From: a virus
Virus record (IMG/VR): IMGVR_UViG_3300025010_000029
Span: 1-64,000 of that record
Length of the DNA: 64,000 nt
Strand: one strand, 5' to 3'
In this document: positions 1 to 64,000 of the stretch, one piece after another
Position numbering within the stretch: the stretch's first letter is position 1
Layout of the letters: each line of letters opens with the position of its first letter
Notes under the pieces: model-generated
Told to the model about the DNA's origin: nothing
Database searches by the model: none
The model's input: only the letters and a program-made list of their open reading frames with translations
Translations under genes and position numbers: made by a program

Positions 1-293
1 AAATACTTCTCTGGATTTCTATTGTCTTTATATTCCCCATCTTTACGCATGGTTGTTATTTCAAAATGTTCACCATTTAAAACAACTGTAACAGTACCAT
101 GCTTCAATCCTGTATCATATGATTTTGCAAATAAAGATTTTACTTGTTCTGGTGTTGCATCTGTAGTAATATCATAGTCTTTGGGACTTTTATAATTAAA
201 AATATTTCTTACTGAACCTCCAACCAAATACCCCTTAAACCCATTAACTTCTAAATGCATAAGTACATATTCTACTGTTTGAGGTATTTCCAT
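1..293 (-). CDS. cca: CCA-adding tRNA nucleotidyltransferase, N-terminal part (runs off the window)
   Basis: The reading frame begins at ATG 293 and is open to the window edge (97 residues seen). It has the class II poly(A) polymerase/CCA-adding head signature: GGSVRN at about residues 24-29, then DYDITTDATPEQV with the metal-binding DxD-type pair, and RKDGEYKDNRNP matching the R-D-G-x-Y-x-D-x-R-x-P template motif. In the family this enzyme adds or repairs the 3' CCA of tRNA. It is translated just after the RlaP-like gene, so two nucleotidyltransferases sit together. The C-terminal RNA-binding domains lie outside the window, so completeness cannot be judged. Confidence 0.9.
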   Translation of the reverse strand, partial: MEIPQTVEYVLMHLEVNGFKGYLVGGSVRNIFNYKSPKDYDITTDATPEQVKSLFAKSYDTGLKHGTVTVVLNGEHFEITTMRKDGEYKDNRNPEKY

Positions 294-317
294 ATATAAT
301 CACCTTCTTTTTATTTA

Positions 318-1304
318 TTATTTATTAAAACTCATTAATGTTATATCACATAACAAATCATTTATTTTCTTTCTATCAGGTGAATGTGGTAATTTAGATT
401 TTTCATAAGCTTCATCTAACTTAATAAACAATTGTTCAGCATGTGATTTTACCTGTTCTAAAGTATACTTACCATGTCTTATATCCAATAAATAATCTTT
501 TTCTGGTCTTAAAACATGTAATTCACCTGTCTCTAATATTTCAATACCTTGATTAAGTAATCTAATTAAATGGAGCGAATGTTTTACGTCATATCCAAAA
601 TCCTCAATTAATCCTTTATGTGAACCTATATGATTATGTTGTCCTTTCCCTATTTCTTTTTTAACAATAATAATTTCATCATTTGCTTTATTAACCATAT
701 TATTATACTCTTGTATTTCATTTGTTAAAGAAATAATCATTTCAGCATCATTATCTGTTATTTCTGTAATACTTTTCTTTAAAATATCAAGTTTATATTC
801 AAGTTTTGTAATATAAATATTATATTGTCTGATACGTTCATTTAAATTATTTAAACGTGTTTTTAATTCATCAACAGGCAATTTATTAGTCAATCTTTTT
901 AATTGGCTGTAAGCATAGCCACCAAAGGTATGTCTCGCCCTTTTGGTTAAAAACAAAAATTTATTATCCATTATCATTTTACCAATGTCATTATAAAATA
1001 TAATATGTTTATCATCAACAAATAAATGTTCAACAATATTTGGGTTACAATTAAATGCTAAATTAAAAAATTTATGCAAACCATAAATAGCAATTTCAGC
1101 TTTTTTTGTTTTATCACCAAAATTATAATATTCTTTAGAAATATATTGTTCAAAATTTTCAAATCCAATAATATATTCTCTTGATGGGATAGTAATTGCT
1201 CCTAAATCAATGTCACTTGTTTCATGGCTTGTACCATAACTATGACTACCCCTATATACTTTTAATATAATGTTGTCTTCAATCCATTTCATGTTGTCAT
1301 CCAA
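318..1304 (-). CDS. RlaP/YcgL-type predicted nucleotidyltransferase
   Basis: About 328 residues. The N-terminus carries YRGSHSYGTSHETSDID, the G-S-H-x-Y-G-T...S-D-x-D signature of the COG3541/RlaP nucleotidyltransferases, which are linked to RNA repair in phages. A coiled-coil-like stretch occupies roughly residues 145-220 and is unusual for the family. An in-frame GTG lies 9 nt upstream (1313), but TTG 1304 sits 8 nt behind GGGAG and is preferred. It lies immediately upstream of the cca gene. Substrate is not deducible; the nucleotidyltransferase fold is a family inference from the motif. Confidence 0.75.
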   Translation of the reverse strand: MDDNMKWIEDNIILKVYRGSHSYGTSHETSDIDLGAITIPSREYIIGFENFEQYISKEYYNFGDKTKKAEIAIYGLHKFFNLAFNCNPNIVEHLFVDDKHIIFYNDIGKMIMDNKFLFLTKRARHTFGGYAYSQLKRLTNKLPVDELKTRLNNLNERIRQYNIYITKLEYKLDILKKSITEITDNDAEMIISLTNEIQEYNNMVNKANDEIIIVKKEIGKGQHNHIGSHKGLIEDFGYDVKHSLHLIRLLNQGIEILETGELHVLRPEKDYLLDIRHGKYTLEQVKSHAEQLFIKLDEAYEKSKLPHSPDRKKINDLLCDITLMSFNK

Positions 1305-1344
1305 TATTATCACTCCCTTGTGTTTGTAAGTTTACCTTGCTTGG

Positions 1345-1602
1345 TTATTCAGAATCATTAATGTGTAACTCAATATTCTTATAAGGAATAATTTCTTTAA
1401 TGTATTTTTCTTTCTCTTCATAAAAACTTTCTAATGATTTTGTTGACGAATAGATTGTAAAATCATTTATATTAATTAATTTATAAGGATATTTACTAGA
1501 ATTTTCATGCGCTATTAAATATTTATTGCCATCATTAAATACAATAACATCCCCTCTACCAAAGCTTGCAACAGAAGTTTTTCTATTATCTACTACTTTC
1601 AT
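1345..1602 (-). CDS. Hypothetical 85-aa protein
   Basis: Starts at ATG behind AAGGAGGAATTGTAAT, a strong SD. Composition is mixed, with a basic/hydrophobic N-terminal half (KTSVASFGRGDVIVFNDGNKYLIAHE) that could form a small beta barrel and an acidic, Lys/Glu-rich tail. No family recognised. It sits between the primase and the RlaP-like gene in the same minus-strand run. Confidence 0.6.
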   Translation of the reverse strand: MKVVDNRKTSVASFGRGDVIVFNDGNKYLIAHENSSKYPYKLININDFTIYSSTKSLESFYEEKEKYIKEIIPYKNIELHINDSE

Positions 1603-1616
1603 ATTACAATTCCTCC

Positions 1617-2624
1617 TTAAACAAAATATTTTACTTTATCATATAATATATTAAACGCTTCTATATTATCTGCTGGAGATTCTTTATCTTTTAATAAGTC
1701 ACTTTTGGCATCATCATACATAACACCAACTTTACCAAATAACTTAAATCTATCAATAATATTTTTCAAATGTTTTTTTGTAACACCTTTATCCAAAGCA
1801 AATATTGGAGTTGCATTCAATCTTATAATTTGTTCTAGCTGTGCATCTGAAACATCCATACTACCTAGTGCTACACTATTATTAATACCATTACTCATAA
1901 GTTGCATTACGCCTTTTTCTGCTTCAACAATTATAACTTCTTTATTTTTTTTAATATCTTTGTATGTTTTATCTAAACCAAATAATATTTTACTTTTTGA
2001 TGTTGGGTGAAGATATATATACTTTTTTTTATCATCTTCATCTTTTTTATTTATCGCTCTGCCTTTCACCCCGACCAAATTACCAATAGAATCATATATG
2101 GGCAATGTAATCCTTTCACTTCTCCTGTCAAAACCAATATTAAATAATCTTTGTATTTTGGGTTTGATGCCATCTTTAACAAACCAAATATTAGGACATA
2201 ATTCATAATCATTTAATACTGTTTCAGGAATTGGTTTTACTTTATGATCAATCTCAACTTCATTTCCTTCAATATTATCTAACCACTTTAACAAACCTAA
2301 TTCATCACTATTATCTTCTTCATTGTTTATGTTATAATAATCATATCCGCAAGTATCACATATCCATTTCATGGCTTGTGGAAATGATAATTCTTTAATA
2401 AATTCAACAAGTGATATTACATCTCCACTTACATCTCTTGTGAATACTTTACATATTAATGTGTTGATGTTTACTTGTACTGCCCTTTTATTTTGCCCTC
2501 CTGGTAAAGCACATGTTATCCATTCATTTCTTTCAGTTTTAATATTAGTACAACCTAATTGTTCAAAAATAAAAGCAACTAGGTTGTCTTCAATAATTTT
2601 ATCTTTTAATGTTTGAGCGTTAAT
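1617..2624 (-). CDS. DnaG-like DNA primase with Toprim domain; proposed AUU start
   Basis: The obvious ATG (2372) is internal: the frame stays open upstream to an in-frame TAA at 2625-2627, and ATT 2622-2624 lies 6 nt behind GGGGTG. No ATG, GTG or TTG occurs in the 84 upstream codons. That extension encodes a DnaG-like N-terminal region (IRTERNEW-type start, ..WITCALPGG.., then FTRDVSGDVISLVEF resembling the F.C..CG..GD.I.F part of CHC2 zinc domains), although the expected cysteines are partly replaced. The C-terminal half is Toprim: VIIVEAEKGV with the catalytic Glu, then FALDKGV and a downstream Asp-Asp. It would make RNA primers for the DnaB-like helicase encoded about 2 kb upstream. Confidence 0.8.
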   Translation of the reverse strand: MNAQTLKDKIIEDNLVAFIFEQLGCTNIKTERNEWITCALPGGQNKRAVQVNINTLICKVFTRDVSGDVISLVEFIKELSFPQAMKWICDTCGYDYYNINNEEDNSDELGLLKWLDNIEGNEVEIDHKVKPIPETVLNDYELCPNIWFVKDGIKPKIQRLFNIGFDRRSERITLPIYDSIGNLVGVKGRAINKKDEDDKKKYIYLHPTSKSKILFGLDKTYKDIKKNKEVIIVEAEKGVMQLMSNGINNSVALGSMDVSDAQLEQIIRLNATPIFALDKGVTKKHLKNIIDRFKLFGKVGVMYDDAKSDLLKDKESPADNIEAFNILYDKVKYFV

Positions 2625-2638
2625 TTATAACACCCCAT

Positions 2639-3178
2639 TTATCCCAACTTTACAGACTCAAATTTATGAAAAATACTTGTTTTTGTATTCATATTATAAA
2701 TAAGTATGTTTTCATAATTATCTTTAATAAATTTCATATGGACTCTAAATGTTTCCATAGAATAATTTAGATTTTTATTAAATGCGTTACCTTTGTCTTT
2801 CTTAATAATAAAAACATCACCACTAATTATAATAACAATATTTGCTCTACGTGCAATTTTTTCAACTTTTTCTGGTAGTTTACAAGCATGTTTTAACAAT
2901 TCTTTTTTAGTAAAAATAATTAAACTAGTTTCTACATCTGCAACAATAGTATTATTGTATTGCGGAACAGATACAAATAACGTACCAATATCTTCTATCT
3001 CTGCAATTGGCATCATTTCACCTTTTGATTTAGCAGGTAAAATTAAATCTATCCCTACAATTTTAAATAGTTTATTGTTTTTGTAATCTTTTAATTGTGT
3101 TGGAACAAGCCTACCATTTTTATTTAATTTTAAAGAAGTTGTATTCCTTTTCATTGTTACCAAATCGTTAATTTTCAT
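2639..3178 (-). CDS. Hypothetical 179-aa protein
   Basis: Lies between the primase and the C2H2-containing gene; its stop (TAA) is followed directly by ATGG, a 10-codon out-of-frame ORF that precedes the primase start. The protein is basic at the N-terminus (MKRNTTSLKLNKNGRLVP) and has a hydrophobic, beta-rich centre with VVIIISGDVFIIKKDK near residues 114-129. No family recognised. A role in replication is suggested only by position. Confidence 0.65.
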   Translation of the reverse strand: MKINDLVTMKRNTTSLKLNKNGRLVPTQLKDYKNNKLFKIVGIDLILPAKSKGEMMPIAEIEDIGTLFVSVPQYNNTIVADVETSLIIFTKKELLKHACKLPEKVEKIARRANIVIIISGDVFIIKKDKGNAFNKNLNYSMETFRVHMKFIKDNYENILIYNMNTKTSIFHKFESVKLG

Positions 3179-3211
3179 TTTGTTACCTCCATATTATATT
3201 TATTTTAATAA

Positions 3212-4096
3212 TTACCAAGGTCTAAAAATTTCATTATTTTTCAATCTTTCTGAAACAGATAAAGACAATTCGGGTTCACAATATTCGCAAGCAGATATTA
3301 TACAACTATTATTTTTTTTACAATGTAAATTCATATTTTCAAATTTAAGATGTTGGCATTTCCCATCCGCATTCCTGTAAATACATTTATGAAAATAGCA
3401 ATAACAAGAATTACATTTATTATTTATTATATTCTCTTTCGCATATTTATCAACAGCTTCAATTTTAATAGATTTACCACATTCCATTAAATATTGTAAA
3501 TCAATCCCTTTTATAGAATAACCAGTAAAATAACCCCCATCATAAACTGCTTTTGGTACACCAGTGATTTCTTTAACAAAATATTGTGTAAATTCATTAG
3601 CAAATAAATTTAAATCTTTATGTTTCCCAAAAGGATAATAAGATTTATGTTCAGCTACTTTCATTCCTTCTACTTTAAATTTAAAAATATACTCATGATT
3701 TTTAGTTGATTCACAATGTAATATTTCAAATTTACCCATCTCTGCCAAAAGAAATAGTATTGTATTAATTCTCAAAATCGTTACATCAATGCTACTTAAT
3801 AATTTTTCAATATTTTTATCATTAATATTAAAATATTTAATAATACACGTATTACCATGTTGCAATTTGATAACATATTTCTTCTTTTTATATTTATCAC
3901 TATGATTTATAGTAATTTTATAATCAGGAAATGATTCCTTTAATGCTGTACATAGATTAATAAAATTTTTATCTTGAAATATTTCTGTATGTTTGTCCAT
4001 TTGGTGTTGTGCATATTCCATAGGGTCAGTTGTGGCAAAATCACATGATTTACATGAATAAATTACAGGTGTTAAAGATATATTTTTGTTTAACAT
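3212..4096 (-). CDS. Zinc-finger protein of unknown function (C2H2-like N-terminus, Cys-rich C-terminus)
   Basis: 294 residues. Residues about 13-36 read YSCKSCDFATTDPMEYAQHQMDKH, a C-x2-C...H-x4-H arrangement typical of a C2H2 finger. The last 70 residues contain CNSCYCYFHKCIYRNADGKC and further CxxC pairs, indicating at least one more zinc site. The start follows AAAGGAGAGAGTATATT. It lies just downstream of the DnaB-like helicase, so a DNA- or RNA-binding accessory role in replication is a reasonable guess, not shown. Confidence 0.65.
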   Translation of the reverse strand: MLNKNISLTPVIYSCKSCDFATTDPMEYAQHQMDKHTEIFQDKNFINLCTALKESFPDYKITINHSDKYKKKKYVIKLQHGNTCIIKYFNINDKNIEKLLSSIDVTILRINTILFLLAEMGKFEILHCESTKNHEYIFKFKVEGMKVAEHKSYYPFGKHKDLNLFANEFTQYFVKEITGVPKAVYDGGYFTGYSIKGIDLQYLMECGKSIKIEAVDKYAKENIINNKCNSCYCYFHKCIYRNADGKCQHLKFENMNLHCKKNNSCIISACEYCEPELSLSVSERLKNNEIFRPW

Positions 4097-4120
4097 AATA
4101 TACTCTCTCCTTTGTTTAAT

Positions 4121-5560
4121 TTATTTTTTTATTTTATTATATTTTAACAAACCCAATTCAATCCAAGTATTATTTCCTCTGTCTACTTCATAACATATCC
4201 ATAAGTTATCTAAACCACCTCTATTTTTATCAATAACCATAGCATAATATGTTTTACTTGGACTTAAATCAATTCTGCCATACTCATCACTATCTATATA
4301 ATAATCTTCATACTCAGCTTTATTTAATTCTCTTGCCATTAATAAAACATCTAAAACATGCTTAATGTGCTTCGCTCCACTTATAGATTGACTAGATAAC
4401 ATTTTGTCAAACAATGATTCATCAGTAAGCTGACCTGTTATAAATCCTGCAACATCTAAATCATTGCATAAATCTTTTAGCAATCTAGCACTCTCTGCGA
4501 ATTTTTCCCATGTAGCCAAACCACTCATACTTTTGTCTAATCGCATTGGTTTGAAAGTATCTACTATAAAATGTTCAACACCATATTTTAATTTATGTTT
4601 TTTAATTATGCGTGTTAAAGTTTTTACATCCCATTTCTTTAAACTTACAAAATATATATTTGTATTTTTTTCAATCCATGTTGATGCTTTAATACATAAT
4701 AAATTTTTTTTAGAATCGTTATGAGCACGACCAGTAACAATTTCTGCTTCATTGATTAAAATATTACTTTTACTATAAAATATGTTATTAATTACAGAAC
4801 TTAGTAGCATTGCGTTCCATTCTTCAACATCTTGCTCATTAACCAATATTAATAAAGGGACTTTGTTTACAATACTTGTGTGAGTTATTATTCTACTCAT
4901 TATCCTACTTTTACCACGACCAGAATGCATACAACACATATGCAATTTCTTTTTTCGCATTCCTCTGATAAAACTATCTAATATAGGAAAAGGCAATGAT
5001 ATTCCAATGGAAGGATTTTTACCCCAATTATCATACACTTCAACCATGTTTTTCCCCAGTAAAACGCTATCTTCAACACCTTTAATTTTCATTTGAATCT
5101 GATTTAATTGGTATTCAACGCTTTCTATAATCTGTTCTGGAGTAATTTTATCAATTACTTTTAAAATTGGTTCAATAGGGAAATTCTTTTCATGTAATTC
5201 CCTCAATATAGTATATTTCTGCAATGTATTAAAGTATATGTCTTTATCTTTTAAATCACAATTATTCTTTAATCTTTTTAAAGTTGTCCAACCATTATAC
5301 TTTTTATATAATTTCTTTTTTATTTCATCTTCTTCAAGATAAACATTAATTTTAATTTCATCAATATTCTCATATTTTTTTACAAAAAATAAATCTTGAA
5401 GAAGCTTATAAAAAAACAGTGCCATTGGAGAACTAAAATATGATTCATGTGGATAAATCTTATCATAATAATCCAATAGCAAACTATTATCTTTTAGCAG
5501 ACAACCTAACATTAATGCTTCTGCCCCTGTATTACATAAATCTTTCTTGTCTATTGCCAT
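4121..5560 (-). CDS. DnaB-like replicative helicase
   Basis: 479 residues, close to the usual DnaB size. The N-terminal part has the DnaB-N pattern (EALMLGCLLKD, then YFSSPMALFFYKLLQDLF). The RecA-type ATPase domain has a Walker A of the DnaB style at about 211-219 (MHSGRGKS, first Gly replaced as in many DnaB proteins) and a Walker B-like HFIVDTFKPM. A FITGQLTDES segment corresponds to motif H3. It should unwind DNA at the fork and load with the primase encoded downstream. The exact subfamily (DnaB versus phage gp41-like) cannot be fixed by eye. Confidence 0.82.
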   Translation of the reverse strand: MAIDKKDLCNTGAEALMLGCLLKDNSLLLDYYDKIYPHESYFSSPMALFFYKLLQDLFFVKKYENIDEIKINVYLEEDEIKKKLYKKYNGWTTLKRLKNNCDLKDKDIYFNTLQKYTILRELHEKNFPIEPILKVIDKITPEQIIESVEYQLNQIQMKIKGVEDSVLLGKNMVEVYDNWGKNPSIGISLPFPILDSFIRGMRKKKLHMCCMHSGRGKSRIMSRIITHTSIVNKVPLLILVNEQDVEEWNAMLLSSVINNIFYSKSNILINEAEIVTGRAHNDSKKNLLCIKASTWIEKNTNIYFVSLKKWDVKTLTRIIKKHKLKYGVEHFIVDTFKPMRLDKSMSGLATWEKFAESARLLKDLCNDLDVAGFITGQLTDESLFDKMLSSQSISGAKHIKHVLDVLLMARELNKAEYEDYYIDSDEYGRIDLSPSKTYYAMVIDKNRGGLDNLWICYEVDRGNNTWIELGLLKYNKIKK

Positions 5561-5577
5561 ACATTATCCACCATCCT

Positions 5578-5835
5578 TTAACTGGCAAGCAACTCTCCAT
5601 ACATACCATTGTTACATATAATATTTTGAATTCTTACCAGCAAATTATCAAAGAATTTAATATCTTTATAATAATATTCTGCTTCACACCAATTTCTAAC
5701 ACGTAAATCAATATCATTTTCAGGGTTTCTAACATCATTCTTAAACATTGGAAATCTTTTATATGGATTATAATTTGTAACTTTCATATCCATAACTTCT
5801 TGAACACTGTATATTTTATTATTGTTTAAGTTCAT
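5578..5835 (-). CDS. Hypothetical 85-aa protein
   Basis: Short protein upstream of the DnaB-like gene with 17 nt between them. It begins MNLNNNKIYSVQEVMDM and has an aromatic, charged middle (YNPYKRFPMFKNDVRNPEND). No transmembrane segment and no recognised family. Position suggests a helicase accessory protein or loader, but nothing in the sequence proves this. Confidence 0.55.
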   Translation of the reverse strand: MNLNNNKIYSVQEVMDMKVTNYNPYKRFPMFKNDVRNPENDIDLRVRNWCEAEYYYKDIKFFDNLLVRIQNIICNNGMYGELLAS

Positions 5836-5853
5836 GTTATTATCTCCTTTTTA

Positions 5854-6411
5854 TTATTCAAATAAAGTTGTTATATCTACTTCATTAGAATTGTTTTTTA
5901 TTTTATTTTCAACACGTTTGCTTTCATCAATTTTGTGAATTACTATATTGTCATTAGTAGTATCAGTTTGTTCTTTAATTATTTCCATCTCTCTGTGCAA
6001 TTCGCTAATACATTGTTTAATAATAGCAAATACATACCTCCAAGGTTTACCTGCCTTTAAATGATGTTTAATAATTAAATTCTTTTTAATAAATGCTCTT
6101 TCCATTAAAGCATAGTCATAACCCTCTTTGATTTTTCCTTTCCTGCCCAAAGCTGGTTCTTCACCATTTCTTAAGTCCCTTAAATCTTGAATCATATATT
6201 GATCTAATTGTGGGATTTTAAAAATTTTTAAAATTACTTCTCTTAAACTTCCAAATGAATCATAATCTTCTTTCCATGATTCATAACATTCTTTATGAGC
6301 ATTTCTTTTTTGTGTTGACTTGCCAGTATATGTTGTATGCTCATATTGAATACGCTCATTAACATGTACTGGTTCTTTACAATGCCAACACTTTACATAT
6401 TCTCTTGCCAT
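5854..6411 (-). CDS. Zinc-ribbon-containing hypothetical protein
   Basis: 185 residues. It opens with CWHCKEPV and continues with RNAHKECYESW, giving a C-x2-C...H-x2-C zinc site. The middle is rich in basic and helical sequence (ALMERAFIKKNLIIKHHL, then WRYVFAIIKQCISELH). The start codon overlaps the stop of the dNMP kinase gene (shared base 6411), so the two are translationally coupled. Probably nucleic-acid binding; function unknown. Confidence 0.6.
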   Translation of the reverse strand: MAREYVKCWHCKEPVHVNERIQYEHTTYTGKSTQKRNAHKECYESWKEDYDSFGSLREVILKIFKIPQLDQYMIQDLRDLRNGEEPALGRKGKIKEGYDYALMERAFIKKNLIIKHHLKAGKPWRYVFAIIKQCISELHREMEIIKEQTDTTNDNIVIHKIDESKRVENKIKNNSNEVDITTLFE

Positions 6412-6992
6412 TATATCACCTTATTACTAATTATATTTTTTATATAAATTTTTACTTGTTTTTGAAGTTTATCTTTCAACTCTTCAATTGTACCATTGTT
6501 TTCAACAATAATATCAAATACAAAATTGTCTAAATCTGTTTCTGATGCATGTTGATTAAGTTCATCTCCTGCAACATTATAGTTTGGTCTATTAATTCTT
6601 AAAGTGATAATGCTATCAACTAAATTCTTTTTTTGTAATTTTTTAAAAAAATCATAATTAACTTTTTCTCTAAATGACTCAATTAATGCAATAGATTCTG
6701 TAGCATACCCTACATATGGCATTATATCTCTTTCCCATACTCTACGTGCCATATGGTAAGGATAAAATTCAGTACCTACACGATATATTTCAGCCATTAA
6801 TTTTCTGCTTTCAGGCGTATCAAAACCATTCCAATAAAAATCATTAAAGCATAACTCCCTAATATAAGTAGACAAACTGCATTGTATTACATTATTATAT
6901 AAAGGAGAAAGCAGAGAATTTAACAAGTTCCCTGCTGTACCTTTCCCACTTCCACTTTTTCCTGATATTAATAGTATATCTGGTTTAATCAT
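6411..6992 (-). CDS. Deoxynucleoside monophosphate kinase-like P-loop protein
   Basis: 193 residues starting with LLISGKSGSGKGTAGNLL, a Walker A loop (GKSGSGKG) at about residues 8-15 as in adenylate/dNMP kinases. The remainder has a plausible LID/NMP-binding pattern, with RRVWERDIMPY and SIITLRINRPNYN near the end. The T4 gp1-type family phosphorylates dNMPs to feed replication. The gene sits in the replication operon, which fits. Substrate range cannot be read from sequence. Confidence 0.7.
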   Translation of the reverse strand: MIKPDILLISGKSGSGKGTAGNLLNSLLSPLYNNVIQCSLSTYIRELCFNDFYWNGFDTPESRKLMAEIYRVGTEFYPYHMARRVWERDIMPYVGYATESIALIESFREKVNYDFFKKLQKKNLVDSIITLRINRPNYNVAGDELNQHASETDLDNFVFDIIVENNGTIEELKDKLQKQVKIYIKNIISNKVI

Positions 6993-7012
6993 ATAATATT
7001 AAATATCCTCCT

Positions 7013-7264
7013 TTACTGCTTGGAATTAGACTCATGAATAAAGTTGTCCTTAATTTTGACAATTGTTTTAGTCGTATTTGCTACTTCAGCAAATATAGTA
7101 TTATTTAATTCATTTAATTGTCTAATTTTCATTGCGTTTTTCTCATGAATAGTTTGCAGTTTTGCAACATTATTTTCTAATTTATTTACAATTTTTACAA
7201 ATATATTAACTGCACCTTTAATTGCGTTTTGATATCTTTTCATCATAAACATTGTCATAAACAT
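7013..7264 (-). CDS. Hypothetical 83-aa coiled-coil protein
   Basis: Starts behind GGAGGTTATAACAAT. After a hydrophobic MFMTMFMM start, the rest is predicted helical with heptad-like spacing (AVNIFVKIVNKLENNVAKLQ, then IRQLNELNNTIF). No catalytic motif. It may be a small oligomeric accessory protein; nothing more can be said. Confidence 0.55.
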   Translation of the reverse strand: MFMTMFMMKRYQNAIKGAVNIFVKIVNKLENNVAKLQTIHEKNAMKIRQLNELNNTIFAEVANTTKTIVKIKDNFIHESNSKQ

Positions 7265-7307
7265 ATTGTTATAACCTCCATTTATTGTTATATTTAATAT
7301 TTTAAAT

Positions 7308-8447
7308 TTACTCTTGTTCTAGGGCAATTAAATTTTCCATTACTTGCTTTGCTGTATCTAAATCTTTAACAAAATCAAAATTTCTATTGTTATTCATTGC
7401 TTTTTTAATATCAATTGGTTTAACTTTTTTTACCCTTAATTCTTTTGCTTTTGTTTCTAACTGAGTAAGCATTTCTTCTAATGTGTATTCTGCATCTTCT
7501 TTTTCCTTATTGGTAGTAGTATCACTATCTGTTGTTTCATTGTTTTTAATTTTCTTTTGTTCTTCCAGATAGGTTTTTGTTTTTATGCTTTTCTCTTCTT
7601 GTTGCTCTTCTGCAATTTCATCAATATCTTTATCCAACTGTTCCAATTCTGCTCTTACAGCTTGTTTAAATACTTCAATAAACTCGTTTACGTTATATTC
7701 AATTCTTTCAGGAACTTTTGTAAATCTTCCTCCTGCTTCAACATACCCATCTGTTCTAAAATACATATATCTTTTTGATACAGTATCTCCAGTGTCTTTG
7801 TCTTTTTCTTTTTCTGCTGTAATAAATATAATAAAATCTGCCATGTTAATAAATATTTCTCTTGCAGAACTAGGCATTGAAACAATTAATTGATCAAATT
7901 TTTGTCCATCTCTTTGTTCTACTTCTTTATCTTTAGAGTGTGTTAATACCCATACTCCATAACCAGCTTTCATTAGTCTGTTAATTTGTGTTCTAATTTT
8001 TTGTTTAGCCCTTTGATAACCTACACCAAATCCTTGATCACTTTTACCTTTTGCACCAACACCAGAAATATCTGCTGTCCTCTTAGTAGGATTCTTAATG
8101 TTCCATTCTTTGATTACAGCATCACAAGCCCAATCCCAACAAAGATCACCTGTATCAATTCCTATTATTTTAAAAGGCAATTCTTCTTTTTTCTCAACTA
8201 ACTGGTCTACAGCTTCTTCAAAATCATCAAAATCATTAATATCTTGTGGAACAACTTGTAAAGCTGTATAACCTTTTTCAAAAGCTAATAATAAACCTTT
8301 TGTAATATCTCCAAAATATAATTTAATCAATGATGCAAATAATGCTGTTTTCCCAACTTTAGGTATTCCTGCTATGACAAAAGAATAGTCTTCAATAGCC
8401 ACTTGTGGTACATTAATTTTAAAATTACTTAAATCAAAATCTGCCAA
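7308..8447 (-). CDS. Sak4-like RecA-fold ATPase (phage recombinase/ATP-binding protein)
   Basis: 379 residues. Walker A is GIPKVGKT (about residues 27-34) and Walker B is FKIIGIDTGD (about 92-101); WVLTHSKDK and YFRTDGYVE follow at the expected sensor positions. These features match phage AAA_24/Sak4-type single-strand annealing ATPases. The C-terminal ~110 residues are Glu/Lys-rich and likely disordered, an extension many relatives lack. The start is TTG 8445-8447 behind GGAGAG. A perfect palindrome containing the SD lies just upstream and may control translation. SSB is encoded two genes upstream, a common pairing. Confidence 0.75.
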   Translation of the reverse strand: MADFDLSNFKINVPQVAIEDYSFVIAGIPKVGKTALFASLIKLYFGDITKGLLLAFEKGYTALQVVPQDINDFDDFEEAVDQLVEKKEELPFKIIGIDTGDLCWDWACDAVIKEWNIKNPTKRTADISGVGAKGKSDQGFGVGYQRAKQKIRTQINRLMKAGYGVWVLTHSKDKEVEQRDGQKFDQLIVSMPSSAREIFINMADFIIFITAEKEKDKDTGDTVSKRYMYFRTDGYVEAGGRFTKVPERIEYNVNEFIEVFKQAVRAELEQLDKDIDEIAEEQQEEKSIKTKTYLEEQKKIKNNETTDSDTTTNKEKEDAEYTLEEMLTQLETKAKELRVKKVKPIDIKKAMNNNRNFDFVKDLDTAKQVMENLIALEQE

Positions 8448-8461
8448 TCTTTATACACTCT

Positions 8462-8512
8462 CCTTAACAAAATATTTTGTTAAGGAATCAGTTTTGTTAT
8501 GTTTAAGATTCC
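8462..8512 (-). promoter_or_regulatory. SD-sequestering palindrome plus second stem in the Sak4-like leader
   Basis: 8462-8485 is a perfect 24-nt palindrome (CCTTAACAAAAT and its complement). Its 3' arm on the minus strand ends AAGG of AAGGAGAG, the SD of the downstream gene. A second pair, GGAATC (8484-8489) with GATTCC (8507-8512), overlaps its base, so the two stems are mutually exclusive. Confidence 0.5.
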
Positions 8513-8554
8513 TTCTTGTTATTAAGATTAAATATTATTATAAATATTATTATT

Positions 8555-9361
8555 TTATATTACTCTTATTTTGTTATAAAAATCATTATATTTATCAATT
8601 ATATCCCATCTATCTTTAAATATATTGTATTTACTGTCGCTATTATATGGTATTTCTAGTGTTTTTATTCTTAATACTGTACTAGGTATAATATATATTT
8701 TATTATTATTCATTTCCTTATCCACTGCAAATGCCATATATATATCACATGAACTATATATTTTTTTTAATCTGAATACATAAGATTTATAATAAATATC
8801 TGTATTATGTCCTTTTTTAATATTAGTATTTGCCATTTTAACGTCTATTTTAATATTATTATTAACTAATAAATCAAAATGACATTTTACAGCCATCTTA
8901 TCTACTTTATATCCTTTGGATTCTAATAATGTTTTTGCTATAAATTCATATTCGTTACCTATTAATCCTTTACATTCTTTAGAAGTTAAATTTAATTTAT
9001 TAGTCCAATATCGAAAACCACCATTTTTACATATTTTATTTGCAATACTACTATTGTTATATACGTCTTTTATTTCATTTAATGTTGGCATTCTATTAAG
9101 TTCTAATACATCTATTACTTTTTTAATTCCTGATATAATTTCAACTTCAATATCTTCTAAATACTTTAACTTATTATGTTCTATTTTGGTTAAAATATTT
9201 AAAGTTTTTGCCCATTTCACATAACCACCTGTTTTTTCTATTTGTGCAGTTAAGCTATGACTACCCCTATATTTTATTATATCTTCTCTACTTGGCATAC
9301 ATTCTAAATTCAATGCTTTCATAACTTCTCCTATTTCCTGCTCAATTACATTTAAATCTAT
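8555..9361 (-). CDS. PD-(D/E)XK endonuclease with two N-terminal helical repeats; proposed AUA/AUU start
   Basis: The C-terminal part has a PD-(D/E)XK nuclease core: GNEYEFIAKTLLESKG with the first Glu, HFDLLVNNNIKIDVK with D...D-x-K. The N-terminus contains two ~50-residue repeats, each ending MPs/t-x-x-E/D-I...I-x-K-x-GG-y/f-x-x-W-x-x-x-L-n-L. ATG 9322 would cut the first repeat short. Reading on to ATA 9359-9361 (or ATT 9362-9364), placed 8 and 5 nt behind AAAGGAGG, restores the missing VIEQEIGEVMKAL segment, which aligns with VEIISGIKKVIDVL of repeat 2. Likely a homing or free-standing phage endonuclease. Confidence 0.7.
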   Translation of the reverse strand: MDLNVIEQEIGEVMKALNLECMPSREDIIKYRGSHSLTAQIEKTGGYVKWAKTLNILTKIEHNKLKYLEDIEVEIISGIKKVIDVLELNRMPTLNEIKDVYNNSSIANKICKNGGFRYWTNKLNLTSKECKGLIGNEYEFIAKTLLESKGYKVDKMAVKCHFDLLVNNNIKIDVKMANTNIKKGHNTDIYYKSYVFRLKKIYSSCDIYMAFAVDKEMNNNKIYIIPSTVLRIKTLEIPYNSDSKYNIFKDRWDIIDKYNDFYNKIRVI

Positions 9362-9379
9362 AATAATAACCTCCTTTCT

Positions 9380-9404
9380 AGTATATAGTAATATACTATA
9401 TACT
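9380..9404. repeat. Inverted repeat upstream of the endonuclease gene
   Basis: Perfect 10-bp inverted repeat (AGTATATAGT, 5-nt spacer, ACTATATACT) between SSB and the endonuclease gene. It is close to the endonuclease SD and resembles the TATAGTATATT pair at 12389-12424; it could be an operator or an RNA stem. Confidence 0.4.
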
Positions 9405-9437
9405 TAATATTTTTATTTCACTGATTTATCAATTATA

Positions 9438-10481
9438 TCAAAAGGGAATGTCGCTTTCGCTTAAATCGAGGTCATCATCTTGATTTGTTTCACCAAACTC
9501 TGAATTTTCATTTTCATCATCATCATCATTTTCATCTACATCAAAATCTTCTTTTGCTTGTTTAGTTGATAATGCTTCTTCAAAATCTTCAGGCTTGTAC
9601 ATTTTACTTACAAAACTTTCTTTGTAAATACCTGTAATTTCAAATTCTTTAATTAACTTTGTTATAACTTTTTCTTCCACTTCACCCCAAGCATCATCTG
9701 ATTCTTCATCACTTACAACACTTTTTTCTGTTCTACTTTGAATAATACCAGACACTTCAAATGTATCACCAAACTTCAATTTTTTTACATTTGCATAAAA
9801 TTTCTTATTTTTTTCTGTTAAATTAACATAAAATACAGCAGTTTGCACATCTGGTAATCTTTCAACTCCATCTTTATCTTTCCCTCTACCTTGAATAATG
9901 TATGCTGTTATAGCTAATTTCTTTTTGCCATCATCATCTTTTATTTCATTAACTTCTACTACTGTCATTTCTTGCCTAAATGTACTTACTTCTTTAAAAT
10001 CTGGATCATCAAAATCCATTGGCTCAGTTTCTTCATAAATCTTTTTAATTCCTAAATTTACTTGTGGTTCATCGTTATATTCAGAATAACGAATTTCACC
10101 CAAACACATTACTCTTACATCATCAGCAAAATTATCAATTATTTCATCAATTAAATCCCATGCTGGCTGAATAATTTTAAATCCATTTGGTAATTTATCA
10201 TTTCTATCTTTCCATGCAATCTTCTTAGTAGTACCTTTCTTTTCTCCCTTTGCTGGTTTTTTATATGCATATGCATAATCTTTTTCAGTGTCAAACACTC
10301 CAACAAATACTTTATTATCATTCGATGTTTCAATACTAAAATTAATACTTTTCCATTCCTTGCCTGATTCACCTACACCTTCTTTAAAGAAGAATTTACT
10401 ACCCATTCCATTAATCTTTCCTCTTAATTTAAAACCACCTTTTTGTGGAACTAATGGTGTTAATTCTTTTGCTTTAGCCAA
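9438..10481 (-). CDS. Single-stranded DNA-binding protein (acidic tail ending DIPF)
   Basis: 347 residues, much longer than a bacterial SSB. The last ~35 residues are almost all Asp/Glu and end SESDIPF, the C-terminal tip by which SSBs recruit partners. The body is beta-rich (KLRGKINGMGSKFFFKEG, EWKSINFSIET), compatible with an OB fold. Start is TTG 10479-10481 behind AAAGGAGAGGG. The gene has its own consensus promoter (10635-10663) and a ~145-nt leader with two stem-loops. The DIPF tip and context are seen; the OB fold is inferred. Confidence 0.75.
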   Translation of the reverse strand: MAKAKELTPLVPQKGGFKLRGKINGMGSKFFFKEGVGESGKEWKSINFSIETSNDNKVFVGVFDTEKDYAYAYKKPAKGEKKGTTKKIAWKDRNDKLPNGFKIIQPAWDLIDEIIDNFADDVRVMCLGEIRYSEYNDEPQVNLGIKKIYEETEPMDFDDPDFKEVSTFRQEMTVVEVNEIKDDDGKKKLAITAYIIQGRGKDKDGVERLPDVQTAVFYVNLTEKNKKFYANVKKLKFGDTFEVSGIIQSRTEKSVVSDEESDDAWGEVEEKVITKLIKEFEITGIYKESFVSKMYKPEDFEEALSTKQAKEDFDVDENDDDDENENSEFGETNQDDDLDLSESDIPF

Positions 10482-10520
10482 AAATAACCCTCTCCTTTGT
10501 TTTAATATTTTAAATTCTCA

Positions 10521-10604
10521 ATAGTGAGATAATTATAAACATTTTATCTCACTATTTTTATATAGTACAATTGTTTCCCGAACTCATGCTCAGTTTGTAC
10601 TATA
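10521..10604 (-). promoter_or_regulatory. Structured leader of the SSB gene (two hairpins)
   Basis: Two perfect inverted repeats lie between promoter and start: TATAGTACAA with TTGTACTATA (10561-10570/10595-10604, 24-nt loop) and ATAGTGAGATAA with TTATCTCACTAT (10521-10532/10544-10555). They may form an attenuator, a binding site for SSB itself, or mRNA-stabilising stems. Confidence 0.5.
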
Positions 10605-10634
10605 AATTCTTAATTTAATTTACCTTACCAATTT

Positions 10635-10663
10635 ATTATACATTAATATTTTGTTCTTGTCAA
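10635..10663 (-). promoter_or_regulatory. Sigma-A-type promoter for the SSB operon
   Basis: On the minus strand TTGACA (10658-10663), 17-nt spacer, TATAAT (10635-10640): a perfect consensus. It gives a leader of about 145 nt. Confidence 0.75.
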
Positions 10664-10670
10664 GCACTTT

Positions 10671-10943
10671 TTAGAATTTTAATTTTAACCTTTCAACGCA
10701 TTGCCAAAATGTAACAGCAGAATTTTCTGTTTTAATTTTAATTATATTGTTTATTATATTCATTATTTCGGTTTTTAAAAAACAATTTTTCCAATAAATT
10801 GTTCTTAAAATATTATATAATTTAATAGATTCAATTTCATTATTAAATAATCTCATAACTTTCTGAATTATATTATCATGCATGTCCAATTTATTATAAT
10901 GTAAATACTCATTCTCTAACCGACTAGTTAATAGCTTGTCTAT
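10671..10943 (-). CDS. Hypothetical ~90-aa protein; proposed AUA start
   Basis: Conventional start prediction gives TTG/ATG near 10889 with no SD. The frame is open further up to a TAA; AAAGGAG (10953-10959) lies 9 nt before ATA 10941-10943, which gives a start at IDKLLTSRLENEYLHY. A consensus promoter (10992-11020) sits just upstream, so the gene is transcribed separately. The protein is helical and charged, with no recognised family. CTG 10950-10952 and ATA 10947-10949 are alternative starts in the same frame. Confidence 0.5.
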   Translation of the reverse strand: MDKLLTSRLENEYLHYNKLDMHDNIIQKVMRLFNNEIESIKLYNILRTIYWKNCFLKTEIMNIINNIIKIKTENSAVTFWQCVERLKLKF

Positions 10944-10991
10944 GAATATCAGCTCCTTTGTTATATTATTTTGTTAATAGAAACTTAGTAT

Positions 10992-11020
10992 ATTATACCA
11001 TACCTTCTTAAATAGTACAA
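10992..11020 (-). promoter_or_regulatory. Promoter for the 10671-10943 gene
   Basis: Minus strand: TTGTAC (11015-11020), 17-nt spacer ending TATGG, TATAAT (10992-10997). It is placed directly after the terminator at 11060-11079, marking a transcription-unit boundary. Confidence 0.65.
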
Positions 11021-11059
11021 GCTTTATTTAATTTTCAAAATGCCCATAAATAAAAATAC

Positions 11060-11079
11060 CTCCTAATAAATATTAGGAG
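11060..11079 (-). terminator. Rho-independent terminator of the recombinase-fold gene
   Basis: Stem CTCCTAATA/TATTAGGAG followed on the minus strand by GGTATTTTTATTTA. It lies 40 nt after the stop of 11122-12018. Confidence 0.75.
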
Positions 11080-11121
11080 AATCTTAATATAACCATTAAT
11101 ATTCTTATTTATAAGCATATA

Positions 11122-12018
11122 TTATTTTTCTTTATAAATTTTCTTTGCGACATTTTTCAACCAGATTAAATCACTTTTAGTTTTTTTACTTAATAAATCA
11201 GCTACATCAATTTCTTTAGCATTATGTGAACCCATCCAATAGAATATTAACGATCTACGAATATCCTCTATTGAAATATGTTCCATGTCCAAATCACGAT
11301 GATATATTTTATTTAATACTTTTTTTAATGACAAAGAAGGATTTGCTATCGTTTCATTATCTGAACTATTGGTTTCTATTGGTCTAATAAGATATGGAGT
11401 ATCTTTATATTTAATCTCCATTTCTTTACCTGTACTTTCAACTCTAAGATAATACCTTTCTTTCATGCAAACTTTAATATCTTCTATTAATTCTATATCT
11501 GTTGTTGTTATTGTTCTTGTGTCAAAATGTAATACACAACAATTTTTATTATTAATTGTAGTAAACTCTATATCACTTTTCTTTAGATTTTTCATTTCAC
11601 TATTTGTTAAACCAAGGCAACTTAAGCAAAATAATATTTTATCTCTCATATTATATTCTATTTCTCCAACAGAAATAGTAATTTGATTTTTAATGGCAGA
11701 GTAATCCATTGGGAATATAATTGTTTTAGAAAGTAGCCTTTCATAATCTACATATTCATCAATCCTTTTAGTCGGCTGAATTCTTTTCCCTGGTAATACA
11801 ACTTTAATAATTTCACGAATAAATTGCAAGTATTTATTTAACGAATTAACACTTATAGAACCAAAAGAATATAGAATATTATCTAAATCATTATTATTAA
11901 AATTATAAATATCTATATCTAATACTTTTATTGCATCAAATATACAATTATAAGTGCTTTTATCTTTGGTAATGTTTTTCATAAATTCTTCTTGAATCTC
12001 TTCTAGAGTTTTTTTCAT
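11122..12018 (-). CDS. Tyrosine-recombinase-fold protein lacking catalytic residues (MrpR/YopR-like regulator candidate)
   Basis: About 298 residues from ATG 12016-12018, chosen because AGAGGTG lies 6 nt upstream (a longer frame to 12045 has no SD). An N-terminal SAM-like helical domain is followed by RDKILFCLSCLGLTNSEMKNL, the shape of the integrase box I, but the catalytic Arg of GLRxSE is Thr. The box II region reads ISIEDIRRSLIFYWM, where the His of HxLR is missing, and no Tyr occurs at the normal nucleophile position. In SPbeta-like phages MrpR (YopR) is such a catalytically dead integrase acting as the lysogeny repressor. A repressor role here is inference from fold and missing residues. 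Confidence 0.6.
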   Translation of the reverse strand: MKKTLEEIQEEFMKNITKDKSTYNCIFDAIKVLDIDIYNFNNNDLDNILYSFGSISVNSLNKYLQFIREIIKVVLPGKRIQPTKRIDEYVDYERLLSKTIIFPMDYSAIKNQITISVGEIEYNMRDKILFCLSCLGLTNSEMKNLKKSDIEFTTINNKNCCVLHFDTRTITTTDIELIEDIKVCMKERYYLRVESTGKEMEIKYKDTPYLIRPIETNSSDNETIANPSLSLKKVLNKIYHRDLDMEHISIEDIRRSLIFYWMGSHNAKEIDVADLLSKKTKSDLIWLKNVAKKIYKEK

Positions 12019-12031
12019 TTGATTCACCTCT

Positions 12032-12322
12032 TTATAATCTTTCATATTTCAATTCTTTAAGTTCAGATATTTTAAAGGTTGAAGTCTTTGCTTTTATATT
12101 AATACTGTCAAAGTAGTATTTTAAATTCATATTTAGCTCATTTGCGATTTTAATTAATATCTTTTCATCTATATCTATTAATGATTTTTTATCAAACATC
12201 TTATTCATTTGAATAAGAATCTCACTTTGTTGATAATATTGCTTTAGAATTTTTATAATAATCAATCTGCCTATATTTTTCTTTTTCTTTAGCTCTGCGA
12301 TAAAGTTTTCTATATTTTTCAT
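12032..12322 (-). CDS. Hypothetical 96-aa basic protein, cotranscribed with the recombinase-fold gene
   Basis: Starts behind AAAGGAGTGCAGTATCT and ends 13 nt before the recombinase-fold gene, so the two probably form one operon. Lys/Ile-rich and helical (NFIAELKKKKNIGRLIIIKI); the middle may hold a small helix-turn-helix (DEKILIKIANELNMNLKYYF). Could be a partner or regulator of the downstream protein; unproven. Confidence 0.55.
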   Translation of the reverse strand: MKNIENFIAELKKKKNIGRLIIIKILKQYYQQSEILIQMNKMFDKKSLIDIDEKILIKIANELNMNLKYYFDSINIKAKTSTFKISELKELKYERL

Positions 12323-12388
12323 AGATACTGCACTCCTTTCTTTATATTAATATTTTACTATTAATGATATTTGTTTTTTTGCTTCTTC

Positions 12389-12424
12389 TATAGTATATTC
12401 AATATCTATAATAAATATACTATA
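12389..12424. repeat. Inverted repeat TATAGTATATT / AATATACTATA
   Basis: Perfect 11-bp inverted repeat with a 14-nt spacer, immediately after the 12425-12607 gene and upstream of the recombinase-fold operon. The same half-site overlaps the -10 region of promoters at 18123 and near 52006, so it may be an operator. Confidence 0.45.
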
Positions 12425-12607
12425 TTATTTATCTTTTTTGTATCCTAATTCTTCCATATATTCTGTTGTAGTTTTCTTTTTTCTTTTTGCTTGCTGTGCC
12501 AACTTATTGTACTCTTTTTGATTAATATATTCTTGTTTTTTTGGATTATACCAGTTAGTAGTTATAACTATAGATTTTTTTAAATTTATTGTTCTGATAT
12601 TAATAAT
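12425..12607 (-). CDS. Hypothetical 60-aa basic protein; proposed AUU start
   Basis: No ATG, GTG or TTG fits: the longer frame that reaches ATG 12667 runs through the promoter. A perfect promoter (12639-12667) puts the transcription start near 12632; AAAAAGGAG follows, then ATT 12605-12607 about 10 nt further. The product (INIRTINLKKSIVITTNWYN..., ending in a Lys/Glu-rich tail) is basic with no recognised family. The spacing is at the long end, so the start is less certain than the gene. Confidence 0.5.
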   Translation of the reverse strand: MINIRTINLKKSIVITTNWYNPKKQEYINQKEYNKLAQQAKRKKKTTTEYMEELGYKKDK

Positions 12608-12638
12608 GACTGTCCATCTCCTTTTTGGGTGTATACTT

Positions 12639-12667
12639 ATTATATAATAATATTTTTTAAAAGTCAA
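12639..12667 (-). promoter_or_regulatory. Consensus promoter for the 12425-12607 gene
   Basis: Minus strand: TTGACT (12662-12667), 17-nt spacer, TATAAT (12639-12644). It excludes translation from any start above about 12632 on this transcript. Confidence 0.75.
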
Positions 12668-12726
12668 ACATATTACAATAATTTGTTACAAGATTCGACA
12701 AATTATTCATAATGCAAAAAATAAAA

Positions 12727-12755
12727 ATCAGGACTAACCATAATGTTAGTCCTGA
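12727..12755 (-). terminator. Rho-independent terminator
   Basis: Stem AATCAGGACTAAC/GTTAGTCCTGATT (13 bp, 3-nt loop region) followed on the minus strand by TTTATTTTT. It ends the unit whose last gene stops at 12763. Confidence 0.85.
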
Positions 12756-12762
12756 TTACAAA

Positions 12763-13053
12763 CTAATCTAATGCGGCAATTTCCAATACCATAATACCTC
12801 GACCATTTTCTTGTATTCGATATTTATTTAATAATACAACATCAACACTTATATCCTTGAATTTGAATTTGTTTATCCATTTTGGATTTGAGTATCTTTG
12901 TGCAACTTTTTCACAGGCTTCTTCATGTGAAATAGCTAATACAATGCCCCTTACACATTCTTCATTACTAAACATTTGATAAGTATAATATTTATAATCT
13001 TTTAATTCTTCCTCAATATCTTCTTCTGTTCTAAATCTATTATTAACTTCCAT
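12763..13053 (-). CDS. Hypothetical 96-aa protein
   Basis: Last gene before the strong terminator at 12727-12755. Acidic N-terminus (EEDIEEELKDYKYYTYQMF), then a compact alpha/beta pattern (VLAISHEEACEKVAQRYSNP). No family recognised. Good SD (AGGAGGAATAAA). Confidence 0.6.
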   Translation of the reverse strand: MEVNNRFRTEEDIEEELKDYKYYTYQMFSNEECVRGIVLAISHEEACEKVAQRYSNPKWINKFKFKDISVDVVLLNKYRIQENGRGIMVLEIAALD

Positions 13054-13071
13054 TATTTTATTCCTCCTATA

Positions 13072-13511
13072 TTATAATTTAAATTTTTCATCAACCATCT
13101 TTTTAACTTCTTTCATATCAATTTTTCCTTTCAATTCTTTAGACAATAATTTCATTGCATCACCAATGCCCTTACCTGTATTTTTTGTTTCTGTAACAAT
13201 ACTATCTATAATTAATTTAACTTCTTCAATACTTAGTTGTGCTGGTATGTTTCAAATAATTCTATATCTTGTTCAAGAATCTTTATTTTACTTTCATCTT
13301 TAATGTACGACAATTCCTCTTTATATTTTTTTAATGTTCTTTGAACGACACTAATTATAATACTTTCATCTAATTTGTCCTCAGATATTCTTACCCTTTT
13401 TGCTTCCATAATAATATCTGCTTTTAACATCCTTAATGCCGATAATACTTTGACATTTTTACTCTTCATTGCTACTTTTAATTGTTCATTGATTTTATTC
13501 ATTGTACTCAT
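13072..13511 (-). pseudogene. yqeY: GatB/YqeY-domain protein interrupted by a frameshift
   Basis: From ATG 13511 the frame encodes a typical YqeY start (EQLKVAMKSKNVKVLSALRMLKADI) and ends early after ELFETYQHN. In the next frame, from about 13244, PAQLSIEEVKLIID continues to TAA 13072, matching the family's ETYLPxQLSxEEI. One base too few at the CC of 13244-13245 explains the break. YqeY proteins are related to the tRNA-amidase subunit GatB tail and are cellular in origin. No slippery heptamer is present, so decay or a read error is more likely than programmed shifting. Confidence 0.75.
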
Positions 13512-13523
13512 TTTTAATTCCTC

Positions 13524-13934
13524 CTATATTATATATTTATTTCCTTTAATCATATTACATTTTATACACATTGTTTGTAAATTACTAATATGGTTTGCTC
13601 CACCTAAACTTTTTGGTATTATGTGGTCTTTTGTCATTAGTATTTCATTGCCTTCTTTTGTTATTCCATATAAATTAAGATGATATTTATTATCTATTAG
13701 ATGTTTTTCTTTAGCAAAATATCTACCAGTTATTCCACAAGAACGACAACGAATTCCTTTTTTTATAAAACATTTATATCTTAATGATTTGGCATTAACC
13801 ATATCGCCATCAAATTCTATTTCTTTCTGTCCATTCCCGCGAGCTTGCCTTATTTTTGTGAATACTTCCTTAATAGAATAAATTTCTTTTCTATCTAACT
13901 TTGCACTTTTTCCATATCTTTTTCTTTTAGTCAT
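13524..13934 (-). CDS. HNH endonuclease
   Basis: About 136 residues. The HNH core is clear: CRSCG, then KDHIIPKSLGGANHISNLQTM with the catalytic His pair, and CIKCNMIKG completing the four-cysteine zinc site. The N-terminus is strongly basic (TKRKRYGKSAKLDRKE). Start ATG 13934 lies 11 nt behind GAGGAG; a longer frame to 13946 is possible. Probably a free-standing homing endonuclease. Confidence 0.85.
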   Translation of the reverse strand: MTKRKRYGKSAKLDRKEIYSIKEVFTKIRQARGNGQKEIEFDGDMVNAKSLRYKCFIKKGIRCRSCGITGRYFAKEKHLIDNKYHLNLYGITKEGNEILMTKDHIIPKSLGGANHISNLQTMCIKCNMIKGNKYII

Positions 13935-13952
13935 TCTCTGCAACACTCCTCA

Positions 13953-14618
13953 CTAACTAATTAACTGCATGTCCCTTAAGTACTTATGCGGATTAGCAAT
14001 TTTCTTTGCATGTTTATCTATTTCTTTACTAATTCTTTCTGGCTCATTCTCTATGTGTTTAATTTCTTTTTCTAAATTTTCCTTTTTTAACATCAAAGAG
14101 CTTAATTGTTCTTGAATTAAAGTAATTTCATCTTGACAATTTTTTAAAATAGATACTTTCTTTTTTACTGAAGTATTTAACTTTTTCTGAGCTAATAAAT
14201 GTTTTCTTTTCAATTTATTAATTTCTTTTAGTAATTGTTTAACAATGCTTTTTTCAATATGACTTGGCATATCAAAGTCAATATTATACAATGTTATAAT
14301 AGTATCTTTTGTTTCACATTTAACAACAAAAACAATATTATATTCAATATTAAGAAAAAAGTCTCTTTGAGGGTTATTTCCTATAACCCCTGTCCAAAAA
14401 TATATACTATTAGATTTTAAATCTGATATTTCTTTTCCAAGAGATAATTCATTTTGCCTTGCATAATATTCTGATTCAAACTTTGAAATATTAAGAACAC
14501 GCTCACAATATCTTTTAACGGTATGCAATGTTATATAATCATTAACATTATTATTTAGTACTTCTTCGTTATGTTTTTCTATTATATTATAATTTAATCT
14601 TTCACCGATACTTGTCAT
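13953..14618 (-). CDS. Hypothetical coiled-coil protein
   Basis: 221 residues from ATG 14618, which follows TGGAGGTTTTTAAT (an upstream ATG at 14633 has no SD). The N-terminal half is a mixed fold (ITLHTVKRYCERVLNIS, FFLNIEYNIVFVV); residues from about 145 on form a long coiled coil (QEQLSSLMLKKENLEKEIKH). No catalytic motif. Function unknown. Confidence 0.6.
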   Translation of the reverse strand: MTSIGERLNYNIIEKHNEEVLNNNVNDYITLHTVKRYCERVLNISKFESEYYARQNELSLGKEISDLKSNSIYFWTGVIGNNPQRDFFLNIEYNIVFVVKCETKDTIITLYNIDFDMPSHIEKSIVKQLLKEINKLKRKHLLAQKKLNTSVKKKVSILKNCQDEITLIQEQLSSLMLKKENLEKEIKHIENEPERISKEIDKHAKKIANPHKYLRDMQLIS

Positions 14619-14702
14619 ATTAAAAACCTCCATTTATAATATTTTAAATTTACTATTGGGGGAGACAAATAGCTCTCCTCTAATATTTTAAATGCATCAC
14701 TT

Positions 14703-14816
14703 TCACATTTCCCAAGGCGGAAATGCCAAAATAAAAATTATTGCCAATGGCGAAAAATAAAGAAAATTAGTCCAAAAATCTTTTGATGATAAAATTTGAA
14801 TCGTTAAATTTTCCAT
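14703..14816 (-). CDS. Small membrane protein (37 aa)
   Basis: ATG 14816 follows GAGGAATATT. One clear transmembrane segment (FLYFSPLAIIFILAF) after a polar start, ending PPWEM. Too short for most gene finders. Single-span micro-proteins of this kind are common in phages; function unknown. Confidence 0.5.
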   Translation of the reverse strand: MENLTIQILSSKDFWTNFLYFSPLAIIFILAFPPWEM

Positions 14817-14850
14817 AATATTCCTCATACCTCCTATTCATTATTCTACC

Positions 14851-14877
14851 CCAAGAAGTCTTATTAAAACTTCTTGG
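14851..14877 (-). terminator. Hairpin after the first DUF262 gene
   Basis: Perfect stem CCAAGAAGT/ACTTCTTGG with a 9-nt loop, 43 nt after the DUF262 stop. The U-run is weak (GGGGTAG follows), so it may be a partial terminator or processing site. Confidence 0.45.
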
Positions 14878-14919
14878 ACGCACTGAGCTTAAAGACTATT
14901 TATACTGGCATCAGTCCAG

Positions 14920-16014
14920 TTATGCTGTTTTTTGTTCTTCACTATTACTATTCTGGTCAAACACACAACTATCTTCAATTCTATTTACTTCATCTTGATG
15001 TGCTTTTAAATATTCATTCCAACTATCAAGTAAAATCGCCTTTCTACCTCTAAGTGAAGTATTATTCCCTGTACCACTGGTAATAAACTTTAAATACTTA
15101 GCATACATTGGCAATCTGTCTTTTTCTGCTTTTTCTTCTTGAATTTTTCTTTCAGCTTCAAAATTAAAGAACCAATTTGCGAACATCCCAATATAGTTCT
15201 CCATTTTATTATAGCCATTTTGTTTAATTAATTCTGAAGCAACCATATACAAAGAGTGTACAGTGGTTTTTTTCAACATTGCTTTGTCCACAAACTGTTT
15301 TTTATCAGGAAAACAATTTTGCAAAAAGTCCATTGTATTAATAATGGTTTCTTCTACTTTCTCAGAAACACCAGTCAAAATATTTTCTTCATAATATTTA
15401 TCAATTTCTGCATTACTTAATTTTAATTCTGCTTCAGGTTTTACTTCTATAAGTATGAATTGGCAAATTACTTCAGCATATGTCCCTCTGCTATCATTAA
15501 ATTGACAACTTTCAAAGAAATCATGATTACTTGCTAAACGTACAAACTCTCTTAATTGACCACTCATGGCATTACGTTTTTCTTGAGCTTTAAGTGGACT
15601 ACCATTTTGTAATCTCTTAAACATTCTTTCTACTTCTTCTTTACTTCCATTAATAATAACAAGATGCAATTCTCTGGAATCAAAATAGTATTTTTGTTCA
15701 GGTGTTAAATCTTTATACTTTTTACCTTTAACACTAAACCCTTTAACATCAACGTCACCTAAAACAATTTTATTATTCAAAAATTTCATTATTGCTGTAC
15801 TTCTTTGTACTCCATCAACCATCTCATATTTATCTTCTTCAATTTCACGTAAGATAATCTCAGGAACAATATAATCTCTTGCAATTGTATCAATCAACAA
15901 TTCTTGTTGCGCTTTGCCCCATACAACACCTCTTTGATAGTCTGGAGCTAGATTTGCGGCCTGTACCAAATTTAAGAAACTTCCCAATGGTAAACTTCTA
16001 GTATGTTTTTTCAT
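14920..16014 (-). CDS. DUF262 protein (ParB/Srx-like nucleotidase fold), first of two
   Basis: 364 residues. PDYQRGVVWGKAQQELLIDTI and EMVDGVQRSTAIMKFL carry the DUF262 hallmarks (YQR..VW and DGxQR), the ParB/sulfiredoxin-like NTP-binding motif also seen in the GmrSD and BrxU restriction proteins. There is no C-terminal HNH (DUF1524) domain, so this is a stand-alone N-domain with a helical tail. It has its own promoter (16063-16092). A second, divergent paralog lies at 20512-21546. Role in this element unknown; defence or anti-restriction are possibilities. Confidence 0.8.
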   Translation of the reverse strand: MKKHTRSLPLGSFLNLVQAANLAPDYQRGVVWGKAQQELLIDTIARDYIVPEIILREIEEDKYEMVDGVQRSTAIMKFLNNKIVLGDVDVKGFSVKGKKYKDLTPEQKYYFDSRELHLVIINGSKEEVERMFKRLQNGSPLKAQEKRNAMSGQLREFVRLASNHDFFESCQFNDSRGTYAEVICQFILIEVKPEAELKLSNAEIDKYYEENILTGVSEKVEETIINTMDFLQNCFPDKKQFVDKAMLKKTTVHSLYMVASELIKQNGYNKMENYIGMFANWFFNFEAERKIQEEKAEKDRLPMYAKYLKFITSGTGNNTSLRGRKAILLDSWNEYLKAHQDEVNRIEDSCVFDQNSNSEEQKTA

Positions 16015-16062
16015 AATGTAATTCCTCCCTTTAATATATTATATGTATTTATAAGCTGATTT

Positions 16063-16092
16063 ATTCTAACATATTGGACAATTCTTTGTCAA
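16063..16092 (-). promoter_or_regulatory. Promoter for the first DUF262 gene
   Basis: Minus strand: TTGACA (16087-16092), 18-nt spacer, TAGAAT (16063-16068), 50 nt upstream of the start. Confidence 0.65.
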
Positions 16093-16110
16093 ATTATTTT
16101 AAGTAGTTTT

Positions 16111-16386
16111 TTATATTATTTTATTCACTTGCTTTAATCTAATTATATCATCACTATCTATAATTACATCAAAGTCTAATACCATTTCTAAAGTATCACA
16201 TGTATTACATTTAACAAATAACGGATAATCTTTACAAGATTTAATTTTTGGGTTTTTCAAATTTTCTAATTCAACTTTTAATCCTACACATGCTTGAATT
16301 AATACTTCTACATCAGATATTGCATTTTGTTTTTCACAATTAATACAATTAAATCCTGAATCATAATCATACTCAAATTTATCCAT
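16111..16386 (-). CDS. Small CxxC protein
   Basis: 91 residues with two zinc-knuckle-like pairs, CINCEKQN near the N-terminus and CNTCDTLEM in the middle, separated by a helical segment (EVLIQACVGLKVELENL). Likely one zinc site. No family recognised. It is the last gene before the promoter at 16063-16092. Confidence 0.55.
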   Translation of the reverse strand: MDKFEYDYDSGFNCINCEKQNAISDVEVLIQACVGLKVELENLKNPKIKSCKDYPLFVKCNTCDTLEMVLDFDVIIDSDDIIRLKQVNKII

Positions 16387-16403
16387 ATTACTTTCTCTCC
16401 TAT

Positions 16404-17036
16404 TTATATAAATTTATTGTATAAACCAATAATAACATCATTCTTTGGTGTTATATGTGATTTAATTGTTTTTAATTTTACAATATAATTTGGATTATTA
16501 CATATTTTATAAAATCTAATAATAAATTCCGTTTGATTTCTGGTGAATTTATTTCTTAATTGTTGCCATTGACCATATATTAAATCAGGATTACTACAAC
16601 ATGGTACTACGGTAAAACTATTTTGCGAAGACATTGCTTTATCAATAATTAAATCACATAATTGTTTACATGGGTGGCATCCAACAATAAAACTATTACC
16701 TTTATATTTCTTCATATTAAAACTGTTAAAATCTTCTTGATATCTATGTACTATTTCTTTTGTCCAAGGAAATACTACATTAAATTTTTCTTTAACTTTT
16801 ACAAATGCTTTAGGAACAATTAAATCAACTTGTATTACCTTTTTAACTTCGGGTACTAATACCGCTAAAACATACCCTAACGCTCCATGCCCTGCACCCA
16901 CTTCAATAACAATAGATTCTTTAATATATTCTTTAATTTTATTTGCAACAGCCAATGTTTCTTCTGTTTCTTTTGTTCCAATTGTTGACAATAAGATATT
17001 TTTAATTTTTTGATTCATTGATAAATTACTTTCCAT
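16404..17036 (-). CDS. SAM-dependent methyltransferase-like protein
   Basis: 210 residues from ATG 17036 (behind GGAGGAGTTATAATA; the longer frame to 17111 is not supported). Motif I is VIEVGAGHGALGYVLA, followed by VIQVDL as motif II and FIVGCHPCKQLCDLIIDKA, which resembles the C-H-A-C...L-x-x-A motif of the Methyltransf_32 group. Target unknown: RNA, protein or small molecule are all possible. Confidence 0.65.
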   Translation of the reverse strand: MESNLSMNQKIKNILLSTIGTKETEETLAVANKIKEYIKESIVIEVGAGHGALGYVLAVLVPEVKKVIQVDLIVPKAFVKVKEKFNVVFPWTKEIVHRYQEDFNSFNMKKYKGNSFIVGCHPCKQLCDLIIDKAMSSQNSFTVVPCCSNPDLIYGQWQQLRNKFTRNQTEFIIRFYKICNNPNYIVKLKTIKSHITPKNDVIIGLYNKFI

Positions 17037-17107
17037 TATTATAACTCCTCCTTTATTTATAATTAATATCTTGTTTCTACTCATATCTAAATGAGCAGAA
17101 TAAAACA

Positions 17108-17791
17108 TCAATTTTTAATTTGTTTTGTTGAAGGATTACCAAAATTTTTACCTTGTTGATACCCTGCTTGCCTAGCATTTACATCACCACTCATACTTAC
17201 TTTACTTCTTTGTGCTTTCCTAAATTTCATTTCTTCAACTACTTTAATTACTGCATCAGATTTAACTAATACTAAACCATAATTTTGTGTTCTTACTTGT
17301 TCTCTAAATTTATCTCTTAAACCATTCAAAAATCCCATTATAAAATCATTTTTAATTTGTGTTGACGAGCCTGCAAGATATGAATGATTTTTGGCAAATT
17401 TTTTACTTTGAACATCTATAATTCTTACCGCATAACTATATACTTCTGTAGCAATTGCAATATCTTCTTCTAATCCTATTAAGTGTATACCATTTCTGGA
17501 TTTATACGCAACACAACGGAAATTGTCTGCAAGTATCATTGCTAATGTGCCTTTCCACCAAGTAACTCTTTTACTTTCATCCATAAGTGTTTTAGAAACA
17601 TTATTTTCTTTTTCTTCAACTAAATCTTGCATTGTTAAACTGTGTTTTGCCAATAATGCTTGTGCTTTCAACATGGAATTTTCTGCTTCTTCAATACATG
17701 AATTGTTATTTGCAAGTGATAATAATTTTTTAACCTTATTAAGTACGCTTTCTTGCTCAGATGTTATATTTTTTGCATGTTGATTATTCAT
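17108..17791 (-). CDS. DUF2786 protein
   Basis: 227 residues. The N-terminal NKVKKLLSLANNNSCIEEAE and AENSMLKAQALLAKHSL are the DUF2786 signature; the middle (KGTLAMILADNFRCVAYKSR) matches the partner domain usually fused to it. The C-terminus is basic (RKAQRSKVSMSG..). Found widely in phages and plasmids; biochemical role unknown. Confidence 0.75.
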   Translation of the reverse strand: MNNQHAKNITSEQESVLNKVKKLLSLANNNSCIEEAENSMLKAQALLAKHSLTMQDLVEEKENNVSKTLMDESKRVTWWKGTLAMILADNFRCVAYKSRNGIHLIGLEEDIAIATEVYSYAVRIIDVQSKKFAKNHSYLAGSSTQIKNDFIMGFLNGLRDKFREQVRTQNYGLVLVKSDAVIKVVEEMKFRKAQRSKVSMSGDVNARQAGYQQGKNFGNPSTKQIKN

Positions 17792-17853
17792 GTATACACA
17801 TACCTCCTTGATATTTTTTTCTTGTCAATATAGAACGTCATATTACAGAATAT

Positions 17854-18081
17854 TTAACTAACAATTCCTAAATCGTGAAACATTTTCATTTCTTCTGCTC
17901 CAGTTAACACTCTATACTCAAGAATTTCTTTGATGCTTACAAATATATCACATCTAATTCCTTTATTACCACTAGAGTTATACCATTTTTTAAGATCGCT
18001 TATTGTAAGAATATTAGAACGATAGTTGCCACCGTTAATATTTTTAATATAATAAGTTTGCCCATTTTTACGATAAAACAT
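17854..18081 (-). CDS. Hypothetical 75-aa protein
   Basis: Start ATG 18081 lies behind AAGGAGGGTTTAAA; the longer frame to 18114 starts inside the promoter. Sequence begins FYRKNGQTYYIKNINGG and is basic, beta-rich. Own consensus promoter at 18123-18151. No family recognised. Confidence 0.55.
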   Translation of the reverse strand: MFYRKNGQTYYIKNINGGNYRSNILTISDLKKWYNSSGNKGIRCDIFVSIKEILEYRVLTGAEEMKMFHDLGIVS

Positions 18082-18122
18082 TTTAAACCCTCCTTGATAT
18101 TTTGTTATTGTCATTATAGTAT

Positions 18123-18151
18123 ATTATATATTATTGTGTTTTAGAAGTCAA
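18123..18151 (-). promoter_or_regulatory. Consensus promoter with overlapping AATATACTATA motif
   Basis: Minus strand: TTGACT (18146-18151), 17-nt spacer, TATAAT (18123-18128). The half-site TATAGTATATT (18115-18125) overlaps the -10 and start site and recurs elsewhere in the window. Confidence 0.7.
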
Positions 18152-18155
18152 ATTA

Positions 18156-18848
18156 TTATTTTCTTTTTAATTTTAATTTTCTTCCCTGTGGTAATTCTTC
18201 CCACCTTTGTTTTATTCCAAATATGTTTTCACAAACAGCCATACGCATTTGATAGCTACTTAATTCTGCTATTTTTTCAAAATCTTCATTACTCGGACAC
18301 CAAATAAATTCTAAACACTTATTACATTTTTCATCAGCATTATAATATGGAATATCAATAATTCCATCTTTTAAAAATATAATATCATTTCTTTTCTTTA
18401 ATAAGTTTAAAAATTTATCAAGATTATATTTTTCGTTGTTAATAAATCCTTCTGAATAATTGAATAATATTGCTTTAGGAAGTTTTTTGCCTGATATATC
18501 ATATATATTATAATCTGAAAATGATATATTTAGCAATTCTACATCATTCAATCCATTAGCTTCAATATAGTCATATGGTCTTTTAATATGATACTTCATC
18601 ATTTCATCATAACTTCTACCGAATAAGTTACATCTTGAAAATTCTTTTACTTCATCAGAATATAGCTTATACTTACACTGTGGTATTTGCTCATTTAATA
18701 TGATATTTTCTACCATATCTTTTAAAGCAACACCTTGTTTATATACAGGATTACTATTTGTCATACTAATTTTTTCTTTATATGCACATATTTCATCTGT
18801 TATCTGAATTGTTTTTATTTCTCTTTTAACTGTATATTCTATAATCAT
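18156..18848 (-). CDS. Hypothetical 230-aa protein
   Basis: Overlaps the end of the glycosylase-like gene by 23 nt. Contains a central acidic/aromatic region and one CxxC pair (EKCNKCLEFIWCP, about residues 174-186). The C-terminus is basic (EELPQGRKLKLKRK). No family recognised; probably cotranslated with the upstream gene. Confidence 0.55.
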   Translation of the reverse strand: MIIEYTVKREIKTIQITDEICAYKEKISMTNSNPVYKQGVALKDMVENIILNEQIPQCKYKLYSDEVKEFSRCNLFGRSYDEMMKYHIKRPYDYIEANGLNDVELLNISFSDYNIYDISGKKLPKAILFNYSEGFINNEKYNLDKFLNLLKKRNDIIFLKDGIIDIPYYNADEKCNKCLEFIWCPSNEDFEKIAELSSYQMRMAVCENIFGIKQRWEELPQGRKLKLKRK

Positions 18849-19353
18849 TAAACATCTCTCCCTTTTTAATACTACAAATAATTTTTGCTTTACTGCCTTG
18901 ATTCCATTTAAAATCTAACAAATATTGATACATATTATATATTTCGTTACCAAAGTAACCTCTAACATTGCCATAACAATAATATTTTGGCATTGCGTTC
19001 CAATCAAATAATTCTTTATTATTATACACAATTTCTGATATTTTATCAATTTTACCTTGAAATTCTTTTCCTCGATTTTTACCTCTGTTATAAACCCATT
19101 CATAACTTAATATATTCATATATTCTAATATGTCAGGTAAATAAGGCTTACCATTATTGTAAATCATTAATGTTATAGGATGGTTTGCGTGAGGTGGTAA
19201 TTTACCACTTTTACTTTTAACTTCAATCAATCCCATTTTCATTAAACACATTTCAGCGATCTGATAACATTCTATCACTTGCTTATTTAATCTAAGATCA
19301 TCTAAATATCTTGCTGTATCTTTATATGATTTACAAGGCATAAATATTTGAAT
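18826..19353 (-). CDS. Pyrimidine dimer DNA glycosylase-like protein (MSMEG_6728 type); AUU start
   Basis: From ATT 19351-19353 the product begins I/M-QIFMPCKSYKDTARYLDDLRLNKQVIE. Family members, from memory, begin MQTFLPYPDF..., with the same spacing to the conserved LDDxRLxKQ motif; HANHPITLMIYNNGKPYLP matches their NHPAxxMWRG segment. The in-frame ATG at 19368 has no SD and adds five residues relatives lack, while GGAG lies 9 nt before the ATT. The family is related to T4 endonuclease V (PF03013), which cuts UV-damaged DNA; repair of element DNA is the likely role. Confidence 0.6.
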   Translation of the reverse strand: MQIFMPCKSYKDTARYLDDLRLNKQVIECYQIAEMCLMKMGLIEVKSKSGKLPPHANHPITLMIYNNGKPYLPDILEYMNILSYEWVYNRGKNRGKEFQGKIDKISEIVYNNKELFDWNAMPKYYCYGNVRGYFGNEIYNMYQYLLDFKWNQGSKAKIICSIKKGEMFNDYRIYS

Positions 19354-19464
19354 AAAAATCAACTCCATTTCTGGCTGTATAATTTGTTCACAGGTACTTT
19401 CTATCCTAAAGTTTATTTACTCTTGAATATGAGCCACCACAGCGATTCTGGTGTCATTCTATTT

Positions 19465-19617
19465 TTAAAATTTTTCATAATCAGCTTGTGCTTTTTCAAA
19501 CTCTGCTTCACAATTATTACATTTAAAATATAAACTATTACGAGTATTTAAATTATATTCATCTTTGTCAATGTCAACATTATTAGAATTGCAACATGGA
19601 CACACTACAACTACCAT
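19465..19617 (-). CDS. Zinc-ribbon micro-protein (50 aa)
   Basis: ATG 19617 behind GGAGGTTGTGATAATAA. Two pairs, CPCCNSNN and CNNCEAEF, make a classic four-cysteine ribbon, with a charged helical tail. It lies between the 19635 gene and the glycosylase-like gene. Confidence 0.6.
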   Translation of the reverse strand: MVVVVCPCCNSNNVDIDKDEYNLNTRNSLYFKCNNCEAEFEKAQADYEKF

Positions 19618-19634
19618 TTATTATCACAACCTCC

Positions 19635-19937
19635 TTAATGACTTTCCATCATTTCATCAAATGTTAAATACGATTTAACTTCTTTATTTATTGCACCGCA
19701 ATGTTTACATTTAGAACCAAATGTTAATTCATATCTTTCATTCAATTCAATCTGTTCAAGAATCTTACTTACTTCTTCAACAGATAAATTATCACTACTC
19801 AATATTTCAATATCATCAGTGTCCATTTTTTTAATACCAACCAGAGGTCTTGGTAGTTTTTTTCCGCATAATGAGCAATTGCCTTGTTTAAGTTTATTTT
19901 TGACTTTTTTCTTTTTAGTGGTTTTACTTGTAGCCAT
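19635..19937 (-). CDS. Zinc-ribbon protein (100 aa)
   Basis: Basic N-terminus (SKTTKKKKVKNKLKQG), then CSLCGKKLPRP and later CKHCGAINKE, a four-cysteine zinc site split by ~50 residues of acidic sequence. Likely nucleic-acid binding. Good SD (AGGAGGATTAATA). Family unknown. Confidence 0.6.
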   Translation of the reverse strand: MATSKTTKKKKVKNKLKQGNCSLCGKKLPRPLVGIKKMDTDDIEILSSDNLSVEEVSKILEQIELNERYELTFGSKCKHCGAINKEVKSYLTFDEMMESH

Positions 19938-19977
19938 TATTAATCCTCCTCCTTATGATTTACATGTTATTAATATA

Positions 19978-20169
19978 TTACAAACATAATATATAGCTTA
20001 TCGCATATGATATTCCTGCACCTGCTGGTATACCTAACCCCCAAGCTATGCATATATTTTTCCATAATGAATTTCTAAAATCTAATTTAAACATTATTAA
20101 TAATGGCATTAAGCCACCAAAAAACATTCCAGTTAATACATTAATGGTAGTAAGTGTATCGTTGTCCAT
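19978..20169 (-). CDS. Small membrane protein with two transmembrane helices
   Basis: 63 residues: hydrophobic segments at about 9-27 (INVLTGMFFGGLMPLLIMF) and 40-62 (ICIAWGLGIPAGAGISYAI), joined by a short basic loop (KLDFRNSLWKN). The glycine-rich second helix is holin-like in appearance, but no holin family is recognised. Confidence 0.55.
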   Translation of the reverse strand: MDNDTLTTINVLTGMFFGGLMPLLIMFKLDFRNSLWKNICIAWGLGIPAGAGISYAISYILCL

Positions 20170-20197
20170 ATTATCATTCCTTTTTTAATTTTTGCTT

Positions 20198-20431
20198 TTA
20201 TATATCTTTACCTAAGTTAAATGAAACACCACATTTATTACAACTTATTGTAATAGATATATTTGTTACAGTACCCTCACAACGACTATATAAATAATCA
20301 AAATCAAAATTAATATTTCCAATATCTACTCCATCATCTTTAACTTCATAGTTTATATCGTCATTTAAATCAATTTCTTCACCACAATTATCACAAATTA
20401 TTTTTAAATGTTTTTCTTTACTATTATGCAT
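20198..20431 (-). CDS. Zinc-ribbon protein (77 aa)
   Basis: CDNCGEEIDL at the N-terminus and CNKCGVSFNL at the C-terminus form a four-cysteine ribbon around an acidic core. Start behind AAAGGAGATTAAAA. Third small ribbon protein within 1 kb. Confidence 0.6.
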   Translation of the reverse strand: MHNSKEKHLKIICDNCGEEIDLNDDINYEVKDDGVDIGNINFDFDYLYSRCEGTVTNISITISCNKCGVSFNLGKDI

Positions 20432-20471
20432 TTTTAATCTCCTTTCATTATTATATATATGTTCTCCATAA

Positions 20472-20497
20472 AGCCCCTTAGATTACTCCAAGGGACT
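20472..20497 (-). terminator. Hairpin after the second DUF262 gene
   Basis: Minus strand AGTCCCTT / AAGGGGCT stem with a 10-nt loop, 14 nt after the DUF262 stop, followed by TTTATGG. Weak U-run; possible partial terminator. Confidence 0.45.
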
Positions 20498-20511
20498 CTA
20501 ACAAAACATAT

Positions 20512-21546
20512 TTATGCACTTCTCTTATTTGCTATTTTAAAAGCATTGTAAACATTTGTTAATTCCTTAATTCTAATAGCTACGTTTGCTACTTTGGTAC
20601 TTCCTGCACTAGCTCCACTCCCATATGCCCCACCAACTTGATATGTTTTGGGATTAAAAAAGTCCTTCATACATTTAGCAAAACTTTGTGGACTTAATCC
20701 TTCTTTGTCTGCTTTAACTGCCATCAAGAATATAATTGGAGTATGAACCTTTTTCAAAAATGTTTCTTTTGTGGGAAACGCTTGATTCAAATATATTGTT
20801 GTATCTCTGATTAAATCATAATTTTCTTTAGAGTATTCATTATTTTTAATATCTGCAACGAATTCAGAAATAGCTTTGCTTGATAAATCAACCGCTTCAC
20901 CATTATTAGCAACCATAGCCATAATTTGCAGTATCATTTCCTGATCAACAAAACGATTTCTTGCTTTGTCACTCATATTAACACTGGTAAAGAAGAATGG
21001 ATTTTCTGCTATCTCAGTAACAAATTCCATTATACCACTGCCAGCAGATACCCTTGTGAGTTCCATCTTTGTTAAAGATACTCCATTATTCAAGCGTAAA
21101 AACATTTCATCTCTTTCTTCATCACTCATGTTCTTGAAATAATATATAGTAATGTGTGTACTGGATATTGCATCTTGTACCTGCTCAGGAAATTCTGAAA
21201 ACTTTTTACCTGAAATATCGAATTTTTCTTCTACACCATCCATATTAGCAATATATACTTTTGGTGTATTTTTTGCTATTACAAGCTTATCAGCATATAA
21301 CTCGCCGATAGTAGTTAAACGCTGTTTCCCATCAATAACCCAAAATTCATTGTCGCCAAAATCTTGTACGAAAACTGGTAATATCGGATAATCAGTAGCT
21401 AAACTATGCACAAACAATGATTTTCTCATATCTTTTGCTTCATCCCAAACTAGATTTCTTTGAATTGCTAAATCAAAACGAAACTTATTAATGTTTTTCC
21501 CTATTGCCTTAACTGCCATTGGTCTGTTTGTTTTTGTAAATGCCAT
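20512..21546 (-). CDS. DUF262 protein, second of two
   Basis: 344 residues. RNLVWDEAKDMRKSLFVHSL and FWVIDGKQRLTTIGELY contain the DUF262 YQR/DGQQR-type motifs. It is clearly related to but divergent from 14920-16014 and likewise has no HNH domain. Both genes are expressed from their own consensus promoters, a sign of independent, perhaps constitutive, expression. Confidence 0.8.
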   Translation of the reverse strand: MAFTKTNRPMAVKAIGKNINKFRFDLAIQRNLVWDEAKDMRKSLFVHSLATDYPILPVFVQDFGDNEFWVIDGKQRLTTIGELYADKLVIAKNTPKVYIANMDGVEEKFDISGKKFSEFPEQVQDAISSTHITIYYFKNMSDEERDEMFLRLNNGVSLTKMELTRVSAGSGIMEFVTEIAENPFFFTSVNMSDKARNRFVDQEMILQIMAMVANNGEAVDLSSKAISEFVADIKNNEYSKENYDLIRDTTIYLNQAFPTKETFLKKVHTPIIFLMAVKADKEGLSPQSFAKCMKDFFNPKTYQVGGAYGSGASAGSTKVANVAIRIKELTNVYNAFKIANKRSA

Positions 21547-21619
21547 TATAAAAATCCCCCTTATTATTATTTTTTATTTTTATGTAGTAATGCTTTCTGT
21601 TCAATTTCTAACTTAATAC

Positions 21620-21648
21620 ATTCTACCATAGAAATACTTTACAGTCAA
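21620..21648 (-). promoter_or_regulatory. Promoter for the second DUF262 gene
   Basis: Minus strand: TTGACT (21643-21648), 17-nt spacer, TAGAAT (21620-21625). Confidence 0.65.
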
Positions 21649-21677
21649 CTAATATTTTAACTTTATCAATATTAATT

Positions 21678-22092
21678 TTATAATTTATATGTTTTAGATA
21701 TTTTATCCAATTCTTTATTCCCTTTAACATGCTCATTAATCCATACTCGTTTACCTGATTTAAGATTTCTCCAATGCCCTCTAACTTTCCAAGATTCAGT
21801 ATGTCTTTCTATTTGTTTTTTCTTTTTGTTTTCTATTCCATCAAGGTTGACTTTATAGATAGACTTTTGTTATAATTTTTTCATTGTATACTATAGAAGC
21901 AATAGATCTTATTATATCCCCTTCTTGCTTAAAATATTGCCTGTAATTATTCTCATATATTATAACTCCTTCGGTTAATACAGGCATAAAATTCCTGACT
22001 AATTCTTTATTATTATCTCGCCATGTGAGCAATTGTTTTATATCTTTATTGTTAATTATTATTTTATCTATTGCATCATATTTAATACTCAC
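21678..22092 (-). pseudogene. Conserved phage hypothetical protein split by a +1 frameshift
   Basis: The first frame (ATG 22092 to TAA 21853) gives 79 residues ending KIITKVYL. The next frame, from about 21860, gives KVNLDGIENKKKKQIERHTE then SWKVRGHWRNLKSGKRVWI and ends at TAA 21678. The motif RHxESWxVRGHWRxxKxGKxVWI is common at the C-terminus of phage hypothetical proteins, so the two parts are one gene. The stop sits in CTA-TAA-A, where a +1 slip would rejoin the frames; an indel is the simpler explanation. Confidence 0.6.
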
Positions 22093-22123
22093 ATTAATAC
22101 TCCTTTCATTATATAGTTAGTGG

Positions 22124-22150
22124 TGGGGCTTTTTATGCTAACCCCAAGCA
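22124..22150 (-). terminator. Hairpin between 22201 and 22092 genes
   Basis: Minus strand GGGGTTAGCATAAAAAGCCCC forms a stem with a small bulge, in the 109-nt gap. Possible attenuator or terminator. Confidence 0.35.
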
Positions 22151-22200
22151 TTTTATCAATTATTATTAAATTACTATTGTTACTTTTGCCCAATAATACT

Positions 22201-22449
22201 TTACAAAGAAGGTTGTTGTAACATAATATAAAAGGCATCTTTCTTCTTTGATTCTCCAACCCTAATATTATTACTCTTATTAAACTTAAAGATTTCTCCA
22301 TTTTTTGATGAATTGTTGTTTTGGAATCTAATATGAACCTGTGTTTTAGTTATTCTAACTACTTCATGAGCTGATCCTAAGTTAATGTCTGCACCAAATT
22401 CAGTAAACTTAAATATTGAAACCTTTTCCCCAATAATTAAATTATTCAT
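22201..22449 (-). CDS. Hypothetical 82-aa protein
   Basis: ATG overlaps the stop of the upstream 29-codon gene (ATGA), so it is translationally coupled. Beta-rich (GEKVSIFKFTEFGADINLG), likely a small SH3-like or OB barrel by pattern only. No family recognised. Confidence 0.55.
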   Translation of the reverse strand: MNNLIIGEKVSIFKFTEFGADINLGSAHEVVRITKTQVHIRFQNNNSSKNGEIFKFNKSNNIRVGESKKKDAFYIMLQQPSL

Positions 22450-22535
22450 CTAAATATATTCCTCCACAACCCTCTTTCTGATTTTTTATACATCTCAGAT
22501 ACCTCGCCAAGCGCACTAGGATTCGATTCTAGCAT
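22446..22535 (-). CDS. Micro-protein (29 aa)
   Basis: ATG 22535 lies 8 nt behind TAGGAG; the product is MLESNPSALGEVSEMYKKSE followed by a short basic/aromatic tail. Its TGA overlaps the ATG of the next gene. The frame is also open upstream to ATT 22559. The tight coupling supports real translation. Confidence 0.5.
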   Translation of the reverse strand: MLESNPSALGEVSEMYKKSERGLWRNIFR

Positions 22536-22605
22536 GGTTAAATCTCCTACAGGTATAATCTATCCTGATTTTCTGAAACAGCCTCCTACAGCACCATATA
22601 ATATT

Positions 22606-22668
22606 TTACTTCAATTCCCCTCTACATGCTGACCAAATCAATATTATTAATGCTAATACCCAACCCAT
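22606..22668 (-). CDS. Micro-protein with one membrane helix (20 aa)
   Basis: ATG 22668 behind AAGGAGGTATGTT. The product is a single hydrophobic helix (MGWVLALIILIWSACRGELK). Similar in size to small phage membrane peptides. A nested hairpin lies just upstream. Confidence 0.5.
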   Translation of the reverse strand: MGWVLALIILIWSACRGELK

Positions 22669-22709
22669 AACATACCTCCTTATTATATAATATTTATTGT
22701 AAATTGTAA

Positions 22710-22782
22710 ATATATTTTGCTATGCTCATGTATATTTTATGTTCCACAGTTTAATTATATACATGAGCCAAGCAAAATATAC
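22710..22782 (-). repeat. Nested intergenic hairpin (22.7 kb)
   Basis: Outer stem ATATTTTGCT/AGCAAAATAT and inner stem CTCATGTATA/TATACATGAG, with an internal loop TGG/CAT between them. Same two-storey architecture as the elements in 27-43 kb, and like them placed just upstream of an SD. Confidence 0.6.
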
Positions 22783-22790
22783 TTGTTATA

Positions 22791-22946
22791 TTAATTTACA
22801 TAAAAATATAATTTTGTTAATAGCCAAAATACAGTAAATGATATTATACTTGTTGTAATAAATGGAAACTTATCAAAAATCAACATTAGATATAATAATG
22901 GTTTGTTTTTGTCTGCAACGTAAATATAATTCTTATAATTTTTCAT
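22791..22946 (-). CDS. Small membrane protein (51 aa)
   Basis: ATG 22946 behind AAAAGGGGATTTTAATT. A polar N-terminal third precedes hydrophobic LLYLMLIFDKFPFI and IISFTVFWLLTKLYFYV segments, one or two membrane spans. Unknown function. Confidence 0.55.
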   Translation of the reverse strand: MKNYKNYIYVADKNKPLLYLMLIFDKFPFITTSIISFTVFWLLTKLYFYVN

Positions 22947-22967
22947 AATTAAAATCCCCTTTTATCT

Positions 22968-23504
22968 TTATGCACTCATTAATAATTCTTCTGCTATTCT
23001 TCTAATCATGTAAAATCCTAAAAAATGTTCATATCTACCTCTATCACATGCTCTAGGATCATATATAATATTACCAGAATTATCAAAATTTTCTACTTGT
23101 CTTTGCCCTACTTTATGACTCCATGTACCATTTATATTTTGTCTATACCAATGATAATCAGTACTACTATATGCAAATGCTACTTTCCAACAATCAATAT
23201 CATCTACGTATTCTTCATATGTTGATTCAATCATTTCATAACCTATATCATTTAAATCTTTTTTCGCTAAGTCTATCAATATATGAAAATTATCATAAAC
23301 ATTTTCATTTCTACCTTCTTTTCTTTTGCCACCTAAATATCCTGGCTGGCAATGAAGATAATCTCTATATTTTTCTTTTGTATAAGGGTTAACTGGTTGA
23401 TTAATGGCATATGTGTAACAATTATTATATTCATATGGCATAAAATTTTTATTATCTATTTGCAATCCATTGTATTTATTGTTATTATTTAATAATAATG
23501 TCAT
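22968..23504 (-). CDS. Papain-like cysteine hydrolase candidate
   Basis: 178 residues. YNNCYTYAINQPVNP holds a conserved N-C-Y-x-Y-A motif with the putative nucleophile Cys at about residue 29, and a QPG turn follows. Further on, STDYHWYRQNINGTWSHKVG contains a likely catalytic His, then NIIYDPRACDRG. This Cys...H-W-Y-R...W-S-H-K pattern occurs in a family of bacterial toxin- and phage-associated proteins with a proposed papain-like fold. It could be a peptidase, amidase or transglutaminase; which one is not visible. Confidence 0.5.
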   Translation of the reverse strand: MTLLLNNNNKYNGLQIDNKNFMPYEYNNCYTYAINQPVNPYTKEKYRDYLHCQPGYLGGKRKEGRNENVYDNFHILIDLAKKDLNDIGYEMIESTYEEYVDDIDCWKVAFAYSSTDYHWYRQNINGTWSHKVGQRQVENFDNSGNIIYDPRACDRGRYEHFLGFYMIRRIAEELLMSA

Positions 23505-23518
23505 TATTACACATCTCC

Positions 23519-24112
23519 TTATTCAATTATTAATGATTCTCTTTGTCCTTTAGATAAGTACCCTTTTTCTTCTAAAAACTTATATAAGCTTCTAAGAAAA
23601 ATTATTCTGCCTTGATTATTTTGTTCCTTTGCAATTTCTGCATTTTTTATAAGTACATTTTTCCAGTATTCTTTATCAAATATACCATTACTTGTTATTG
23701 TGTTAGATTCTAATGACTCTTTTTGTTTATTTGTTAAATAACCTTTTTCGTTTAATTGTTTTAATAAAGACTCATAATAATCGGTTTTTCTATTATTTGT
23801 TTTTGCTTCATTGATTTTCTGTTCTAATTTATTTCTTAACCTTTTTATTTCTTTAGCTTTTTCCTTTGCTATTTTAAGTGCTAAAGAATGTTTAGGCATT
23901 GTCCAATCTAAATTTCTAACACATTCACTGCCAACAACAATAATTTCTCCTGTGTGAACATGCTTCATTTCATATTCATATCTAATTCTGTGACCGCACC
24001 CAGGATTCTCACATTTACCAGACATCGCACCTAAATCGTTGCAAACACCAGTCCATTTATAAACCGAGTTTTTTGATTCTTGATTGTTGCTTTGATTATT
24101 CATTAACAACAC
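23519..24112 (-). CDS. Zinc-binding hypothetical protein with a repeated helical motif
   Basis: 197 residues. The N-terminal CENPGCGHRIRYEYEM and GSECVRNLDW suggest a zinc site recognising or shaped like a primase-type ribbon. Two copies of an EKGYL(T/S)...QRESL-type motif occur: LNEKGYLTNKQKESL and LEEKGYLSKGQRESL. Long basic helices lie between. Role unknown. Confidence 0.55.
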   Translation of the reverse strand: MLLMNNQSNNQESKNSVYKWTGVCNDLGAMSGKCENPGCGHRIRYEYEMKHVHTGEIIVVGSECVRNLDWTMPKHSLALKIAKEKAKEIKRLRNKLEQKINEAKTNNRKTDYYESLLKQLNEKGYLTNKQKESLESNTITSNGIFDKEYWKNVLIKNAEIAKEQNNQGRIIFLRSLYKFLEEKGYLSKGQRESLIIE

Positions 24113-24188
24113 CTCTTTATTATATTTTGTTCTTTATAATATCTATTAATTTATGTATAAACATTATAAAAAACAATTAATATTTTAT

Positions 24189-24221
24189 ATTCGTTGGAGT
24201 AATAAAACAACTCCAACGAAT
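24189..24221 (-). terminator. Strong hairpin after the UvrD-like gene
   Basis: Perfect 12-bp stem ATTCGTTGGAGT/ACTCCAACGAAT, 8-40 nt after the helicase stop. Followed on the minus strand by AT-rich sequence without a pure U-run. Confidence 0.6.
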
Positions 24222-24228
24222 TATTAAA

Positions 24229-26142
24229 TCAAGCCATTTGTTCTTTTACTTCTTCTAAATTTAATCCCTGCATTTCATTAATAAAAGTATAACCATCAAT
24301 TTCTTTTCCATTATAAAATTGTAAACTTGATACATACAACAACTCAATGGCCCTTGTTACAGCTACATATGCAAGCCTTCTTTCTTCTTCAACACCTATA
24401 TTGCCTAATCCGCACCCATCAGCTTTAATGTGCGGTAATAAGCCATCACATACACCTGCAACAAACACAATTGGGAATTCTAAACCTTTGCTTCGGTGTA
24501 TCGTCATTAATTTAACTGCATTTGTTGTTTCTTTGTTATTTTCAGCTTGTTTTACTAATTCAATGTAGGCTAAGAATGATTTTACTGTTTTGAAGTTTGT
24601 TATTGACATTGATAAACTATTTAAGTTTTCCAATATGTCTTTCTGTTCTTCTACATTTAATTCTTCTTCGCCAAGCATGTGCTTATCGTATCCACCTTGA
24701 ATGCGAATATAATCAACCATTTCAGCAGGAGTTTCAAATTCTTTAAGCTTATTAATGAGAGAATAAAATTCACTACCTTTTTCTGTTCTTTTTGATTTTG
24801 ATTCAAATGGTACTGCTTCGACTAATGAAATACCTTTTTTCGTACTTCTGACAGTAACTTTATCAACAAAAGTATTGCCTAAATACCTTGTTGGAGTATT
24901 AATAACTCTTTTAAAACTATCATAATCATTATCATCAATTATTAAAGTAAGATAAGCAATTATGTCCTTAATTTCTTTCCTGTTATAAAACCCTAACCCT
25001 CCAACAATCACATATGGTATACTTGCTTTTATTAATTCATCTTCAATTGCTCTGCTTTGGCTATTTGTACGATATAATACTGTAATATCCTTTTCACTGT
25101 ATCCTTCTGCCAATAAAGCCTTCATTTCATTTACAATTGCTTCACCTTCGGCATTTTCATCAGCATAATGGTTATAAACAACATCTTTCGTTGATTTTTT
25201 ATTTGCTCTAGTGAAAATTGTTTCTAGCACTTGGCTAATATTGTTTTTAATTAAACAATTCGCTATATCAACAATACGCCCTTGACTTCTATAATTAGTG
25301 TCAAGATTGTAAATATTTGTTGTACCCCATTGCTGTCTGAAATTTACGATTAATTCTACATTGGCACTTCTAAATCCGTAAATACTTTGTTTATCATCTC
25401 CTACAACGAAGACATTTTTATTTTCACCTGCCAATAGTTTCAATATACCTTCCTGAGCTGAATTAGTATCTTGGTATTCATCAACAAGAATGAATTGATA
25501 TTTTTTTTGGTAATATGCAAGCACTTCAGGATTATCTCTAAGAAGATAATAGCATTCAATTAACATATCATCAAATTCGATAAGTTTTTCTCTAGCTTTT
25601 GCAAATTCATAACCACGATAAAAATACCTATATCTTTCAGGAGAATCTTTTTCATCTGGTAATAATAAATGTTCTTCAGGTGATATTAAATTATTCTTTT
25701 GAAAACCAACCCAACCTTGCATCTCGTTAGGTTTCTTTAATTGATCCCATTTCATAGCTTTAAGTAAATCACTGGCAATTTTTTTATACTTCCACTTAGG
25801 CCCAATTTCATACCATTGCTTAGGACTTCTTGTGTTTTTCCAATGTTCACGCAAAATACTGAAACAAATACTATGGAATGTACCAATTGTTACATTATTT
25901 GCTTCAACGCCGATTAATTCTACTAAACGCTCTTTCATTTCTTCACTTGCTTTTTTGGTGAATGTTGTAGCTAAGATGTTTTGCGGTTTAACTTTACATT
26001 GCTTAATTAAGTAAGCAATTCTACTAATTAATACTTTGGTTTTACCAGAACCAGCCCCAGCGATTACTACTGCTGGACTTTTAAAATGTTTTACGGCTAA
26101 TAGCTGATTTCGATTTAGCCCTTCTAATATTTTTTCCGACAA
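24229..26142 (-). CDS. UvrD/PcrA-type superfamily 1 DNA helicase
   Basis: 637 residues. Motifs in order: LNRNQLLAVKH (Q motif), VIAGAGSGKTKVL (Walker A), TFTKKASEEM (Ia), ILVDEYQDTN (Walker B), VVGDDKQSIYGFRSA (III), LDTNYRS (IV), VKLMTIHRSKGLEFPIVFV (V) and EEERRLAYVAVTRA (VI). All helicase residues are present. It unwinds DNA 3'-5' in repair or rolling-circle replication. Start TTG 26142 is preferred because GAGGTG lies 7 nt upstream; ATG 26157 is inside the SD region. Shorter C-terminus than PcrA (no Tudor-like tail). Confidence 0.9.
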   Translation of the reverse strand: MSEKILEGLNRNQLLAVKHFKSPAVVIAGAGSGKTKVLISRIAYLIKQCKVKPQNILATTFTKKASEEMKERLVELIGVEANNVTIGTFHSICFSILREHWKNTRSPKQWYEIGPKWKYKKIASDLLKAMKWDQLKKPNEMQGWVGFQKNNLISPEEHLLLPDEKDSPERYRYFYRGYEFAKAREKLIEFDDMLIECYYLLRDNPEVLAYYQKKYQFILVDEYQDTNSAQEGILKLLAGENKNVFVVGDDKQSIYGFRSANVELIVNFRQQWGTTNIYNLDTNYRSQGRIVDIANCLIKNNISQVLETIFTRANKKSTKDVVYNHYADENAEGEAIVNEMKALLAEGYSEKDITVLYRTNSQSRAIEDELIKASIPYVIVGGLGFYNRKEIKDIIAYLTLIIDDNDYDSFKRVINTPTRYLGNTFVDKVTVRSTKKGISLVEAVPFESKSKRTEKGSEFYSLINKLKEFETPAEMVDYIRIQGGYDKHMLGEEELNVEEQKDILENLNSLSMSITNFKTVKSFLAYIELVKQAENNKETTNAVKLMTIHRSKGLEFPIVFVAGVCDGLLPHIKADGCGLGNIGVEEERRLAYVAVTRAIELLYVSSLQFYNGKEIDGYTFINEMQGLNLEEVKEQMA

Positions 26143-26164
26143 AATATAACACCTCATTTCATTT

Positions 26165-26380
26165 TTAATAATATGTAAGCTTTGCTAATTCATATCCTAA
26201 ATTAAATGTCTGTTGTAGCATTTTAGCAACTCTTTTAGCTATATTATAAGTTTGTCTATGTGTGATTAATTTTCTGCTATTATTGTCACATAAATATATC
26301 CCAAATAAGTTGCTTTTTTCTTTTACTATTTCAAAATAAGTATATTCTTCCGAAGTAGTATATTTAAATACCTGTTTCAT
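26165..26380 (-). CDS. Hypothetical 71-aa protein
   Basis: Upstream of the UvrD-like gene by 23 nt and first gene behind the promoter at 26436-26465. Basic, with a helical C-terminus (YNIAKRVAKMLQQTFNLGYE). No family recognised. Confidence 0.5.
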   Translation of the reverse strand: MKQVFKYTTSEEYTYFEIVKEKSNLFGIYLCDNNSRKLITHRQTYNIAKRVAKMLQQTFNLGYELAKLTYY

Positions 26381-26435
26381 TATTTACTTTCACACTCCTT
26401 TTAAATTTAATTGTATTATTTAAAAAACTCCTTCT

Positions 26436-26465
26436 ATTATACACTTAATATTTTGTTGTTGTCAA
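26436..26465 (-). promoter_or_regulatory. Promoter for the helicase unit
   Basis: Minus strand: TTGACA (26460-26465), 18-nt spacer, TATAAT (26436-26441). The spacer (ACAAAATATTAA...) is close to that of the SSB promoter. Confidence 0.7.
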
Positions 26466-26517
26466 GTATAAATATTAAGTGCATATACAAGGAATTTATA
26501 TACGACATTTTAATACG

Positions 26518-26724
26518 TTATATTATGTTATTGTTATTTTTATAACCTTGATAATATTTATTTGTTATTGTAAATAATTTTTTATACTTCTTTGCTTCTT
26601 CAAAACGTCCCATATCTACAGCTTCACAATATAAACGATAATAATGATTTGCAATTCCATAAATAATATCTAATACTCTTTTGTCATTTTGCATTTCATA
26701 AATCAATCTGTAAACATTTGACAT
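26518..26724 (-). CDS. Hypothetical 68-aa protein
   Basis: Helical, aromatic-rich (DIIYGIANHYYRLYCEAVDM), ending in an Asn-rich tail. Good SD (AGGAGGTATTAAT). No family recognised. Confidence 0.5.
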   Translation of the reverse strand: MSNVYRLIYEMQNDKRVLDIIYGIANHYYRLYCEAVDMGRFEEAKKYKKLFTITNKYYQGYKNNNNII

Positions 26725-26738
26725 ATTAATACCTCCTT

Positions 26739-26960
26739 TTAATATTTATAATTGCACTTTGTACATTTTTCATGCCACATTGTTCTACAATCAAGATCAG
26801 TTTCAGATATTAATTCTTGCCCACAATTAAAACAGAAACGATAATAATAATGTATTTTTTTATCTGTTATTCCGAACTTTTCTATAAACTTTTTAGATTC
26901 TTCATCATTAGATAGATATTTTATACTTATTTCAGCTTTTATACTTATTGGTTTACTCAT
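26739..26960 (-). CDS. Zinc-ribbon protein (73 aa)
   Basis: C-terminal half holds CFNCGQE, then CRTMWHEKCTKCNYKY, giving a Cys/His zinc cluster. The N-terminal half is charged. SD AAAGGAGG. Unknown function. Confidence 0.5.
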   Translation of the reverse strand: MSKPISIKAEISIKYLSNDEESKKFIEKFGITDKKIHYYYRFCFNCGQELISETDLDCRTMWHEKCTKCNYKY

Positions 26961-27056
26961 TTAATAATAAACCTCCTTTTTTATAATTGCATAGTTTAAT
27001 ATTACTATTCTTTTATTTAGAGTGTTAAACTACTTTTTTGTGAATGTGGTCTTTTA

Positions 27057-27509
27057 TTAAGTTATTAGATTAATTATATTATTATTTAAATACTTTCTAA
27101 TTTGACAAGTTAATTTTTCTCTATACTTACTACTATTAATATTATTAATAAATACTGTTAATTTTTCTTCTGAATCATTAGTAAATACTTTCATATAGCA
27201 TTCTACTAATTCATAAAAATGTTTTTTAATTTGACTAGCAGATGATAGTCGTGTTAATTTTTCTAATGTGCTCTCATAATCATAATCACTATTTTCATTA
27301 TTTTCTTCTAATAGACTCCAACAATCATTCATCACAATTTGAAATTTATTTAATATATTGTTTTTATCTTCTTGAGTTAAGTTGATAATTTGTTTTTTAA
27401 AACAATTTTCATTTATAATTGTATACATATTAATAGTAACAAGTTCTATTATAGATTTATATCCTTCAAAACATGTAGTATCAACTGGAATGTTTAAATA
27501 TTTACTCAT
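27057..27509 (-). CDS. Hypothetical 150-aa protein
   Basis: Mostly helical (YKSIIELVTINMYTIINENC, then LTRLSSASQIKKHFYELVEC). No motif recognised. First gene after the hairpin at 27581-27643. Confidence 0.5.
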   Translation of the reverse strand: MSKYLNIPVDTTCFEGYKSIIELVTINMYTIINENCFKKQIINLTQEDKNNILNKFQIVMNDCWSLLEENNENSDYDYESTLEKLTRLSSASQIKKHFYELVECYMKVFTNDSEEKLTVFINNINSSKYREKLTCQIRKYLNNNIINLIT

Positions 27510-27580
27510 TTTATATTCTCCTTTAAAATTATTTTTTATAAATTGTTTTTGTTTTAGTTATTATTATAACCTCCTTAATA

Positions 27581-27643
27581 CTTTATATTCTCTATAATAC
27601 CCTTTAATTTAACAGAACCAAAGGGTATTAACAAAATATAAAA
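27581..27643 (-). repeat. Nested intergenic hairpin NH-1
   Basis: Inner stem AATACCCTTT/AAAGGGTATT; weaker outer stem TTTATATT/AATATAAA with internal loop TGTT/ATAGAG. Between the 27644 and 27509 genes. Confidence 0.6.
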
Positions 27644-27826
27644 TTATATTATTTTTCTAAAAAATTTGCCATACCAATAATATTTATTCGGATTGTCAAT
27701 AAAATCTATTTTTATTTGTGGTGATACTTCCCATCCATGTTTTTTCATTTTCTCAATATGTTCATTTCTTTCTTCTTCTGAATCATAAATGTATTGAATA
27801 ATAGTAACCTCAGAAAATTTTTGCAT
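27644..27826 (-). CDS. Hypothetical 60-aa protein
   Basis: Short protein (VTIIQYIYDSEEERNEHIEK...) with an alternating hydrophobic N-terminus and an aromatic tail (YYWYGKFFRK). Its start is 6 nt from the stop of the GHKL/HEXXH gene, so cotranslated. No family recognised. Confidence 0.5.
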   Translation of the reverse strand: MQKFSEVTIIQYIYDSEEERNEHIEKMKKHGWEVSPQIKIDFIDNPNKYYWYGKFFRKII

Positions 27827-27832
27827 TTTTAT

Positions 27833-29212
27833 TTACCTCCTTCTTCTTTGCGTTCCCCTAGCAAACGCCCTACATGCTCTTGAAAATTCATTCTCAAATA
27901 CCACTGTACAATCATCAGCCCTACTTACTTGGTGTACTACTTCATGTATTAATGTATCAAACAATTGATCCCAATCTTCAAGAATTTCTTTTTCAATATA
28001 TATTGTTTGTTCTTTGTGTACGCACAAGCCACTACATTTATTACCATGATCATCATGTAAATTTTCTTTGTAGCGAATTGTATACATTTCAATTTCCATT
28101 GGTGATAAATAATACTTTGTTATAAGTTTTTTAACTTCTTTAATATTGTCTTTTTCTTCTTCTTCTAATTCCCTAACTTTAACATCTTCCCCTACAACAT
28201 CACCATGATGTTGTAGGGTTTTGATTGAATCAAATATACCAAGCTTCTCAAACAATGGAATAATACCACTTACAGGTTTGTCAAGTAAATTATAGTGTCT
28301 ATAAAGCACTTGCACATCAGCAGGAGAATTGCTGGCATAACATACTTTACTTCCCCATAATTCTTTTGCTACTGCTTGCCACAATTTGATATTTTTAGTG
28401 TTAAAGTAGTAAGAATCATATGTTTCCATACAACTCTCATTAATATTTAATAATACTGATTTTATTATTTCTTTGTCAATTGTTTCAGATAAAATGTACT
28501 CCCATACATGGTTGTTAATTGTCCATATACTTACAGCGTTTCTGTCTCTATTTGATAATCTTTTACCAACCAGATTATAACCATATAAGCACTTTAATTT
28601 TAAATCAATTTCAACACCATTGATATACAATTTGTTTGCATCTTTGAGAATCGAATTCTTGGTAAACAAATGTTTATCATTATTGCTGGCACTGATAAAA
28701 CCAAAACAAGCATTAGCTTGATTGAATTCTTCCTCAGAACATTCCAATGAAAATCTACAACCTGCTATTCTATTATTACGATAGATATATAATACTAATT
28801 CTTCACTGCTTAAACTCCCAATCTCAAATTTAGCTTCAATGTCATAACCTGGGATTGAAATTTGAGCATACTTGCCACATTGGGAAGCAACTTTAAGTGA
28901 TAATTTCATACCTTCGCCATTCTCACCTGGGCTATTGTTATCTTGACGTTGCTGTGAATTGCCAATGAGTAACATTTCCAATCCAAAACCTTTGCCATAA
29001 TCTTCCCATATTGCAATACCTGTTTGTTTGTCATAATAATGATTGCCATTTTGTCCCAATGTTTGTAAAGCATAAACATAATTTTGTGCAAATTCTTTGC
29101 AAGCATGAAGAATCGTCCAATTTGACAAATAATTGTTTGAAATAATTGTTTCCTTTCTTAAAAATAATTCCATTTGTTCTTGATTGTTGTTGATATTTAA
29201 AGCTGGTGACAT
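27833..29212 (-). CDS. GHKL-type ATPase domain fused to an HEXXH metallopeptidase-like domain
   Basis: 459 residues. The N-terminal ~150 residues carry Bergerat-fold motifs: N-box HACKEFAQNYVYA (Asn44), G1 EDYGKGFG (71-77) and G2 PGENGEGMKL (95-104), as in HSP90/MutL/MORC ATPases. The C-terminus has LIHEVVHQ (HEXXH 423-427) with a downstream Glu (about 440) as possible third ligand, a gluzincin-like zinc site; the two residue sets are intact. The protein ends in RRRR. The fusion suggests an ATP-gated protease or a sensor coupled to proteolysis. Both domain calls are by motif; substrate unknown. Confidence 0.65.
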   Translation of the reverse strand: MSPALNINNNQEQMELFLRKETIISNNYLSNWTILHACKEFAQNYVYALQTLGQNGNHYYDKQTGIAIWEDYGKGFGLEMLLIGNSQQRQDNNSPGENGEGMKLSLKVASQCGKYAQISIPGYDIEAKFEIGSLSSEELVLYIYRNNRIAGCRFSLECSEEEFNQANACFGFISASNNDKHLFTKNSILKDANKLYINGVEIDLKLKCLYGYNLVGKRLSNRDRNAVSIWTINNHVWEYILSETIDKEIIKSVLLNINESCMETYDSYYFNTKNIKLWQAVAKELWGSKVCYASNSPADVQVLYRHYNLLDKPVSGIIPLFEKLGIFDSIKTLQHHGDVVGEDVKVRELEEEEKDNIKEVKKLITKYYLSPMEIEMYTIRYKENLHDDHGNKCSGLCVHKEQTIYIEKEILEDWDQLFDTLIHEVVHQVSRADDCTVVFENEFSRACRAFARGTQRRRR

Positions 29213-29245
29213 AAATGTGAACCTCCTTGTTATATTTATTTTGTT

Positions 29246-29310
29246 AAAGTTATCTTTATAATATGCATTGTTTTTAATGAATATAACAATGCATACAGTA
29301 AAAACAACTT
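29246..29310 (-). repeat. Nested intergenic hairpin NH-2
   Basis: Inner stem TATGCATTGTT/AACAATGCATA; outer AAAGTTGTTTTTA pairs with TAAAGATAACTTT (with wobble). Overlaps the stop of the upstream gene and precedes the GHKL/HEXXH gene SD. Confidence 0.7.
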
Positions 29311-29756
29311 TATTCTAATGATTTTTGTATTTTCTCTTTCATTTCCAAAAGTTTTTCTATCTCTTTTTTATTTTGTTCAATATATTTATCTATCTTTTTT
29401 ATTTCCATTAATTTACTTTGCATTTCCATTTCAACAAAATATTCTTCAAGTGTCATGTTTTTATATTTTTCGCAATCTTTCATTGTATATACTATAGTAA
29501 CAATTTTTCCTTTTCTATCCATCTTACATCGCTTATCTTCTATTAAATCTAATTCTAATTTAAATATTTCCCTATAATACCCATACTTAATTGCCCAAAC
29601 ACTATATACTAATTCCTTAACCCCCAATTTTCTAAATATTTTAACTGCTATTTGTCTTGCAGTATCATGGAATTCTCCAACATTGATTTTTTGCCCTTCG
29701 AATTGTTTCATTTCTTTATTCAATGCATTTATTATTGTTTTAATTGTAGCACTCAT
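29310..29756 (-). CDS. Hypothetical 148-aa protein with C-terminal coiled coil
   Basis: Globular N-terminal region (FHDTARQIAVKIFRKLGVKE) followed by a ~45-residue coiled coil (KIDKYIEQNKKEIEKLLEM). No enzymatic motif. The last ~45 bp are partly duplicated at about 30790-30845. Confidence 0.5.
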   Translation of the reverse strand: MSATIKTIINALNKEMKQFEGQKINVGEFHDTARQIAVKIFRKLGVKELVYSVWAIKYGYYREIFKLELDLIEDKRCKMDRKGKIVTIVYTMKDCEKYKNMTLEEYFVEMEMQSKLMEIKKIDKYIEQNKKEIEKLLEMKEKIQKSLE

Positions 29757-29789
29757 TTTAAATAAAACCTCCTTGTTATATTTATCATA

Positions 29790-29840
29790 TTTCTTCTACA
29801 CTACCCATTATTATATTAAATAATGAGTAGAAACAAGAAA
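29790..29840 (-). repeat. Nested intergenic hairpin NH-3
   Basis: Inner stem CTACTCATTATT/AATAATGGGTAG (one wobble) inside outer TTTCTTG/TAGAAGAAA-type pairing. Between the DHH gene and the coiled-coil gene. Confidence 0.55.
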
Positions 29841-29844
29841 TCAT

Positions 29845-30702
29845 TTATATATTTTTAATTTTACCAATTATATCATGAAGATTTTTTTCAGTCATTATTT
29901 TACCTCTTGGAGAACCAGCAATGCCAGCATGACCTCCTGCTTCATTCCCCCAAAGTGACTGAACAATATCTTTACAATTAATTGTATCATCACTGCAACT
30001 TATTGTAATGTTGTTAAATGTTTTATTAAAACTGATAATAACTTTAGCAATAGTTTTTAATGTTGGAGAATAATAACTTGCATTGCAAAATACTTTATCT
30101 GTTATAAAAATACGATAATTTTCTGTTTCTTCAATTAGTAAACTCTCAGTAACACTCTGAATATTTTCTGCCCATTGTTTACCTTTTTTAATCCAAAATG
30201 AATTATCTCCATTAATTCCAAGTATTTCGTCTAATACTTGAGCATGTTGGAATATAGTATCTGTCACATCGGCAATTTCTGTTATGCGTGGTGCTCTATT
30301 TTCTGCTGTATAACTCCAATAGGCATTAAACAAATCTTGGATATGTTGAGGAAATTTATGGATATGATGAGGGCCATTTAAATCAATATATTCAGCGGCT
30401 TTCCAAAATTCGTCAATGTAATATTTATTACCAGTTAATGCCAATACACCACCGATAGTATCTAAATCTATATGAGAAACAATAATATTACTACCAATAG
30501 GCAAAGAAAAATCTCTTAAATCTACATTACAAGGTGAAGGACAATTTTTATATTTGTCTACGTGATGTGCTAATGTTATTATACTGCCTTCCAATACATT
30601 ATTACCATACTCTGCTTCAACAGTAGCATGAGGAACAAACGGTATATTTTGTGCTAACTCCCTAGTCGGTACTAGATAGATATTTACTGTTCTTTTTGTC
30701 AT
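29845..30702 (-). CDS. DHH/DHHA1-type phosphoesterase
   Basis: 285 residues. HIDLDTIGGVLAL corresponds to the D-x-D-x-x-G metal motif of DHH phosphoesterases, with a second acidic site near NVDLRDF and LAHHVDKY. The C-terminus has GNEAGGHAGIAGSPRG, the GGHxxAxG motif of the DHHA1 substrate-binding domain. The family includes RecJ, NrnA and c-di-AMP phosphodiesterases. Here it could turn over oligoribonucleotides or second-messenger nucleotides; the motif order is unusual enough that the subfamily is unclear. Confidence 0.6.
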   Translation of the reverse strand: MTKRTVNIYLVPTRELAQNIPFVPHATVEAEYGNNVLEGSIITLAHHVDKYKNCPSPCNVDLRDFSLPIGSNIIVSHIDLDTIGGVLALTGNKYYIDEFWKAAEYIDLNGPHHIHKFPQHIQDLFNAYWSYTAENRAPRITEIADVTDTIFQHAQVLDEILGINGDNSFWIKKGKQWAENIQSVTESLLIEETENYRIFITDKVFCNASYYSPTLKTIAKVIISFNKTFNNITISCSDDTINCKDIVQSLWGNEAGGHAGIAGSPRGKIMTEKNLHDIIGKIKNI

Positions 30703-30742
30703 GATAAAACCTCCATTTATTTTTAATTTAAGGCACTGTTTT

Positions 30743-30804
30743 AATTGCCTTTATAATATACACTGCTATTATTATATATGCAGTGTATACAGTAAAAACA
30801 ACTT
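30743..30804 (-). repeat. Nested intergenic hairpin NH-4
   Basis: Inner stem TATACACTGC/GCAGTGTATA (10 bp); outer AGTTGTTTTTA/TAAAGGCAATT pairs throughout with G-T wobbles. Precedes the DHH gene. Its upstream edge carries a copy of the 29296-29345 sequence. Confidence 0.7.
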
Positions 30805-30851
30805 TTATTTCTTCTAATGATTTTTGTAATTTCTCTTTCATTTCTCACATA

Positions 30852-30998
30852 TTATTTTAATTGTTTAATACAGCTTTTCATTTCAGTCCCACACTTAGGA
30901 CAATAACGTATTTCCTCACTGTTCCGATAATCATAGTCAGACGATCCCTCTTCTCCACATTTAGGGCATTTAGTAATCCACATTTCCTTCATTTCCAT
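30852..30998 (-). CDS. Zinc-ribbon micro-protein (48 aa)
   Basis: ATG 30998 behind AAAGGAGAGTGTTATT. Two CPKCG pairs (KCPKCGEEGS and YCPKCGTEMK) form a textbook ribbon. Probably an adaptor or regulator. Confidence 0.65.
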   Translation of the reverse strand: MEMKEMWITKCPKCGEEGSSDYDYRNSEEIRYCPKCGTEMKSCIKQLK

Positions 30999-31043
30999 AA
31001 TAACACTCTCCTTTATTTAATCAGCATTTAATACATTATACTC

Positions 31044-31265
31044 CTAACAAAATATATTATACTTAGCAAAAACAACATACCTTCCATTGTTCTGTTTAAA
31101 ACATCTAAATCTAATTATTGCTAATTCATGATAAATTCTTTTGTCAACATAAAAGCCATACTTTTTTGCTTCAGTAACCAATTCCATTAAATTATTACTA
31201 TGAATTCCTAACTCCAGCCCCTTTTTACCATGAATTGACATGTATATTTGATCTTGTCCCGACAT
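31044..31265 (-). CDS. Hypothetical 73-aa protein
   Basis: Small alpha/beta protein (QIYMSIHGKKGLELGIHSNN, then LMELVTEAKKYGFYVDKR). No family recognised. SD AAAGGAG. Confidence 0.5.
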   Translation of the reverse strand: MSGQDQIYMSIHGKKGLELGIHSNNLMELVTEAKKYGFYVDKRIYHELAIIRFRCFKQNNGRYVVFAKYNIFC

Positions 31266-31302
31266 AATTATATCACAACTCCTTTTAATTTATAATGTAT
31301 TT

Positions 31303-31363
31303 AAAAGCCTTTATCCCATACATTAACCTTAATTCTTAGCGTTAATGTACAGATAAAAACTTC
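31303..31363 (-). repeat. Nested intergenic hairpin NH-5
   Basis: Outer AAGTTTTTATC/GATAAAGGCTT (11 pairs, two wobbles), inner TACATTAAC/GTTAATGTA. Between amidoligase A and the 31265 gene. Confidence 0.7.
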
Positions 31364-31369
31364 TAATAC

Positions 31370-32932
31370 TTAGCTGATTAATTTTCTTAATTTCATATAT
31401 TGCAACAATTCGCTGTATTTATACATTTTTGCCCAATTTACAATATCGTTAAATGTCGTACTTTGAATATCTTGTAGTTTAACATCTCTAACAAAATTTA
31501 ACAAACACTGGCAGAATTGCAATGTAGCAACAAATGTTTCATACTTCAATGTACCTCTAAAAATTCTTAATTCAATTGTTTCTACATTTCTAATATTTAC
31601 GGTACAATAGCGGTCATGTTTATCTTCGGCATATTTTAATATTGTGTTAATGTCAGTATGGCAATATCTTTTGCACCATGTAGACAATTGGTCTTCTGTT
31701 CTACGTGAGAATAACACAAATTGATCCCAAAATACTTCTGTTACATATAACAATTTTGCAATATTATACTCTTGTTCTGTTCTAGTTTTACCGAATGCCT
31801 TTCTGTTAATGTGAACATGTAAACCACACGTTCCAGAAGTATGACTTCTATAACCTAATTTTATAGCTTTTTTCATTAACTCCTGCCATTTGAATTCTTT
31901 TAGATGTTTTTCCAATGTGGCAGGGTGACTAACAATTTCAAAACCATTGCAAGCTCTGCTATCTTTATCACAAATTGACCCATCGTATTTGGTGTAAAAT
32001 TTACTTTCATGTTTATTACCATTAACAATACTTAATAATCTTTTAGCGTTTTCATCACTGAAGCCACCTTCTCCAATTTCCAATTCTACACCAAAAAGGT
32101 CAGCTTGACTCTTTTTCATGTAAAATATTGGGTCTGGTCTATACTTATAATGATGAATAGCACTTGCCTCAAAAAAGCAGTTCATACAGTAATGTTTATT
32201 ATTAATAATATAAATATTAGATTTTATTTCCACCCAATTACCACATTCAGGACATAAATCATATTTATTTCTGCAATTATTACAAATTCTTCTACCATTA
32301 TTGTCAATTCCATTACTTTCTTTAATTAAATGATAACCACCACAACACCTACAATGAAAAAATTCTAATCTGAAACATTCTCTGCAATAATATTTGCCTT
32401 GATGTTCTGTCGCGTCACAACTTTCCGTATTTACTACAACACCACAACAACTACATGGTTTAAAATATCTATCATAGCATTTATCACAAATTGGTTTGTT
32501 ATTTTTGCCATATGTTTTGGTAACTTCAGAACGTAAGTGATAATTGTAACAATTAGAACACATTAAAAATTTCTCATTAAAACATTTTTCACAATAATCA
32601 ATATTATCCTTCCTATACATATAGTCTTCATGAATTTTTTCGCCACAACATTTACATGGTTTATAGTATCTATCATGACATTTACTACATATCATTCTGC
32701 CATTGGAATCTGTTATTAACTCTGATTTTAAAAGGTGTTTTCCACATTCACTACAATATGAATATTTTTCATTGAAGCATTTATAACATAATTTTTCTTC
32801 AGTTAAAACGTACATACTTCTAACATTTTTTTCAATTCCGCAGTCTGTACATACTTCAGTTATAACTGGGCTCCTTAGTGGTTGTAGTCTAAAACTGTAA
32901 TTCATGGTATAATTCATGTTAGATATTGTCAT
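31370..32932 (-). CDS. Zinc-finger amidoligase A
   Basis: 520 residues. Residues ~28-262 are a tandem array of CxxC zinc ribbons/LIM-like units (CTDCG, CSECG, CKCCGE, CSNCY, CSCCG, CRCCGG, CPECG). Residues ~280-500 match the putative amidoligase fold (glutamine-synthetase-like COOH-NH2 ligases): FGVELEIG at 280-287, FEIVSHPATL about 341-350, CGLHVHI 369-375 and RIFRGTLKYETF. These enzymes join a carboxylate to an amine using ATP. A paralog lies at 35115-36575, and a GATase II and a GGCT are nearby. The target may be a protein bound by the zinc array; inferred. Confidence 0.75.
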   Translation of the reverse strand: MTISNMNYTMNYSFRLQPLRSPVITEVCTDCGIEKNVRSMYVLTEEKLCYKCFNEKYSYCSECGKHLLKSELITDSNGRMICSKCHDRYYKPCKCCGEKIHEDYMYRKDNIDYCEKCFNEKFLMCSNCYNYHLRSEVTKTYGKNNKPICDKCYDRYFKPCSCCGVVVNTESCDATEHQGKYYCRECFRLEFFHCRCCGGYHLIKESNGIDNNGRRICNNCRNKYDLCPECGNWVEIKSNIYIINNKHYCMNCFFEASAIHHYKYRPDPIFYMKKSQADLFGVELEIGEGGFSDENAKRLLSIVNGNKHESKFYTKYDGSICDKDSRACNGFEIVSHPATLEKHLKEFKWQELMKKAIKLGYRSHTSGTCGLHVHINRKAFGKTRTEQEYNIAKLLYVTEVFWDQFVLFSRRTEDQLSTWCKRYCHTDINTILKYAEDKHDRYCTVNIRNVETIELRIFRGTLKYETFVATLQFCQCLLNFVRDVKLQDIQSTTFNDIVNWAKMYKYSELLQYMKLRKLIS

Positions 32933-32981
32933 AATAAAAAATCCCCCTCATTTTATTATATTTTTGTTATGTTAGAATCAT

Positions 32982-33048
32982 GATGTCTTTATTCTATACA
33001 CTATTATAATTAATATTTTATACTTGCTAGTGTATAGATAAAAACATC
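32982..33048 (-). repeat. Nested intergenic hairpin NH-6
   Basis: Outer GATGTTTTTAT/ATAAAGACATC (11 pairs, one wobble), inner CTATACACTA/TAGTGTATAG. It ends one base before the stop of the AUU-start gene. Confidence 0.75.
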
Positions 33049-33315
33049 TTAAATAACATCTTGTAGATTTATTTCTTTAGGTATAAAACTATTTTTTTCA
33101 TAACAAAATGTATAATTTTCTTTTAAACAAGTAGAACATATTAATCTTTTACTTCTGTTAATACAAAATAATGTTTCTGGCAATGCGAATTCTTCACAAT
33201 CAGCACATTTAATATAATGCTGTTCTATGCAATTTTCGCATATTTCTTTATTGCTTATATCTGGAAATGTTTCGCTGGCTTGTTTTTTACAATGGTGACA
33301 TTGTTTTAATTTAAT
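33049..33315 (-). CDS. Multi-zinc-finger protein with AUU start (88 aa)
   Basis: No ATG, and no suitably placed GTG or TTG, begins this open frame, yet the product is plainly protein-like: CHHCKKQ, CENCIEQ, CADCEEF, CSTCLKE, a chain of CxxC pairs like those of the neighbouring amidoligases. AGGAGGTATAATT precedes ATT 33313-33315; the gene at 34893-35000 has the identical AGGAGGTATAATT followed by ATG, which identifies the ATT as the start. It sits between the GATase II and amidoligase A. Likely an adaptor sharing the amidoligase zinc array; the role is inferred. Confidence 0.7.
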   Translation of the reverse strand: MKLKQCHHCKKQASETFPDISNKEICENCIEQHYIKCADCEEFALPETLFCINRSKRLICSTCLKENYTFCYEKNSFIPKEINLQDVI

Positions 33316-33347
33316 AATTATACCTCCTTTATTTTATATATTATTAA

Positions 33348-33402
33348 AAATGCTTTTAATGCTATACTGTTATAATTAACCAGTATAGACATAAAAACAC
33401 TC
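33348..33402 (-). repeat. Nested intergenic hairpin NH-7
   Basis: Inner CTATACTG/CAGTATAG; outer AGTGTTTTTATG pairs with CATTAAAAGCATT (one bulge, wobbles). Between GATase II and the AUU-start gene. Confidence 0.6.
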
Positions 33403-33403
33403 T

Positions 33404-34246
33404 TTATTTTAATGCAGTAGTACCATAACTAGCACCATAAGCATCATAATATCTTGCTTCTTCTTCCTCACATGCCAAACATTCTTGGTAGTAATGGCAC
33501 TCACTGCAACTTTTTACAGAAAGAGACAATTGACAAGTTTTTTTGTACTCTAATTCAACAATTTCTAGTACATTTTCAATGGTTGTTTGTGTTGTTGTAG
33601 TTGCTGTTTTAGTCTGTTTGGTATATTTACTATATTTACTACTATAATAACTGGTTTTATAATAATGACTTTCATAGGATGAATTGCTGTAATAACAACC
33701 ATCCATTTTATTGTAAATAAAGTTTCCAATTATTTTAATTTCAGAAGGTGACATAATGACAAATTTACTTTTGGTTGCTTCAACAATTAAATCTCCAACA
33801 CCTGGATGAAATATTACATCCTTCATATTTACTAAATATTTAGATACGAATACCATCGTGTCAGAGGTATTTTTGTCATCACCGCAAAAGCTAATAATTC
33901 CATTATGGACAATAGCCAAGTCTGTTTTAATTAATTTAGCTTTAAGATGTTTAGTATTAGTTGTTACTGGGAATGGATGACAATTGCCTTTGTTTACTTT
34001 CCCATGCGAAGCCATACGGAAATGTATAGATAATTCCAATTCTTGCATATTTTCTTTTTGTGATAACTCACGCAAAGCGTTCATAAGAGCATCAAACTTC
34101 ATAAAACCTTTTTGAATTGTTACAAAAGATTTTGAAGGATCTTGGTACATAAAACCAGCACCATCCCAATTGTTATCCCAACAATTTTGCAATGTTTCAT
34201 ACTCTGGTAAAAATTCTCCTGCTGGTTTATAAACGATTATACACAT
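33404..34246 (-). CDS. Class II glutamine amidotransferase-like protein
   Basis: 280 residues from ATG 34246, which follows CAGGAGGTTTTATT and makes Cys2 the N-terminal nucleophile (MCIIVYKP), as in Ntn-type GATases. Supporting motifs: WDGAGFMYQD, HFRMASHGKVN...CHPFP, AIVHNGII and TSDTMVF. The family releases ammonia from glutamine for a partner ligase. Tyr/Ser-rich linker (about 185-215) and C-terminal Cys cluster are additions. Between two amidoligases, it most simply supplies ammonia or remodels glutamine substrates; that coupling is an inference. Confidence 0.75.
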   Translation of the reverse strand: MCIIVYKPAGEFLPEYETLQNCWDNNWDGAGFMYQDPSKSFVTIQKGFMKFDALMNALRELSQKENMQELELSIHFRMASHGKVNKGNCHPFPVTTNTKHLKAKLIKTDLAIVHNGIISFCGDDKNTSDTMVFVSKYLVNMKDVIFHPGVGDLIVEATKSKFVIMSPSEIKIIGNFIYNKMDGCYYSNSSYESHYYKTSYYSSKYSKYTKQTKTATTTTQTTIENVLEIVELEYKKTCQLSLSVKSCSECHYYQECLACEEEEARYYDAYGASYGTTALK

Positions 34247-34290
34247 AATAAAACCTCCTGTTTTTGTTTTAATTTTAAACATTTTAATTA

Positions 34291-34362
34291 AAATGCTTAA
34301 TACAAGGCTTAAATTATTGATTGTTATTGTTTATGGATAATTTAAGCCTTCAATAAACATTC
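34291..34362 (-). repeat. Nested intergenic hairpin NH-8
   Basis: Inner stem AAGGCTTAAATTAT/ATAATTTAAGCCTT (14 bp perfect); outer AATGTTTA/TAAGCATT. Upstream of the GATase II gene. Confidence 0.75.
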
Positions 34363-34372
34363 TTTTATTTTT

Positions 34373-34528
34373 TTATTTTCTTAAATCGTTAAGTATATTC
34401 ATAGCAATGATAATCATAAGTAAAATCACTTCATTGTTTGTAGGATTATTATTAAAAAATTTAATTGTACCACCTACAAGAACCCCAAATAAACAAATAC
34501 CAGTTATTGTTTTAATATAACTCATCAT
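34373..34528 (-). CDS. Small membrane protein (51 aa)
   Basis: ATG 34528 behind AAAGGAGGTATTTAAATA. Hydrophobic segments at about 5-22 (IKTITGICLFGVLVGGTI) and 33-46 (VILLMIIIAMNIL). Likely one or two membrane spans; no family. Confidence 0.55.
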   Translation of the reverse strand: MMSYIKTITGICLFGVLVGGTIKFFNNNPTNNEVILLMIIIAMNILNDLRK

Positions 34529-34556
34529 TATTTAAATACCTCCTTTATTATTTTAA

Positions 34557-34618
34557 AATAAATACTTAATACAAGGCTTAAACATATTAGTAATTTAAGC
34601 CTTCAATAAACATTTATT
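34557..34618 (-). repeat. Nested intergenic hairpin NH-9
   Basis: Inner AAGGCTTAAA/TTTAAGCCTT, outer AAATGTTTA/TAAGTATTT; compared with NH-8 the outer stem differs but still pairs through wobbles. Confidence 0.7.
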
Positions 34619-34874
34619 TTATACAGTCTATACATAACCATGCATCTTTATAAAAAAGCAAATCTACTGGCTTGCGACATGCTGTACAACATGGTTTAAG
34701 AGTATATAGTTTACCTTTACAAATATAATTTCCTAATTGATAAACATTAGAATTATAAATACATTCAAACTTTAATATTTCTTCATTTGGTGGAGTTTTC
34801 CGTTTATGTCCATAAGGTATTTGTCCTTTCCATTTTTTTTCATCTTCAGACCATAAATAATCTATTTTTGCCAT
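34614..34874 (-). CDS. Zinc-binding hypothetical protein (86 aa)
   Basis: C-terminal CCTACRKPVD and WLCIDCIK suggest a four-cysteine site. N-terminus is charged (YLWSEDEKKWKGQIPYGHKR). Belongs to the same run of zinc-ribbon genes around the amidoligases. Confidence 0.55.
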   Translation of the reverse strand: MAKIDYLWSEDEKKWKGQIPYGHKRKTPPNEEILKFECIYNSNVYQLGNYICKGKLYTLKPCCTACRKPVDLLFYKDAWLCIDCIK

Positions 34875-34892
34875 TGTATACTATACCCCTCC

Positions 34893-35000
34893 TTACACTT
34901 GTTTAATATCTTGTATATACCTTTGCTTGCAAATATTAATATGCTTAGGACTGTTACGACACTTATTTAAAAACAGACAACTAAAACATTTAGTGAACAT
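34893..35000 (-). CDS. Cysteine-rich micro-protein (35 aa)
   Basis: ATG 35000 behind AGGAGGTATAATT. Contains CFSCLFLNKC and a later Cys, likely one zinc site. Serves as the reference for the AUU start at 33315 because the 5' sequence is identical. Confidence 0.6.
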   Translation of the reverse strand: MFTKCFSCLFLNKCRNSPKHINICKQRYIQDIKQV

Positions 35001-35036
35001 AATTATACCTCCTATTATTTTTATTTTGTAAAACAA

Positions 35037-35100
35037 AAAGCCTTTATAATAAGCATTTACCTAATTGCATTTTGGCAGTAAATGCTTACATAAAAACTTC
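35037..35100 (-). repeat. Nested intergenic hairpin NH-10
   Basis: Outer AAGTTTTTAT/ATAAAGGCTT, inner TAAGCATTTAC/TAAATGCTTA. Downstream of amidoligase B. Confidence 0.7.
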
Positions 35101-35114
35101 TTAATATTTTGTTT

Positions 35115-36575
35115 TTATGCTAATTTTCTTTTTTGCAGGTATGCAAGTAATTCTTGGTAATTAAAATCATTAGCATAATTTATAATTGATTTCCATGTTA
35201 AAGCTTGAATATGTTGAATATCTGTATTCCTTATTATATCTAATAAGGTTTGACAAAATTGCAATGTTGCGACAAATGTTTCATATTTCAATGTACCTCT
35301 GAAAATACGTATTTCTACTGTGTTAAAAGGTTTTAAGTTTATGGCATGGAATCTTGAAGTGTCAGAATCTTTTGCTACTTCAAGCAATTCTTTTGCATCA
35401 TCTTGTGTATTATTAAGAATATTAAATCCGTATCTGTCACAATATTCCAGTTGTTTTTCTGTTCTACGTGAAAATTTAACAAACTTATTCCAATGCATTT
35501 CTACAACAAGCAATAATTTTAATATATTTAGGTCTTGTTTATCCTCAGAAATTCCAAAAGCTTCTTTATTAATATGAATATGCAGACCACATGTTTCACA
35601 ATCATGTGATTTATAATTCAAATCAATAGCTTCTTCCATTAATTCCTGCCACTTAAATTCTTTTAGGTGTTTTTCCAATGTTGCTGGATGACTAACAATT
35701 TCAAAACCATCATCTATTGAAGCATCATTCTTAATATAAATATGATCTTCATCGTTATCATTCATTATGTCAAGCAATTTACTAGCATTTTCTTTGTCAT
35801 CTCCTCCATTATCAATTTCCAGTTCAACACCAAAAAGGTCTAATTCGTTTTTGGTGTTTCTGTGAAATATAGGTTCTGGTTTATATGAATAATTATGTAT
35901 TTTACCCTTGTGTTTTGGATAGCATTTGTCACAATAATCTTCCCAGTCAATTTGATTTCTTCCATTGTTTCCATTGCACCAACAACCACAATCACTACAT
36001 CTTACTATGCTCTCATGGCATGAGTTACAAATGACTGTATTATAACTGTCACTATTACCTTGATCATCATTGTAAACATTGCCACACTCTTCACACTTAA
36101 ATGTATTATTGCTAAAACAATGTGAACAATAACAATTTTCATTATGGTCTTTTTTCTTATCATCAACGTGTGTTATATCTTCACAATGATAACAAGTAAA
36201 ATAATTATCACCATAACAATCATTACAAACAAAAGTATGTCTGTCAATTTGTGTCATATCATCTTTTAAATGGTATTGATCGCATTCTTTGCACTGTTTA
36301 TAGTTATCATTCAAACATTCTTCACAAACATAAACATACTCGTTACTTCCTCCAACATCTGTCATATCATTGGTTATAAAATATTCACCACATTCTGTAC
36401 ATTCTGTATAATTTTCTAAGCACTCTTTACATACTTTGTCACCAGAGTTTACAACTGTTAAAAAATTGTCAAATTTCCTGTTTCCACATTCTTCACATAC
36501 ACCAATAGCAAATAATTTAAGCTCTGTATGTCTTTGAATTATGTTTTTGCTGGGAATTAATTTCTTGTATTTCAT
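35115..36575 (-). CDS. Zinc-finger amidoligase B
   Basis: 486 residues from ATG 36575 (GGAGGTTGTGTCTA upstream; an earlier ATG at 36584 is too close to the SD). Same layout as amidoligase A: a long N-terminal run of CxxC ribbons (CEECGNR, CKECLEN, CTECGEY, CKECDQY, CEECGNV, CSDCGCW), then LFGVELEIDNGG, GFEIVSHPATLEKHLKEF, CGLHIHI and RIFRGTLKYETF. The stretch FEIVSHPATLEKHLKEFKWQ is identical to A, so the two arose by duplication and kept the catalytic half more strictly than the finger half. Confidence 0.75.
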   Translation of the reverse strand: MKYKKLIPSKNIIQRHTELKLFAIGVCEECGNRKFDNFLTVVNSGDKVCKECLENYTECTECGEYFITNDMTDVGGSNEYVYVCEECLNDNYKQCKECDQYHLKDDMTQIDRHTFVCNDCYGDNYFTCYHCEDITHVDDKKKDHNENCYCSHCFSNNTFKCEECGNVYNDDQGNSDSYNTVICNSCHESIVRCSDCGCWCNGNNGRNQIDWEDYCDKCYPKHKGKIHNYSYKPEPIFHRNTKNELDLFGVELEIDNGGDDKENASKLLDIMNDNDEDHIYIKNDASIDDGFEIVSHPATLEKHLKEFKWQELMEEAIDLNYKSHDCETCGLHIHINKEAFGISEDKQDLNILKLLLVVEMHWNKFVKFSRRTEKQLEYCDRYGFNILNNTQDDAKELLEVAKDSDTSRFHAINLKPFNTVEIRIFRGTLKYETFVATLQFCQTLLDIIRNTDIQHIQALTWKSIINYANDFNYQELLAYLQKRKLA

Positions 36576-36626
36576 TAGACACAACCTCCTGTTATATTGA
36601 TATTTTAAATTTACAGACTTTTTAAA

Positions 36627-36688
36627 AAGCCTTTATACTGCACACTAATATGTTAATATGTTGGAATTAGTGTACAGATTAAAAACTT
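36627..36688 (-). repeat. Nested intergenic hairpin NH-11
   Basis: Outer AAGTTTTTA/TAAAGGCTT, inner CTGTACACTAAT/ATTAGTGTGCAG (one wobble). Upstream of amidoligase B. Confidence 0.7.
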
Positions 36689-36691
36689 CTT

Positions 36692-36832
36692 TTAATTATG
36701 ATACTTAATATGTCCTTCTGTATCAATTTCCATATATTTGAATTTATTTTTACTATTTATACTAATATATACTTTTGTCCCTACATCATCAGTTCCTAAA
36801 TATTCCCATTTTGCAGTATCAATTTTAATCAT
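36692..36832 (-). CDS. Hypothetical 46-aa protein
   Basis: ATG 36832 behind AAGGAGGTATAAA. Beta-rich small protein (KWEYLGTDDVGTKVYISINS). No family recognised. Confidence 0.55.
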   Translation of the reverse strand: MIKIDTAKWEYLGTDDVGTKVYISINSKNKFKYMEIDTEGHIKYHN

Positions 36833-36845
36833 TTTATACCTCCTT

Positions 36846-36872
36846 AGAATTAGTGTACAGATTAAAAACTTT
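36846..36872 (-). repeat. Half copy of NH-11
   Basis: AAGTTTTTAATCTGTACACT plus TAATTC repeats the 5' arms of NH-11, but the 3' arms are replaced directly by TAAGGAGG, the SD of the 46-aa gene. It cannot form the nested hairpin alone. Confidence 0.55.
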
Positions 36873-37247
36873 TTACTTTTTATTAATTATATATTTTTCA
36901 TAACACTTATCACAATATATTTTTCCTTTTCCATCATCTCCTGTTTTTTCAACGTGCATTTTTTCACCACAATAAAGACATTTAACATGGTTAATTCTGA
37001 ATGGATTAACGCATCTTTTTGCAAAATTCCATTTACATTCATTGTCATCAATTCCTAAAGCATCAAATAATTTCATTCTTAACACATTTAATTCCGCACT
37101 TGTCCCATACGTTTCTTGCAATTCTTGAACATGTTCAATTAATAATTCTGCCTTGTCTCTTTTTACTAACATTAAATTTGTTTCTGCAAGCACTGAAGAT
37201 AATACATTTCCCAATTCTACATTGTTTTTATTATTGTTGTTTTCCAT
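36873..37247 (-). CDS. Zinc-ribbon protein (124 aa)
   Basis: N-terminal helical region (SSVLAETNLMLVKRDKAELL), then CLYCGEKMHV and CDKCYEKY at the C-terminus forming a four-cysteine ribbon. Continues the zinc-protein series around the amidoligases. Confidence 0.6.
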   Translation of the reverse strand: MENNNNKNNVELGNVLSSVLAETNLMLVKRDKAELLIEHVQELQETYGTSAELNVLRMKLFDALGIDDNECKWNFAKRCVNPFRINHVKCLYCGEKMHVEKTGDDGKGKIYCDKCYEKYIINKK

Positions 37248-37286
37248 TAATAAAACCTCTTTTCGTATTTTATTTTGTTAAAGCAA

Positions 37287-37347
37287 AAAGTTTTTAGAAT
37301 GGATATTTACTGTGATAACAATAAGTAAATATCCATGTTAAAAACTT
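37287..37347 (-). repeat. Nested intergenic hairpin NH-12
   Basis: Outer AAGTTTTTA/TAAAAACTT (all Watson-Crick), inner TGGATATTTACT/AGTAAATATCCA. Confidence 0.75.
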
Positions 37348-37350
37348 CTT

Positions 37351-37773
37351 TTAATATTTCTTATCTCCAAACAATGCACACTGAATAATTATATTACACA
37401 TTTCATCAGTGTATAATGTTTCGTCAGAAAGAAAATAATTATACTTTTCCATATATACTTTTAAACCTTTTTTTAATTTTACGAGTGTTAAGGTATATTT
37501 TTCCACATTATCTTTATATTCATTTTTAACATCTTGAAATAACAAACTGCCACCAGCGACAAGAATTAATGTAGGGTTATTTGATTCTAAATTCAATCTA
37601 AGACACATTTCTTGCTCTTTTTTTGGCAATTTTTTGGTAGGCTGTTTAATAATTTCAATATTATTGCACCAATATTGTTTACTTTTGTTAATTCCTTTTT
37701 TCATAATACGATTAATATCGAATAAATTTATAAAACTACTCACTTTTACCTTTATTTCATAGTCTGTAAACAT
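37351..37773 (-). CDS. Hypothetical 140-aa protein
   Basis: Start ATG 37773 follows AAGAGGTTTTAAT (a longer frame to 37791 is unsupported). Alpha/beta pattern with a beta-rich centre (PTLILVAGGSLLFQDVKNEY). No family recognised. Confidence 0.55.
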   Translation of the reverse strand: MFTDYEIKVKVSSFINLFDINRIMKKGINKSKQYWCNNIEIIKQPTKKLPKKEQEMCLRLNLESNNPTLILVAGGSLLFQDVKNEYKDNVEKYTLTLVKLKKGLKVYMEKYNYFLSDETLYTDEMCNIIIQCALFGDKKY

Positions 37774-37812
37774 ATTAAAACCTCTTTTCATATTATTATT
37801 TTGTTAAAGCAA

Positions 37813-37869
37813 AAAGTTTTTAGAATAGACACTTCGAATTAAATAATAAAGTGTCTATGTTAAAAACTT
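37813..37869 (-). repeat. Nested intergenic hairpin NH-13
   Basis: Outer AAGTTTTTA/TAAAAACTT, inner ATAGACACTT/AAGTGTCTAT. Confidence 0.75.
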
Positions 37870-37894
37870 CTCTTTACCTTATGTGTTTATTATA

Positions 37895-38293
37895 TTAAAA
37901 ATTATCATAATACTCTCTCCAATCACCACTTTCTATTTTGTTACACCTGTCTAATATGTCATAGTTAAGAATATAAACATATGCCAATATTGTTATACCC
38001 TCATTATCAAACACTTCTTTTAATTCCCTGTGATATCCTGCACCTGATTCAATACGATCCAATTCTTTTAATATTGTTTCAAAATATTCAGGTAAAATAT
38101 AATATAATTCGCCATGTATTTTACCTTTTCCTGGTATAATGCCAGGATAAGTCCATAATTCATACATGTCAAATCCTTGTAAGATAGCTTTTTTCATTTC
38201 TGAAAAAATGTTTCGAATTCTGAAGTGATTACCAAAACCTTGCATCAGTGAACCATACATAAATAATGGATATTGTTTTTCAGTTTTTTTCAT
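37895..38293 (-). CDS. Gamma-glutamylcyclotransferase (AIG2/GGCT)-like protein
   Basis: 132 residues. PLFMYGSLMQGFGNHF carries the YGSL substrate-binding loop; LKELDRIESGAGYHRELKEV contains the conserved Glu and the Y-x-R/Y-H-R segment of the fold, and ILAYVYILN the closing strand. GGCT-like enzymes cleave gamma-glutamyl-amine bonds by cyclising the glutamyl group. With amidoligases and a GATase close by, it may undo or process the products; the pairing is reported for amidoligase gene neighbourhoods, but the link here is inference. Confidence 0.75.
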   Translation of the reverse strand: MKKTEKQYPLFMYGSLMQGFGNHFRIRNIFSEMKKAILQGFDMYELWTYPGIIPGKGKIHGELYYILPEYFETILKELDRIESGAGYHRELKEVFDNEGITILAYVYILNYDILDRCNKIESGDWREYYDNF

Positions 38294-38319
38294 TAATAAA
38301 ACCTCCTGTTTTTAATTTT

Positions 38320-38386
38320 AAAGCCTTTAGAATAGATACTTGTATAATATACAATATTATACAAGTATCCAGTGTTAAAAGCTTTT
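38320..38386 (-). repeat. Nested intergenic hairpin NH-14
   Basis: Outer AAGCTTTTA/TAAAGGCTT, inner GATACTTGTATAATAT/ATATTATACAAGTATC (16 bp). Compared with NH-5 or NH-10 a T-G outer pair is C-G here. Confidence 0.75.
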
Positions 38387-38580
38387 CATAATGTTGTTTT
38401 TAATCCTAATTGATTTAATAAATTCTTTATACTTTTTATATGCTGGTTTGGTTCTGCTTCTTGATCATCCACTAATATCCCTACTTTATCTCTCATAGAT
38501 TTTAACTTCATAATTCTTAAATTTAATTCTTCTTCTATTACATATAAATCATACTTAGATAAAATAATTTTATATTCCAT
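38386..38580 (-). CDS. Hypothetical 64-aa protein
   Basis: Helical, charged (DLYVIEEELNLRIMKLKSMR). SD AGGAGGTTTTATTC, the standard pattern of this region. No family recognised. Confidence 0.5.
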   Translation of the reverse strand: MEYKIILSKYDLYVIEEELNLRIMKLKSMRDKVGILVDDQEAEPNQHIKSIKNLLNQLGLKTTL

Positions 38581-38610
38581 GAATAAAACCTCCTGTTTAA
38601 TTTTTATTTT

Positions 38611-38678
38611 AAAGCTTTTAGAATAGACATATTAACATTATTATTAATAATTATTAATATGTCCAGTGTTAAAAGCTT
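38611..38678 (-). repeat. Nested intergenic hairpin NH-15
   Basis: Outer AAGCTTTTA/TAAAAGCTT, inner GACATATTAA/TTAATATGTC. Confidence 0.75.
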
Positions 38679-38680
38679 CT

Positions 38681-38941
38681 TTACACTCTTCTTCCTTTAC
38701 TATATCCATCAAAATATTCATTTCCAGAATTAATGTTATTCTCTGTAATAAAATCATAACCCATATTTGACATCCATTTGATCATAGTCATTTTGGGATA
38801 TCCTGTAAATATACCAGTTATAGGTATTTCTTTACTTGAAAATTGATAATAAGGTACATCATCTTTAAACCCCATAAATAACAGTGTCGTGAGTTTTGTT
38901 ACTCTGTTTTTGAAAATCAGACATTTGTTTCTTTTATACAT
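38681..38941 (-). CDS. Hypothetical 86-aa protein
   Basis: Basic N-terminus (YKRNKCLIFKNRVTKLTTL), beta-rich middle. No family recognised. Confidence 0.5.
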   Translation of the reverse strand: MYKRNKCLIFKNRVTKLTTLLFMGFKDDVPYYQFSSKEIPITGIFTGYPKMTMIKWMSNMGYDFITENNINSGNEYFDGYSKGRRV

Positions 38942-38962
38942 ATGAAAACCTCCTTTTAATTT

Positions 38963-39020
38963 GAAAACCTTACATTAACAAGTATGCTAAATGTTAAAAA
39001 TAAATGTTTCTAATGTTTTC
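38963..39020 (-). repeat. Weak nested hairpin NH-16
   Basis: GAAAAC/GTTTTC outer and CATTA/TAATG inner arms with a long AT-rich loop; least convincing of the set. Confidence 0.35.
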
Positions 39021-39049
39021 ATTTATTCAATTGCTCATTGTTAATGAAT

Positions 39050-39107
39050 AAAGCCTTTAGAATAAGCATTAACAATAATTTTGTTAATGCTCAGTGTTAA
39101 AAGCCTT
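39050..39107 (-). repeat. Nested intergenic hairpin NH-17
   Basis: Outer AAGGCTTTTA/TAAAGGCTTT (wobbles), inner AGCATTAACAA/TTGTTAATGCT. Confidence 0.7.
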
Positions 39108-39522
39108 ATTTAATTATGGTTGTTAAAGCTTCATAATATAAATCAGCTAACATTTCCTTTATATCTTGACAATCTTTTCTTATATACCCTTTTCTATTTG
39201 AAAATTTTCCTTTAATTTGTAGATCTATTCCATGCTGAAGGTCTGGTGTAATAATAACCTGAAAATCAATCCATCCATCATAAAACCCATTATCATCCAT
39301 AACATGATAAAAACTATTAATTGTTATTTTATTCCTGTTTGATTTTTCCATGTTAATACTATTACCACTATCAATACCACTGCCAGAAGGTAAAAAAGAT
39401 ATTAGCGTTCTTAAATTATCTCTATGCTCTTCGGTTACTTCTTTGTCCATGTCTACCATTTTTTCACAATTTTTTACTGCTTGAATTCTCATAGCAATTT
39501 TTACATATAATTTTTCTGTCAT
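39106..39522 (-). CDS. Hypothetical 138-aa protein
   Basis: Acidic, alpha/beta (NLRTLISFLPSGSGIDSG, then WIDFQVIITPDLQHGIDL). No motif recognised. Flanked on both sides by nested hairpins. Confidence 0.5.
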   Translation of the reverse strand: MTEKLYVKIAMRIQAVKNCEKMVDMDKEVTEEHRDNLRTLISFLPSGSGIDSGNSINMEKSNRNKITINSFYHVMDDNGFYDGWIDFQVIITPDLQHGIDLQIKGKFSNRKGYIRKDCQDIKEMLADLYYEALTTIIK

Positions 39523-39558
39523 TATTAAAACCTCCTGTTATAGTTATATTTTTTAACA

Positions 39559-39622
39559 TAATACTTGATACAAGGCTTAAACATATAAAATAATGCAGTG
39601 TTTAAGCCTTCAACAAATATTA
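39559..39622 (-). repeat. Nested intergenic hairpin NH-18
   Basis: Inner AAGGCTTAAAC/GTTTAAGCCTT, outer AATATTTG/CAAGTATT. The last outer pair is G-C where NH-8 has A-T. Confidence 0.7.
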
Positions 39623-39624
39623 TA

Positions 39625-39939
39625 TTAACTTGTATAAGTATATACTTTTACACCATCACCACAATCAGACATTTTTACCATAATACCAGAAAAATAAGTC
39701 TGTGAAGAATAACCAGAAAATTCTTGCATCCACTCAGGAGCATTTTTTTCGACACGCATAATTTCACTTAAAAAATAGGTATTTCCTTCATGTTCAAAAC
39801 AAGCTTCAAATTCCTGTTCGTCTTCTGGTTTATCTTTTTCCCACTCAGGTATTTTATAATCTATTTCTATATATTCATCATCTCCATAAATTTTTATAGT
39901 GCTATTTTCTTGGTCAATTGTTTTCCATAATTTACTCAT
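39625..39939 (-). CDS. Hypothetical acidic 104-aa protein
   Basis: Strongly acidic (EWEKDKPEDEQEFEACFEHE), ending CGDGVKVYTYTS. Could mimic nucleic acid, but no known inhibitor family is recognised. Confidence 0.5.
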   Translation of the reverse strand: MSKLWKTIDQENSTIKIYGDDEYIEIDYKIPEWEKDKPEDEQEFEACFEHEGNTYFLSEIMRVEKNAPEWMQEFSGYSSQTYFSGIMVKMSDCGDGVKVYTYTS

Positions 39940-39972
39940 AAATAAAAACCTCCTGTTATATTAAAATTTTTA

Positions 39973-40030
39973 ATTTAATTCCTTTGTAAAATACCCTCTC
40001 ACTAATAGGATACTTTACAAGGGAATTAAA
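39973..40030 (-). repeat. Intergenic hairpin NH-19 (single long stem)
   Basis: TTTAATTCCCTTGTAAAGTA pairs with TATTTTACAAAGGAATTAAA around a short loop, with a few bulges. Confidence 0.6.
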
Positions 40031-40043
40031 CCCTTGTTTATTG

Positions 40044-40388
40044 TTATAATCCCTTTTCTAAAATGTCACCTATGCAACCTAAGCGAAGCTTACTCTTGTA
40101 GAATAATATTGTAGTTGTATAAGTGTCCCCTGCATTAATATATTGTACTTCTTCTGGATCTGTTATACCTTCAACACCAAAAAATGAACCCCTATTACAA
40201 TGAGTGTTTAACACTTTATCAATATCTTTTAACCAGTCTGCAATAGCATGAGAAGGATGATGTCCCTGTATATGATAATCTTTCCATGATTTTTTAATGC
40301 ATATTTCCCTTAATTCTTTTACTCCTTCCTTTGTTGTTATAGACAGATCATTTGCACACTGTTTAAAATTCTTTTGATTTATTACCAT
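40044..40388 (-). CDS. Hypothetical 114-aa protein
   Basis: Contains CIKKSWKDYHIQGHHPSHAI and ends KLRLGCIGDILEKGL. Histidine-rich middle may bind metal. No family recognised. Confidence 0.5.
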   Translation of the reverse strand: MVINQKNFKQCANDLSITTKEGVKELREICIKKSWKDYHIQGHHPSHAIADWLKDIDKVLNTHCNRGSFFGVEGITDPEEVQYINAGDTYTTTILFYKSKLRLGCIGDILEKGL

Positions 40389-40414
40389 GTTAAAACCTCC
40401 TGTTAAAATTTAAT

Positions 40415-40476
40415 TTAAATACCTTGTAAAACTCCTTTTTATAATAGTGTTAAAGAAGCTTTACAAGGGATTTAAA
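40415..40476 (-). repeat. Intergenic hairpin NH-20 (single long stem)
   Basis: AAATCCCTTGTAAA/TTTTACAAGGTATTT with a mismatched upper part. Its 5' arm overlaps the last codons of the 40472 gene. Confidence 0.55.
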
Positions 40477-40846
40477 TCCCTTGTTTTATAACAGGTGACA
40501 AGTCTCCTTCTTCCTGCTGTTCAGGAGATAAGGGACATTTTATAAATAAGGATGATTCTAAAGTATGAATAAATAAACCCTTGCATAAGAATACACCTTT
40601 ATTTCTAGCACTTGGTACATTCTGGAATTCAATTAAAGTATAACCTGCACGTAACAATTTAAGAGAATAAGACAATGGTGCAACAATGGCAATGGTTTTT
40701 TCTGAGGTAATAGATTGAATTTGATTGATGATGTCATCGTTAAAGGTTACATTATGTTGCTTTATATTGGCAATACCTAAACTTTCCAATGTTTTTACTT
40801 GACCATTTGTTAAAGCATGACGAGATAACCAGATTAATATTTTCAT
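40472..40846 (-). CDS. Conserved hypothetical with SRHxLTxxQ N-terminus
   Basis: 124 residues: MKILIWLSRHALTNGQVKTL and, about 60 residues on, TIAIVAPLSYSLKLLRAGYT. This SRHxxTxxQ...VAPL pattern is seen in many Firmicutes phage and plasmid proteins of unknown function, often near the CARF-fold group; a CARF-like Rossmann fold is possible. Function unknown. Confidence 0.55.
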   Translation of the reverse strand: MKILIWLSRHALTNGQVKTLESLGIANIKQHNVTFNDDIINQIQSITSEKTIAIVAPLSYSLKLLRAGYTLIEFQNVPSARNKGVFLCKGLFIHTLESSLFIKCPLSPEQQEEGDLSPVIKQGI

Positions 40847-40889
40847 TATTAAAAACCTCCTGTTTTATTATTGGTTAATTTTAAAGCAA

Positions 40890-40941
40890 AAATGCTTTAA
40901 TCAGGACATATTTATTTTATAATGTCCTGTTTAAAACACTC
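40890..40941 (-). repeat. Nested intergenic hairpin NH-21
   Basis: Outer GTGTTTTAA/TTAAAGCAT, inner AGGACAT/ATGTCCT. Confidence 0.65.
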
Positions 40942-40943
40942 TT

Positions 40944-41177
40944 TTAGTAAATCATAATATATTCTTTTGGATATTTTAAACAATAGGAAATAATGTTTAG
41001 TTCTAACCATTTCCATCCCTGGGAAGGTATGTAAACTAATTCTTTATATCCTATATAATTATTTATCCAGCATTCTATAGAAATTATGCAAGGATTAGTA
41101 CGTTTTTTAAATTCCTCCCATTCTTGGTCTGATATTTTAGGGAAATTCAACTTTAATAATATAGGTTGTTGTGTCAT
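40944..41177 (-). CDS. Hypothetical 77-aa protein
   Basis: Contains ISDQEWEEFKKRTNPCIISI and an aromatic, hydrophobic C-terminus. No family recognised. Confidence 0.5.
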   Translation of the reverse strand: MTQQPILLKLNFPKISDQEWEEFKKRTNPCIISIECWINNYIGYKELVYIPSQGWKWLELNIISYCLKYPKEYIMIY

Positions 41178-41203
41178 AATTGTAAAACCTCCTATGTTAT
41201 ATT

Positions 41204-41283
41204 TAAAACCTTAACAATAGGTACAATTAATTTAAACTCTTTAAAACAAGTCTATTAATTGTACCTATGTTTAAAATTTTAAA
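41204..41283 (-). repeat. Nested intergenic hairpin NH-22 (twin of NH-25)
   Basis: Outer AAAATTTTAA/TTAAGGTTTT, inner TAGGTACAATTAAT/ATTAATTGTACCTA. Almost identical to 42824-42901. Confidence 0.75.
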
Positions 41284-41288
41284 TAATG

Positions 41289-41696
41289 CTATCCTTCAAT
41301 TTGCTCAATGTCAAAGTTATCAAAAACCTTATGAAGCTTTTCACCTTGTCGCAAACAAGCTTTATATATTTTCAGATTTTCAGAATTTTCTGCATCATAA
41401 TCAAAATCATTGCAAAAACTGGTATATGTTGGGTAATATTCTTCAGTATAATAGAAATCTGATTTAATGCAAGCCATAACGGAATAGTACAGGTTTTCAG
41501 GATATATTATACCATTTTCTGTATTATTAATAGAATCATAAAACTTAAAGCCACATTTGGCTTTTGTTTCTTGGTTGGTACATGTTACACGATAGACATT
41601 CCTTAAACTAGCTTCTTGCCATGTAGGATGAAATTCTTCTGCAATAAAGGTAATAGTAACCTTGATGTTATTGTGCATTTTTTGAAAATTTTTCAT
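41289..41696 (-). CDS. Hypothetical 135-aa protein
   Basis: Beta-rich start (NNIKVTITFIAEEFHPTWQE), acidic C-terminal half (YPTYTSFCNDFDYDAENSEN). No family recognised. Confidence 0.5.
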   Translation of the reverse strand: MKNFQKMHNNIKVTITFIAEEFHPTWQEASLRNVYRVTCTNQETKAKCGFKFYDSINNTENGIIYPENLYYSVMACIKSDFYYTEEYYPTYTSFCNDFDYDAENSENLKIYKACLRQGEKLHKVFDNFDIEQIEG

Positions 41697-41737
41697 TTTA
41701 AAACCTCCTGTTTATTATTGTTTAATTTAAATCAAAA

Positions 41738-41801
41738 AATGTTTTAATCATGGCATTTTATTGTCTGTTATAAGATTATAAATGCCATGTTTAAAACATT
41801 C
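41738..41801 (-). repeat. Nested intergenic hairpin NH-23
   Basis: Outer AATGTTTTAA/TTAAAACATT (perfect), inner CATGGCAT/ATGCCATG. Confidence 0.75.
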
Positions 41802-42089
41802 TTAGTTATTTTTATTCTGATTTCTAAAATAATCTTTTTCATACCATGATGTATATTGTTCTTTTGTTACATACTGTACATAATACCTATCTTTATTATA
41901 ATAAGGTTTTTTAGTACAGATATTAATATTTTTTTGATCTGTTCTGTTTTTTGCGTTGTCTTCAACTATACAAGCTTCAGAGTAAGAGCTACATTCAAAA
42001 ACAAGCTTGTTAATTTTTCCCTTTGCTTTACCCCAACCAGACATAAATTTGTCAGTCATTGTTACATAATACTTTTTATTTTCTGGCAT
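41802..42089 (-). CDS. Hypothetical 95-aa protein
   Basis: Start ATG 42089 behind AACAGGAGGTTTTTAACA (a longer frame to 42146 crosses the hairpin region). Basic, Tyr/Lys-rich (PYYNKDRYYVQYVTKEQYTS). No family recognised. Confidence 0.5.
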   Translation of the reverse strand: MPENKKYYVTMTDKFMSGWGKAKGKINKLVFECSSYSEACIVEDNAKNRTDQKNINICTKKPYYNKDRYYVQYVTKEQYTSWYEKDYFRNQNKNN

Positions 42090-42132
42090 TGTTAAAAACC
42101 TCCTGTTATTATTGTTTAATTTTAAATCAAAA

Positions 42133-42187
42133 AATGCTTGATACAAGGGTTAAACAAGTAAATAATTTAACCCTTCAACAAACATTC
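42133..42187 (-). repeat. Nested intergenic hairpin NH-24
   Basis: Outer AATGTTTG/CAAGCATT, inner AAGGGTTAAA/TTTAACCCTT. Confidence 0.7.
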
Positions 42188-42189
42188 TT

Positions 42190-42504
42190 TTACCTATGCA
42201 TAGTGTTATGCAAGTTTATTAATGGGTCTCTTTGTGCAATTTCTTGGAATTCACCCCTTCTGTTTAATCTTGCCATGCATTCTAAATATTTGTAACCTGC
42301 CACATAGCCTTTATTAAAACCTTCATTTATTACAGAATATGCCATATTAAATTCTTCTGATTCTATAAAGGAAAAATGCATTCTTACTAATAATGGTTGG
42401 ATATTGTCAAATGTTACATATTTCATACTAGATAATATTGCCTTTGTTGTTACTTCAACATGTTTCATTGACATATTTTCTGATATTATAGCTTTTCTTG
42501 CCAT
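42190..42504 (-). CDS. Hypothetical 104-aa protein
   Basis: Helical repeat-like pattern (MAYSVINEGFNKGYVAGYKY). No motif recognised. Confidence 0.5.
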   Translation of the reverse strand: MARKAIISENMSMKHVEVTTKAILSSMKYVTFDNIQPLLVRMHFSFIESEEFNMAYSVINEGFNKGYVAGYKYLECMARLNRRGEFQEIAQRDPLINLHNTMHR

Positions 42505-42524
42505 ATAAAAACCTCCTGTTTAAA

Positions 42525-42573
42525 TTATTCGCAAAAACTCACTTGTTATTGTTAAGTGAGTTTTTGCGAATAA
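42525..42573 (-). repeat. Long perfect intergenic hairpin
   Basis: TTATTCGCAAAAACTCACTT pairs with AAGTGAGTTTTTGCGAATAA: 20 bp without mismatch and a 9-nt loop; no internal loop, unlike its neighbours. Confidence 0.7.
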
Positions 42574-42795
42574 TTAAATAAGCCATAATTTCCTTAATTC
42601 ATTAAATATTGCTAGTTTTGTATTTTTACCTGTAAGGTCTGCATATAAACCAATAATGCCAGCCAGATCATCATCTCCTTTTTTAATTCTTTCCATAACT
42701 TGGTCTAAATGGTGATAATTAACAGCCCTTTGATTAACTTTATAAAATTTCTCAGGATTATTAAAGGACATAACTTTTTTAGTCGCATTGTTCAT
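42574..42795 (-). CDS. Hypothetical 73-aa protein
   Basis: Helical (VNYHHLDQVMERIKKGDDDL). No family recognised. Confidence 0.5.
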   Translation of the reverse strand: MNNATKKVMSFNNPEKFYKVNQRAVNYHHLDQVMERIKKGDDDLAGIIGLYADLTGKNTKLAIFNELRKLWLI

Positions 42796-42823
42796 AGTGT
42801 TTAAAACCTCCTGTTAATTATTA

Positions 42824-42901
42824 TAAAACCTTAACAATAGGTACAATTAATTTAAACTCTTTAAAACAAGTCTATTAATTATACCCATGTTTAAAATTTT
42901 A
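42824..42901 (-). repeat. Nested intergenic hairpin NH-25 (twin of NH-22)
   Basis: ~75 nt near-identical to NH-22. The few differences in the inner stem (TAGGTACAA to TGGGTATAA on one arm) mostly keep pairing through G-T wobbles. Confidence 0.75.
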
Positions 42902-43423
42902 TAACAAATGCTTATCTCTTTTATTGTCTTTTTCCTTTTTGGATTTTTTTGATTCTATTTTTTCAGATCCATAGATATTCCTAATTTTTTCCATTGGTAT
43001 TGATTTTCTCCATTTTTTAGTTGTTTGGTCTTCAGAACACCAACTCCATAATTTTTTCTTACTTCTCCATATTAATCCAATTGCTTTTAATTCTTCCTTA
43101 ATGGGCTTAGTTATTCCTCCTACCCACAGCCAAGAACCGCATATTTCTATTTCCAAGTCTTGGAATTTTAATAATGCATCAATAACTTCCCTGAAAAAAT
43201 CATTAACATTGTGATTGTTAACATTAATAAATTCTTCACCAGACATTTTAATGTCTTTTAAATATTCGAAGGCTATTTCATAGTCTAAATTAATTCGCTT
43301 CATAATTTCCAGACACTTAGGGTCGCTGTTTAAATCAGGATGATACAATTTTGCAAGCTGTCTGTATTCCTTTTTCAATTCTACCAAGTTTTTACATGAT
43401 TTGAAGAATGTTAAATTTTTCAT
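42899..43423 (-). CDS. J-domain protein
   Basis: 174 residues. N-terminal LKKEYRQLAKLYHPDLNSDP contains the HPD tripeptide and surrounding helix II/III residues of DnaJ domains, then MKRINLDYEIAFEYL. The C-terminal half holds a Trp-rich region (WLWVGGITKPIKEELKAIGL, WRSKKKLWSW). J-proteins stimulate Hsp70; here it may recruit the host DnaK. First gene after the large gene-free region. Confidence 0.8.
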   Translation of the reverse strand: MKNLTFFKSCKNLVELKKEYRQLAKLYHPDLNSDPKCLEIMKRINLDYEIAFEYLKDIKMSGEEFINVNNHNVNDFFREVIDALLKFQDLEIEICGSWLWVGGITKPIKEELKAIGLIWRSKKKLWSWCSEDQTTKKWRKSIPMEKIRNIYGSEKIESKKSKKEKDNKRDKHLL

Positions 43424-44178
43424 AGTATAAAAACCTCCTGTTATTCTTTAATTTTAATTTTAAAATGCTTTTTAAAACCATTATTAAAAGCTTTATTGCC
43501 TACACTTTTTTATATATGGATTAAAACAACATTTTTATTAAAATGCTCTTAGTTATCCATAGTCTAAGCAAATGCTAGCTTAAAACAATTATACAATGAT
43601 TTTAAAAAGCATTTTAATAAATGCCTTTTGCTTCTCATTGTCATAGGAAAAAACTATCTTTTTAAATATCAGAAGAATATAAAACAGTAAAATGTACATT
43701 ATAGCTGATTTAGTATAATGTTATATTTTACAAAATATTCTCTGTGATTTTTTCAAGTTTTTTGCAGGTTGTTTTTACTTAGAGTTAAAGCCAACAACCA
43801 TAAAACAGACTTAAAGAAGCAAAAAAGCATTTAGTTATAAAATGCTTTAGGTATTACTTTTTGATTCGTTTTAGAGGTTTTTTATTGGTTTTTGTATTTC
43901 ATTTCCATTTAATAACTACTGCCATTATCCGAAGTTTTCATTAAGATAAGTAACAATCTTTACTAAAAAACTGTAAAACATACTCAAGTATACCTTAATA
44001 AATGCTTCGAACATGCTAAATATTTTGCCGTATCAGTTTAACAAGTCTAGTTATTTCACTTATTCCAAGGCTACTAATTAACAGAGTATCCCAACCAACG
44101 AAAAACAGTATTCTTGCCATTGCCAGTTCATTTAGTGGCAATTTAAATTCTCTAACAATTTCCTGTTTTCTGGAAAAT

Positions 44179-44211
44179 GAAGTCCTTCTCTTTTAACGGA
44201 GGAAGGGACTT
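44179..44211. terminator. Hairpin with U-rich tail on the plus strand
   Basis: GAAGTCCTTC ... GAAGGGACTT followed by TTGTTAATTTT on the plus strand; could terminate plus-strand transcripts or border the adjacent island. Confidence 0.4.
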
Positions 44212-44264
44212 TTGTTAATTTTCGCCTTGTATTTTAGCTTTTGTTAGACTTGTTTTTTTCCAAT

Positions 44265-44780
44265 TATGTATAATTCATTCCTATACATAACCGACCACGG
44301 GAGTATCCTACTTGAAAGGCTTTGAACCCCTCTTTGTTTCTCCAATGGATTTAGAACGATATCCCAATTGTTGACAACGCACGTTCCACAAGCTCTATAT
44401 AGTTATGAGTTTATCAAGATCCCTCCTTTGGTATTATGCACCCCTTCGACATTCCGCAGGCTTAACTTTTCAGTAAAATTTTTCGTCCTAGAGTGAGACT
44501 TCCCACTTTTTGGAATACTCCTTTTTACCTGTCTTGGGTAAACCACTCCCAAGCATTTTATAAAACCTTCGACTGCCAGCCTTCCTGCCCACATACACAT
44601 GCTTATGTATGCTACTCCAAGTCAAAAAAGGTTTTTTGATTTGTCTTACACTAAGAGTATACGCAAAAACTTTAAAACTTATGCATGATATTTTATGATA
44701 TTTTTAATTCTCTTCCTCTTTTCTTACTCCCACTTGTGGCTCCCCTGCCACACGCATAATATAACATATCTAAAAAATAG
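44265..44780 (-). other. GC-richer multi-hairpin island: candidate structured RNA or decayed mobile element
   Basis: Visibly more GC-rich than its surroundings. On the minus strand it folds locally into many stems: TGTGGC/GCCACA, CATACAT/ATGTGTATG, CTTGGG/CCCAAG, GAACG/CGTTC and TTATGTATA/TATACATAA. The only ORF (44403-44600) shows no protein signature and no SD. A large ornate RNA (ROOL/GOLLD-like, both phage-associated) or the RNA end of an IS605-type element are the leading ideas; I cannot match a specific family by eye. Confidence 0.4.
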
Positions 44781-44810
44781 AATCTAACCTGATATAATGC
44801 CATATTAAGC

Positions 44811-44887
44811 GAATTTAAAATATTAGCTTGCATTTGCTTAATATAGCTTTTGAAATCAGCTTTTTTCGTGAATTTAAAATATTAGCT
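44811..44887. repeat. 18-bp direct repeat pair
   Basis: GAATTTAAAATATTAGCT occurs at 44811-44828 and 44870-44887. Could be remnants of recombination or protein-binding iterons. Confidence 0.5.
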
Positions 44888-44892
44888 ATTTA

Positions 44893-44927
44893 AAAAACCC
44901 TTACATAATGCGGGTTGTAGGGTTTTT
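44893..44927. terminator. Bidirectional terminator-like hairpin
   Basis: AAAAACCCTTACA / TGTAGGGTTTTT, 12 paired bases with one bulge, with A-run before and T-run after on both strands. Confidence 0.55.
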
Positions 44928-45398
44928 GCAAAAAGTTTAAAAATTAAAATCAAATAAAAATTATGTTTTTTTGCTGATTATTTTAATAATCATTTTAAGG
45001 CTTTTTTAGACAGGTAAAAATGCTTGTAGGATATAACATACTTGATTTAATTTTGTCCTGCCTTAAACGGGCTTAAATTAAGGTTTAAATTGATTTTATA
45101 AAGATAGGGAAAAGGTATAATTTTAATGTGAGTTTAAAAAGCTTATTTTAAGGCTTATTTGAGAAGGTTTTTTGTTGGTAGCAGGTTTTTATATTTAGCA
45201 TGGCAAAAAGTAAGCTTAAACCGCATTGTAGAAGGTTTAAAAGGTATTTTATAGGCAGGGAAAATATTATTACTTCTATTAGAAGGAAAAAAAGAAAAGC
45301 GATCCAGTGTTGCCGTCCCAACAACACACATATTTTTATTACGTTTTTTACTTGTATGACTACAAAAAATTCTCTCTCCCAGTTGGTTGTTTGGAAAA

Positions 45399-45413
45399 TG
45401 AGAATGGTTCTCA
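45399..45413. promoter_or_regulatory. Fur-box-like palindrome 1
   Basis: TGAGAATGGTTCTCA is a 7-1-7 palindrome close to the Fur consensus TGATAATnATTATCA. No gene follows. Confidence 0.35.
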
Positions 45414-45439
45414 TTAATACATTACATAGTATTCATTAC

Positions 45440-45620
45440 TACTTCACATAGTAACATATAATATAATTTTCAATACCACATAATATATCATATAGTATTC
45501 ATTTCTATTATAATAGTAATATATAACATAGTATTAATTATTCTATAACATATCATATAGTATTAAAAACTACTTTATATATTACCATGTAGCATATTCC
45601 ATATTATTATATTACATAAT
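45440..45620. repeat. CATATAGTATT iteron-like repeats
   Basis: The words ACATAGTATT, CATATAGTATT and ACATATCATATAGTATT recur at least five times in this stretch, with similar spacing. Confidence 0.45.
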
Positions 45621-45750
45621 TTTAAATACTATATTCAATTCTGAATATTTTGAATTTATTGAATTATTTTATTTTTAAAACAGGTAAAAAGACAATTATA
45701 ACAAATGCATAAATTATATTATTTTGCGTTCTCTAACATCAATAAAGTAA

Positions 45751-45925
45751 AGTTAAAATTGATTTTAAAGCTATTAGAAGCTTCATACAGACACGAAAAG
45801 CTTTTTAGGTATTAAACCATTGGCAAAAAATTATACATAGGTTGTAGAGCAAATATCATGTACCAATGATTCTACAAGGGAAAATTCACTCTTGACAAAT
45901 GCTAAATATTATGATTCGCTGATTA
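45751..45925. repeat. Long direct repeat, copy A
   Basis: Shares ordered blocks with copy B: AGTTAAAATTGATTTTAA-type start, AAGCTTCATA, TTTTAGGTATTAAACCATTG, TGTACCAATGATT, TTGACAAAT, AATATTATGATTCGCT. Confidence 0.6.
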
Positions 45926-46031
45926 TTTTATGCATTTATCAGAATATTCTATTTATTTATGAATGGCACGTTTTTTGCTAATTCAAAAAGTATGCCAATA
46001 GAAAATAGCAAAAAATTATTGATTTTTTAAT

Positions 46032-46217
46032 CAAAAGTTAAAATCAATTTTAAGGCTTATATAAGCTTCATAGAGAGGAATTAATACTTTTAGGTATTAA
46101 ACCATTGCTTACGCAAATTTCGCTGAATACAGACGATCCAACAATTAACAACCTTGTACCAATGATTATATAAGGGTTTTTTGCCTATTGACAAATTAAA
46201 AATATTATGATTCGCTA
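46032..46217. repeat. Long direct repeat, copy B
   Basis: Same block order as copy A. CCATTG and CCAATG inside each copy can pair. A third, truncated copy (AGCTTTTAAAGTGATTTTAA ... TTTTAGGTATTG) lies at about 46857-46915. Confidence 0.6.
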
Positions 46218-46249
46218 CATAGCGAAAAGGATAATTAGTTTTAATTGAT

Positions 46250-46800
46250 TTTAGCATAAATCAGCGAAAAGAATTAATGGCATGATTTATGCAGATATAT
46301 TTGATTATTAATATATTTAATTATCCATATATAATGGTTTTAATATACATGAAGAATATAATATAGTGATATACATATATTTGAATTATATAATATACAG
46401 ATATTCATATATAGTATGATTAATATATAGTGATATTATTCTATATAATAATTAATATATAGTGATAATTAAATATTTGATAAATATAATATATAAATAT
46501 TCATATATACATTATTTAATATATACAGATAATTAAATATATTATATTTATAATATACAGATAGTCGAATATTCAAATATTATTATATACAATTAACATT
46601 ATATATTAATTATAATATATTTAATGATTATATTATACAATAAATAGTATATATTGATATTCAAATATTCAATATTTATAATATAATGATATTCATATAT
46701 ATAATTATCTATATATGGAATTATTTGAATATATAATTATTCGTATATTTGAATAATATATATGTATCATTTAATACAATTAATTGTCTCATATCATACA
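46250..46800. repeat. Extremely AT-rich iteron-like tract
   Basis: Almost pure A/T with recurring words ATATATAGTGATA, ATATACAGATA and ATATTCATATATA in imperfect tandem order. Low duplex stability would suit an unwinding element of an origin. Confidence 0.5.
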
Positions 46801-46999
46801 ATATGCATAATTCATGCCAGTATGATATGATACATTTTTTATTTTATAGCTGAATAGCTTTTAAAGTGATTTTAAGCTTCATATAGAGGGCTGAATACTT
46901 TTAGGTATTGTATGAGGTAAAATTATTTTTTGTGGCTGTATGAAGCTTATATAAAGAGGTGAAATAATTAGATATTATTTGATTTAATTAATAAAATTA

Positions 47000-47086
47000 G
47001 TGTATTAGTATGCTAGTACACTTAAAACAGTAGTGTCTGACTATGCAAACAGATAATTAAATTAGTGTATTAGTACGTTAGTACAC
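47000..47086. repeat. Two operator-like palindromes
   Basis: GTGTATTAGTATGCTAGTAC (47000-47021) and GTGTATTAGTACGTTAGTAC (47065-47086) are imperfect palindromes 65 bp apart. Confidence 0.5.
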
Positions 47087-47145
47087 CCAACGGAACCGAA
47101 GGTGTAGTCTTTCAGCTTGCCTCTATCGTTACCCATAACGAACAA

Positions 47146-47161
47146 TGTTCCACGTGGAACT
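47146..47161. promoter_or_regulatory. parS: parS-like centromere site
   Basis: TGTTCCACGTGGAACT differs from a perfect 16-bp chromosomal-type parS (TGTTnCACGTGnAACA) only at the last base. ParB/Spo0J proteins load at such sites. No ParB with the chromosomal signature is seen in this window, so host Spo0J or a gene outside the window would be the partner. Confidence 0.7.
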
Positions 47162-47320
47162 ATTCCGCTATTCCGCAATTGCGTATGTCAGTTAAAAATT
47201 CTAATATTACGGAATAACGGAGCATCGTAACACTTCATAAATTACGTGATTCCGTAATGTCGTAATTATTACTTATTTCCGTTATTCCGTTCTTACGTAA
47301 TTTCGTAATCTATCCGTCCC
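47160..47320. repeat. TTCCGTAAT / ATTACGGAA repeat cluster beside parS
   Basis: Multiple TATTCCG, TTCCGTAAT and TACGGAATA words in both orientations; ACGGAATAACGGA (47213-47225) and TCCGTTATTCCGT (47279-47291) form a perfect 13-bp inverted repeat. Confidence 0.6.
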
Positions 47321-47365
47321 TGCTTCAACTATTCCTGATAATATACATTATCAATAATATTATAA

Positions 47366-47380
47366 TGATTATCATTATCA
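47366..47380. promoter_or_regulatory. Fur-box-like palindrome 2
   Basis: TGATTATCATTATCA matches the 7-1-7 Fur consensus at 13 of 14 defined positions and lies against a possible minus-strand promoter (TTGACA 47404-47409, TAGAGT 47380-47385). Confidence 0.45.
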
Positions 47381-47389
47381 CTCTACATA

Positions 47390-47490
47390 TAGTATATTTC
47401 TCTTGTCAAATATCTATATATAGATTTTACCCGTATGACATACTATATATAGATTATTTTTAGCTTATACATACTATATATAGGGGGTAC
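47390..47490. repeat. ACATACTATATATAG repeats
   Basis: Two exact CATACTATATATAG copies plus related TATATATAGATT words; AT-rich protein-binding or unwinding element. Confidence 0.45.
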
Positions 47491-47544
47491 TTTACACATT
47501 GGAAATAATTTCCATCGCCAGGGGATGCCCTAGCACTTAAACCC

Positions 47545-47675
47545 CGACACTACGTGTCGAACTATACAACTATACAACTATACTATTTACTTTATACTTA
47601 CTTTACAATCAATTAACCAACTAACTAACCTCTCAATCAACTAATCACTTAACTATACAACTAAAACTTACCAAT
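47545..47675. other. Hairpin CGACAC/GTGTCG followed by a 116-nt G-free stretch
   Basis: After the CGACACTACGTGTCG palindrome (47545-47559) the plus strand has no G from 47560 to 47675, with AACTATACA tandem units and CTAAC words. Strong strand bias may reflect replication or an unstructured RNA. Confidence 0.5.
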
Positions 47676-48038
47676 GTAACATCAAATTATAACATTTAAC
47701 ATTATACCACTTATAAAATAACTAACTAAAAATCAGATTAACCACGAAAAATTTTTGGGTTTAAATCACCTGAGAAGGGAAAATATGCCCTAAAATGACG
47801 GTTTTTTTATCGAACTATCTTCCTTTATTTAAAACGAATTATGACTACAACCTTAATAATTATATAAGGTATACAATTTTCACAACTGATATTTATATTA
47901 TATCATTAATTAAACTGTCAATCAATTAATTTATTAATAACGGGGGCTATCTTTACACCACACTATACATTATACATAATAATAAAATTTCTATCGAAAT
48001 TTTCTTAGTTTTTTTTCTTGGTGTGATAATATATAGGG

Positions 48039-48076
48039 TTGACAAGGTTTATTCGTATTTTCTACAATACGTATTG
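48039..48076 (+). promoter_or_regulatory. Plus-strand promoter with overlapping palindromic operator
   Basis: TTGACA (48039-48044), 18-nt spacer, TACAAT (48063-48068). The perfect palindrome CAATACGTATTG (48065-48076) covers the -10 box. It is the only convincing plus-strand promoter seen and would read toward the terminator region at 48.2 kb. Confidence 0.5.
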
Positions 48077-48213
48077 GTATTTATATTGTAATATATATTG
48101 TAATATATACTATAATATATATAAATTTTTGTCATACACTCTCATATAGATATATCTCATCATAAACTGTTGGAGGTGTCATACAAATGTATCATAAAAA
48201 TATACAAAAAAAT

Positions 48214-48234
48214 AAACTGATATATAATCAGTTT
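48214..48234 (-). terminator. Rho-independent terminator of the relaxation/FtsK operon
   Basis: Minus strand: AAACTGAT, TATAT loop, ATCAGTTT, then ATTTTTTT. 12 nt after the last stop of the operon. Confidence 0.85.
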
Positions 48235-48245
48235 AATCATGTGTT

Positions 48246-48968
48246 TTAATCATTTAATAAATATTCTCTAATTTCATCTACTGTAAGAACGATAAACTTT
48301 AAACTTTCCTTTTTTTCTACAATACCATTTTCATCATAATATTTATACTCTTTATTATTCTTCTTAACACTTTCTAACACTTTGGCTTTCTTCTTATCAC
48401 TGTTGCAGACTATTAGTATATGAGGAAATCTGTTTACCCTATTAAACCAATATTCATTTTCATAATCTCTATTTTTAAATATCTCATTATAATTAATAAC
48501 TTTCATAAATTCATTTTTACTCTCTACTCTATCGCTTTCAATTATAAAATACATATATTCATTATTAACATAATTTTTAAATCCAATAATACCGTCTGGT
48601 CTTCTACCACAATCCATAACATATTCTTTTTTCATATCTGAATACTTATAATACTTATATTCTTTTTCAACCATTTTTAACAAATAAAGAAAACCCCAAT
48701 TTCTATTAATATCGTGTTCAAGAAACTTCGGTAATTTATCTACATAAAACTTATTACATTCATTTATATCTAATCTAATGCTACTAATTTTCTTTCTACC
48801 TACTAACTTCCTTAACCTCTCTCTACACTTAATTATGCCATATTTAATTGAAGAAAAAAACAATAAATATACCTGTTCTGTTGTCAATACTTCATACTCT
48901 TCAATGGTTTCAACAATCAATTTATCTCGGTAATAACCTTTTTTTCTGGTATTCATCTTGTTGTCCAT
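48246..48968 (-). CDS. Replication-relaxation family protein
   Basis: 240 residues from ATG 48968, 10 nt behind AAAGGA. The N-terminal winged-helix segment LTTEQVYLLFFSSIKYGIIK and RERLRKLVGRKKISSIRL, followed by a beta-rich core (CGRRPDGIIGFKN, YFIIESDR), matches the Replic_Relax family found next to FtsK-like ATPases on Gram-positive plasmids and integrative elements. Its frame overlaps the FtsK gene's end by 47 nt, so translation is coupled. Probably DNA-binding; precise role in the family is not established. Confidence 0.7.
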   Translation of the reverse strand: MDNKMNTRKKGYYRDKLIVETIEEYEVLTTEQVYLLFFSSIKYGIIKCRERLRKLVGRKKISSIRLDINECNKFYVDKLPKFLEHDINRNWGFLYLLKMVEKEYKYYKYSDMKKEYVMDCGRRPDGIIGFKNYVNNEYMYFIIESDRVESKNEFMKVINYNEIFKNRDYENEYWFNRVNRFPHILIVCNSDKKKAKVLESVKKNNKEYKYYDENGIVEKKESLKFIVLTVDEIREYLLND

Positions 48969-50316
48969 GTTGAAGGAGTCCTTTATTATTTCCACTGATT
49001 TGTTCATTAATTATATCATCACCTTTATAATAATAGCTTGCATATGTTTTTTTCTTTGCTTCGCCATACACCATTGCCCTTTCTCTGGCTGTCTCTGAAT
49101 CTAAATATAAAGCCTGTGCTTCAACTAAATTACCTTTATATAATGATAATAACCTACCATCGGCATCTGACAAATAAAACGCATCTGTACTGTTTAACAC
49201 TGTTTGAGAATGCCCTCTATCAGCACAACGAAAACATATCCTTCCTATAAGATTGTTCTTAATTATGGGGCTAATTAAATCTTTATCTGGTCTTTGCATA
49301 CATATTATAAGATGTATTCCTACTTTACGTGCTTGTTGACTTAATTCTGCTATTGTACCTTGTAACATGTTTCTGATTCTCTTTTCTTCTTTTGTATGGT
49401 ATTTCCCAGGTGCGGTAAAAGCAAATTCATCAATAAATAAAACCATATATGGCAATTTATTCTGTGGATATTTTACATTATATTTAACAATATCTAAACC
49501 AAAGTCAGCTAAATAATACTTCCTCTTAATCATTTCCTGTTTAAGAAATAATATTATCTTTAATGCTTCTTCTATCTCACTAGCAAACACAGCACAATCT
49601 TTAACATGAATAAAATCTATTAAAGCTAAATCAATAACAAATAATAATACATTTGGATTCTGTAGCAATGCATCAATCCATGATTTGATTAATACTGTCT
49701 TTCCTGAACCAGTATATCCAGCAATAAGGTAATGCACAACATTGGTTAACTCTATTATATTTAAACCTCTTTGATTAACTCCAAGTGGCATTGGAAGTAC
49801 ATAATTATCTAAATATTCTATTGTGTTGAAGCTATATTTTACTTTACTTGGTATCACACCCTTAAATACATCAATAACTAATACGCCTTTACTTTCTTTA
49901 ACATCAACTAATGCTGTTAAACCATCTGCAAAATATTTTCTTTTGTTAATGTAATCTTTATATAATAAACCTCTTGGCAATTGCCATATAGTAGTAAAAT
50001 GATTTGCATTATTTACATCTTTAATTGTTTCTAAATGCACAGCGTAATCGCCTTTATTCTTATTGGTCAATCCAATTTCATACATGATATTCTCAATCTC
50101 AGATTCTAATGTTCTACTTTTCCTAGTACGTATCATTTTCTTAATTGTAACTCTTAATTCTTCTGGTTTTTTCTTCTTTAATGGCTCATAGCCCCATTGT
50201 TGAAGTGCTTGCTTTGTCACCTGTTTTACTACTTCTTTACATAACTTTTTTAATTTTTTAAATTTAGATTCTTTACATACTTCTCCAGCTATTCTTTTTT
50301 GTTCCAATTCAACCAC
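48922..50316 (-). CDS. FtsK/SpoIIIE-type DNA translocase (TcpA-like)
   Basis: 464 residues. Walker A HYLIAGYTGSGKTVLIKS (GYTGSGKT 200-207), Walker B MVLFIDEFAF and the downstream RKVGIHLIICMQRPDKDLIS, then NLIGRICFRCADRGHSQTVL identify the FtsK motor. No N-terminal membrane segments and no gamma domain, so this is the soluble coupling-type motor of plasmids and integrative elements. It would pump DNA during transfer or segregation. TTG 50307, 5 nt behind AGGTGG, is an alternative start. Confidence 0.85.
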   Translation of the reverse strand: MVELEQKRIAGEVCKESKFKKLKKLCKEVVKQVTKQALQQWGYEPLKKKKPEELRVTIKKMIRTRKSRTLESEIENIMYEIGLTNKNKGDYAVHLETIKDVNNANHFTTIWQLPRGLLYKDYINKRKYFADGLTALVDVKESKGVLVIDVFKGVIPSKVKYSFNTIEYLDNYVLPMPLGVNQRGLNIIELTNVVHYLIAGYTGSGKTVLIKSWIDALLQNPNVLLFVIDLALIDFIHVKDCAVFASEIEEALKIILFLKQEMIKRKYYLADFGLDIVKYNVKYPQNKLPYMVLFIDEFAFTAPGKYHTKEEKRIRNMLQGTIAELSQQARKVGIHLIICMQRPDKDLISPIIKNNLIGRICFRCADRGHSQTVLNSTDAFYLSDADGRLLSLYKGNLVEAQALYLDSETARERAMVYGEAKKKTYASYYYKGDDIINEQISGNNKGLLQHGQQDEYQKKRLLPR

Positions 50317-51017
50317 CTACTATTCTTTGGTTTATTTAAGTAATCCTTAAATCCTTTAACTTTTTCAATAACTCCTTTGCGAATACTACCTTCTTGAACT
50401 TTATTAATATAATCTAAAACGCCATCCACAATCTTTTCATAACACTTTTCATCAATTTCTGACATTTCCTTTGAACCCATATCACGATTAATAATTATTT
50501 CTTCACCATTTTGGTTCTTAATAACTATGTTGATGCTCCCAGGTGTTTTATCATCTGTTATCTTAACATTTTCATTATACTTATCTTCTTTTTTATTGAT
50601 GTTGCTGTTTGTATTATTATCAATTTTTTGTTCATTTTTATTAATTATTTCTTCTTTTTTAGTAGAATTATTGTTAATTTCATGCTGTTTTTGCTCATTA
50701 TATTGTTTATTTTCATTAATATCCTTGTTTTCTCTATATTGCTTATTTTCATTAATATCTCTGTTTTCATCATATATTTTATTCTCATTATAATTATACG
50801 TCTTTTCATTTCCAGCACCATCATCAACGCCCTCTTTAACACTTACAACTATTGGAAGTTTTTTATCATCAATAATCAAGTCCCCATAAAAACTATTATT
50901 ATCATGTCTATAAATCTTAGCATCAATTGTATTGTTCTTGAATAAGAAACTAAGATTAAACATTACAAAAATTGCCATTGCACCTACAATCACCTTATTT
51001 ATAAATACTGTTTGCAT
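50289..51017 (-). CDS. Membrane-anchored protein with Asn/Glu/Lys repeats
   Basis: 242 residues. One N-terminal membrane segment (VIVGAMAIFVMFNLSFLF), then low-complexity repeats (NENKQYRENKDINENKQYNE) across roughly residues 75-150, and a helical C-terminus. The last codons overlap the FtsK start. Probably an extracytoplasmic or scaffold component of the same apparatus. Confidence 0.6.
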   Translation of the reverse strand: MQTVFINKVIVGAMAIFVMFNLSFLFKNNTIDAKIYRHDNNSFYGDLIIDDKKLPIVVSVKEGVDDGAGNEKTYNYNENKIYDENRDINENKQYRENKDINENKQYNEQKQHEINNNSTKKEEIINKNEQKIDNNTNSNINKKEDKYNENVKITDDKTPGSINIVIKNQNGEEIIINRDMGSKEMSEIDEKCYEKIVDGVLDYINKVQEGSIRKGVIEKVKGFKDYLNKPKNSRWLNWNKKE

Positions 51018-51031
51018 AAATAACTCTCCTT

Positions 51032-51427
51032 TTACCTTGTTCTAGGATATTCTTGCAATTTCTTCATGTATTTATTATTTGGCAATACTTCTTCTATTGA
51101 ATCTTCAATTACTTTATCAATATCTTTTTGAACATCTGCCTTATCATAATACTTGCTGGAGGGATCTACATACTTCTTAACTTTATCAATTTGATTTTCT
51201 ACATATTCTGCTTTCGCTTGTTGTTCTTCAATCAGTGGCATTGCTTTAGCCATAACAACATTCAGGCAAGCGAACAAACTTATTACTATTATCATTTTAG
51301 CCATATGATATTTTCTTAATATTTTACATGTTATATAACCAAACACACCAATTAATATTTGCAACATTATCTGCGGTAAACATAAGCACAAGATAGCGAA
51401 CAGTAAAATTGGTACAATAAATAACAT
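51032..51427 (-). CDS. Membrane protein (131 aa)
   Basis: Two or three N-terminal membrane segments (LFIVPILLFAILCLCLPQIM, MIIVISLFACLNVVMAKAM), then a soluble helical, charged domain ending YPRTR. Fits a small transfer- or secretion-apparatus component. No family recognised. Confidence 0.6.
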   Translation of the reverse strand: MLFIVPILLFAILCLCLPQIMLQILIGVFGYITCKILRKYHMAKMIIVISLFACLNVVMAKAMPLIEEQQAKAEYVENQIDKVKKYVDPSSKYYDKADVQKDIDKVIEDSIEEVLPNNKYMKKLQEYPRTR

Positions 51428-51438
51428 TTTAAAACCTC

Positions 51439-51744
51439 CTAAAAACTGAATACAGAAATTGCTTCATTAATTAATTTATATGCTACAGTTATTACTAATC
51501 CTAAAGCTATAAATGATGCTATTACTGCGATATATACTGCAAATTTTTCTTTATTTAATACTTTGCATATCATTTCTGCTATATACGATGCTACTGCTAA
51601 ACCCATAATAACTAATATATAAAAACCAGGCTTGCCATAGCTTACTGTTTCTTTCATTAACTCTGCCAAGGTCATAGCATGTGCTGTTGAAGGTATTAAT
51701 AGTAACAATACAGTAGCCATTATCTTTTTCATTAAATTTTTCAT
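51439..51744 (-). CDS. VirB2/TrbC-like small membrane protein
   Basis: 101 residues: signal-peptide-like start (MKKIMATVLLLLIPSTAHAM, AxA cleavage site) and two membrane helices (FYILVIMGLAVASYIA, FAVYIAVIASFIALGLVI). The layout, not the sequence, resembles VirB2/TrbC pilins. With the FtsK motor and relaxation protein it hints at a conjugation-type module, but no relaxase or VirB4 is present in the window. Confidence 0.45.
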   Translation of the reverse strand: MKNLMKKIMATVLLLLIPSTAHAMTLAELMKETVSYGKPGFYILVIMGLAVASYIAEMICKVLNKEKFAVYIAVIASFIALGLVITVAYKLINEAISVFSF

Positions 51745-51761
51745 TTCATTCCTCCTAATAA

Positions 51762-51941
51762 TTAATAATTTAATCTTAACCAGCTTAAATATTCTTTTGC
51801 TTTAGATTTGTTTATAAAATATTTTATATCATTTATGTTGTATTCACTATTCCACAATACATAATCTTCAAATACATTTTTAAATAAATAATAGTCGATT
51901 CAATTATCAATACCTAAATGTCTAGCTAATTTATTTTTCAT
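51762..51941 (-). pseudogene. Small ORF with an in-frame TGA
   Basis: ATG 51941 behind AAAGGAGGACAT. The frame reads MKNKLARHLGIDN, TGA (51900-51902), then IDYYLFKNVFEDYVLWNSEY and more to TAA 51762. Both halves have protein-like, in-register composition. TGG codes for Trp elsewhere in the same frame, so a general UGA reassignment is not the explanation. Confidence 0.45.
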
Positions 51942-51971
51942 ATGTCCTCCTTTCTTTTTAAATATATATTC

Positions 51972-52018
51972 CAATACGTATCTGCCCTTTCGATACGGTA
52001 TGCTTATTATAGTATATT
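51972..52018 (-). promoter_or_regulatory. Promoter/operator region of the transfer-like operon
   Basis: CAATACGTAT (51972-51981) and ATACGGTAT (51993-52001) are half-sites about two helix turns apart; the AATATACTATA-type motif (52008-52018) overlaps a TATAAT -10 (52006-52011) that has no -35 consensus. The CAATACGTAT word recurs at 48065. Confidence 0.5.
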
Positions 52019-52081
52019 TATTTACTTTTGTTTTAGAATATCTTTTTATATGGTAATTTATAACATTTTATGACAAATAAA

Positions 52082-52106
52082 AAACTCTCTATATTTTAGA
52101 GAGTTT
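52082..52106 (-). terminator. Rho-independent terminator
   Basis: Minus strand AAACTCTCT ... AGAGAGTTT followed by TTTATTTG. Ends the 52.1-52.2 kb unit upstream of the transfer-like operon promoter. Confidence 0.8.
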
Positions 52107-52126
52107 AAATAAAGTTACTATTAAAA

Positions 52127-52237
52127 TTATAAACGGTATATCGCATATATGCATAACAAAATAATAATAAAAAATATAAAAATTACAAAATCTGAAATGT
52201 CTTTAGAACTAAATATATTATTAATTTCTTCATACAT
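52127..52237 (-). CDS. Small membrane protein (36 aa)
   Basis: ATG 52237 behind TGGAGGGATTTAAA. One membrane helix (FVIFIFFIIILLCIYAIY) after a polar start. Unknown function. Confidence 0.55.
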   Translation of the reverse strand: MYEEINNIFSSKDISDFVIFIFFIIILLCIYAIYRL

Positions 52238-52269
52238 TTTAAATCCCTCCATTTAATTAAAAATAAAAT

Positions 52270-52295
52270 AACCTTCTGGAATATTTCAGAAGGTT
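52270..52295 (-). terminator. Rho-independent terminator
   Basis: Minus strand AACCTTCTG/CAGAAGGTT followed by ATTTTATTTTT, ~70 nt after the 52367 gene. Confidence 0.8.
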
Positions 52296-52366
52296 TAATA
52301 AAAACAATTTATATAAGAAGAAGTCGCTTCATAAAATATATTATGTCCTACTTTTAATATTTTAAT

Positions 52367-52693
52367 TCATTCAAAATTTAGCTGATACTCCTTCTTTTCT
52401 CTTTTAACCATTTCTTCTAATTCATATGTTACATTGTAATACCATTCTGTCAATGTCTTCGCATTTAATTTATTTTGAAAATTTATTAATTCTTGTTGAA
52501 GCATAAAAAATGTTTCTAATTTTGGTATATCATCAATATCTATAATTTTTTCTTTAAAATTTATTAATTCTTTTATTAATGACGCAATATAAACTAAATA
52601 TTCACGTTTTGAAAACTTTGCTGAATTTATGATTATTTTACTTATGTCATAATCATGCATATACATACTATTTTTCTTGATTTTCTTTGCCAT
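52367..52693 (-). CDS. Hypothetical 108-aa helical protein
   Basis: Helical throughout (REYLVYIASLIKELINFKEK), basic N-terminus. No family recognised. Confidence 0.5.
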   Translation of the reverse strand: MAKKIKKNSMYMHDYDISKIIINSAKFSKREYLVYIASLIKELINFKEKIIDIDDIPKLETFFMLQQELINFQNKLNAKTLTEWYYNVTYELEEMVKREKKEYQLNFE

Positions 52694-52712
52694 AATTATT
52701 TTCTCCTTAGTT

Positions 52713-52955
52713 TTAATGTTTTATAGTAATAACATCACATCTTCTTATTTCAGTTTTTATTATATCACTGTTTTCTTTCCCATGAACATATATCACTTTT
52801 TCTATATTCCTTTCTATTGTTGCAGTGTCATTTTTTAATGCTTCTTTCACCCACTCTCCATAGTTTTCAATCATATATCCTTTTATTTTGCCCCTTGTAG
52901 TGTTCCCTTCTTCAATACTTTCAATCTTACTACCATTTTCAAATTCTATGTACAT
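52713..52955 (-). CDS. Hypothetical 80-aa protein
   Basis: Acidic start (YIEFENGSKIESIEEGNTTR), ends with a beta strand (IKTEIRRCDVITIKH). No family recognised. Confidence 0.5.
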   Translation of the reverse strand: MYIEFENGSKIESIEEGNTTRGKIKGYMIENYGEWVKEALKNDTATIERNIEKVIYVHGKENSDIIKTEIRRCDVITIKH

Positions 52956-52968
52956 TATACTATTCTCC

Positions 52969-53271
52969 TCATAATAATTTTAATTGTTTTAATATAGGTA
53001 ATACATTTTCTTTTTCTTGTGGATAAAACTTCATTAATGTATCATACGCATCTAGTGGCTTATCTGGTTTTGTGAATCTTGCACATTCCCAATCAATAAC
53101 CATCTCTACATAATTCTTTTTCCTTATAGATTCAACATGATGTTTTGAATATTTACGATGTATTTTTCTTATTGTATTTATCTTTAATGGCAATAAGTAT
53201 AAAAATAATTTATCTATATCATGTAAATATCCTGACAATGTATTACCACCAAGTAACTGTTTTTCTACCAT
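52969..53271 (-). CDS. HD-like/DUF5662-type conserved protein
   Basis: 100 residues: YLHDIDKLFLYLL (H-D...K), then KIHRKYSKHHVES and MVIDWECARFTKPDKPLDAY. The H-D and clustered His residues look like a metal-binding HD-type site conserved in phage hypothetical proteins. Enzymatic activity unproven. Confidence 0.5.
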   Translation of the reverse strand: MVEKQLLGGNTLSGYLHDIDKLFLYLLPLKINTIRKIHRKYSKHHVESIRKKNYVEMVIDWECARFTKPDKPLDAYDTLMKFYPQEKENVLPILKQLKLL

Positions 53272-53370
53272 AAAAAACGCTTTTTTGTGTTTTATAGTAT
53301 TTATTATATATTTTATTCTTTTTATAATTATTTCATCCTTTCATCTTTTATAACTATGCAGTGGTATATT

Positions 53371-53445
53371 TCATACGCACATTATAAGCCCCCCCAAAAA
53401 TAAACCAACTGATACCCCAAAGAAAAATGTAATATCATAACCCAC
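53371..53445 (-). CDS. Micro-protein with one membrane helix (24 aa)
   Basis: Glycine/phenylalanine-rich single helix (ITFFFGVSVGLFLGGLIMC). GTG 53443-53445 lies 11 nt behind AGGAGG; in-frame ATA (53446-53448) and ATT (53449-53451) lie at 8 and 5 nt, so a non-canonical start is possible. Confidence 0.4.
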   Translation of the reverse strand: MGYDITFFFGVSVGLFLGGLIMCV

Positions 53446-53470
53446 TATAATATAACCCTCCTTTAATAAA

Positions 53471-53728
53471 CTATTCACCAACAACTAACCACAATCTTTT
53501 ATATCCTATTTTTATTTCTATAAAATCAATCTTATTTAGTTCTATAAACAAATCAGGTCTATTCTTTTTTATTTGTGATTTAGATTTAAAAAATCCATGT
53601 TTTATTAATATATTAGGTAAAAATCTTTCTTGTTCATATAATGTTATTTCATCATCTTTTATCCCCAATATTTTTAAGTCAACTAATGGCTTGCCTATAA
53701 TAATATTTTCTGGAAACATTTTATTCAC
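53471..53728 (-). CDS. Hypothetical 85-aa protein
   Basis: Contains HGFFKSKSQIKKNRPDL, an S4-like/HTH-like patch, and ends KIGYKRLWLVVGE. Similar small proteins occur in Firmicutes phages; function unknown. Confidence 0.5.
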   Translation of the reverse strand: MNKMFPENIIIGKPLVDLKILGIKDDEITLYEQERFLPNILIKHGFFKSKSQIKKNRPDLFIELNKIDFIEIKIGYKRLWLVVGE

Positions 53729-53767
53729 TCTTTTCTTTTATTTCTAATTAAACCAAAAAACCAAAAA

Positions 53768-53989
53768 TCAATTTGATAAAATTATTTTATTTGCTTCATA
53801 TTGATTAAAAATTGATGAACTAATATCATAAATTTCATCTGAGCAATAACCAATCCAGCCATGATGATAATCAGACCATTGTACTGTAAATGTGGCATAA
53901 TTACCATCTATTGTTTTACCAAACAGTTTGTCACCACCATAAATTAATTTATTGTTTTTATCATAATAACCAGTTGATTTTTTATTCAT
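53768..53989 (-). CDS. YopX-like 73-aa protein
   Basis: STGYYDKNNKLIYGGDKLFG resembles the D-x-N-x-x-x-I-Y-x-G-D start of YopX-type phage proteins, followed by a beta-rich core. Family call is tentative. Confidence 0.45.
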   Translation of the reverse strand: MNKKSTGYYDKNNKLIYGGDKLFGKTIDGNYATFTVQWSDYHHGWIGYCSDEIYDISSSIFNQYEANKIILSN

Positions 53990-54000
53990 ATTATTCTCCC

Positions 54001-54372
54001 TTAAGCTTCCTCTAAATTTAATTCTACATTATATAATACACCATCTTCAGTTAAACATGTAATATCTATAGACTTTAATGTATGGCATTTTCCCCATTCG
54101 CCTGAAGGTATATTAATCCATGCATAACACGCAGTATTTGTATCTTCATCAAATAAAGTATATTCTTCGTCTTCTGCATAATTTTCTAATTGTTGGTGTC
54201 CACTATAATTCTTTTGTATGTTTATTAATTCATCAACAATTAAATTAAATTCTTCTTCTGTATACTCTTCAATTGTTGTAATATAATCAGCATCGTTTGA
54301 ATCTGCTATAATTGTTACTGTGTATTTTTTCTTGCCACCTGTTACAATTTTTACTAATTCATATTTATCCAT
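54001..54372 (-). CDS. Hypothetical acidic 123-aa protein
   Basis: Very acidic (EEYTEEEFNLIVDELINIQK, NYAEDEEYTLFDEDTNTA). No recognised family; an anti-host or nucleic-acid-mimic role is only a thought from composition. Confidence 0.5.
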   Translation of the reverse strand: MDKYELVKIVTGGKKKYTVTIIADSNDADYITTIEEYTEEEFNLIVDELINIQKNYSGHQQLENYAEDEEYTLFDEDTNTACYAWINIPSGEWGKCHTLKSIDITCLTEDGVLYNVELNLEEA

Positions 54373-54387
54373 TCTATCATTCTCCTT

Positions 54388-54606
54388 TTATAATTCTGAC
54401 TCATAACTTATTTTGGCTATTATCCTAGAACATAATATATCTAATCCTTTCCAATTTAATTTATATTCAAAATTTTTAATCATATTCATAATATCAATAG
54501 CTAAAGATTTTCTTCCTTTAATATATGACTCTTTTAATTTATTCTTATACTCTTGTCTTGTCATTTTTATAATTTCTACTTCTATATTTTCTTTTAATAT
54601 TTCCAT
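54388..54606 (-). CDS. Hypothetical 72-aa protein
   Basis: Helical and basic (MTRQEYKNKLKESYIKGRKS). SD AAGGAGATTTAT. No family recognised. Confidence 0.5.
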   Translation of the reverse strand: MEILKENIEVEIIKMTRQEYKNKLKESYIKGRKSLAIDIMNMIKNFEYKLNWKGLDILCSRIIAKISYESEL

Positions 54607-54624
54607 ATAAATCTCCTTACAAAA

Positions 54625-54730
54625 TTAAATTTCTGTCAAATCATCACATTCAACTCTTTCTTCACATGATGGACAATCATAACTTCCATCTCCATCTTCC
54701 ACCACATTTAGGACATATTAATTTATTCAT
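54625..54730 (-). pseudogene. Zinc-ribbon micro-gene with frameshift
   Basis: ATG 54730 gives MNKLICPKCGG before the frame goes wrong; from about 54704 the next frame reads VEDGDGSYDCPSCEERVECD to TAA 54625. CPKCG...CPSCE is one ribbon, so a one-base excess in the GGTGGAAG region breaks it. Confidence 0.5.
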
Positions 54731-54745
54731 TCTTATTTATCTTCC

Positions 54746-54949
54746 TTATTTCAATTCATTTATAATACTTCCCAAATTATTACCTTGCAATAACAATATT
54801 CCTACTGCAAACATTATAACAAATCCCATTAACATTATTGTGTCTACTATATAATTTAATGATGTAAATTCTGTATTATTTTTAACATTAAATCTATATT
54901 TACTTACTTCATTATTTTTATCTTTAACTATAGATTCTTTAATTATCAT
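54746..54949 (-). CDS. Small membrane protein (67 aa)
   Basis: Polar N-terminal half, then TIMLMGFVIMFAVGILLL as a single membrane helix. Unknown function. Confidence 0.55.
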   Translation of the reverse strand: MIIKESIVKDKNNEVSKYRFNVKNNTEFTSLNYIVDTIMLMGFVIMFAVGILLLQGNNLGSIINELK

Positions 54950-54951
54950 TT

Positions 54952-55223
54952 TTATAATTTTCCTTTACACGGATTTCCAGCACTATTTAGCAATGGTGTT
55001 ATCCCACCTCTTGGATATTCAGGACACAAATACAATATTTTTGTTTGAGTATCAATAACTACTTTAATATCTGAATTATCTACAGTAAACGCTTCTCCTG
55101 TAAGTTTAAATCTTTCTGTGTAATTAGTATCACTTACACTATTTGAGTTTGCTTTTTTTTATACCACATCCTACCATTAACATTGTTAAAGCTAATGCCC
55201 CCAATAATAAATAATTTTTTCAT
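54952..55223 (-). pseudogene. Lipoprotein gene with two frameshifts
   Basis: ATG 55223 starts MKKLFII; the next frame carries LLLGALALTMLMVGCG, a lipobox (LMVG-C). At the A8 run (55155-55162) the frame changes again and SVSDTNYTERFKLTGEAFTV continues to TAA 54952. The pieces join into one plausible ~90-residue lipoprotein. Two breaks in one gene suggest decay or homopolymer read errors. Confidence 0.55.
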
Positions 55224-55333
55224 TGTGTATACCCCCTATTTATTATAGTTTTCTATACAATATTTACATATACTACTATCTTTATCATATATTTATTTTA
55301 TATTTATTTTATATTTCATATTTCATTTCCCTA

Positions 55334-55582
55334 TTACACTCCTTTAATCCAGTTATTTATTTCTTCAATAAATTTATCTATTGACATATACCCTATGTAT
55401 ATTGATATACCCCAACTTATAAAATGCCCTACAAATAATTTGTCTATTACATCCATGTGAATTATTATCCCTGTAAGTATTGCTGTAAATATTGATGCAA
55501 TTAATGTGATACTAGCAATACATAGCATTCTTACAATTATACCTATATATAACAATTGTTTATTTAAATCTTTTCTATTCAC
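55334..55582 (-). CDS. Membrane protein (82 aa)
   Basis: Start GTG 55582, 6-7 nt behind AAAGGAGGG and overlapping the upstream stop. Two or three membrane segments (LLYIGIIVRMLCIASITLIA, AILTGIIIHM, HFISWGISIYIGYMSI). Unknown. Confidence 0.55.
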   Translation of the reverse strand: MNRKDLNKQLLYIGIIVRMLCIASITLIASIFTAILTGIIIHMDVIDKLFVGHFISWGISIYIGYMSIDKFIEEINNWIKGV

Positions 55583-55902
55583 ACTTTGCCCTCCTTTCTT
55601 TGATTTAATTCTACTATATCTTTTATTGCATTTTTTATCATATTTAAATCTTTTTTTATACAATATGTATAAAATACTAATTCATTTTCTAATGAAAATT
55701 CATAAATTGTTTTTAATTCTTTTTTCATAATTAATCTATATAACTCATTCTCTATTTTCATAACATATCTTTCTTTATCTTCTTTTATTACTTTAAATTC
55801 CTTAACTTTTTCTTGATATTCTTTTTCGCCTTGTGTATTTGTTTCATACATACCAACTACCATATATATCTTTTTATTTTGTTTTTTTAGATTATTTTTC
55901 AT
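55579..55902 (-). CDS. Hypothetical 107-aa protein
   Basis: Charged, beta/alpha (KIYMVVGMYETNTQGEKEYQ). Stop overlaps the GTG of the next gene. No family recognised. Confidence 0.5.
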   Translation of the reverse strand: MKNNLKKQNKKIYMVVGMYETNTQGEKEYQEKVKEFKVIKEDKERYVMKIENELYRLIMKKELKTIYEFSLENELVFYTYCIKKDLNMIKNAIKDIVELNQRKEGKV

Positions 55903-55922
55903 TTAACGAATTCTCCTTTATA

Positions 55923-56357
55923 CTATTTCCAAAATTGCCACCATTTTTTATCAGTTATTTTTTTTAACATTATTTTCTTTACTGCTCCATTATTATATTT
56001 TTCTAAAGCTAATTCATATTCTTCCATTATTTTTGCTTTTGAGTCTTTATCTTCTAATATGTCTTTATTATTATAATATTCACTAACCCTATATATTCTT
56101 TTATTAATACCTCTAATAATATCTTCAACATACACTATTTTATCATTAATACATACCCTTTCTCTTTCTCTAAATTCTTCTTGACAATCTTCTTCTTCAA
56201 AAAATGTAATATATTCTTTTACATTAAGTCTAAGAAATACTCCTGGTTCATCTTCTTTTAATTTATGCTCTGGATATATTTTCTTTTCAAAACTAGATGC
56301 ATTACTATTTACATAATATTCTTTTTCATAAATTGGTTTTTGAAATATTACTTTCAT
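55923..56357 (-). CDS. Hypothetical 144-aa protein
   Basis: Acidic/basic mix (CQEEFRERERVCINDKIVYV), ending KITDKKWWQFWK. No family recognised. Confidence 0.5.
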   Translation of the reverse strand: MKVIFQKPIYEKEYYVNSNASSFEKKIYPEHKLKEDEPGVFLRLNVKEYITFFEEEDCQEEFRERERVCINDKIVYVEDIIRGINKRIYRVSEYYNNKDILEDKDSKAKIMEEYELALEKYNNGAVKKIMLKKITDKKWWQFWK

Positions 56358-56372
56358 TTTAACGCACTCCTT

Positions 56373-56948
56373 TTATTTTTTAAAATAGTCGCCATTTTTA
56401 ATATCTAATAATATTCTTCTTAATTCTCCATAGTATTGATATAATTTTGGATTAACATATTTTATCCACTCTTCTTTATTGCCTTCTATTATTAATTTTC
56501 TTAATTTTGTTGCACTTATACCATTTTCTATTTGTCTTGGTATAATTAATTGACTTGTTAGTGGAATATCTTCTGGATTAAACCATTCATACCTTTTTTC
56601 ATCATTACCATAAATCATTATTTCTGGAATAGAACCAATATGTTTTGTTATAGTGTCCATTAAGTATTTACCCCACTTACCACCCTCAACATCATCTTCA
56701 TGAGTTAAATCATCTAATGGTAATATATTTAATTTATTATGATAAATTTCTTTTTGGAATACCTCATATATCATACCTGTTCTTACATAGACATGAAAAG
56801 GATTTCTTTCAACTCCTTCTAATTGTGCAGAACCTACAACAACTAAAAATTTATCACACATACTAAGTCCCAAATTAATCATTTCTTCATGTTTTATTGT
56901 TAACATTTGAAATCTTCCAATGCAAAATCCTGTTTTATATTTTTTCAT
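56373..56948 (-). CDS. Nicotinamide-nucleotide adenylyltransferase (NadM/NadR type)
   Basis: 191 residues from ATG 56948 (behind AGGAGGATTATATTA). GFCIGRFQMLTIKHEEMI carries the nucleotidyltransferase GRFQP.T..H motif (HxGH-type); VVVGSAQLEGVERNPF and GISATKLRKLI (ISxTxxR) complete the active site. Converts NMN + ATP to NAD+. Together with the phosphoribosyltransferase at 60081-61802 it forms a two-step salvage route from nicotinamide, the pathway some phages use to rebuild NAD+ depleted by host defences. Confidence 0.85.
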   Translation of the reverse strand: MKKYKTGFCIGRFQMLTIKHEEMINLGLSMCDKFLVVVGSAQLEGVERNPFHVYVRTGMIYEVFQKEIYHNKLNILPLDDLTHEDDVEGGKWGKYLMDTITKHIGSIPEIMIYGNDEKRYEWFNPEDIPLTSQLIIPRQIENGISATKLRKLIIEGNKEEWIKYVNPKLYQYYGELRRILLDIKNGDYFKK

Positions 56949-56964
56949 TAATATAATCCTCCTT

Positions 56965-57141
56965 CTATTTAAATTTATCATAACAAATATGCCAACCACA
57001 TATCTTACATGTTGCAGATACTTTTACCCCAGTTTTAAATCTCCAATTATATCTCTTATATTCGTATTCACGTTCTTCGTATTCCCATTGATGTTTGCAA
57101 AAACATGATCTAATATAATTTACAATATTTCTAAATCCCAT
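56965..57141 (-). CDS. Zinc-ribbon protein (58 aa)
   Basis: ATG 57141; CFCKHQWEYEERE and ATCKICGWHICYDKF form a typical phage zinc ribbon (F-C-x-H-x-W...C-K-x-C-G). It overlaps the SD of the adenylyltransferase gene. Unknown function. Confidence 0.6.
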   Translation of the reverse strand: MGFRNIVNYIRSCFCKHQWEYEEREYEYKRYNWRFKTGVKVSATCKICGWHICYDKFK

Positions 57142-57192
57142 TATGTTTTATCACCTACTTAATATTTTATATCCTCAATTAAGATAAGAGAT

Positions 57193-57744
57193 TTACTCTC
57201 CTATCTTCTCCTCGCCCATTTTACCAACATAAGTTGCTATTTCCAATAACTCTTTATCATTATATCTTTTATACAAATCATTAATCCAATTATTATATTT
57301 GCTACTATAATCTTCTATCATATCCGAATTAACTGCATTTTCCATTATTGCTAAATATAATTTTCTTGGCATATTAGCATATCTCAATGTTTTAACTATA
57401 TTTGTTATAGATTCTACTCCAACTATAGTTATCATATTACTTTCAAACATTGTATCTTTTCTTTCATCTTTATATTTTGTAGGGTCAAATACTAAAGTAA
57501 ATATCATTTTATTTTCATATGTTATTATTGGTAGTAAATACATATTTTCTTTTATAATATATACTTTTACATCGTTATTTGTTGATAGCAATTCTTTTTC
57601 TTCCATTGTCATATTTTTTAAATATATACTTATTGCATATCCTCCACCATATAATGTTTCAAATACTGCACCATCAGATATATTATCTGGTTTTTCAAAT
57701 AAGGTATATTGCTGTCCAACTGCTATAACATGCAATTTACTCAT
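57193..57744 (-). CDS. Hypothetical 183-aa protein
   Basis: Start ATG 57744 overlaps the upstream TGA (ATGA), with AAGGAGGA immediately before; the longer frame to 57816 is inside the previous gene. Alpha/beta (LHVIAVGQQYTLFEKPDNIS). No family recognised. Confidence 0.55.
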   Translation of the reverse strand: MSKLHVIAVGQQYTLFEKPDNISDGAVFETLYGGGYAISIYLKNMTMEEKELLSTNNDVKVYIIKENMYLLPIITYENKMIFTLVFDPTKYKDERKDTMFESNMITIVGVESITNIVKTLRYANMPRKLYLAIMENAVNSDMIEDYSSKYNNWINDLYKRYNDKELLEIATYVGKMGEEKIGE

Positions 57745-58073
57745 TCCTCCTTGTCCCATTTTGATTTTGTTAAAGCAAATCTTATTTCTAAATCTGGAGT
57801 TACATAACTTCCACAAACACTAATATAAATTCTACATATTTCAATAAACGTATTTATCCCTAAAGGAAATTCATAAACAATTTTATCTGGATCATCACAT
57901 GTATGACAATATTTTCCTTGTATGAATCCTCTGCCTTCTAATAAATTACTTTCAACTTCTAAACAAGCTAATATTTCTTTCCCGTCAGGTAAATTAAATA
58001 GATGTTTTTCAGCATTTAATTTCGTCATAGTAATTGGATTTGATTTTTTAAAAAACAAATCAGATTGATACAC
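57741..58073 (-). CDS. Hypothetical 110-aa protein
   Basis: Beta-rich with one CxxC pair (KYCHTCDDPDKIVYEF). Start uncertain: GTG 58073 touches the SD GGGAGG, TTG 58058 is 14 nt away. Coupled by ATGA to the next gene. Driven by the promoter at 58111-58139. Confidence 0.5.
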   Translation of the reverse strand: MYQSDLFFKKSNPITMTKLNAEKHLFNLPDGKEILACLEVESNLLEGRGFIQGKYCHTCDDPDKIVYEFPLGINTFIEICRIYISVCGSYVTPDLEIRFALTKSKWDKEE

Positions 58074-58084
58074 CTCCCTACAAA

Positions 58085-58139
58085 AAAGTGTTATGTGTAT
58101 TTATAATTATATTATAACACATAACACTTTTAATTGCAA
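58085..58139 (-). promoter_or_regulatory. Promoter embedded in a 14-bp inverted repeat
   Basis: Minus strand TTGCAA (58134-58139), 17-nt spacer, TATAAT (58111-58116). AAAGTGTTATGTGT / ACACATAACACTTT (58085-58098/58117-58130) brackets the -10 and ends in T6: promoter, operator and terminator in one. Confidence 0.65.
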
Positions 58140-58149
58140 GTATAAAATA

Positions 58150-58867
58150 CTATAGTTTTATTTTTAAATACATTTCATCTAATTCTTTCTTAAATCTATC
58201 CTCTAAATCCTGAACACTTTCTTTTTCTCTAAATTGATTCCTTGATTTAATGTCCATTTTTTTTAATTTATTCCATAAATCGGGATAATACATATATAAA
58301 TTTCTTAATTCTCTTAAACTAGAAAAAGGACAACACCAGCAACTTACTCTATTAAATTTTGTATATAGTCCATTCCAATCAAATCCTTTATCGTAACAAT
58401 ATTTAAGTGCTTCACCCTCTGTCATTTCCCAGTCAATTAATGGATATCTTTTTAGTTTATTATCTTCAATTCTTTGCATTTCATCCATAGCAATTCCTAT
58501 GTATTGTATATAATTTTCATTACCATATTTTTTATCTAAATATGATTTTATTATATTTCTTTTTAATACAGTAGCACACCATTTATTTTGACTTTGCGAA
58601 GCCCATGCATAACCTTTTTGCCCTTTGTATTTACCTTTTGTTTTTTCATGCTTAAACATCCAATAATCATATGTTTTATTACGTAATATTTTAATTGGTA
58701 TGTCTATGTATTGTTCGATTTTTTTAATATGCTCATAAAGCTGTGGAAACTCCTTTGTTGTATCTGCAAAAATTATTTCATCTATTTGCATAGCTTTTTC
58801 ATGCATTAAAAGTAAAAGAGCACTTGAATCTTTGTCAACCTCCCGAAAAACTAACTATATGTTTCAC
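58150..58867 (-). pseudogene. PP-loop (PAPS reductase-like) gene with a disrupted SGGKDS motif
   Basis: Conventional calling gives 218 residues from ATG 58806, missing the nucleotide-binding loop. Upstream, GTG 58865-58867 starts KHIVSFSGG, then TGA; one base later DKDSSALLLLMHEKA runs into the ORF. Removing TGAC (around 58836-58839) restores FSGGKDSSALLL, the PP-loop of PAPS reductase/adenine alpha-hydrolases. Downstream, CWCCPFSSLRELRNLY carries the C-terminal cysteines. So the gene is broken by a 4-nt insertion or read error. Confidence 0.7.
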
Positions 58868-58908
58868 AGGTAAATCACACCCTTTCCCCTATAATAATAA
58901 ATTATCTA

Positions 58909-59217
58909 TTACTGTTCATCATCATCTTCTTCTTCTAATTCGCATTCTTCTCTTTCACTTAAACAATAATCACACAATGTATCTCCATTTTCATCATTAT
59001 ATGGTTGATCATACCACCAACCACACTCATCACATTGAAATATTTCATTTTCAATTGCTTGCAATGTTTCATCAGTTATATTACATATTGTGTATTCTAC
59101 ATCAAATCTATCAAATAATTTTGATATTGCATCAGCGATATTTTGTGTAGTACCTTGTAAATCTTCAATTAATTCTTCAATTTCTTCACTTGTTAAAGTT
59201 ATTTTATTACTTTTCAT
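58909..59217 (-). CDS. Zinc-ribbon protein with acidic tail (102 aa)
   Basis: Start ATG 59217 behind AAGGAGGATAATA. Helical N-terminus (LTSEEIEELIEDLQGTTQNI), then CDECGWWYDQ and CDYCLSERE, and an all-acidic tail ending DDDEQ. Unknown function. Confidence 0.55.
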   Translation of the reverse strand: MKSNKITLTSEEIEELIEDLQGTTQNIADAISKLFDRFDVEYTICNITDETLQAIENEIFQCDECGWWYDQPYNDENGDTLCDYCLSEREECELEEEDDDEQ

Positions 59218-59344
59218 TATTATCCTCCTTATTTTCAACTGCTTTCATTTCCTTTTGAAATGCTTCACATGTATCATAACATTTTTCTGTTTTAGTCAAT
59301 TTAAAATAACTGCAATTCCAGCAGGGGCATTGTATTTGAGTCAT
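59207..59344 (-). CDS. Cysteine-rich micro-protein (45 aa)
   Basis: ATG 59344; CPCWNCSYFKL and CYDTCEAFQ give a compact four-to-five-cysteine site. Overlaps the next start by 11 nt. Confidence 0.55.
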   Translation of the reverse strand: MTQIQCPCWNCSYFKLTKTEKCYDTCEAFQKEMKAVENKEDNNEK

Positions 59345-59346
59345 TT

Positions 59347-59661
59347 TTATCTTTCACCTCTTTTATTCTTTACTGGTTTCTCTTTATATTCTAATATTTC
59401 AATTATATTAACAATATTAACATTATCTGCTTTAACCCAATTGCTTTCATCGTCACACAATACGAATAAACAATTTCTATCATCAATGCCACCATTAACC
59501 CAACCTTGGCACATACTATATGTTCCATTGTCATTGATTTTCCAGTATTTAATATATCTATCTTGCACTTCATCATAAGTATAATATTTTTGATTAGTCA
59601 ATTTATTTAAAAGCACTTGTTCTTCAGTATATGTTTTTTGTTCTTGGTTTTGGTTTTGCAT
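59347..59661 (-). CDS. Hypothetical 104-aa protein
   Basis: Gln-rich N-terminus (QNQNQEQKTYTEEQVLLNKL), then IKYWKINDNGTYSMCQGW. No family recognised. Confidence 0.5.
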   Translation of the reverse strand: MQNQNQEQKTYTEEQVLLNKLTNQKYYTYDEVQDRYIKYWKINDNGTYSMCQGWVNGGIDDRNCLFVLCDDESNWVKADNVNIVNIIEILEYKEKPVKNKRGER

Positions 59662-59682
59662 TTTATTTCCTCCTTATTATTT

Positions 59683-60000
59683 TTATTTTTGTGTTGATAA
59701 TTTATTTACATCATACTCATTTTTTGCTTTTAATATTTCTGACATATGTTTTATTATTTCATTTTCATTTAATTTTAAAGTTGCTTTAATCAGATTTTTA
59801 TATAATTTTAAATTTTGCATAACAAATACATTATCTTCTGTTGTAGTTTGATTTAATATATTTGCAACAAGGACTTCTTTCATTATATCTAATACAACTT
59901 TTTCATTTTCTTCTATTTTATTTTCACTGATATGCTCGTTATAACATTCATTAACAATATTAATAATTTCTTTTTTAATATTTACTAATTCTGTACCCAT
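59683..60000 (-). CDS. Hypothetical 105-aa helical protein
   Basis: Helical and charged (IINIVNECYNEHISENKIEE). No motif. Downstream of the NAMPT gene. Confidence 0.5.
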   Translation of the reverse strand: MGTELVNIKKEIINIVNECYNEHISENKIEENEKVVLDIMKEVLVANILNQTTTEDNVFVMQNLKLYKNLIKATLKLNENEIIKHMSEILKAKNEYDVNKLSTQK

Positions 60001-60080
60001 TTTATTATATCTCCTTTATTCTTAGGTGTTATAATATAATAATTATAACACCCATTATTTTTGGTATTTTTATAAATTAT

Positions 60081-61802
60081 TTATAAGCTACTTAATACTC
60101 TGCCTCTGATATCTGCTAAACTATCATCTCTTAATAATTTGCCATCAACAAATACTTCTTCCAGTAAATCATCTGCTCTAAATAGAGCTTGTTGTGCAAT
60201 TGATAATCCATCAATATATGTTATTTCATTTGTTGTTGAATCTTGAAGTACAACAACTCTGCCTTTTTGTGATTTTTTGATTTTGTCGAGATCAGTTTTC
60301 GGATTTTTAAAAATCAGTTTTTCTTTTCCATTTATTACTACGTGTGTTGCTTTAATAGCGATCATAAATGTATCTCTACTATAATAACCTAGTGAATATG
60401 AACCTACACCAAATATAACATTTTCACTAGAAAATCCTTTTTGTTCTAGTTTTTTAAATATTTCTTCTGCTCTTTCTGGATTGATGCTGTCACCATATAT
60501 AAGTGAAATATGTGAATCTAATACTTTATATCCTTTAGAATTAATTGTACCACCAAATATATCCCATAGTGATTCTATTGAACCTTTTTGTTCTATAGTC
60601 AATTCTACTTCTTCACAACTTATTACCTGTGTATAATCAATATAATAATATTGTTTATCATACCTGTTCCATTCAAATTCGACAATTATTTTATATATTT
60701 TATTATTATATTTGAAATACCCTTCATTTTTATCTACTCCATATTCTCCATGAGGTGTTTCATCTCTTACTTCTTCTTCTAAATATTCTTTCATCGTTTT
60801 AATACAATCATCTAATGTTTTACAATATTTATCATTTGTAAAATCTTCAACAATCACATTACCACAAATAATGTCAACTGGATTGCCCGTATCTGGTCTT
60901 ACGACCAGTTTACCATTTCTATTCATTATAATTTCTTTTAATTTTGGAATAATATTACCAATAACATTCCAATAATCATATCCATCTGATACAATACTAA
61001 CAATACCTTCAGGTACGATTTCAGTAATCATTTTTTTATAATATTTTAAATCATCCTCATATTGGCATTGAATCGAATGCTCAGAAGCGAGTACGCTTGA
61101 AAATACTAGCTCTTCTTCAACATTGGCATTATAGTAATGCTCTAAATACTGAGTGCTTGGTATAGTATCTGAGCCTGTGAAATATAGTAAATGTCCTGCC
61201 CCTGTTGTTATTGCATCTTCATTGCAACCCATTCCTCTATAACTGAAGTTGTGACATTGCCATTTAATATGTTCTTTACTATCGCATGTTTTTTCAGCCC
61301 ATTTTTCACATATATCTCTATATTTTTTTACTATTGTTGTAGATGTTATTACTTTCCACATTGAAACACTTATAAGTGTTTCTAAATAATTTGTTAACCA
61401 ATGAAATTCATTATTAGTATTTTCAATTGTAAACAATGGTGTTTTAATTGGTGCTAAAGTACCTTCTTTAAGAGCACGTATTTTAATTGGCAAATACCCT
61501 AAATCATGTAATGCTTCAATATGCTTAGTATCTGCACAATTATCCCCTAAAGTGTATTTAATAATTCTTTTATATTCTGTAATTACTTCTTCTTTGTTTC
61601 TACTAAAGAAATTTTCATTAAAGTATTCAATCAAATATTCTTTTATAAAACCTTGCAAACCAAAGAATACTACTTCATTAATATCTTTTAATCTTGTCCC
61701 TCTTGGAGTAAATGTAGAATATGTTTTCTCAATTCCTTTTTCAGTCATAATTCTGTGAGATATTTTATAACAATCTACTAATAACATTGGATTATATTTC
61801 AT
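60081..61802 (-). CDS. nadV: Nicotinamide phosphoribosyltransferase (NAMPT/NadV)
   Basis: 573 residues, longer than the usual ~470-490. Signatures: MLLVDCYKISHRIMTEKGIE, TPRGTR, FSYRGMG (FxxRG), RPDTGNPVDI and the phosphate loop YGDSINPE, then FGVGSYSLGYYSRDTFMIAI. Extra length lies in an Asp/Glu/Tyr-rich insertion (about residues 315-400) between RPDTGNP and GSIESLWDIFGGT. It makes NMN from nicotinamide and PRPP, feeding the adenylyltransferase at 56373-56948. Confidence 0.9.
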   Translation of the reverse strand: MKYNPMLLVDCYKISHRIMTEKGIEKTYSTFTPRGTRLKDINEVVFFGLQGFIKEYLIEYFNENFFSRNKEEVITEYKRIIKYTLGDNCADTKHIEALHDLGYLPIKIRALKEGTLAPIKTPLFTIENTNNEFHWLTNYLETLISVSMWKVITSTTIVKKYRDICEKWAEKTCDSKEHIKWQCHNFSYRGMGCNEDAITTGAGHLLYFTGSDTIPSTQYLEHYYNANVEEELVFSSVLASEHSIQCQYEDDLKYYKKMITEIVPEGIVSIVSDGYDYWNVIGNIIPKLKEIIMNRNGKLVVRPDTGNPVDIICGNVIVEDFTNDKYCKTLDDCIKTMKEYLEEEVRDETPHGEYGVDKNEGYFKYNNKIYKIIVEFEWNRYDKQYYYIDYTQVISCEEVELTIEQKGSIESLWDIFGGTINSKGYKVLDSHISLIYGDSINPERAEEIFKKLEQKGFSSENVIFGVGSYSLGYYSRDTFMIAIKATHVVINGKEKLIFKNPKTDLDKIKKSQKGRVVVLQDSTTNEITYIDGLSIAQQALFRADDLLEEVFVDGKLLRDDSLADIRGRVLSSL

Positions 61803-62199
61803 TATTTTTTCTCTCCTTATTAAAATATTTTTTATATCTTTCTTTTCTAATTTTATTGCATAATTCTAATAATTCTTTATCTATTTCTATATGTTTCCAT
61901 GTTATTCTCTTGTTTTTATGATTTATTATTGGTAGATTTTTAGGATTTGGTATAAAAGCAACTGCTATTAATCTATGTACCAAGCATGATTTTCTTTTTC
62001 CGTCTTTTTGCAATTGTACATACTCATAACCATTTGGATATAAGTTTATTTTAAGTATTCTTCCTAGTATTTTTCTTGTTGTATTTTTACTAATTACAAT
62101 TCTATCCAAGCTTCTAACCCTGCCATGATTAGATACTTGATAACTACCTTCATATCCAATAATATCTTTCCATATTTCCTTTTCAAATTCTTCTTCCAT
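61792..62199 (-). CDS. NUMOD4/HNH homing-endonuclease-like protein, truncated
   Basis: 135 residues. NUMOD4 motif EIWKDIIGYEGSYQVSNHGR and RSLDR, then VHRLIAVAFIPNPKNLPIIN (HNH start) with NHKN, but the rest of the HNH (HDGNKxNNxxxNLEWxT) is replaced by a lysine-rich helical tail. The active site is therefore incomplete. Overlaps the NAMPT gene start by 11 nt. Confidence 0.65.
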   Translation of the reverse strand: MEEEFEKEIWKDIIGYEGSYQVSNHGRVRSLDRIVISKNTTRKILGRILKINLYPNGYEYVQLQKDGKRKSCLVHRLIAVAFIPNPKNLPIINHKNKRITWKHIEIDKELLELCNKIRKERYKKYFNKERKNNEI

Positions 62200-62225
62200 A
62201 GCTACTCCTTAATATTTTATCTTCT

Positions 62226-63089
62226 CTAATTTATTTCATTATATTCATCATAGTACATCCATCTTAAAGGTTCACCTGTAATTAAATGTTTACCTGCTGA
62301 TTTTCTTTTGCCATTACAAACTTTATCTACACGTAAACCAAATTTTTTTCTTAAATAAAAAGCAGACTCGTAAATTTCCAAAGTATTTAAACAAATAACT
62401 TTCTTTTTGTTTTTTCCTCTATTGTCATTTTTAATTATTATTTTATTATTTTGATAATTTTCATAATAAGCAAATCTATATCCACCATGTATTCTTCCAT
62501 CATTACAACTTTTCCAAATATGTTGATGTAATGTATTTAATTTTATACTTGCGTCTGTAATACTATCAAATGTTTCATGTGTATCCAAATTAATTACTTT
62601 TCTTTTTTTAGTTTTTAAATAGTCTATAAATTTTTTAGTTCTTATTAATTTATAAATTAAATTATTTTCTTTATATGTCTTTTCTCTTTTCTTTGCAGAT
62701 TGACTTAATTTTTGCTTAGTAATATTTGATTTAAGCTTACCTTTATTTGCTTTACTTATTTTCATTTTAGTTATAGTTGAATGTGTGCCTGAAGTATTAC
62801 CACCATTTTGTATGTTATAGCCATAATTTATATTAGTAGTATTACATTTTTTTATATATTCTATTTCTAAATTTTCTGCTTCTTTTTTTGTTAATTTTTC
62901 ATGTAATATTTCATGATTAAAATTATTCCATTTATATTTTTTTATGGCATTATAAAAATAAATACATTCTTTATAACCTTCACCATTCCTCCATCTATCA
63001 TTAGGTTTCTGACAAGTTATACCTATGTATTTTTTATTATTAATTTTATTAGTGTGAACATACAATATATATTTATTATTTTCTTCCAT
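62226..63089 (-). CDS. GIY-YIG homing endonuclease
   Basis: 287 residues from ATG 63089. YILYVHTNKINNKKYIGIT supplies the GIY...YIG-type strand pair (Y-I-L-Y...K-Y-I-G), with catalytic Arg in NDRWRNGEGY and Glu in EAENLEIEYI. NUMOD-like repeats follow (KMKISKANKGK, ISK...). The longer frame to 63197 overlaps another gene and is unlikely. Probably a free-standing homing endonuclease. Confidence 0.8.
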   Translation of the reverse strand: MEENNKYILYVHTNKINNKKYIGITCQKPNDRWRNGEGYKECIYFYNAIKKYKWNNFNHEILHEKLTKKEAENLEIEYIKKCNTTNINYGYNIQNGGNTSGTHSTITKMKISKANKGKLKSNITKQKLSQSAKKREKTYKENNLIYKLIRTKKFIDYLKTKKRKVINLDTHETFDSITDASIKLNTLHQHIWKSCNDGRIHGGYRFAYYENYQNNKIIIKNDNRGKNKKKVICLNTLEIYESAFYLRKKFGLRVDKVCNGKRKSAGKHLITGEPLRWMYYDEYNEIN

Positions 63090-63127
63090 TTTATTTATCC
63101 TTAATATTTTATATTCTCCAATCTCCT

Positions 63128-63295
63128 CTATCTCAAATGCCACGCCCTTAACATCCCATCTAACGAACCATTTTCTCCTAAAAACAACCATCCACAAAAT
63201 ACAATAAAACCAGTTGTAACCAAATGACTTACTTCAATTTTCCCAATTATCTTAGTATTCAACAAAGCATCTGTTTTATTTAATATTTTACTCAT
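63128..63295 (-). CDS. Small membrane protein (55 aa)
   Basis: ATG 63295 behind AGGAGGAATAATTT. One helix (LVTTGFIVFCGWLFLG) in an otherwise polar protein. Unknown function. Confidence 0.55.
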   Translation of the reverse strand: MSKILNKTDALLNTKIIGKIEVSHLVTTGFIVFCGWLFLGENGSLDGMLRAWHLR

Positions 63296-63312
63296 TAAAT
63301 TATTCCTCCTTT

Positions 63313-63720
63313 TTAACCAATCCTTTTCTCCATTTCTTCAACAACTTTCAATAAACAATTATAAGCACTGCTTAAACCAGCTCGATCATCAATAAGCATA
63401 TTGTAATAAATCTTTCTTCCCTTAAAATTCATTGTTTCATCTGCATTTTCATTTATCTTATCATATGGAATATCATTTTCATTTAAATACTTTTTAATAA
63501 CATCATATTTATCTTCTGTGTTACAGGTAAACACTATTAATGTAGTATCTAATTTCTTTAATCTTCTTAATAAATTAATTACATTGTTATAAGAATATCC
63601 TTTGTTTCCATAGTCATACACTGTATTATCATAATCATATGCCACAATTAAACCATCATATTTTTCCCATTCTTCAATCAATCTTTTGATTACATTATTA
63701 TCATCAAGAAAATAGTCCAT
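63313..63720 (-). CDS. HAD-superfamily phosphatase-like protein
   Basis: 135 residues. LIVAYDYDNTVYDYG holds the HAD motif I (D-x-D-x-T/V) with nucleophile Asp, TLIVFTCNTEDKYD is motif II, and MLIDDRAGLSS motif IV. Close to phage 5'-nucleotidase/PNK-type HADs. Substrate unknown. Confidence 0.75.
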   Translation of the reverse strand: MDYFLDDNNVIKRLIEEWEKYDGLIVAYDYDNTVYDYGNKGYSYNNVINLLRRLKKLDTTLIVFTCNTEDKYDVIKKYLNENDIPYDKINENADETMNFKGRKIYYNMLIDDRAGLSSAYNCLLKVVEEMEKRIG

Positions 63721-63751
63721 ATTTATATTCTCCTTAATACATTCTATTATT

Positions 63752-64000
63752 TTAACTTATTAATGGTTTTTGCAAATATGTGTTATCTATTTCAAATCCC
63801 ATATATTTTCTATTCATATCCTTTGCTACTTTAGCAACAACACAACTTCCCATAAATGGATCAAGTATTACTTCATTTTCTTTACTACAAGCTTCTATAA
63901 TTGGTCTAACAATCTCTTCTGGTTTTTGTGTTGGGTGTATTTTATTTTTACCTCTTGGCATTACTACATCTATAACATTTCTTTGTCCATATTTTTCTAA
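63752..64000 (-). CDS. DNA methyltransferase (N4/N6 type), C-terminal part (runs off the window)
   Basis: The frame is open to the window edge; HPTQKPEEIVRPIIEACSKE followed by VILDPFMGSCVVAKVA (motif I, DPFxGSG-like) and MGFEIDNTYL are the classic end of beta-class amino-methyltransferases. The catalytic DPPY box and 5' end lie outside. May protect element DNA from restriction. Confidence 0.85.
   Translation of the reverse strand, partial: LEKYGQRNVIDVVMPRGKNKIHPTQKPEEIVRPIIEACSKENEVILDPFMGSCVVAKVAKDMNRKYMGFEIDNTYLQKPLIS

What the first reader, a model, noticed from the sequence alone, without database searches (positions are those of the whole stretch)
27581..42901. A family of about 25 two-storey intergenic hairpins with covarying arms
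Most genes here are preceded by: outer arm (AAGnTTTTA or AATGTTTA type), short internal loop, a gene-specific inner stem of 8-16 bp, then the complementary outer arm, then AGGAGGTTTT-ATG. Arm sequences differ between copies but pairing is kept, often by G-U wobble or compensatory change (for instance T-G in NH-5 becomes C-G in NH-14; A-T in NH-8 becomes G-C in NH-18). That is the signature of selection on RNA. Possible roles: RNase III-like processing into monocistronic units, termination with read-through, or a protein-binding regulon tag.
Basis: seen in the sequence. Interest (0 to 1): 0.85.

Follow-up and report, generated by a model that had tools for sequence, protein, structure and literature searches.

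The report
Phage operon with 25 RNA-cutting hairpins
Nearly every gene boundary in one 17-kb operon of this large bacterial virus carries a two-part RNA hairpin kept by selection, laid out like the known RNase III cutting sites of Bacillus phage SPO1 but far more numerous, so the virus probably has its long messenger RNA chopped into single-gene messages.

Summary
On the minus strand, 25 two-storey hairpins lie between 26425 and 42907. They occupy 22 of 24 same-direction gene gaps of 60 nt or more there, against 2 of 37 elsewhere in the 165,697-base record. Local shuffles give 0-1 comparable structures genome-wide. In 14 alignable copies, 18 of 24 pairs show double-sided compensatory change (0 of 500 shuffles). 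A strand-symmetric count of non-Watson-Crick opposites gives 18 G-U against 4 A-C (p=0.004), pointing to selection on minus-strand RNA. Duplex length is 24.7±2.9 bp, without U tracts. The 5' arm starts at the upstream stop codon (median 0 nt); the 3' arm ends about 35 nt before the next start codon, behind AGGAGG. Best explanation: host RNase III processing of a polycistronic mRNA into single-gene units. Annotated 'RNAse III sites' RS-A to RS-F of phage SPO1 (AF031901) are the comparator: RS-A to RS-D have the same two-storey form and four of six overlap the upstream stop codon. Cleavage itself is inferred. Relatives G001 and G008 carry the same architecture with mostly unrelated sequence. A dense variant of a known kind, not a new category.

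The parts
26425..26497 (-). two-storey hairpin (outer 9, inner 16 bp); also contains a perfect TTGACA-18-TATAAT promoter match
27580..27644 (-). two-storey hairpin (outer 12, inner 15 bp)
29245..29312 (-). two-storey hairpin, main sub-family
29789..29841 (-). two-storey hairpin (weaker, outer 7, inner 12 bp)
30743..30803 (-). two-storey hairpin, main sub-family; upstream of gene 29845-30702
31301..31366 (-). two-storey hairpin, main sub-family
32982..33048 (-). two-storey hairpin, main sub-family
33346..33404 (-). two-storey hairpin, main sub-family
34290..34363 (-). two-storey hairpin, AATGTTTA sub-family
34554..34621 (-). two-storey hairpin, AATGTTTA sub-family
35034..35103 (-). two-storey hairpin, main sub-family
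36624..36691 (-). two-storey hairpin, main sub-family
36833..36872 (-). half-hairpin: repeat of the 5' half of 36624-36691 without its 3' half
   Evidence: sequence
37285..37350 (-). two-storey hairpin, main sub-family
37811..37872 (-). two-storey hairpin, main sub-family
38320..38385 (-). two-storey hairpin, main sub-family (C-G variant)
38611..38679 (-). two-storey hairpin, main sub-family (C-G variant)
39047..39110 (-). two-storey hairpin, main sub-family (C-G variant)
39553..39628 (-). two-storey hairpin, AATGTTTA sub-family (G-C closing pair)
39972..40032 (-). two-storey hairpin, TTGTAAAG sub-family
40412..40478 (-). two-storey hairpin, TTGTAAAG sub-family
40888..40943 (-). two-storey hairpin, GTTTTAAACA sub-family
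41200..41285 (-). two-storey hairpin, near-duplicate of 42818-42907
41735..41803 (-). two-storey hairpin, GTTTTAAACA sub-family
42129..42190 (-). two-storey hairpin, AATGTTTA sub-family (C-G to G-C inversion in inner stem)
42514..42583 (-). single unbroken stem of about 20-25 bp at a junction, without internal loop
42818..42907 (-). two-storey hairpin, near-duplicate of 41200-41285

Best explanation
The hairpins are RNA processing sites in one long polycistronic (probably early) transcript read leftwards through about 33 genes. Each hairpin forms between the stop codon of one gene and the Shine-Dalgarno of the next as a 19-32 bp irregular duplex with an internal loop about one helical turn above its base. 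Host RNase III recognises duplex shape and length more than sequence, and cuts each site. The operon is thereby divided into single-gene mRNAs, each beginning with a short leader and a strong purine-rich AGGAGG start, which in the Bacillus phage SP82 is reported to affect mRNA half-life. Shown: position, structure, selection on minus-strand RNA, lack of terminator features, structural match to annotated RNase III sites. Inferred: cutting, the enzyme, and the effect on mRNA stability and expression.
For: 22 of 24 gaps carry the structure in the array against 2 of 37 elsewhere. Double-sided changes in 18 of 24 pairs, 94.9% of cells paired, 0/500 shuffles, slid structures 41-51% paired; the AATGTTTA sub-family also shows A-U to G-C and C-G to G-C changes. 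G-U exceeds A-C 18 to 4 in a strand-symmetric test. Duplex 24.7±2.9 bp; mapped B. subtilis RNase III duplexes run 10-36 bp (PMC11780869). SPO1 record AF031901 annotates six RNase III sites. RS-C was recovered blind by the same finder with identical ends; RS-A to RS-D are two-storey, and RS-C, D, E and F overlap the upstream stop codon. SPO1 copies also covary. G001 and G008 keep the architecture: hairpin to next start 28-35 nt median in all three phages. Gene 29845-30702 and its 47%-identical G008 counterpart both have a hairpin about 40 nt upstream, with no evident sequence similarity.
Against: No transcript ends or cleavage data exist for this uncultured phage, and its host is unknown. No RNase III gene was found in the phage record, so the host enzyme must serve. 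SPO1 sites share a conserved internal-loop sequence (GCTAG / ATGG), whereas here the loops are 1-5 nt and differ between sub-families. In G001 terminal loops share AUAACA in 12 of 20 copies (null maximum 6), which hints at a sequence-specific factor that RNase III does not need. Two of the six annotated SPO1 sites (RS-E, RS-F) fold only weakly.
Confidence: 0.66

Rival explanations
1. Uncut structural spacers: the hairpins stay whole, insulate neighbouring genes, block exonucleases, or bring the stop codon close to the next Shine-Dalgarno so that translation can be re-initiated.
For: The 5' arm starts at the stop codon and the Shine-Dalgarno follows the 3' arm, so folding shortens the stop-to-start path to about 35 nt. 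The sequence is free to vary.
Against: Does not predict a uniform duplex of about 25 bp with a mid-helix internal loop, nor the match with annotated RNase III sites.
Confidence: 0.14
2. Protein-binding tags: a phage or host RNA-binding protein recognises the internal loop or terminal loop and controls the whole regulon.
For: Sub-families share internal-loop letters; G001 loops share AUAACA well above chance.
Against: In this phage the terminal loops share no motif above chance and internal loops differ between sub-families.
Confidence: 0.1
3. Weak terminators or attenuators with read-through, possibly overridden by an antitermination system.
For: Position after each stop codon is where terminators sit; some 3' arms end in CTTTTT.
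Against: Only 2.5 T in the 8 nt after the arm; 12 terminator-like hairpins were found elsewhere on this strand and none in the array (a laxer scan lists two weak ones there, both inside genes); the Ts at arm ends are paired; 25 in series without promoters between them would silence distal genes.
Confidence: 0.05
4. DNA-level cassettes: the hairpins are recombination or mobile elements that move genes, RNA structure being incidental.
For: Near-identical copies at 41200 and 42818, a half copy at 36833-36872, sub-families scattered in the array, and array genes mostly absent from close relatives.
Against: Compensatory change and the G-U excess on one strand call for selection on RNA; inner stems are not shared between most copies. 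Recombination at the hairpins may still help spread them.
Confidence: 0.05

Closest known systems
RNase III sites RS-A to RS-F in the SPO1 / SP82 host-takeover (early) region
   Same: Two-storey hairpin with covarying inner stem between genes; 5' arm at the upstream stop codon in four of six; purine-rich Shine-Dalgarno about 30 nt downstream; early-type small unknown genes; Gram-positive phage.
   Different: Six sites interspersed with annotated promoters and terminators; conserved internal-loop letters GCTAG/ATGG; G+C-richer, shorter duplexes. Here 25 sites in one run without terminators between them, and different letters.
RNase III processing signals of coliphage T7 (R0.3 to R18.5; from general knowledge)
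   Same: Irregular hairpins with an internal loop near mid-duplex, in intergenic regions of polycistronic phage mRNA, yielding smaller mRNAs.
   Different: About ten sites spread over a 40-kb genome; different sequence; cleavage shown experimentally there, not here.
PeSL cassettes of T4-type phages (promoter early stem-loop; from general knowledge)
   Same: Intergenic stem-loops linked with gene cassettes and shuffling.
   Different: PeSLs carry an early promoter and terminator-like loop; here only 26425-26497 overlaps a perfect promoter match and no U tracts follow.
Self-cleaving ribozymes (Pistol, also present in this phage at 14844-14920)
   Same: Another intergenic element that cuts phage mRNA.
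   Different: No Rfam ribozyme matches any array hairpin; array stems have no conserved catalytic letters.

Membership tests
Phage intergenic RNase III processing sites (SPO1/SP82, T7 type) | Hairpin duplex of roughly two helical turns, irregular, with an internal loop | tested here: met
   Outer plus inner pairs 24.7±2.9 bp, range 19-32, internal loops 1-5 nt; published B. subtilis range 10-36 bp
Phage intergenic RNase III processing sites (SPO1/SP82, T7 type) | Located between genes of a polycistronic transcript, in transcript sense | tested here: met
   Minus-strand G-U excess; 22 of 24 gaps; none inside an ORF in the array. That the genes form one transcript is inferred from gene order and lack of terminators
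Phage intergenic RNase III processing sites (SPO1/SP82, T7 type) | Structure rather than sequence is conserved | tested here: met
   18 of 24 pairs with double changes; cross-copy inner arms pair 4.5 bp against 12.8
Phage intergenic RNase III processing sites (SPO1/SP82, T7 type) | Cleavage by RNase III at the site | not testable with these tools
   No transcript or biochemical data; no RNase III gene in the phage record, so it would be the host's enzyme
SPO1 RS sites in the narrow sense (sequence family) | Internal-loop letters GCTAG / ATGG and arm GGTT / AGCC | tested here: not met
   Alignment of SPO1 copies against array copies; R1 model does not hit SPO1
Intrinsic terminators | G+C-rich stem followed at once by a U tract | tested here: not met
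   Mean 2.5 T in the 8 nt after the arm; none of the 12 minus-strand terminator-like sites lies in the array
Known Rfam RNA families | Match above the gathering score | tested here: not met
   Only Pistol at 14844-14920 in the window; chance-level matches in the array
PeSL cassettes (T4-type) | A promoter within each cassette | tested here: not met
   Promoter-like matches near the shuffle level (156 against 135±12 on both strands); one perfect match, in 26425-26497. Phage-specific promoter types were not tested

The most novel reading that the evidence does not exclude
These phages run a dedicated operon-dicing system: nearly every junction of a 17-kb operon has an interchangeable processing hairpin, and a phage- or host-coded factor reading the terminal loop (AUAACA in G001) tunes or times cutting, so that a family of RNA elements acts as a regulon switch distinct from plain RNase III sites.
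Probability: 0.15. Interest if true: 0.8.

Novelty: new variant of a known kind. Interest (0 to 1): 0.52.

Why it matters
It would show that RNase III-style division of polycistronic phage mRNA, known from T7 and SPO1/SP82 with six to ten sites, can be carried to near saturation: one structurally standardised site per gene junction, with letters renewed freely in each phage. That gives a natural library of 25 substrates in one transcript (plus those in G001 and G008) for working out what Gram-positive RNase III reads in a duplex, and a marker for recognising such operons in uncultured phages. It would also explain how genes can be shuffled in and out of such an operon while staying independently expressed.

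Tried and rejected
Sequence-pattern searches of viral contigs for three hairpin sub-families: 9, 12 and 0 hits, none matching the covariance model; chance. Closer relatives by RNA ligase (G004, 89% identical; fragments G005, G007; G009, G010) show no array in the sequence held, so a one-to-one comparison of orthologous hairpins by close alignment was not possible. Bacillus phage vB_BcoS-136 (62% RNA ligase) shows none in the 150 kb read. Amidoligase search in genome contigs gave one distant hit and no host clue. Megablast of 28-40 kb against phage records: no match. Phage-coded RNase III: none. First G-U count (55 against 6) was discarded as biased, because the finder allows G-U on the searched strand; the strand-symmetric recount (18 against 4) is used. 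In G001 the same recount is not significant (15 against 9). The 100% paired figure is partly by construction; the MAFFT-based count is the one relied on.
Full report
What was checked. The window is bases 1-64000 of a 165,697-base virus record. Genes of the region run on the minus strand, so the RNA is the minus strand. I wrote a finder for outer stem, internal loop, inner stem and terminal loop and ran it on both strands and on two local dinucleotide-preserving shuffles. Counts below -18 kcal/mol: 29 (minus), 9 (plus), 0 and 1 (shuffles).

Where they lie. With simple gene calls, 22 of 24 same-direction gaps of 60-400 nt in the array hold such a hairpin, against 2 of 14, 0 of 15 and 0 of 8 in other parts of the record. 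The exceptions are 26961-27056 (none) and 42505-42573 (a single unbroken stem). The 5' arm starts at the upstream stop codon (median 0 nt) and the 3' arm ends a median of 35 nt before a start codon; 23 of 25 are followed by a Shine-Dalgarno and start. Outer stems average 12.0 bp, inner stems 12.8 bp, sum 24.7±2.9 bp.

Is it selection on RNA? Fourteen copies align by sequence alone with a consensus structure of 24 pairs; 18 pairs have double-sided changes, 94.9% of cells pair, and no shuffle of 500 reaches these values; sliding the partner by 1-3 columns drops pairing to 41-51%. The AATGTTTA sub-family shows an A-U to G-C change in the outer arm and a C-G to G-C inversion in an otherwise nearly constant inner stem. 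These are paralogous copies and relatedness is only partly controlled; R-scape was not available. As an independent test, palindromes were found with a strand-symmetric rule and non-Watson-Crick opposites counted: 18 G-U against 4 A-C on the minus strand (p=0.004), while the genome from 64 kb on gives 11 against 10. DNA-level palindromes would give equal numbers.

What it is not. The 8 nt after the 3' arm hold 2.5 T on average; in one scan 12 terminator-like hairpins exist elsewhere on this strand and none in the array, and a laxer scan adds two weak matches inside genes. Sigma-70-like matches are near the shuffle level (156 against 135±12 on both strands) apart from one perfect match inside 26425-26497. 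No Rfam family matches the array.

Relatives. G001 (IMGVR_UViG_3300046453_000081), whose UvrD-like helicase is 40% identical and lies next to its array, has its own set of about 20 hairpins at 96208-106994 with mostly different letters; 12 of 20 terminal loops hold AUAACA, null maximum 6. G008 (IMGVR_UViG_3300025012_000035) has about ten. Two of them, 46639-46702 and 50124-50188, share an outer arm while their inner stems differ; the first lies 42 nt upstream of a gene 47% identical to window 29845-30702, whose own hairpin is 40 nt upstream. A covariance model of the window copies finds one clear match in G008 (23404-23489, E=1.8e-6; L097 3404-3489) and none in SPO1 or in the array-less relatives. 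Closer relatives by RNA ligase lack the array, so arrays seem to come and go with the variable region.

The comparator. The same finder run on SPO1 picked out a hairpin at 11808-11855. The GenBank record of the SPO1 early region (AF031901) labels exactly this stretch 'RNAse III site RS-C' and lists RS-A to RS-F (record offset 1685). RS-A to RS-D fold as two-storey hairpins; aligned SPO1 copies covary; RS-C, D, E and F overlap the stop codon of the upstream gene. RS-E and RS-F fold less well. The primary literature (Panganiban and Whiteley 1983 on SP82 early mRNA; Hue et al. 1995 on a polypurine 5' stabiliser) was seen only as references; a review states that RBS mutations shorten SP82 mRNA half-life (PMC7509114). 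Genome-wide mapping in B. subtilis puts RNase III cuts in duplexes of 10-36 bp and notes U-G enrichment in the distal box (PMC11780869).

Mechanism. The most likely reading is that host RNase III cuts each junction of one long transcript, giving single-gene mRNAs whose 5' ends carry a short leader and strong AGGAGG. Position, structure, RNA-level selection and likeness to annotated sites are shown; cutting, enzyme and effect on stability are inferred. No RNase III gene was found in the phage record. Rivals (uncut spacers, protein tags, leaky terminators, DNA cassettes) are weighed in their own sections. Recombination may still spread the elements: 41200-41285 and 42818-42907 are near-duplicates whose two differences in the inner stem (A to G, C to T in the 5' arm) both keep pairing as G-U, and 36833-36872 is a half copy.

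Verdict. Real, well above chance, kept by selection on RNA, and best filed as a dense variant of phage RNase III processing sites. Membership by function remains untested.

Noticed in passing
14844-14920 (-): Pistol self-cleaving ribozyme (RF02679, 58.5 bits against a cut-off of 34.5) just after the stop codon of gene 14920-16014, so this phage also has a ribozyme at a gene junction.
   Followed up: partly
26436-26465 (-): Perfect TTGACA-18-TATAAT promoter match inside hairpin 26425-26497: the -35 box in the terminal loop, the -10 box in the 3' arm.
   Followed up: no
36833-36872 (-): Half-hairpin repeating the 5' half of 36624-36691 without its partner, probably left by a duplication or deletion.
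   Followed up: no
43424-48245: About 4.8 kb without convincing long ORFs directly upstream of the array, rich in repeats and in TATA-like tracts; possibly a control region or origin. No Rfam match.
   Followed up: partly
31370-32932 and 35115-36584 (-): Two paralogous (45% identical) Amidoligase_2 proteins with long cysteine-rich (zinc-ribbon-like) N-terminal halves.
   Followed up: partly
G001 (L041/L042), array 96208-106994: Terminal loops of the hairpins share AUAACA(R) in 12 of 20 copies, far above shuffles; function unknown.
   Followed up: partly
29845-30702 (-): Protein without Pfam hit; conserved SHIDLDT and GGHAGIAGS stretches resemble DHH-type phosphoesterases (reading by eye).
   Followed up: no
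L169 10544-10592 (-), SPO1: SPO1 has a further two-storey hairpin with the same internal-loop letters as RS-C that is not labelled as an RNase III site; a terminator (TL2.7) is annotated over part of it.
   Followed up: no

Follow-up and report, generated by a model that had tools for sequence, protein, structure and literature searches.

A 459-residue protein encoded on the minus strand at positions 27833 to 29212 of the window, by which we mean the whole 64,000-nucleotide stretch analysed here from a 165.7 kb virus record, joins a GHKL ATPase, an S5-like middle segment of the Hsp90/MutL type and a SPRTN/Wss1-like zincin. Sequence comparison and structure prediction together show that this architecture is kept as one unit. 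The original prediction had given the gene the same coordinates, to which we add the strand, and had proposed an ATP-gated protease; the anatomical part of that proposal stands, in that the predicted structure combines the full ATPase machinery with a complete-looking zincin. With a probability of roughly 40%, we read the protein as an ATP-gated clamp-protease for clearing proteins from DNA, its proteolytic activity and its substrate both being putative.

A GHKL ATPase and an S5-like segment followed by a zincin

The gene starts with an ATG at 29212 that has AAGGAGG, a strong ribosome-binding site, 9 bases ahead of it, and AlphaFold modelled the full-length protein confidently (mean pLDDT 86.7). 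All features of the gene given below lie, as it does, on the minus strand. The GHKL/Bergerat ATPase domain occupies about residues 16-190 (28643..29167), with structural matches to TRAP1 and GyrB and a match to the function-unknown phage family phrog_6077 (window residues 21-274, profile positions 5-264 of 366, E 1.9e-19), to which the zincin is additional. We scored conservation in A3, an alignment of 25 rows that includes the window protein and whose members are 15-47% identical to it. The N-box (E40 to N44, 29081..29095) retains E40 in 25/25 rows and N44 in 24/25, and the G2 box (G96xxG99-E100-G101-x-K103, 28904..28927) retains E100, G101 and K103 in every row; the G1 box (D71-x-G73-x-G75, 28988..29002) has Asp71 in 17/25 rows and Asn or Ser in the remaining eight. 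The three boxes had been described as intact, and all are present on a predicted N-domain with a Bergerat fold, which together mark the GHKL (Bergerat) ATPase superfamily; an N-domain lacking that fold was looked for and not seen. Composition shuffles contained the N-box, G1 and G2 jointly in 0 of 20,000 cases.

A Foldseek search with the full-length model returned TRAP1/Hsp90 at 2e-8, and VIA-align matched the TRAP1 NTD-middle region to window protein residues 21-334 (Z 11.8, rmsd 6.8 over 275 residues) and GyrB/ParE at about Z 11. At its N-terminus the A3 profile matched Hsp90 (1.7e-6) and topoisomerase VI-B (1.5e-5), and also MutL and MORC2. The protein had been likened to MORC-type ATPases, and MORC2 was indeed matched at the N-terminus (0.0035); however, this match is confined to A3 profile positions 23-86 and is not specific, as Hsp90 and topoisomerase VI-B match better and Hsp90 and GyrB are the top structural matches. 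The sequence match, being restricted to the motif region, leaves membership in MORC doubtful. Membership in T4 RIIA is not supported by sequence profile, since hhalign aligned 66 columns over the GHKL motifs only, with a probability of 34%.

The predicted middle segment, about residues 191-335 (28208..28642), resembles S5 and Hsp90-M domains: the structural alignment with TRAP1 extends to residue 334, and R224 of the N221-R-D-R224 motif (28541..28552) is constant, both in A3 (25/25) and in the 48/48 modules aligned once stand-alone and tandem modules are added. The S5 domain of GHKL ATPases supplies a basic finger residue (PMC2292703), and R224 is a candidate for the ATPase arginine finger. 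In Hsp90/TRAP1, MutL, GyrB, MORC and paraMORC, a GHKL ATPase precedes an S5-type segment bearing a conserved basic residue, a layout that the window protein probably shares, but none of them matched over the full length, and the effector of the window family is a protease. Within this layout, paraMORC3 and MLH proteins carry C-terminal nucleases (PMC2292703). The full N-M-C architecture of Hsp90, with its C-terminal dimerisation domain, does not apply to the window protein, whose C-terminal domain is a zincin and whose HtpG profile match spans the ATPase domain only.

Given that the whole-model structural list was taken up by Hsp90 and GyrB, the zincin was folded and searched separately. Residues 340-459 (27836..28195) modelled alone reached a pLDDT of 95.6 and matched the folds of SPRTN (Z 9.3, rmsd 3.2 over 95), Wss1 (Z 9.0, 3.3 over 108), selecase (Z 8.5) and abylysin (Z 8.2). 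The sequence profile of the domain matched proabylysin (9e-4), SPRTN (0.005) and yeast Wss1 (0.037), and the C-terminus of the A3 profile matched Wss1 (0.0026) and also proabylysin. SPRTN/Wss1 and the minigluzincins abylysin and selecase, with which it shares the zincin fold and HEXXH, are the best matches of the C-terminal domain in both sequence and fold. For the SprT/SPRTN-Wss1 family the likeness is one of fold, as the window protein scores 18.4 bits with the Pfam SprT-like model, below the curated cut-off of 25.6. We know of no SPRTN, Wss1 or minigluzincin protein that carries a GHKL ATPase, and no separate DNA-binding domain was seen in the window protein.

An HEXXH motif by itself arises in 2.6% of composition shuffles and is for that reason weak evidence, so the peptidase claim needed more. 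We judged the HEVVH at residues 423-427 (27932..27946), which would supply zinc ligands and the catalytic Glu, to be real because HEXXH is conserved in 24/25 members at the low identities of A3 (H423 in 24/25 rows, E424 and H427 in 25/25). The motif falls within the helix that forms the active site (residues 414-430), in a zincin domain predicted with confidence, as in a zincin metallopeptidase; a buried helix without a zinc site was looked for and not seen, and a chance motif match is rejected by conservation and structure. That the zinc motif is intact was thus borne out, whereas the downstream Glu that had been predicted alongside it was not: E440 and E442 vary freely in A3, so that a Glu as third zinc ligand was rejected, and the gluzincin label is not supported because the conserved residue is instead D434 (27911..27913; 24/25, Asn in one row). 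In the HMM alignment with proabylysin, this Asp stands opposite a His, and the third zinc ligand of SPRTN, unlike the candidate in the window family, is a His (PMC7213743). The Asp, or once Asn, of this column speaks against a His ligand like that of SPRTN. On these grounds D434 is the likelier third ligand, a role we assign from sequence.

Distribution and evolution of the fusion

With tblastn, full-length fusions were found in two cultured phages, Exiguobacterium phage vB_EalM-132 (30% identity to the window protein) and Moorella phage MTATph1 (25%), and ATPases of the stand-alone form in phages of Vibrio, Edwardsiella, Luteibacter and Streptococcus. Scans of IMG/VR with the single protein as query returned no relatives; a scan with an alignment of the three fusions returned 26 loci. 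The C-terminal domain is present at every one of the 26, with HEXXH in 25 of them and EELAH in L039. One scan of genome contigs added loci from Desulfofundulus, Bacillota, Paceibacterota, Pacearchaeota (a locus truncated by its contig end), Woesearchaeota and Clostridia. A sample of 291 genomes from the same class as the Clostridia locus contained two further fusions and one stand-alone-like ATPase gene (L064, in the 5.5 Mb genome G185) that is broken by an in-frame TGA. Collectively, these searches define the fusion as a conserved family of many unrelated viruses, present also in a small number of bacteria and archaea. Beyond the zincin, an additional segment is present in L025, L027, L029, L034 and L062, and the C-termini of two aligned members resemble MazE/AbrB-like Pfam models (best E 0.0037), a tail that is possibly DNA-binding.

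No model in Pfam, PHROGs or the other libraries searched spans both halves, and searches among openly licensed literature found no paper on a GHKL-zincin fusion. The claim that this is not a standard family is thus correct as regards the fusion, unnamed in every library searched, but the ATPase half is already known as the phage family phrog_6077. Members of phrog_6077 have the same ATPase and middle segment but stop before the zincin, and the eight examined (L005-L012) all lack the G1 Asp. The best BFVD match, A0A3G3BWI8 (437 aa, 29% identity, TM 0.70), fits the Exiguobacterium phage fusion in length and identity; stand-alone phage proteins follow it, and then RIIA proteins, in matches that do not locate the aligned part. 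The full-length model also matched A0A3Q8Q6V3 of Sulfolobales Beppu filamentous phage 1, a 595 aa "putative structural protein", at 9e-14.

Both halves are under purifying selection, with dN/dS of about 0.1-0.3 in the ATPase and zincin parts alike for the closest pairs. In a tree inferred by maximum likelihood from the ATPase and middle parts, the window protein groups with IMG/VR locus L014 (100/100) and then with an SPO1-like group (99/99), while the stand-alone proteins nest among the fusions and require two label changes. This tree is read more simply as loss of the zincin, although that is unproved because the root was not inferred. Supply of the zincin in trans was rejected for the stand-alone ATPases, since no HEXXH ORF lies within about 4 kb of them in the nine loci checked. 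The G1 Asp is mostly kept in fusions, and several fusions in the stand-alones' region of the tree also lack it.

How common the stand-alone form is in phages bears on whether the zincin cuts other proteins at all: 100 GenBank phage records match family member L031, but in only two does the match reach 80% of its length or more. Such a pattern could arise if the ATPase were the working part and the zincin cut only its own chain or no longer cut, as could the degenerate site of L039 (6028-7350), which has EELAH for HEXXH and Asn in the Asp434 column and whose zinc site is probably changed or lost. ArdC is a further precedent, in that its protease activity is not needed for antirestriction (PMC7213743). 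However, an active site kept in 24/25 diverged members and a zincin under purifying selection make a self-processing or merely structural zincin improbable.

Chains with two ATPase modules and one zincin occur on Clostridia, Paceibacterota and Bacillota contigs. In the tree, the N-halves of the Clostridia and Paceibacterota chains pair together and so do their C-halves, as one duplication predicts, and the two-to-one composition of these chains suggests dimeric clamp action.

Genomic neighbourhood and possible roles

The nearest recognisable partner of the window gene is a UvrD/PcrA-family helicase (24229..26157, minus strand; PF00580, E 1e-80), which the linkage test marks as a likely functional partner. 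Of the fusion-bearing records, 10/29 contain a UvrD match, which in nine of the ten is on the fusion's strand and no more than about 4 kb away. When each lineage was represented by a single record, the linkage gave a Fisher p of 1.7e-4, a value that overstates the evidence because UvrD was picked after neighbour clustering; linkage to DnaB (p 0.67) or terminase (p 0.94) was rejected by the same test. In the majority of phage records no UvrD was matched, and in the Moorella phage UvrD is about 41 kb from the fusion. In SPO1-like members the gene shares a block with genes for 5'-3' exonuclease, ligase, a sigma factor and nucleoside kinase. Bacterial chromosomal copies sit among housekeeping genes: the double-ATPase chain of Clostridia adjoins genes that we take, from reading their translations, to be prfB- and rho-like, and that of Paceibacterota lies among genes presumed on the same basis to be ftsZ-, ftsA-, mraZ- and rsmH-like.

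Elsewhere in the window, 31370-32932 and 35115-36584 encode related proteins, apparently paralogues within one phage, that are rich in CxxC repeats of zinc-ribbon-like type and have an amidoligase-like domain at the C-terminus (PF12224 in the former). Positions 60081-61802 encode a nicotinamide phosphoribosyltransferase of NAD+ salvage (phrog_448, E 2e-188) and 48922-50316 an FtsK/SpoIIIE-like protein (phrog_1358, E 6e-58). Two phrog_2598 members lie at 14920-16014 and 20512-21546, and in L014 and L026 relatives of the latter lie close to the fusion.

Given that Hsp90/TRAP1 is the top structural match and that 14/25 members match the N-terminal ATPase model of sacsin, a protein described as a chaperone (PMC3710099), we considered whether an Hsp90-like ATPase could unfold or hold clients for the zincin, in quality control or in the processing of phage structural proteins. 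The neighbourhood speaks against this, with linkage to UvrD and none to terminase, and many relatives, the cellular ones included, lie outside structural modules. Stand-alone members moreover do without the zincin, and we regard a chaperone-protease as clearly unlikely.

The main rival, and still somewhat unlikely in our assessment, is a counter-defence protease akin to T4 RIIA, whose ATPase would grip or sense a host defence complex for the zincin to cut. Among BFVD matches, structures predicted for RIIA proteins of phages rank prominently behind the phrog_6077 group (E about 1e-7), the zincin is the most frequent domain of the polyvalent conflict proteins of phages and plasmids (PMC5512222), and distribution among Clostridia genomes is patchy. 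T4 RIIA is, like the window protein, a phage GHKL protein, and has a variable C-terminal part (PMC7824862); yet the sequence similarity between them is limited to the GHKL motifs, and the T4 RIIA sequence has no HEXXH. PADLOC returned TmtA ATPase-motif matches alone and no system, so that membership in a defence system was rejected. Counter-defence also makes little sense for the chromosomal copies, because they sit among housekeeping genes. An attack on host defence or competition with other phages, as originally suggested, finds no direct support; the gene is linked to UvrD, and its protease half resembles proteases that act on DNA-bound proteins.

A proposed ATP-gated clamp-protease on DNA

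GHKL-S5 proteins such as Hsp90, MutL and GyrB dimerise or close upon ATP binding. In the clamp-protease that we favour, ATP binding would make two copies close on each other and trap DNA or a protein bound to it. That closure, in which R224 would act as arginine finger, would bring the zincin onto the trapped protein for cleavage, and ATP hydrolysis would reopen the clamp. Its likely job would be to free the phage genome, while it is replicated or repaired, of protein roadblocks, crosslinks or host DNA-binding proteins. MutL recruits UvrD, and by analogy the window protein may cooperate with the neighbouring UvrD-family helicase. In phages with the ATPase half alone, the clamp would act without cutting.

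This model draws support from the profiles and folds, which match Hsp90-type clamps in one half and SPRTN/Wss1 in the other, from catalytic residues conserved in very diverged members with low dN/dS in both halves, and from the UvrD linkage and the two-ATPase chains. It is weakened by the loss of the G1 Asp in 8/25 rows and the EELAH of L039, and by a UvrD test that was post hoc, with UvrD mostly absent and distant in the Moorella phage. ArdC, the closest mechanistic analogue, weakens it further: it is a mobile-element protein with a C-terminal SPRTN-like metalloprotease, its partner is a ssDNA-binding domain without an ATPase (PMC7213743), and it dispenses with protease activity in antirestriction. 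More doubtful than the clamp-protease itself is a wider reading, in which an undescribed phage, bacterial and archaeal family would use a GHKL clamp to gate a SPRTN/Wss1-like protease that strips DNA, with phrog_6077 as its protease-less derivative and double-ATPase chains as its cellular versions.

GHKL-S5 clamps drive topoisomerases, mismatch repair and chaperones. The ATPase family, phrog_6077, was known, whereas its fusion with a zincin has no description in the literature and libraries searched; the GHKL-S5-plus-effector layout here carries a protease where nucleases are known. Such a conserved GHKL-protease pairing would bring a new effector to these clamps and offer a compact model for ATP-controlled proteolysis on DNA. 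It also gives a testable handle on phrog_6077, which is found in phages of laboratory E. coli and Pseudomonas.

Follow-up and report, generated by a model that had tools for sequence, protein, structure and literature searches.

Gene content of the cluster

What chemistry could a phage carry out with two zinc-ribbon amidoligases, a class II glutamine amidotransferase (GATase) and a GGCT encoded side by side, and on whose behalf? We addressed this question for a window of 64,000 nucleotides from a 165.7-kb phage contig (IMG/VR record IMGVR_UViG_3300025010_000029), on the minus strand of which GGCT, amidoligase B, GATase and amidoligase A are accompanied by at least three free zinc-ribbon ORFs:

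37895..38293, minus strand: GGCT (GGACT/AIG2-like), 132 aa, with matches to PF06094 and YtfP and the LDxxE glutamate
36873..37247, minus strand: ORF of 124 aa whose C-terminus carries a single zinc ribbon (CLYC...CDKC), with only a weak LIM match
35115..36584, minus strand: amidoligase B, six N-terminal CxxC...CxxC ribbons and an Amidoligase_2 domain (residues about 245-489; PF12224, E 9e-11)
34893..35000, minus strand: 35-aa Cys-rich ORF (MFTKCFSCLFLNKC...), a possible zinc knuckle, weakly indicated by its sequence
34614..34874, minus strand: free zinc-ribbon ORF, 86 aa (CTAC...CIDC), no family match
33404..34246, minus strand: class II GATase-like Ntn hydrolase, 280 aa, starting MCII, assigned from invariant residues and predicted fold
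33049..33318, minus strand: free two-ribbon ORF (CHHC...CENC...CADC...CSTC), its ribbons spaced as in the amidoligase arrays
31370..32932, minus strand: amidoligase A, a paralogue of B with seven N-terminal ribbons and an Amidoligase_2 domain (PF12224, E 5e-10)

The components listed in the initial annotation, namely two ribbon-bearing amidoligases, a GATase with an N-terminal Cys, a GGCT and free ribbons, are thus all present, with their catalytic residues intact. The GATase starts at 34246 behind CAGGAGG (MCIIVYKPAG) rather than at the upstream ATG at 34282, and its C-terminus carries a CSEC...CLAC knuckle. The two-ribbon ORF at 33049-33318 has no ATG, GTG or TTG start; here AGGAGGT precedes a candidate ATT, which may serve as the start codon.

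Catalytic residues and predicted folds

Both amidoligases score above the curated PF12224 cut-off of 22 bits (40.2 bits for A and 42.6 for B), and the ExE, HxH, N and ExR active-site residues of GS-like carboxylate-amine ligases are kept in each of them. In an alignment of 56 sequences that includes A and B, the residues G252, E254, E256, D287, S289, G293, E295, H335, H337, N416, T422, E424 and R426 are invariant. We modelled the structures from alignments whose rows came from the window and IMG/VR only. The model of amidoligase B (pLDDT 85.6) predicts a fold of the glutamine-synthetase/YbdK (GCS2) type, with Z scores over about 190-220 residues of 12.5-12.8 against YbdK and about 12 against glutamine synthetase; glutamate-cysteine ligase and GmaS are matched as well (Z about 12-12.8), and PafA/Dop appears in Foldseek at an E-value of about 1e-3 and a TM-score of 0.25. 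The N-terminal regions contain 14 CxxC motifs in A and 12 in B. Against solved structures, the sequence profile of the amidoligases gave only weak LIM/UBR4 zinc-finger matches; LIM structures were also among the weak matches of the ribbon array in the profile and Foldseek searches, and the array of locus L174 reached 21.5 bits against Pfam LIM, below the cut-off of 22.9.

In the GATase, the catalytic Cys directly follows the initiator Met and is joined by the Arg, Asn-Gly and Asp expected of a class II Ntn hydrolase; Cys2, Arg77, Asn115, Gly116 and Asp129 are invariant among 36-42 relatives. No solved relative was found by sequence. The predicted model, in which residues 1-190 have a pLDDT of about 97, points to an Ntn glutaminase of the GlmS/EgtC type; EgtC (Z 13.4) scores almost the same as the glutaminase domain of GlmS (Z 13.8, with 172 residues aligned at an rmsd of 3.8). 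We place the protein in the class II GATase (Ntn) superfamily and not in PF13230, since it scores 13.2 bits against GATase_4, below the cut-off of 23; Pfam GATase models do recognise the partner GATases of loci L010, L174 and L004 above cut-off.

The GGCT assignment is supported by PF06094 (E 8e-24, 84.9 bits against a cut-off of 22.8) and by the solved relative YtfP (E 3e-10), and its LDRIE aligns with LDxxEG, so that the catalytic Glu is kept. The loss of active-site residues that would have counted against the initial annotation was therefore not seen on alignment, and the intact residues of the amidoligases and the GATase rule out that these are dead enzymes.

The amidoligase-GATase pair is conserved across phages and mobile elements

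In 80 related viral loci (1.28 Mb), an amidoligase lay within 2 kb of every one of the 67 GATase matches, which rules out chance clustering; the GATase was mostly immediately downstream. In 59 of the 71 assessable viral loci it followed in the same orientation no more than 2 kb downstream, and the median gap in the clustered set was 33 nt. Among the best 80 bacterial loci, mainly from Ruminococcus/Oscillospiraceae, 78 contained the pair, most of them beside relaxase, resolvase or DUF960 genes (this phage has no DUF960 partner), and the number of amidoligase copies per bacterial genome ranged from one to about eight. Phages and mobile elements with the module number in the hundreds, and GGCT, two amidoligases and GATase have stayed together in two large, distantly related phages. 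The lack of co-occurrence that would have counted against the initial annotation was not seen: the genes occur together in unrelated phages and mobile elements. Scans of viral contigs with amidoligase B or the GGCT as single queries gave no match.

Ribbonless amidoligases of clostridia and Bacillus phages often have no GATase nearby, which suggests that ammonia from this GATase is not needed by every family member. As a predictor of a GATase, the ribbon array showed only a trend (36/44 for at least four CxxC motifs versus 10/15 for ligases without; Fisher p 0.28).

Amidoligases A and B share 44% identity and are sisters in the tree (support 100/99). Paired amidoligases have arisen repeatedly through separate old duplications, and A and B are unlikely to have undergone gene conversion recently, as their identical-codon fraction of 0.62 is close to the 0.59 expected at saturation.

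A proposed model of targeted amidation and its rivals

We favour, at a probability of roughly 45%, the reading that the cluster specifies an amidating machine built from two enzymes, the GATase and the amidoligases, with a third that is optional. Judging from its fold and residues, the GATase would use its N-terminal Cys to hydrolyse glutamine and release ammonia. The GS-fold amidoligases A and B would then activate a target carboxylate with ATP and join it to ammonia or another small amine, while the zinc-ribbon arrays, which are found in the amidoligases, in roughly half of the GATase partners (33 of 73 rows have C-terminal ribbons of their own) and in the free proteins, could tether the enzymes to one another, to the target, or both. 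Because A and B share the same chemistry and have arrays that grew differently, they probably differ in target or subunit role. GGCT family proteins cleave gamma-glutamyl amines, and the GGCT of this cluster may take off gamma-glutamyl amides as 5-oxoproline, thereby reversing or cleaning up after the reaction, a step with which many elements dispense. Overall, the module probably serves to amidate selected targets of the host or the phage, and the fact that its carriers are phages and mobile elements suggests that the benefit most likely goes to the element, through host take-over, counter-defence or exclusion of rivals; no known defence gene in PADLOC matched the cluster.

The initial annotation had proposed gamma-glutamyl or isopeptide chemistry in the service of adding and removing a peptide or amino-acid tag. 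The chemistry is plausible from the folds, but the tag cycle goes beyond the evidence: we found no conserved gene for a small peptide substrate in the phage loci and no recurrent small neighbour across the viral loci in general, and GGCT was present in only 3 of 50 records with related amidoligases. Some of these records are fragments; even so, the missing GGCT in 47 of 50 argues against a general use of GGCT as a dedicated eraser, and for the wider family GGCT is ruled out as an obligatory part. The obligatory amidoligase-GATase pair is better accounted for by simple amidation, with ammonia taken from glutamine, than by a tag cycle.

A point against the amidation model, besides the ribbonless amidoligases with no GATase nearby, is that plain amidation does not need a GGCT, yet some phages encode GATase and GGCT as one fusion protein. 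We found this fusion in C75C1, in MW202828 and in 12 IMG/VR contigs, 10 of which have an amidoligase upstream, the remaining two being too short to tell. The fusion is one of several observations that fit a gamma-glutamyl cycle of the EgtA/EgtC or GmaS/MgsA kind, in which the amidoligases would join the gamma-carboxyl of glutamate to a protein lysine or a small amine. GGCT and the GATase-like Ntn hydrolase would take the glutamate off again, so that it would act as a reversible mark or protecting group. YbdK, glutamate-cysteine ligase and GmaS are among the nearest folds of the ligase, a GATase-GGCT fusion adjoins amidoligases, the complete set occurs in three large phages, and the GATase fold fits EgtC about as well as GlmS; as EgtC is a gamma-glutamyl hydrolase, the GATase may cleave instead of donating ammonia. 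However, two different erasers would be redundant, and the NCBIfam matches of the GATase group are the glutaminase parts of GlmS, PurF and AsnB, so that we regard such a cycle as unlikely, albeit the most credible of the alternatives. Of the rivals, it is the one closest to the idea of the initial annotation.

An improbable third reading is that the ligase amidates peptidoglycan or surface peptides, or adds amino acids to them, as a defence against superinfection. According to later papers that quote it, this modification of the cell wall or surface was the proposal made for phiEco32 (Iyer et al., 2009), and they treat it as the standing one; MurT/GatD, a ligase and an amidotransferase-type partner that together amidate wall peptides, shows that chemistry of this kind exists. 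Carriage on mobile elements would also fit exclusion. Nevertheless, wall genes do not recur as neighbours in the viral loci, the large zinc-ribbon arrays suggest intracellular contacts with proteins or nucleic acids, and the host range spans mycobacteria, Clostridia and marine proteobacteria. Least probable is that the enzymes are metabolic helpers that boost nitrogen or glutamate metabolism in the infected cell, as has been argued for a four-gene set of Phage-ZRK32, given that ribbon arrays, diverging arrays in paralogues and multi-copy spread on mobilizable-element-like loci are a poor fit for bulk metabolism.

Returning to the amidation model, we tentatively extend it to a widespread and hitherto undescribed system with which phages and mobilizable elements would amidate (or gamma-glutamylate) proteins, although the odds are against this version: the ribbon arrays would be swappable targeting parts of a glutamine-fed GS-fold ligase, and repeated ligase duplication with array divergence would reflect an arms race against proteins of the host or of rival elements. 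We know of no substrate for phage GS-fold amidoligases since their prediction. Strict GATase coupling, the GGCT fusion, repeated ligase duplication and compact cassettes in culturable Ruminococcus, such as the pair at 5917-8261 of locus L174, make these systems tractable, and the module poses a clear question, amidation (-0.98 Da) versus gamma-glutamylation (+129 Da). Should host proteins prove to be the targets, mobile elements would possess a new type of targeted modification.

Comparison with known systems

The gene set is not unique. In a literature search with Iyer et al. (2009) outside its scope, we found no description of the zinc-array family, its spread on mobile elements or its repeated duplication; modules of a like kind are published for LUZ24-like phages and, as amidoligase-GATase pairs, for others such as Marvin and OM43 phages. 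The LUZ24-like module of Pseudomonas phage UFV-P2 comprises COOH-NH2_lig, Amidoligase_2, GATase, ATP-grasp and AIG2/GGCT. It shares with the window two ligases of the COOH-NH2/amidoligase kind, a class II GATase and a GGCT within about 6 kb on one strand, and in both Amidoligase_2, GATase and GGCT occur together. The window differs in having two Amidoligase_2 paralogues with zinc-ribbon arrays, whereas the UFV-P2 amidoligase has no array; COOH-NH2_lig and the ATP-grasp ligase gave no match in the 165.7-kb contig, in a search whose controls likewise gave no match and which thus had no positive control.

At the level of single proteins, the amidoligase domain shares its fold and the HxH, ExE and ExR residues with YbdK, glutamate-cysteine ligase, GmaS and glutamine synthetase, and may share them with PafA-Dop, at only about 8-14% identity to this whole group; no Pup-like partner turned up among the genes that recur around the viral loci. 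The GATase resembles EgtC and the GlmS glutaminase domain in fold and in its N-terminal Cys Ntn-hydrolase site, but it is free-standing, ends in a knuckle and has a partner ligase from another family.

In Bacillus phage 022DV001 and Geobacillus phage GR1, amidoligase and GGCT lie side by side, with no separate GATase found near the ligase, and in phage C75C1 the amidoligase is next to the GATase-GGCT fusion; unlike those of the window, the ligases of all three are without zinc ribbons. Finally, in the mycobacteriophage Marvin group and the OM43 phages MEP401/402, a single amidoligase adjoins a class II GATase in a neighbourhood without annotated GGCT and lacks long arrays, but the catalytic residues are those of the window, and the Marvin-group enzyme likewise carries N-terminal CxxC motifs.

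The amidoligase gene cluster

The record is 165,697 bases long, the window being its first 64,000, has a GC content of ~27% and encodes a terminase, a DNA polymerase, an NAD-dependent DNA ligase and a ribonucleotide reductase; from its sequence, we class the source as a large AT-rich tailed phage. The whole cluster lies on the minus strand, with the gamma-glutamyl cyclotransferase (GGCT) transcribed first and amidoligase A last.

Genes of the cluster in transcription order
38293-37895, minus: GGCT (1st)
between GGCT and the 124-aa ORF, minus: 146-aa ORF (2nd)
between the 146-aa ORF and amidoligase B, minus: 124-aa ORF with one zinc ribbon (3rd)
36584-35115, minus: amidoligase B (4th)
between amidoligase B and the 86-aa ORF, minus: 35-aa Cys-rich ORF (5th)
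between the 35-aa ORF and the GATase, minus: 86-aa ribbon ORF (6th)
34246-33404, minus: class II glutamine amidotransferase-like protein (GATase; 7th)
33318-33049, minus: two-ribbon ORF (8th)
32932-31370, minus: amidoligase A (9th)

The mechanical GATase ORF begins at 34282, upstream of ATG 34246, which is likely the true start; this ATG is preceded by CAGGAGG and gives a product beginning MCII, in which the catalytic Cys is residue 2. The two-ribbon ORF (33049-33318) has a perfect AGGAGGT and no ATG, GTG or TTG start, and probably either initiates at ATT or has lost its start.

Both amidoligases, which are 44% identical, pass the PF12224 cut-off. In an alignment of 56 sequences that includes A and B, 13 residues are invariant, among them those of the ExE, HxH and ExR motifs that characterize ligases of the glutamine-synthetase type, and the catalytic residues are kept in all copies. 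Residues 244-489 of the predicted model of B (mean pLDDT 85.6) match YbdK, glutamine synthetase, plant glutamate-cysteine ligase and GmaS in structure comparison (Z about 12-12.8); Foldseek also returned Dop and PafA, and LIM proteins for the zinc part. The class II residues of the GATase are all invariant among its relatives, and its predicted model (pLDDT about 97, residues 1-190) matches two folds about equally well, that of the glutaminase domain of GlmS (Z 13.8) and that of EgtC (Z 13.4). The GGCT is a clear member of PF06094, with YtfP as a solved relative.

Most minus-strand spacers between 20000 and 43000 (e.g. 38385-38294, 37350-37248, 31369-31266) hold a long bulged hairpin, its outer stem often like AAGTTTTTA/TAAAAACTT and its inner stem different in each, with an AGGAGG ribosome site on the 3' side. 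Folding z fell below -4 in 19 of 32 window spacers versus 0 of 32 coding controls; these hairpins could be terminators, RNA processing sites or repeats. Elsewhere in the window are two GmrSD N-terminal-domain proteins (PF03235; 14920-16014 and 20512-21546), a 459-aa protein (27833-29212) whose N-terminal part matches phrog_6077 and whose C-terminal part weakly resembles SprT (HEVVHQ), and two possible NAD rebuilding genes, for a nicotinamide phosphoribosyltransferase (60081-61802) and a weakly matched cytidylyltransferase-like protein (56373-56999).

Conservation, probable mobility and duplication

A profile scan of viral contigs yielded at least 554 amidoligase relatives, and among the best 80 loci, searched with HMMs built for this analysis, 66 contain a class II GATase. 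The 1.28 Mb of viral loci gave 67 GATase hits, every one of them no more than 2 kb from an amidoligase. Of the 71 loci with sufficient downstream sequence, 59 have a same-strand GATase within 2 kb downstream (median gap 33 nt in the clustered set). Cys directly follows the start codon in 73 of 74 GATase sequences, the remaining one having no resolvable start. GGCT is rarer than GATase (3 of 50 records). In two of these three, the large phage records G001 (124 kb; locus L010) and G042 (176 kb; locus L058), it clusters with two amidoligases and a GATase; genes shared with the window phage are scattered and mostly 20-45% identical, and since these phages are only distantly related to it, the set was either preserved as a unit or put together on more than one occasion.

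The best 80 of 480 relatives from a bacterial genome scan come mainly from Ruminococcus flavefaciens and other Oscillospiraceae, with one to about eight copies per genome, some broken. GATase is present in 78 of these loci, DUF960 in 59, a relaxase in 38 and, named from sequence only, a serine recombinase in 46 and a small ribbon-helix-helix-like gene in 36; tandem amidoligases ahead of a single GATase occur here too. In Ruminococcus and other Clostridia (L124-L199), multi-copy cassettes comprise a relaxase, a small DNA-binding-like gene, DUF960, amidoligase, GATase and resolvase, and the natural reading is a putative small mobilizable element.

In the tree, both amidoligases of one element are mutual nearest relatives (support 100/99 for window A/B and, at other loci, 100/98 for L039, 98/91 for L034, 94/88 for L058, 93/91 for L010 and 97/54 for L023). 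Amidoligase duplication therefore most likely occurred several times independently; this judgement covers the 80 best matches out of at least 554, and closer single relatives may exist outside that sample. A and B have diverged to saturation at synonymous sites, so their duplication is old, and gene conversion in recent times is unlikely. Ribbon counts differ between the copies in several pairs.

Proposed activity and known systems

Most amidoligases of the set carry ribbons, C-terminal ribbon tails occur in 33 of 73 GATase sequences (a few of them near-duplicates), and the window phage also encodes ribbons as free ORFs. That the partners have one binding module in common suggests docking or joint targeting; association of a ribbon array with an adjacent GATase was a trend only (p 0.28). 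Phage C75C1 encodes, downstream of its amidoligase, a GATase-GGCT fusion (residues 1-168 GATase; 167-285 PF06094, E 3e-21), found also in MW202828 and 12 IMG/VR contigs at 49-92% identity. Ten of these 12 contigs have an amidoligase match upstream on the strand of the fusion gene; the remaining two extend only 1.2-1.5 kb upstream of it. Fusion beside an amidoligase directly ties the three predicted activities.

We believe that, most likely, the GATase would free ammonia from glutamine, the amidoligases, with ATP, would amidate a carboxylate of a target bound via the ribbons, and GGCT would be an optional remover of gamma-glutamyl. The main rival, itself plausible, is a gamma-glutamyl write/erase cycle, which the EgtC-like fold of the GATase and GmaS-like fold of the ligase in predicted models, and the GGCT fusion to GATase, support. 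Partnership of a class II Ntn enzyme with a GS-fold ligase has precedents in MgsA with GmaS and EgtA with EgtC.

We found no description in open-licence papers of the ribbon-array family, its cassettes on putative mobilizable elements, its repeated duplication or the fusion of GATase to GGCT, which appear to be undescribed in that literature; the amidoligase/GATase/GGCT kind itself is known in phages. The published phage descriptions reportedly originate with Iyer et al. 2009. All three genes are described in UFV-P2 and other LUZ24-like phages (PMC3890496), amidoligase-GATase genes in OM43 phages and Marvin (PMC10580990), amidoligase with GGCT in C. clostridioforme prophages (PMC11318856), and Phage-ZRK32 is a further published example (PMC10945688).
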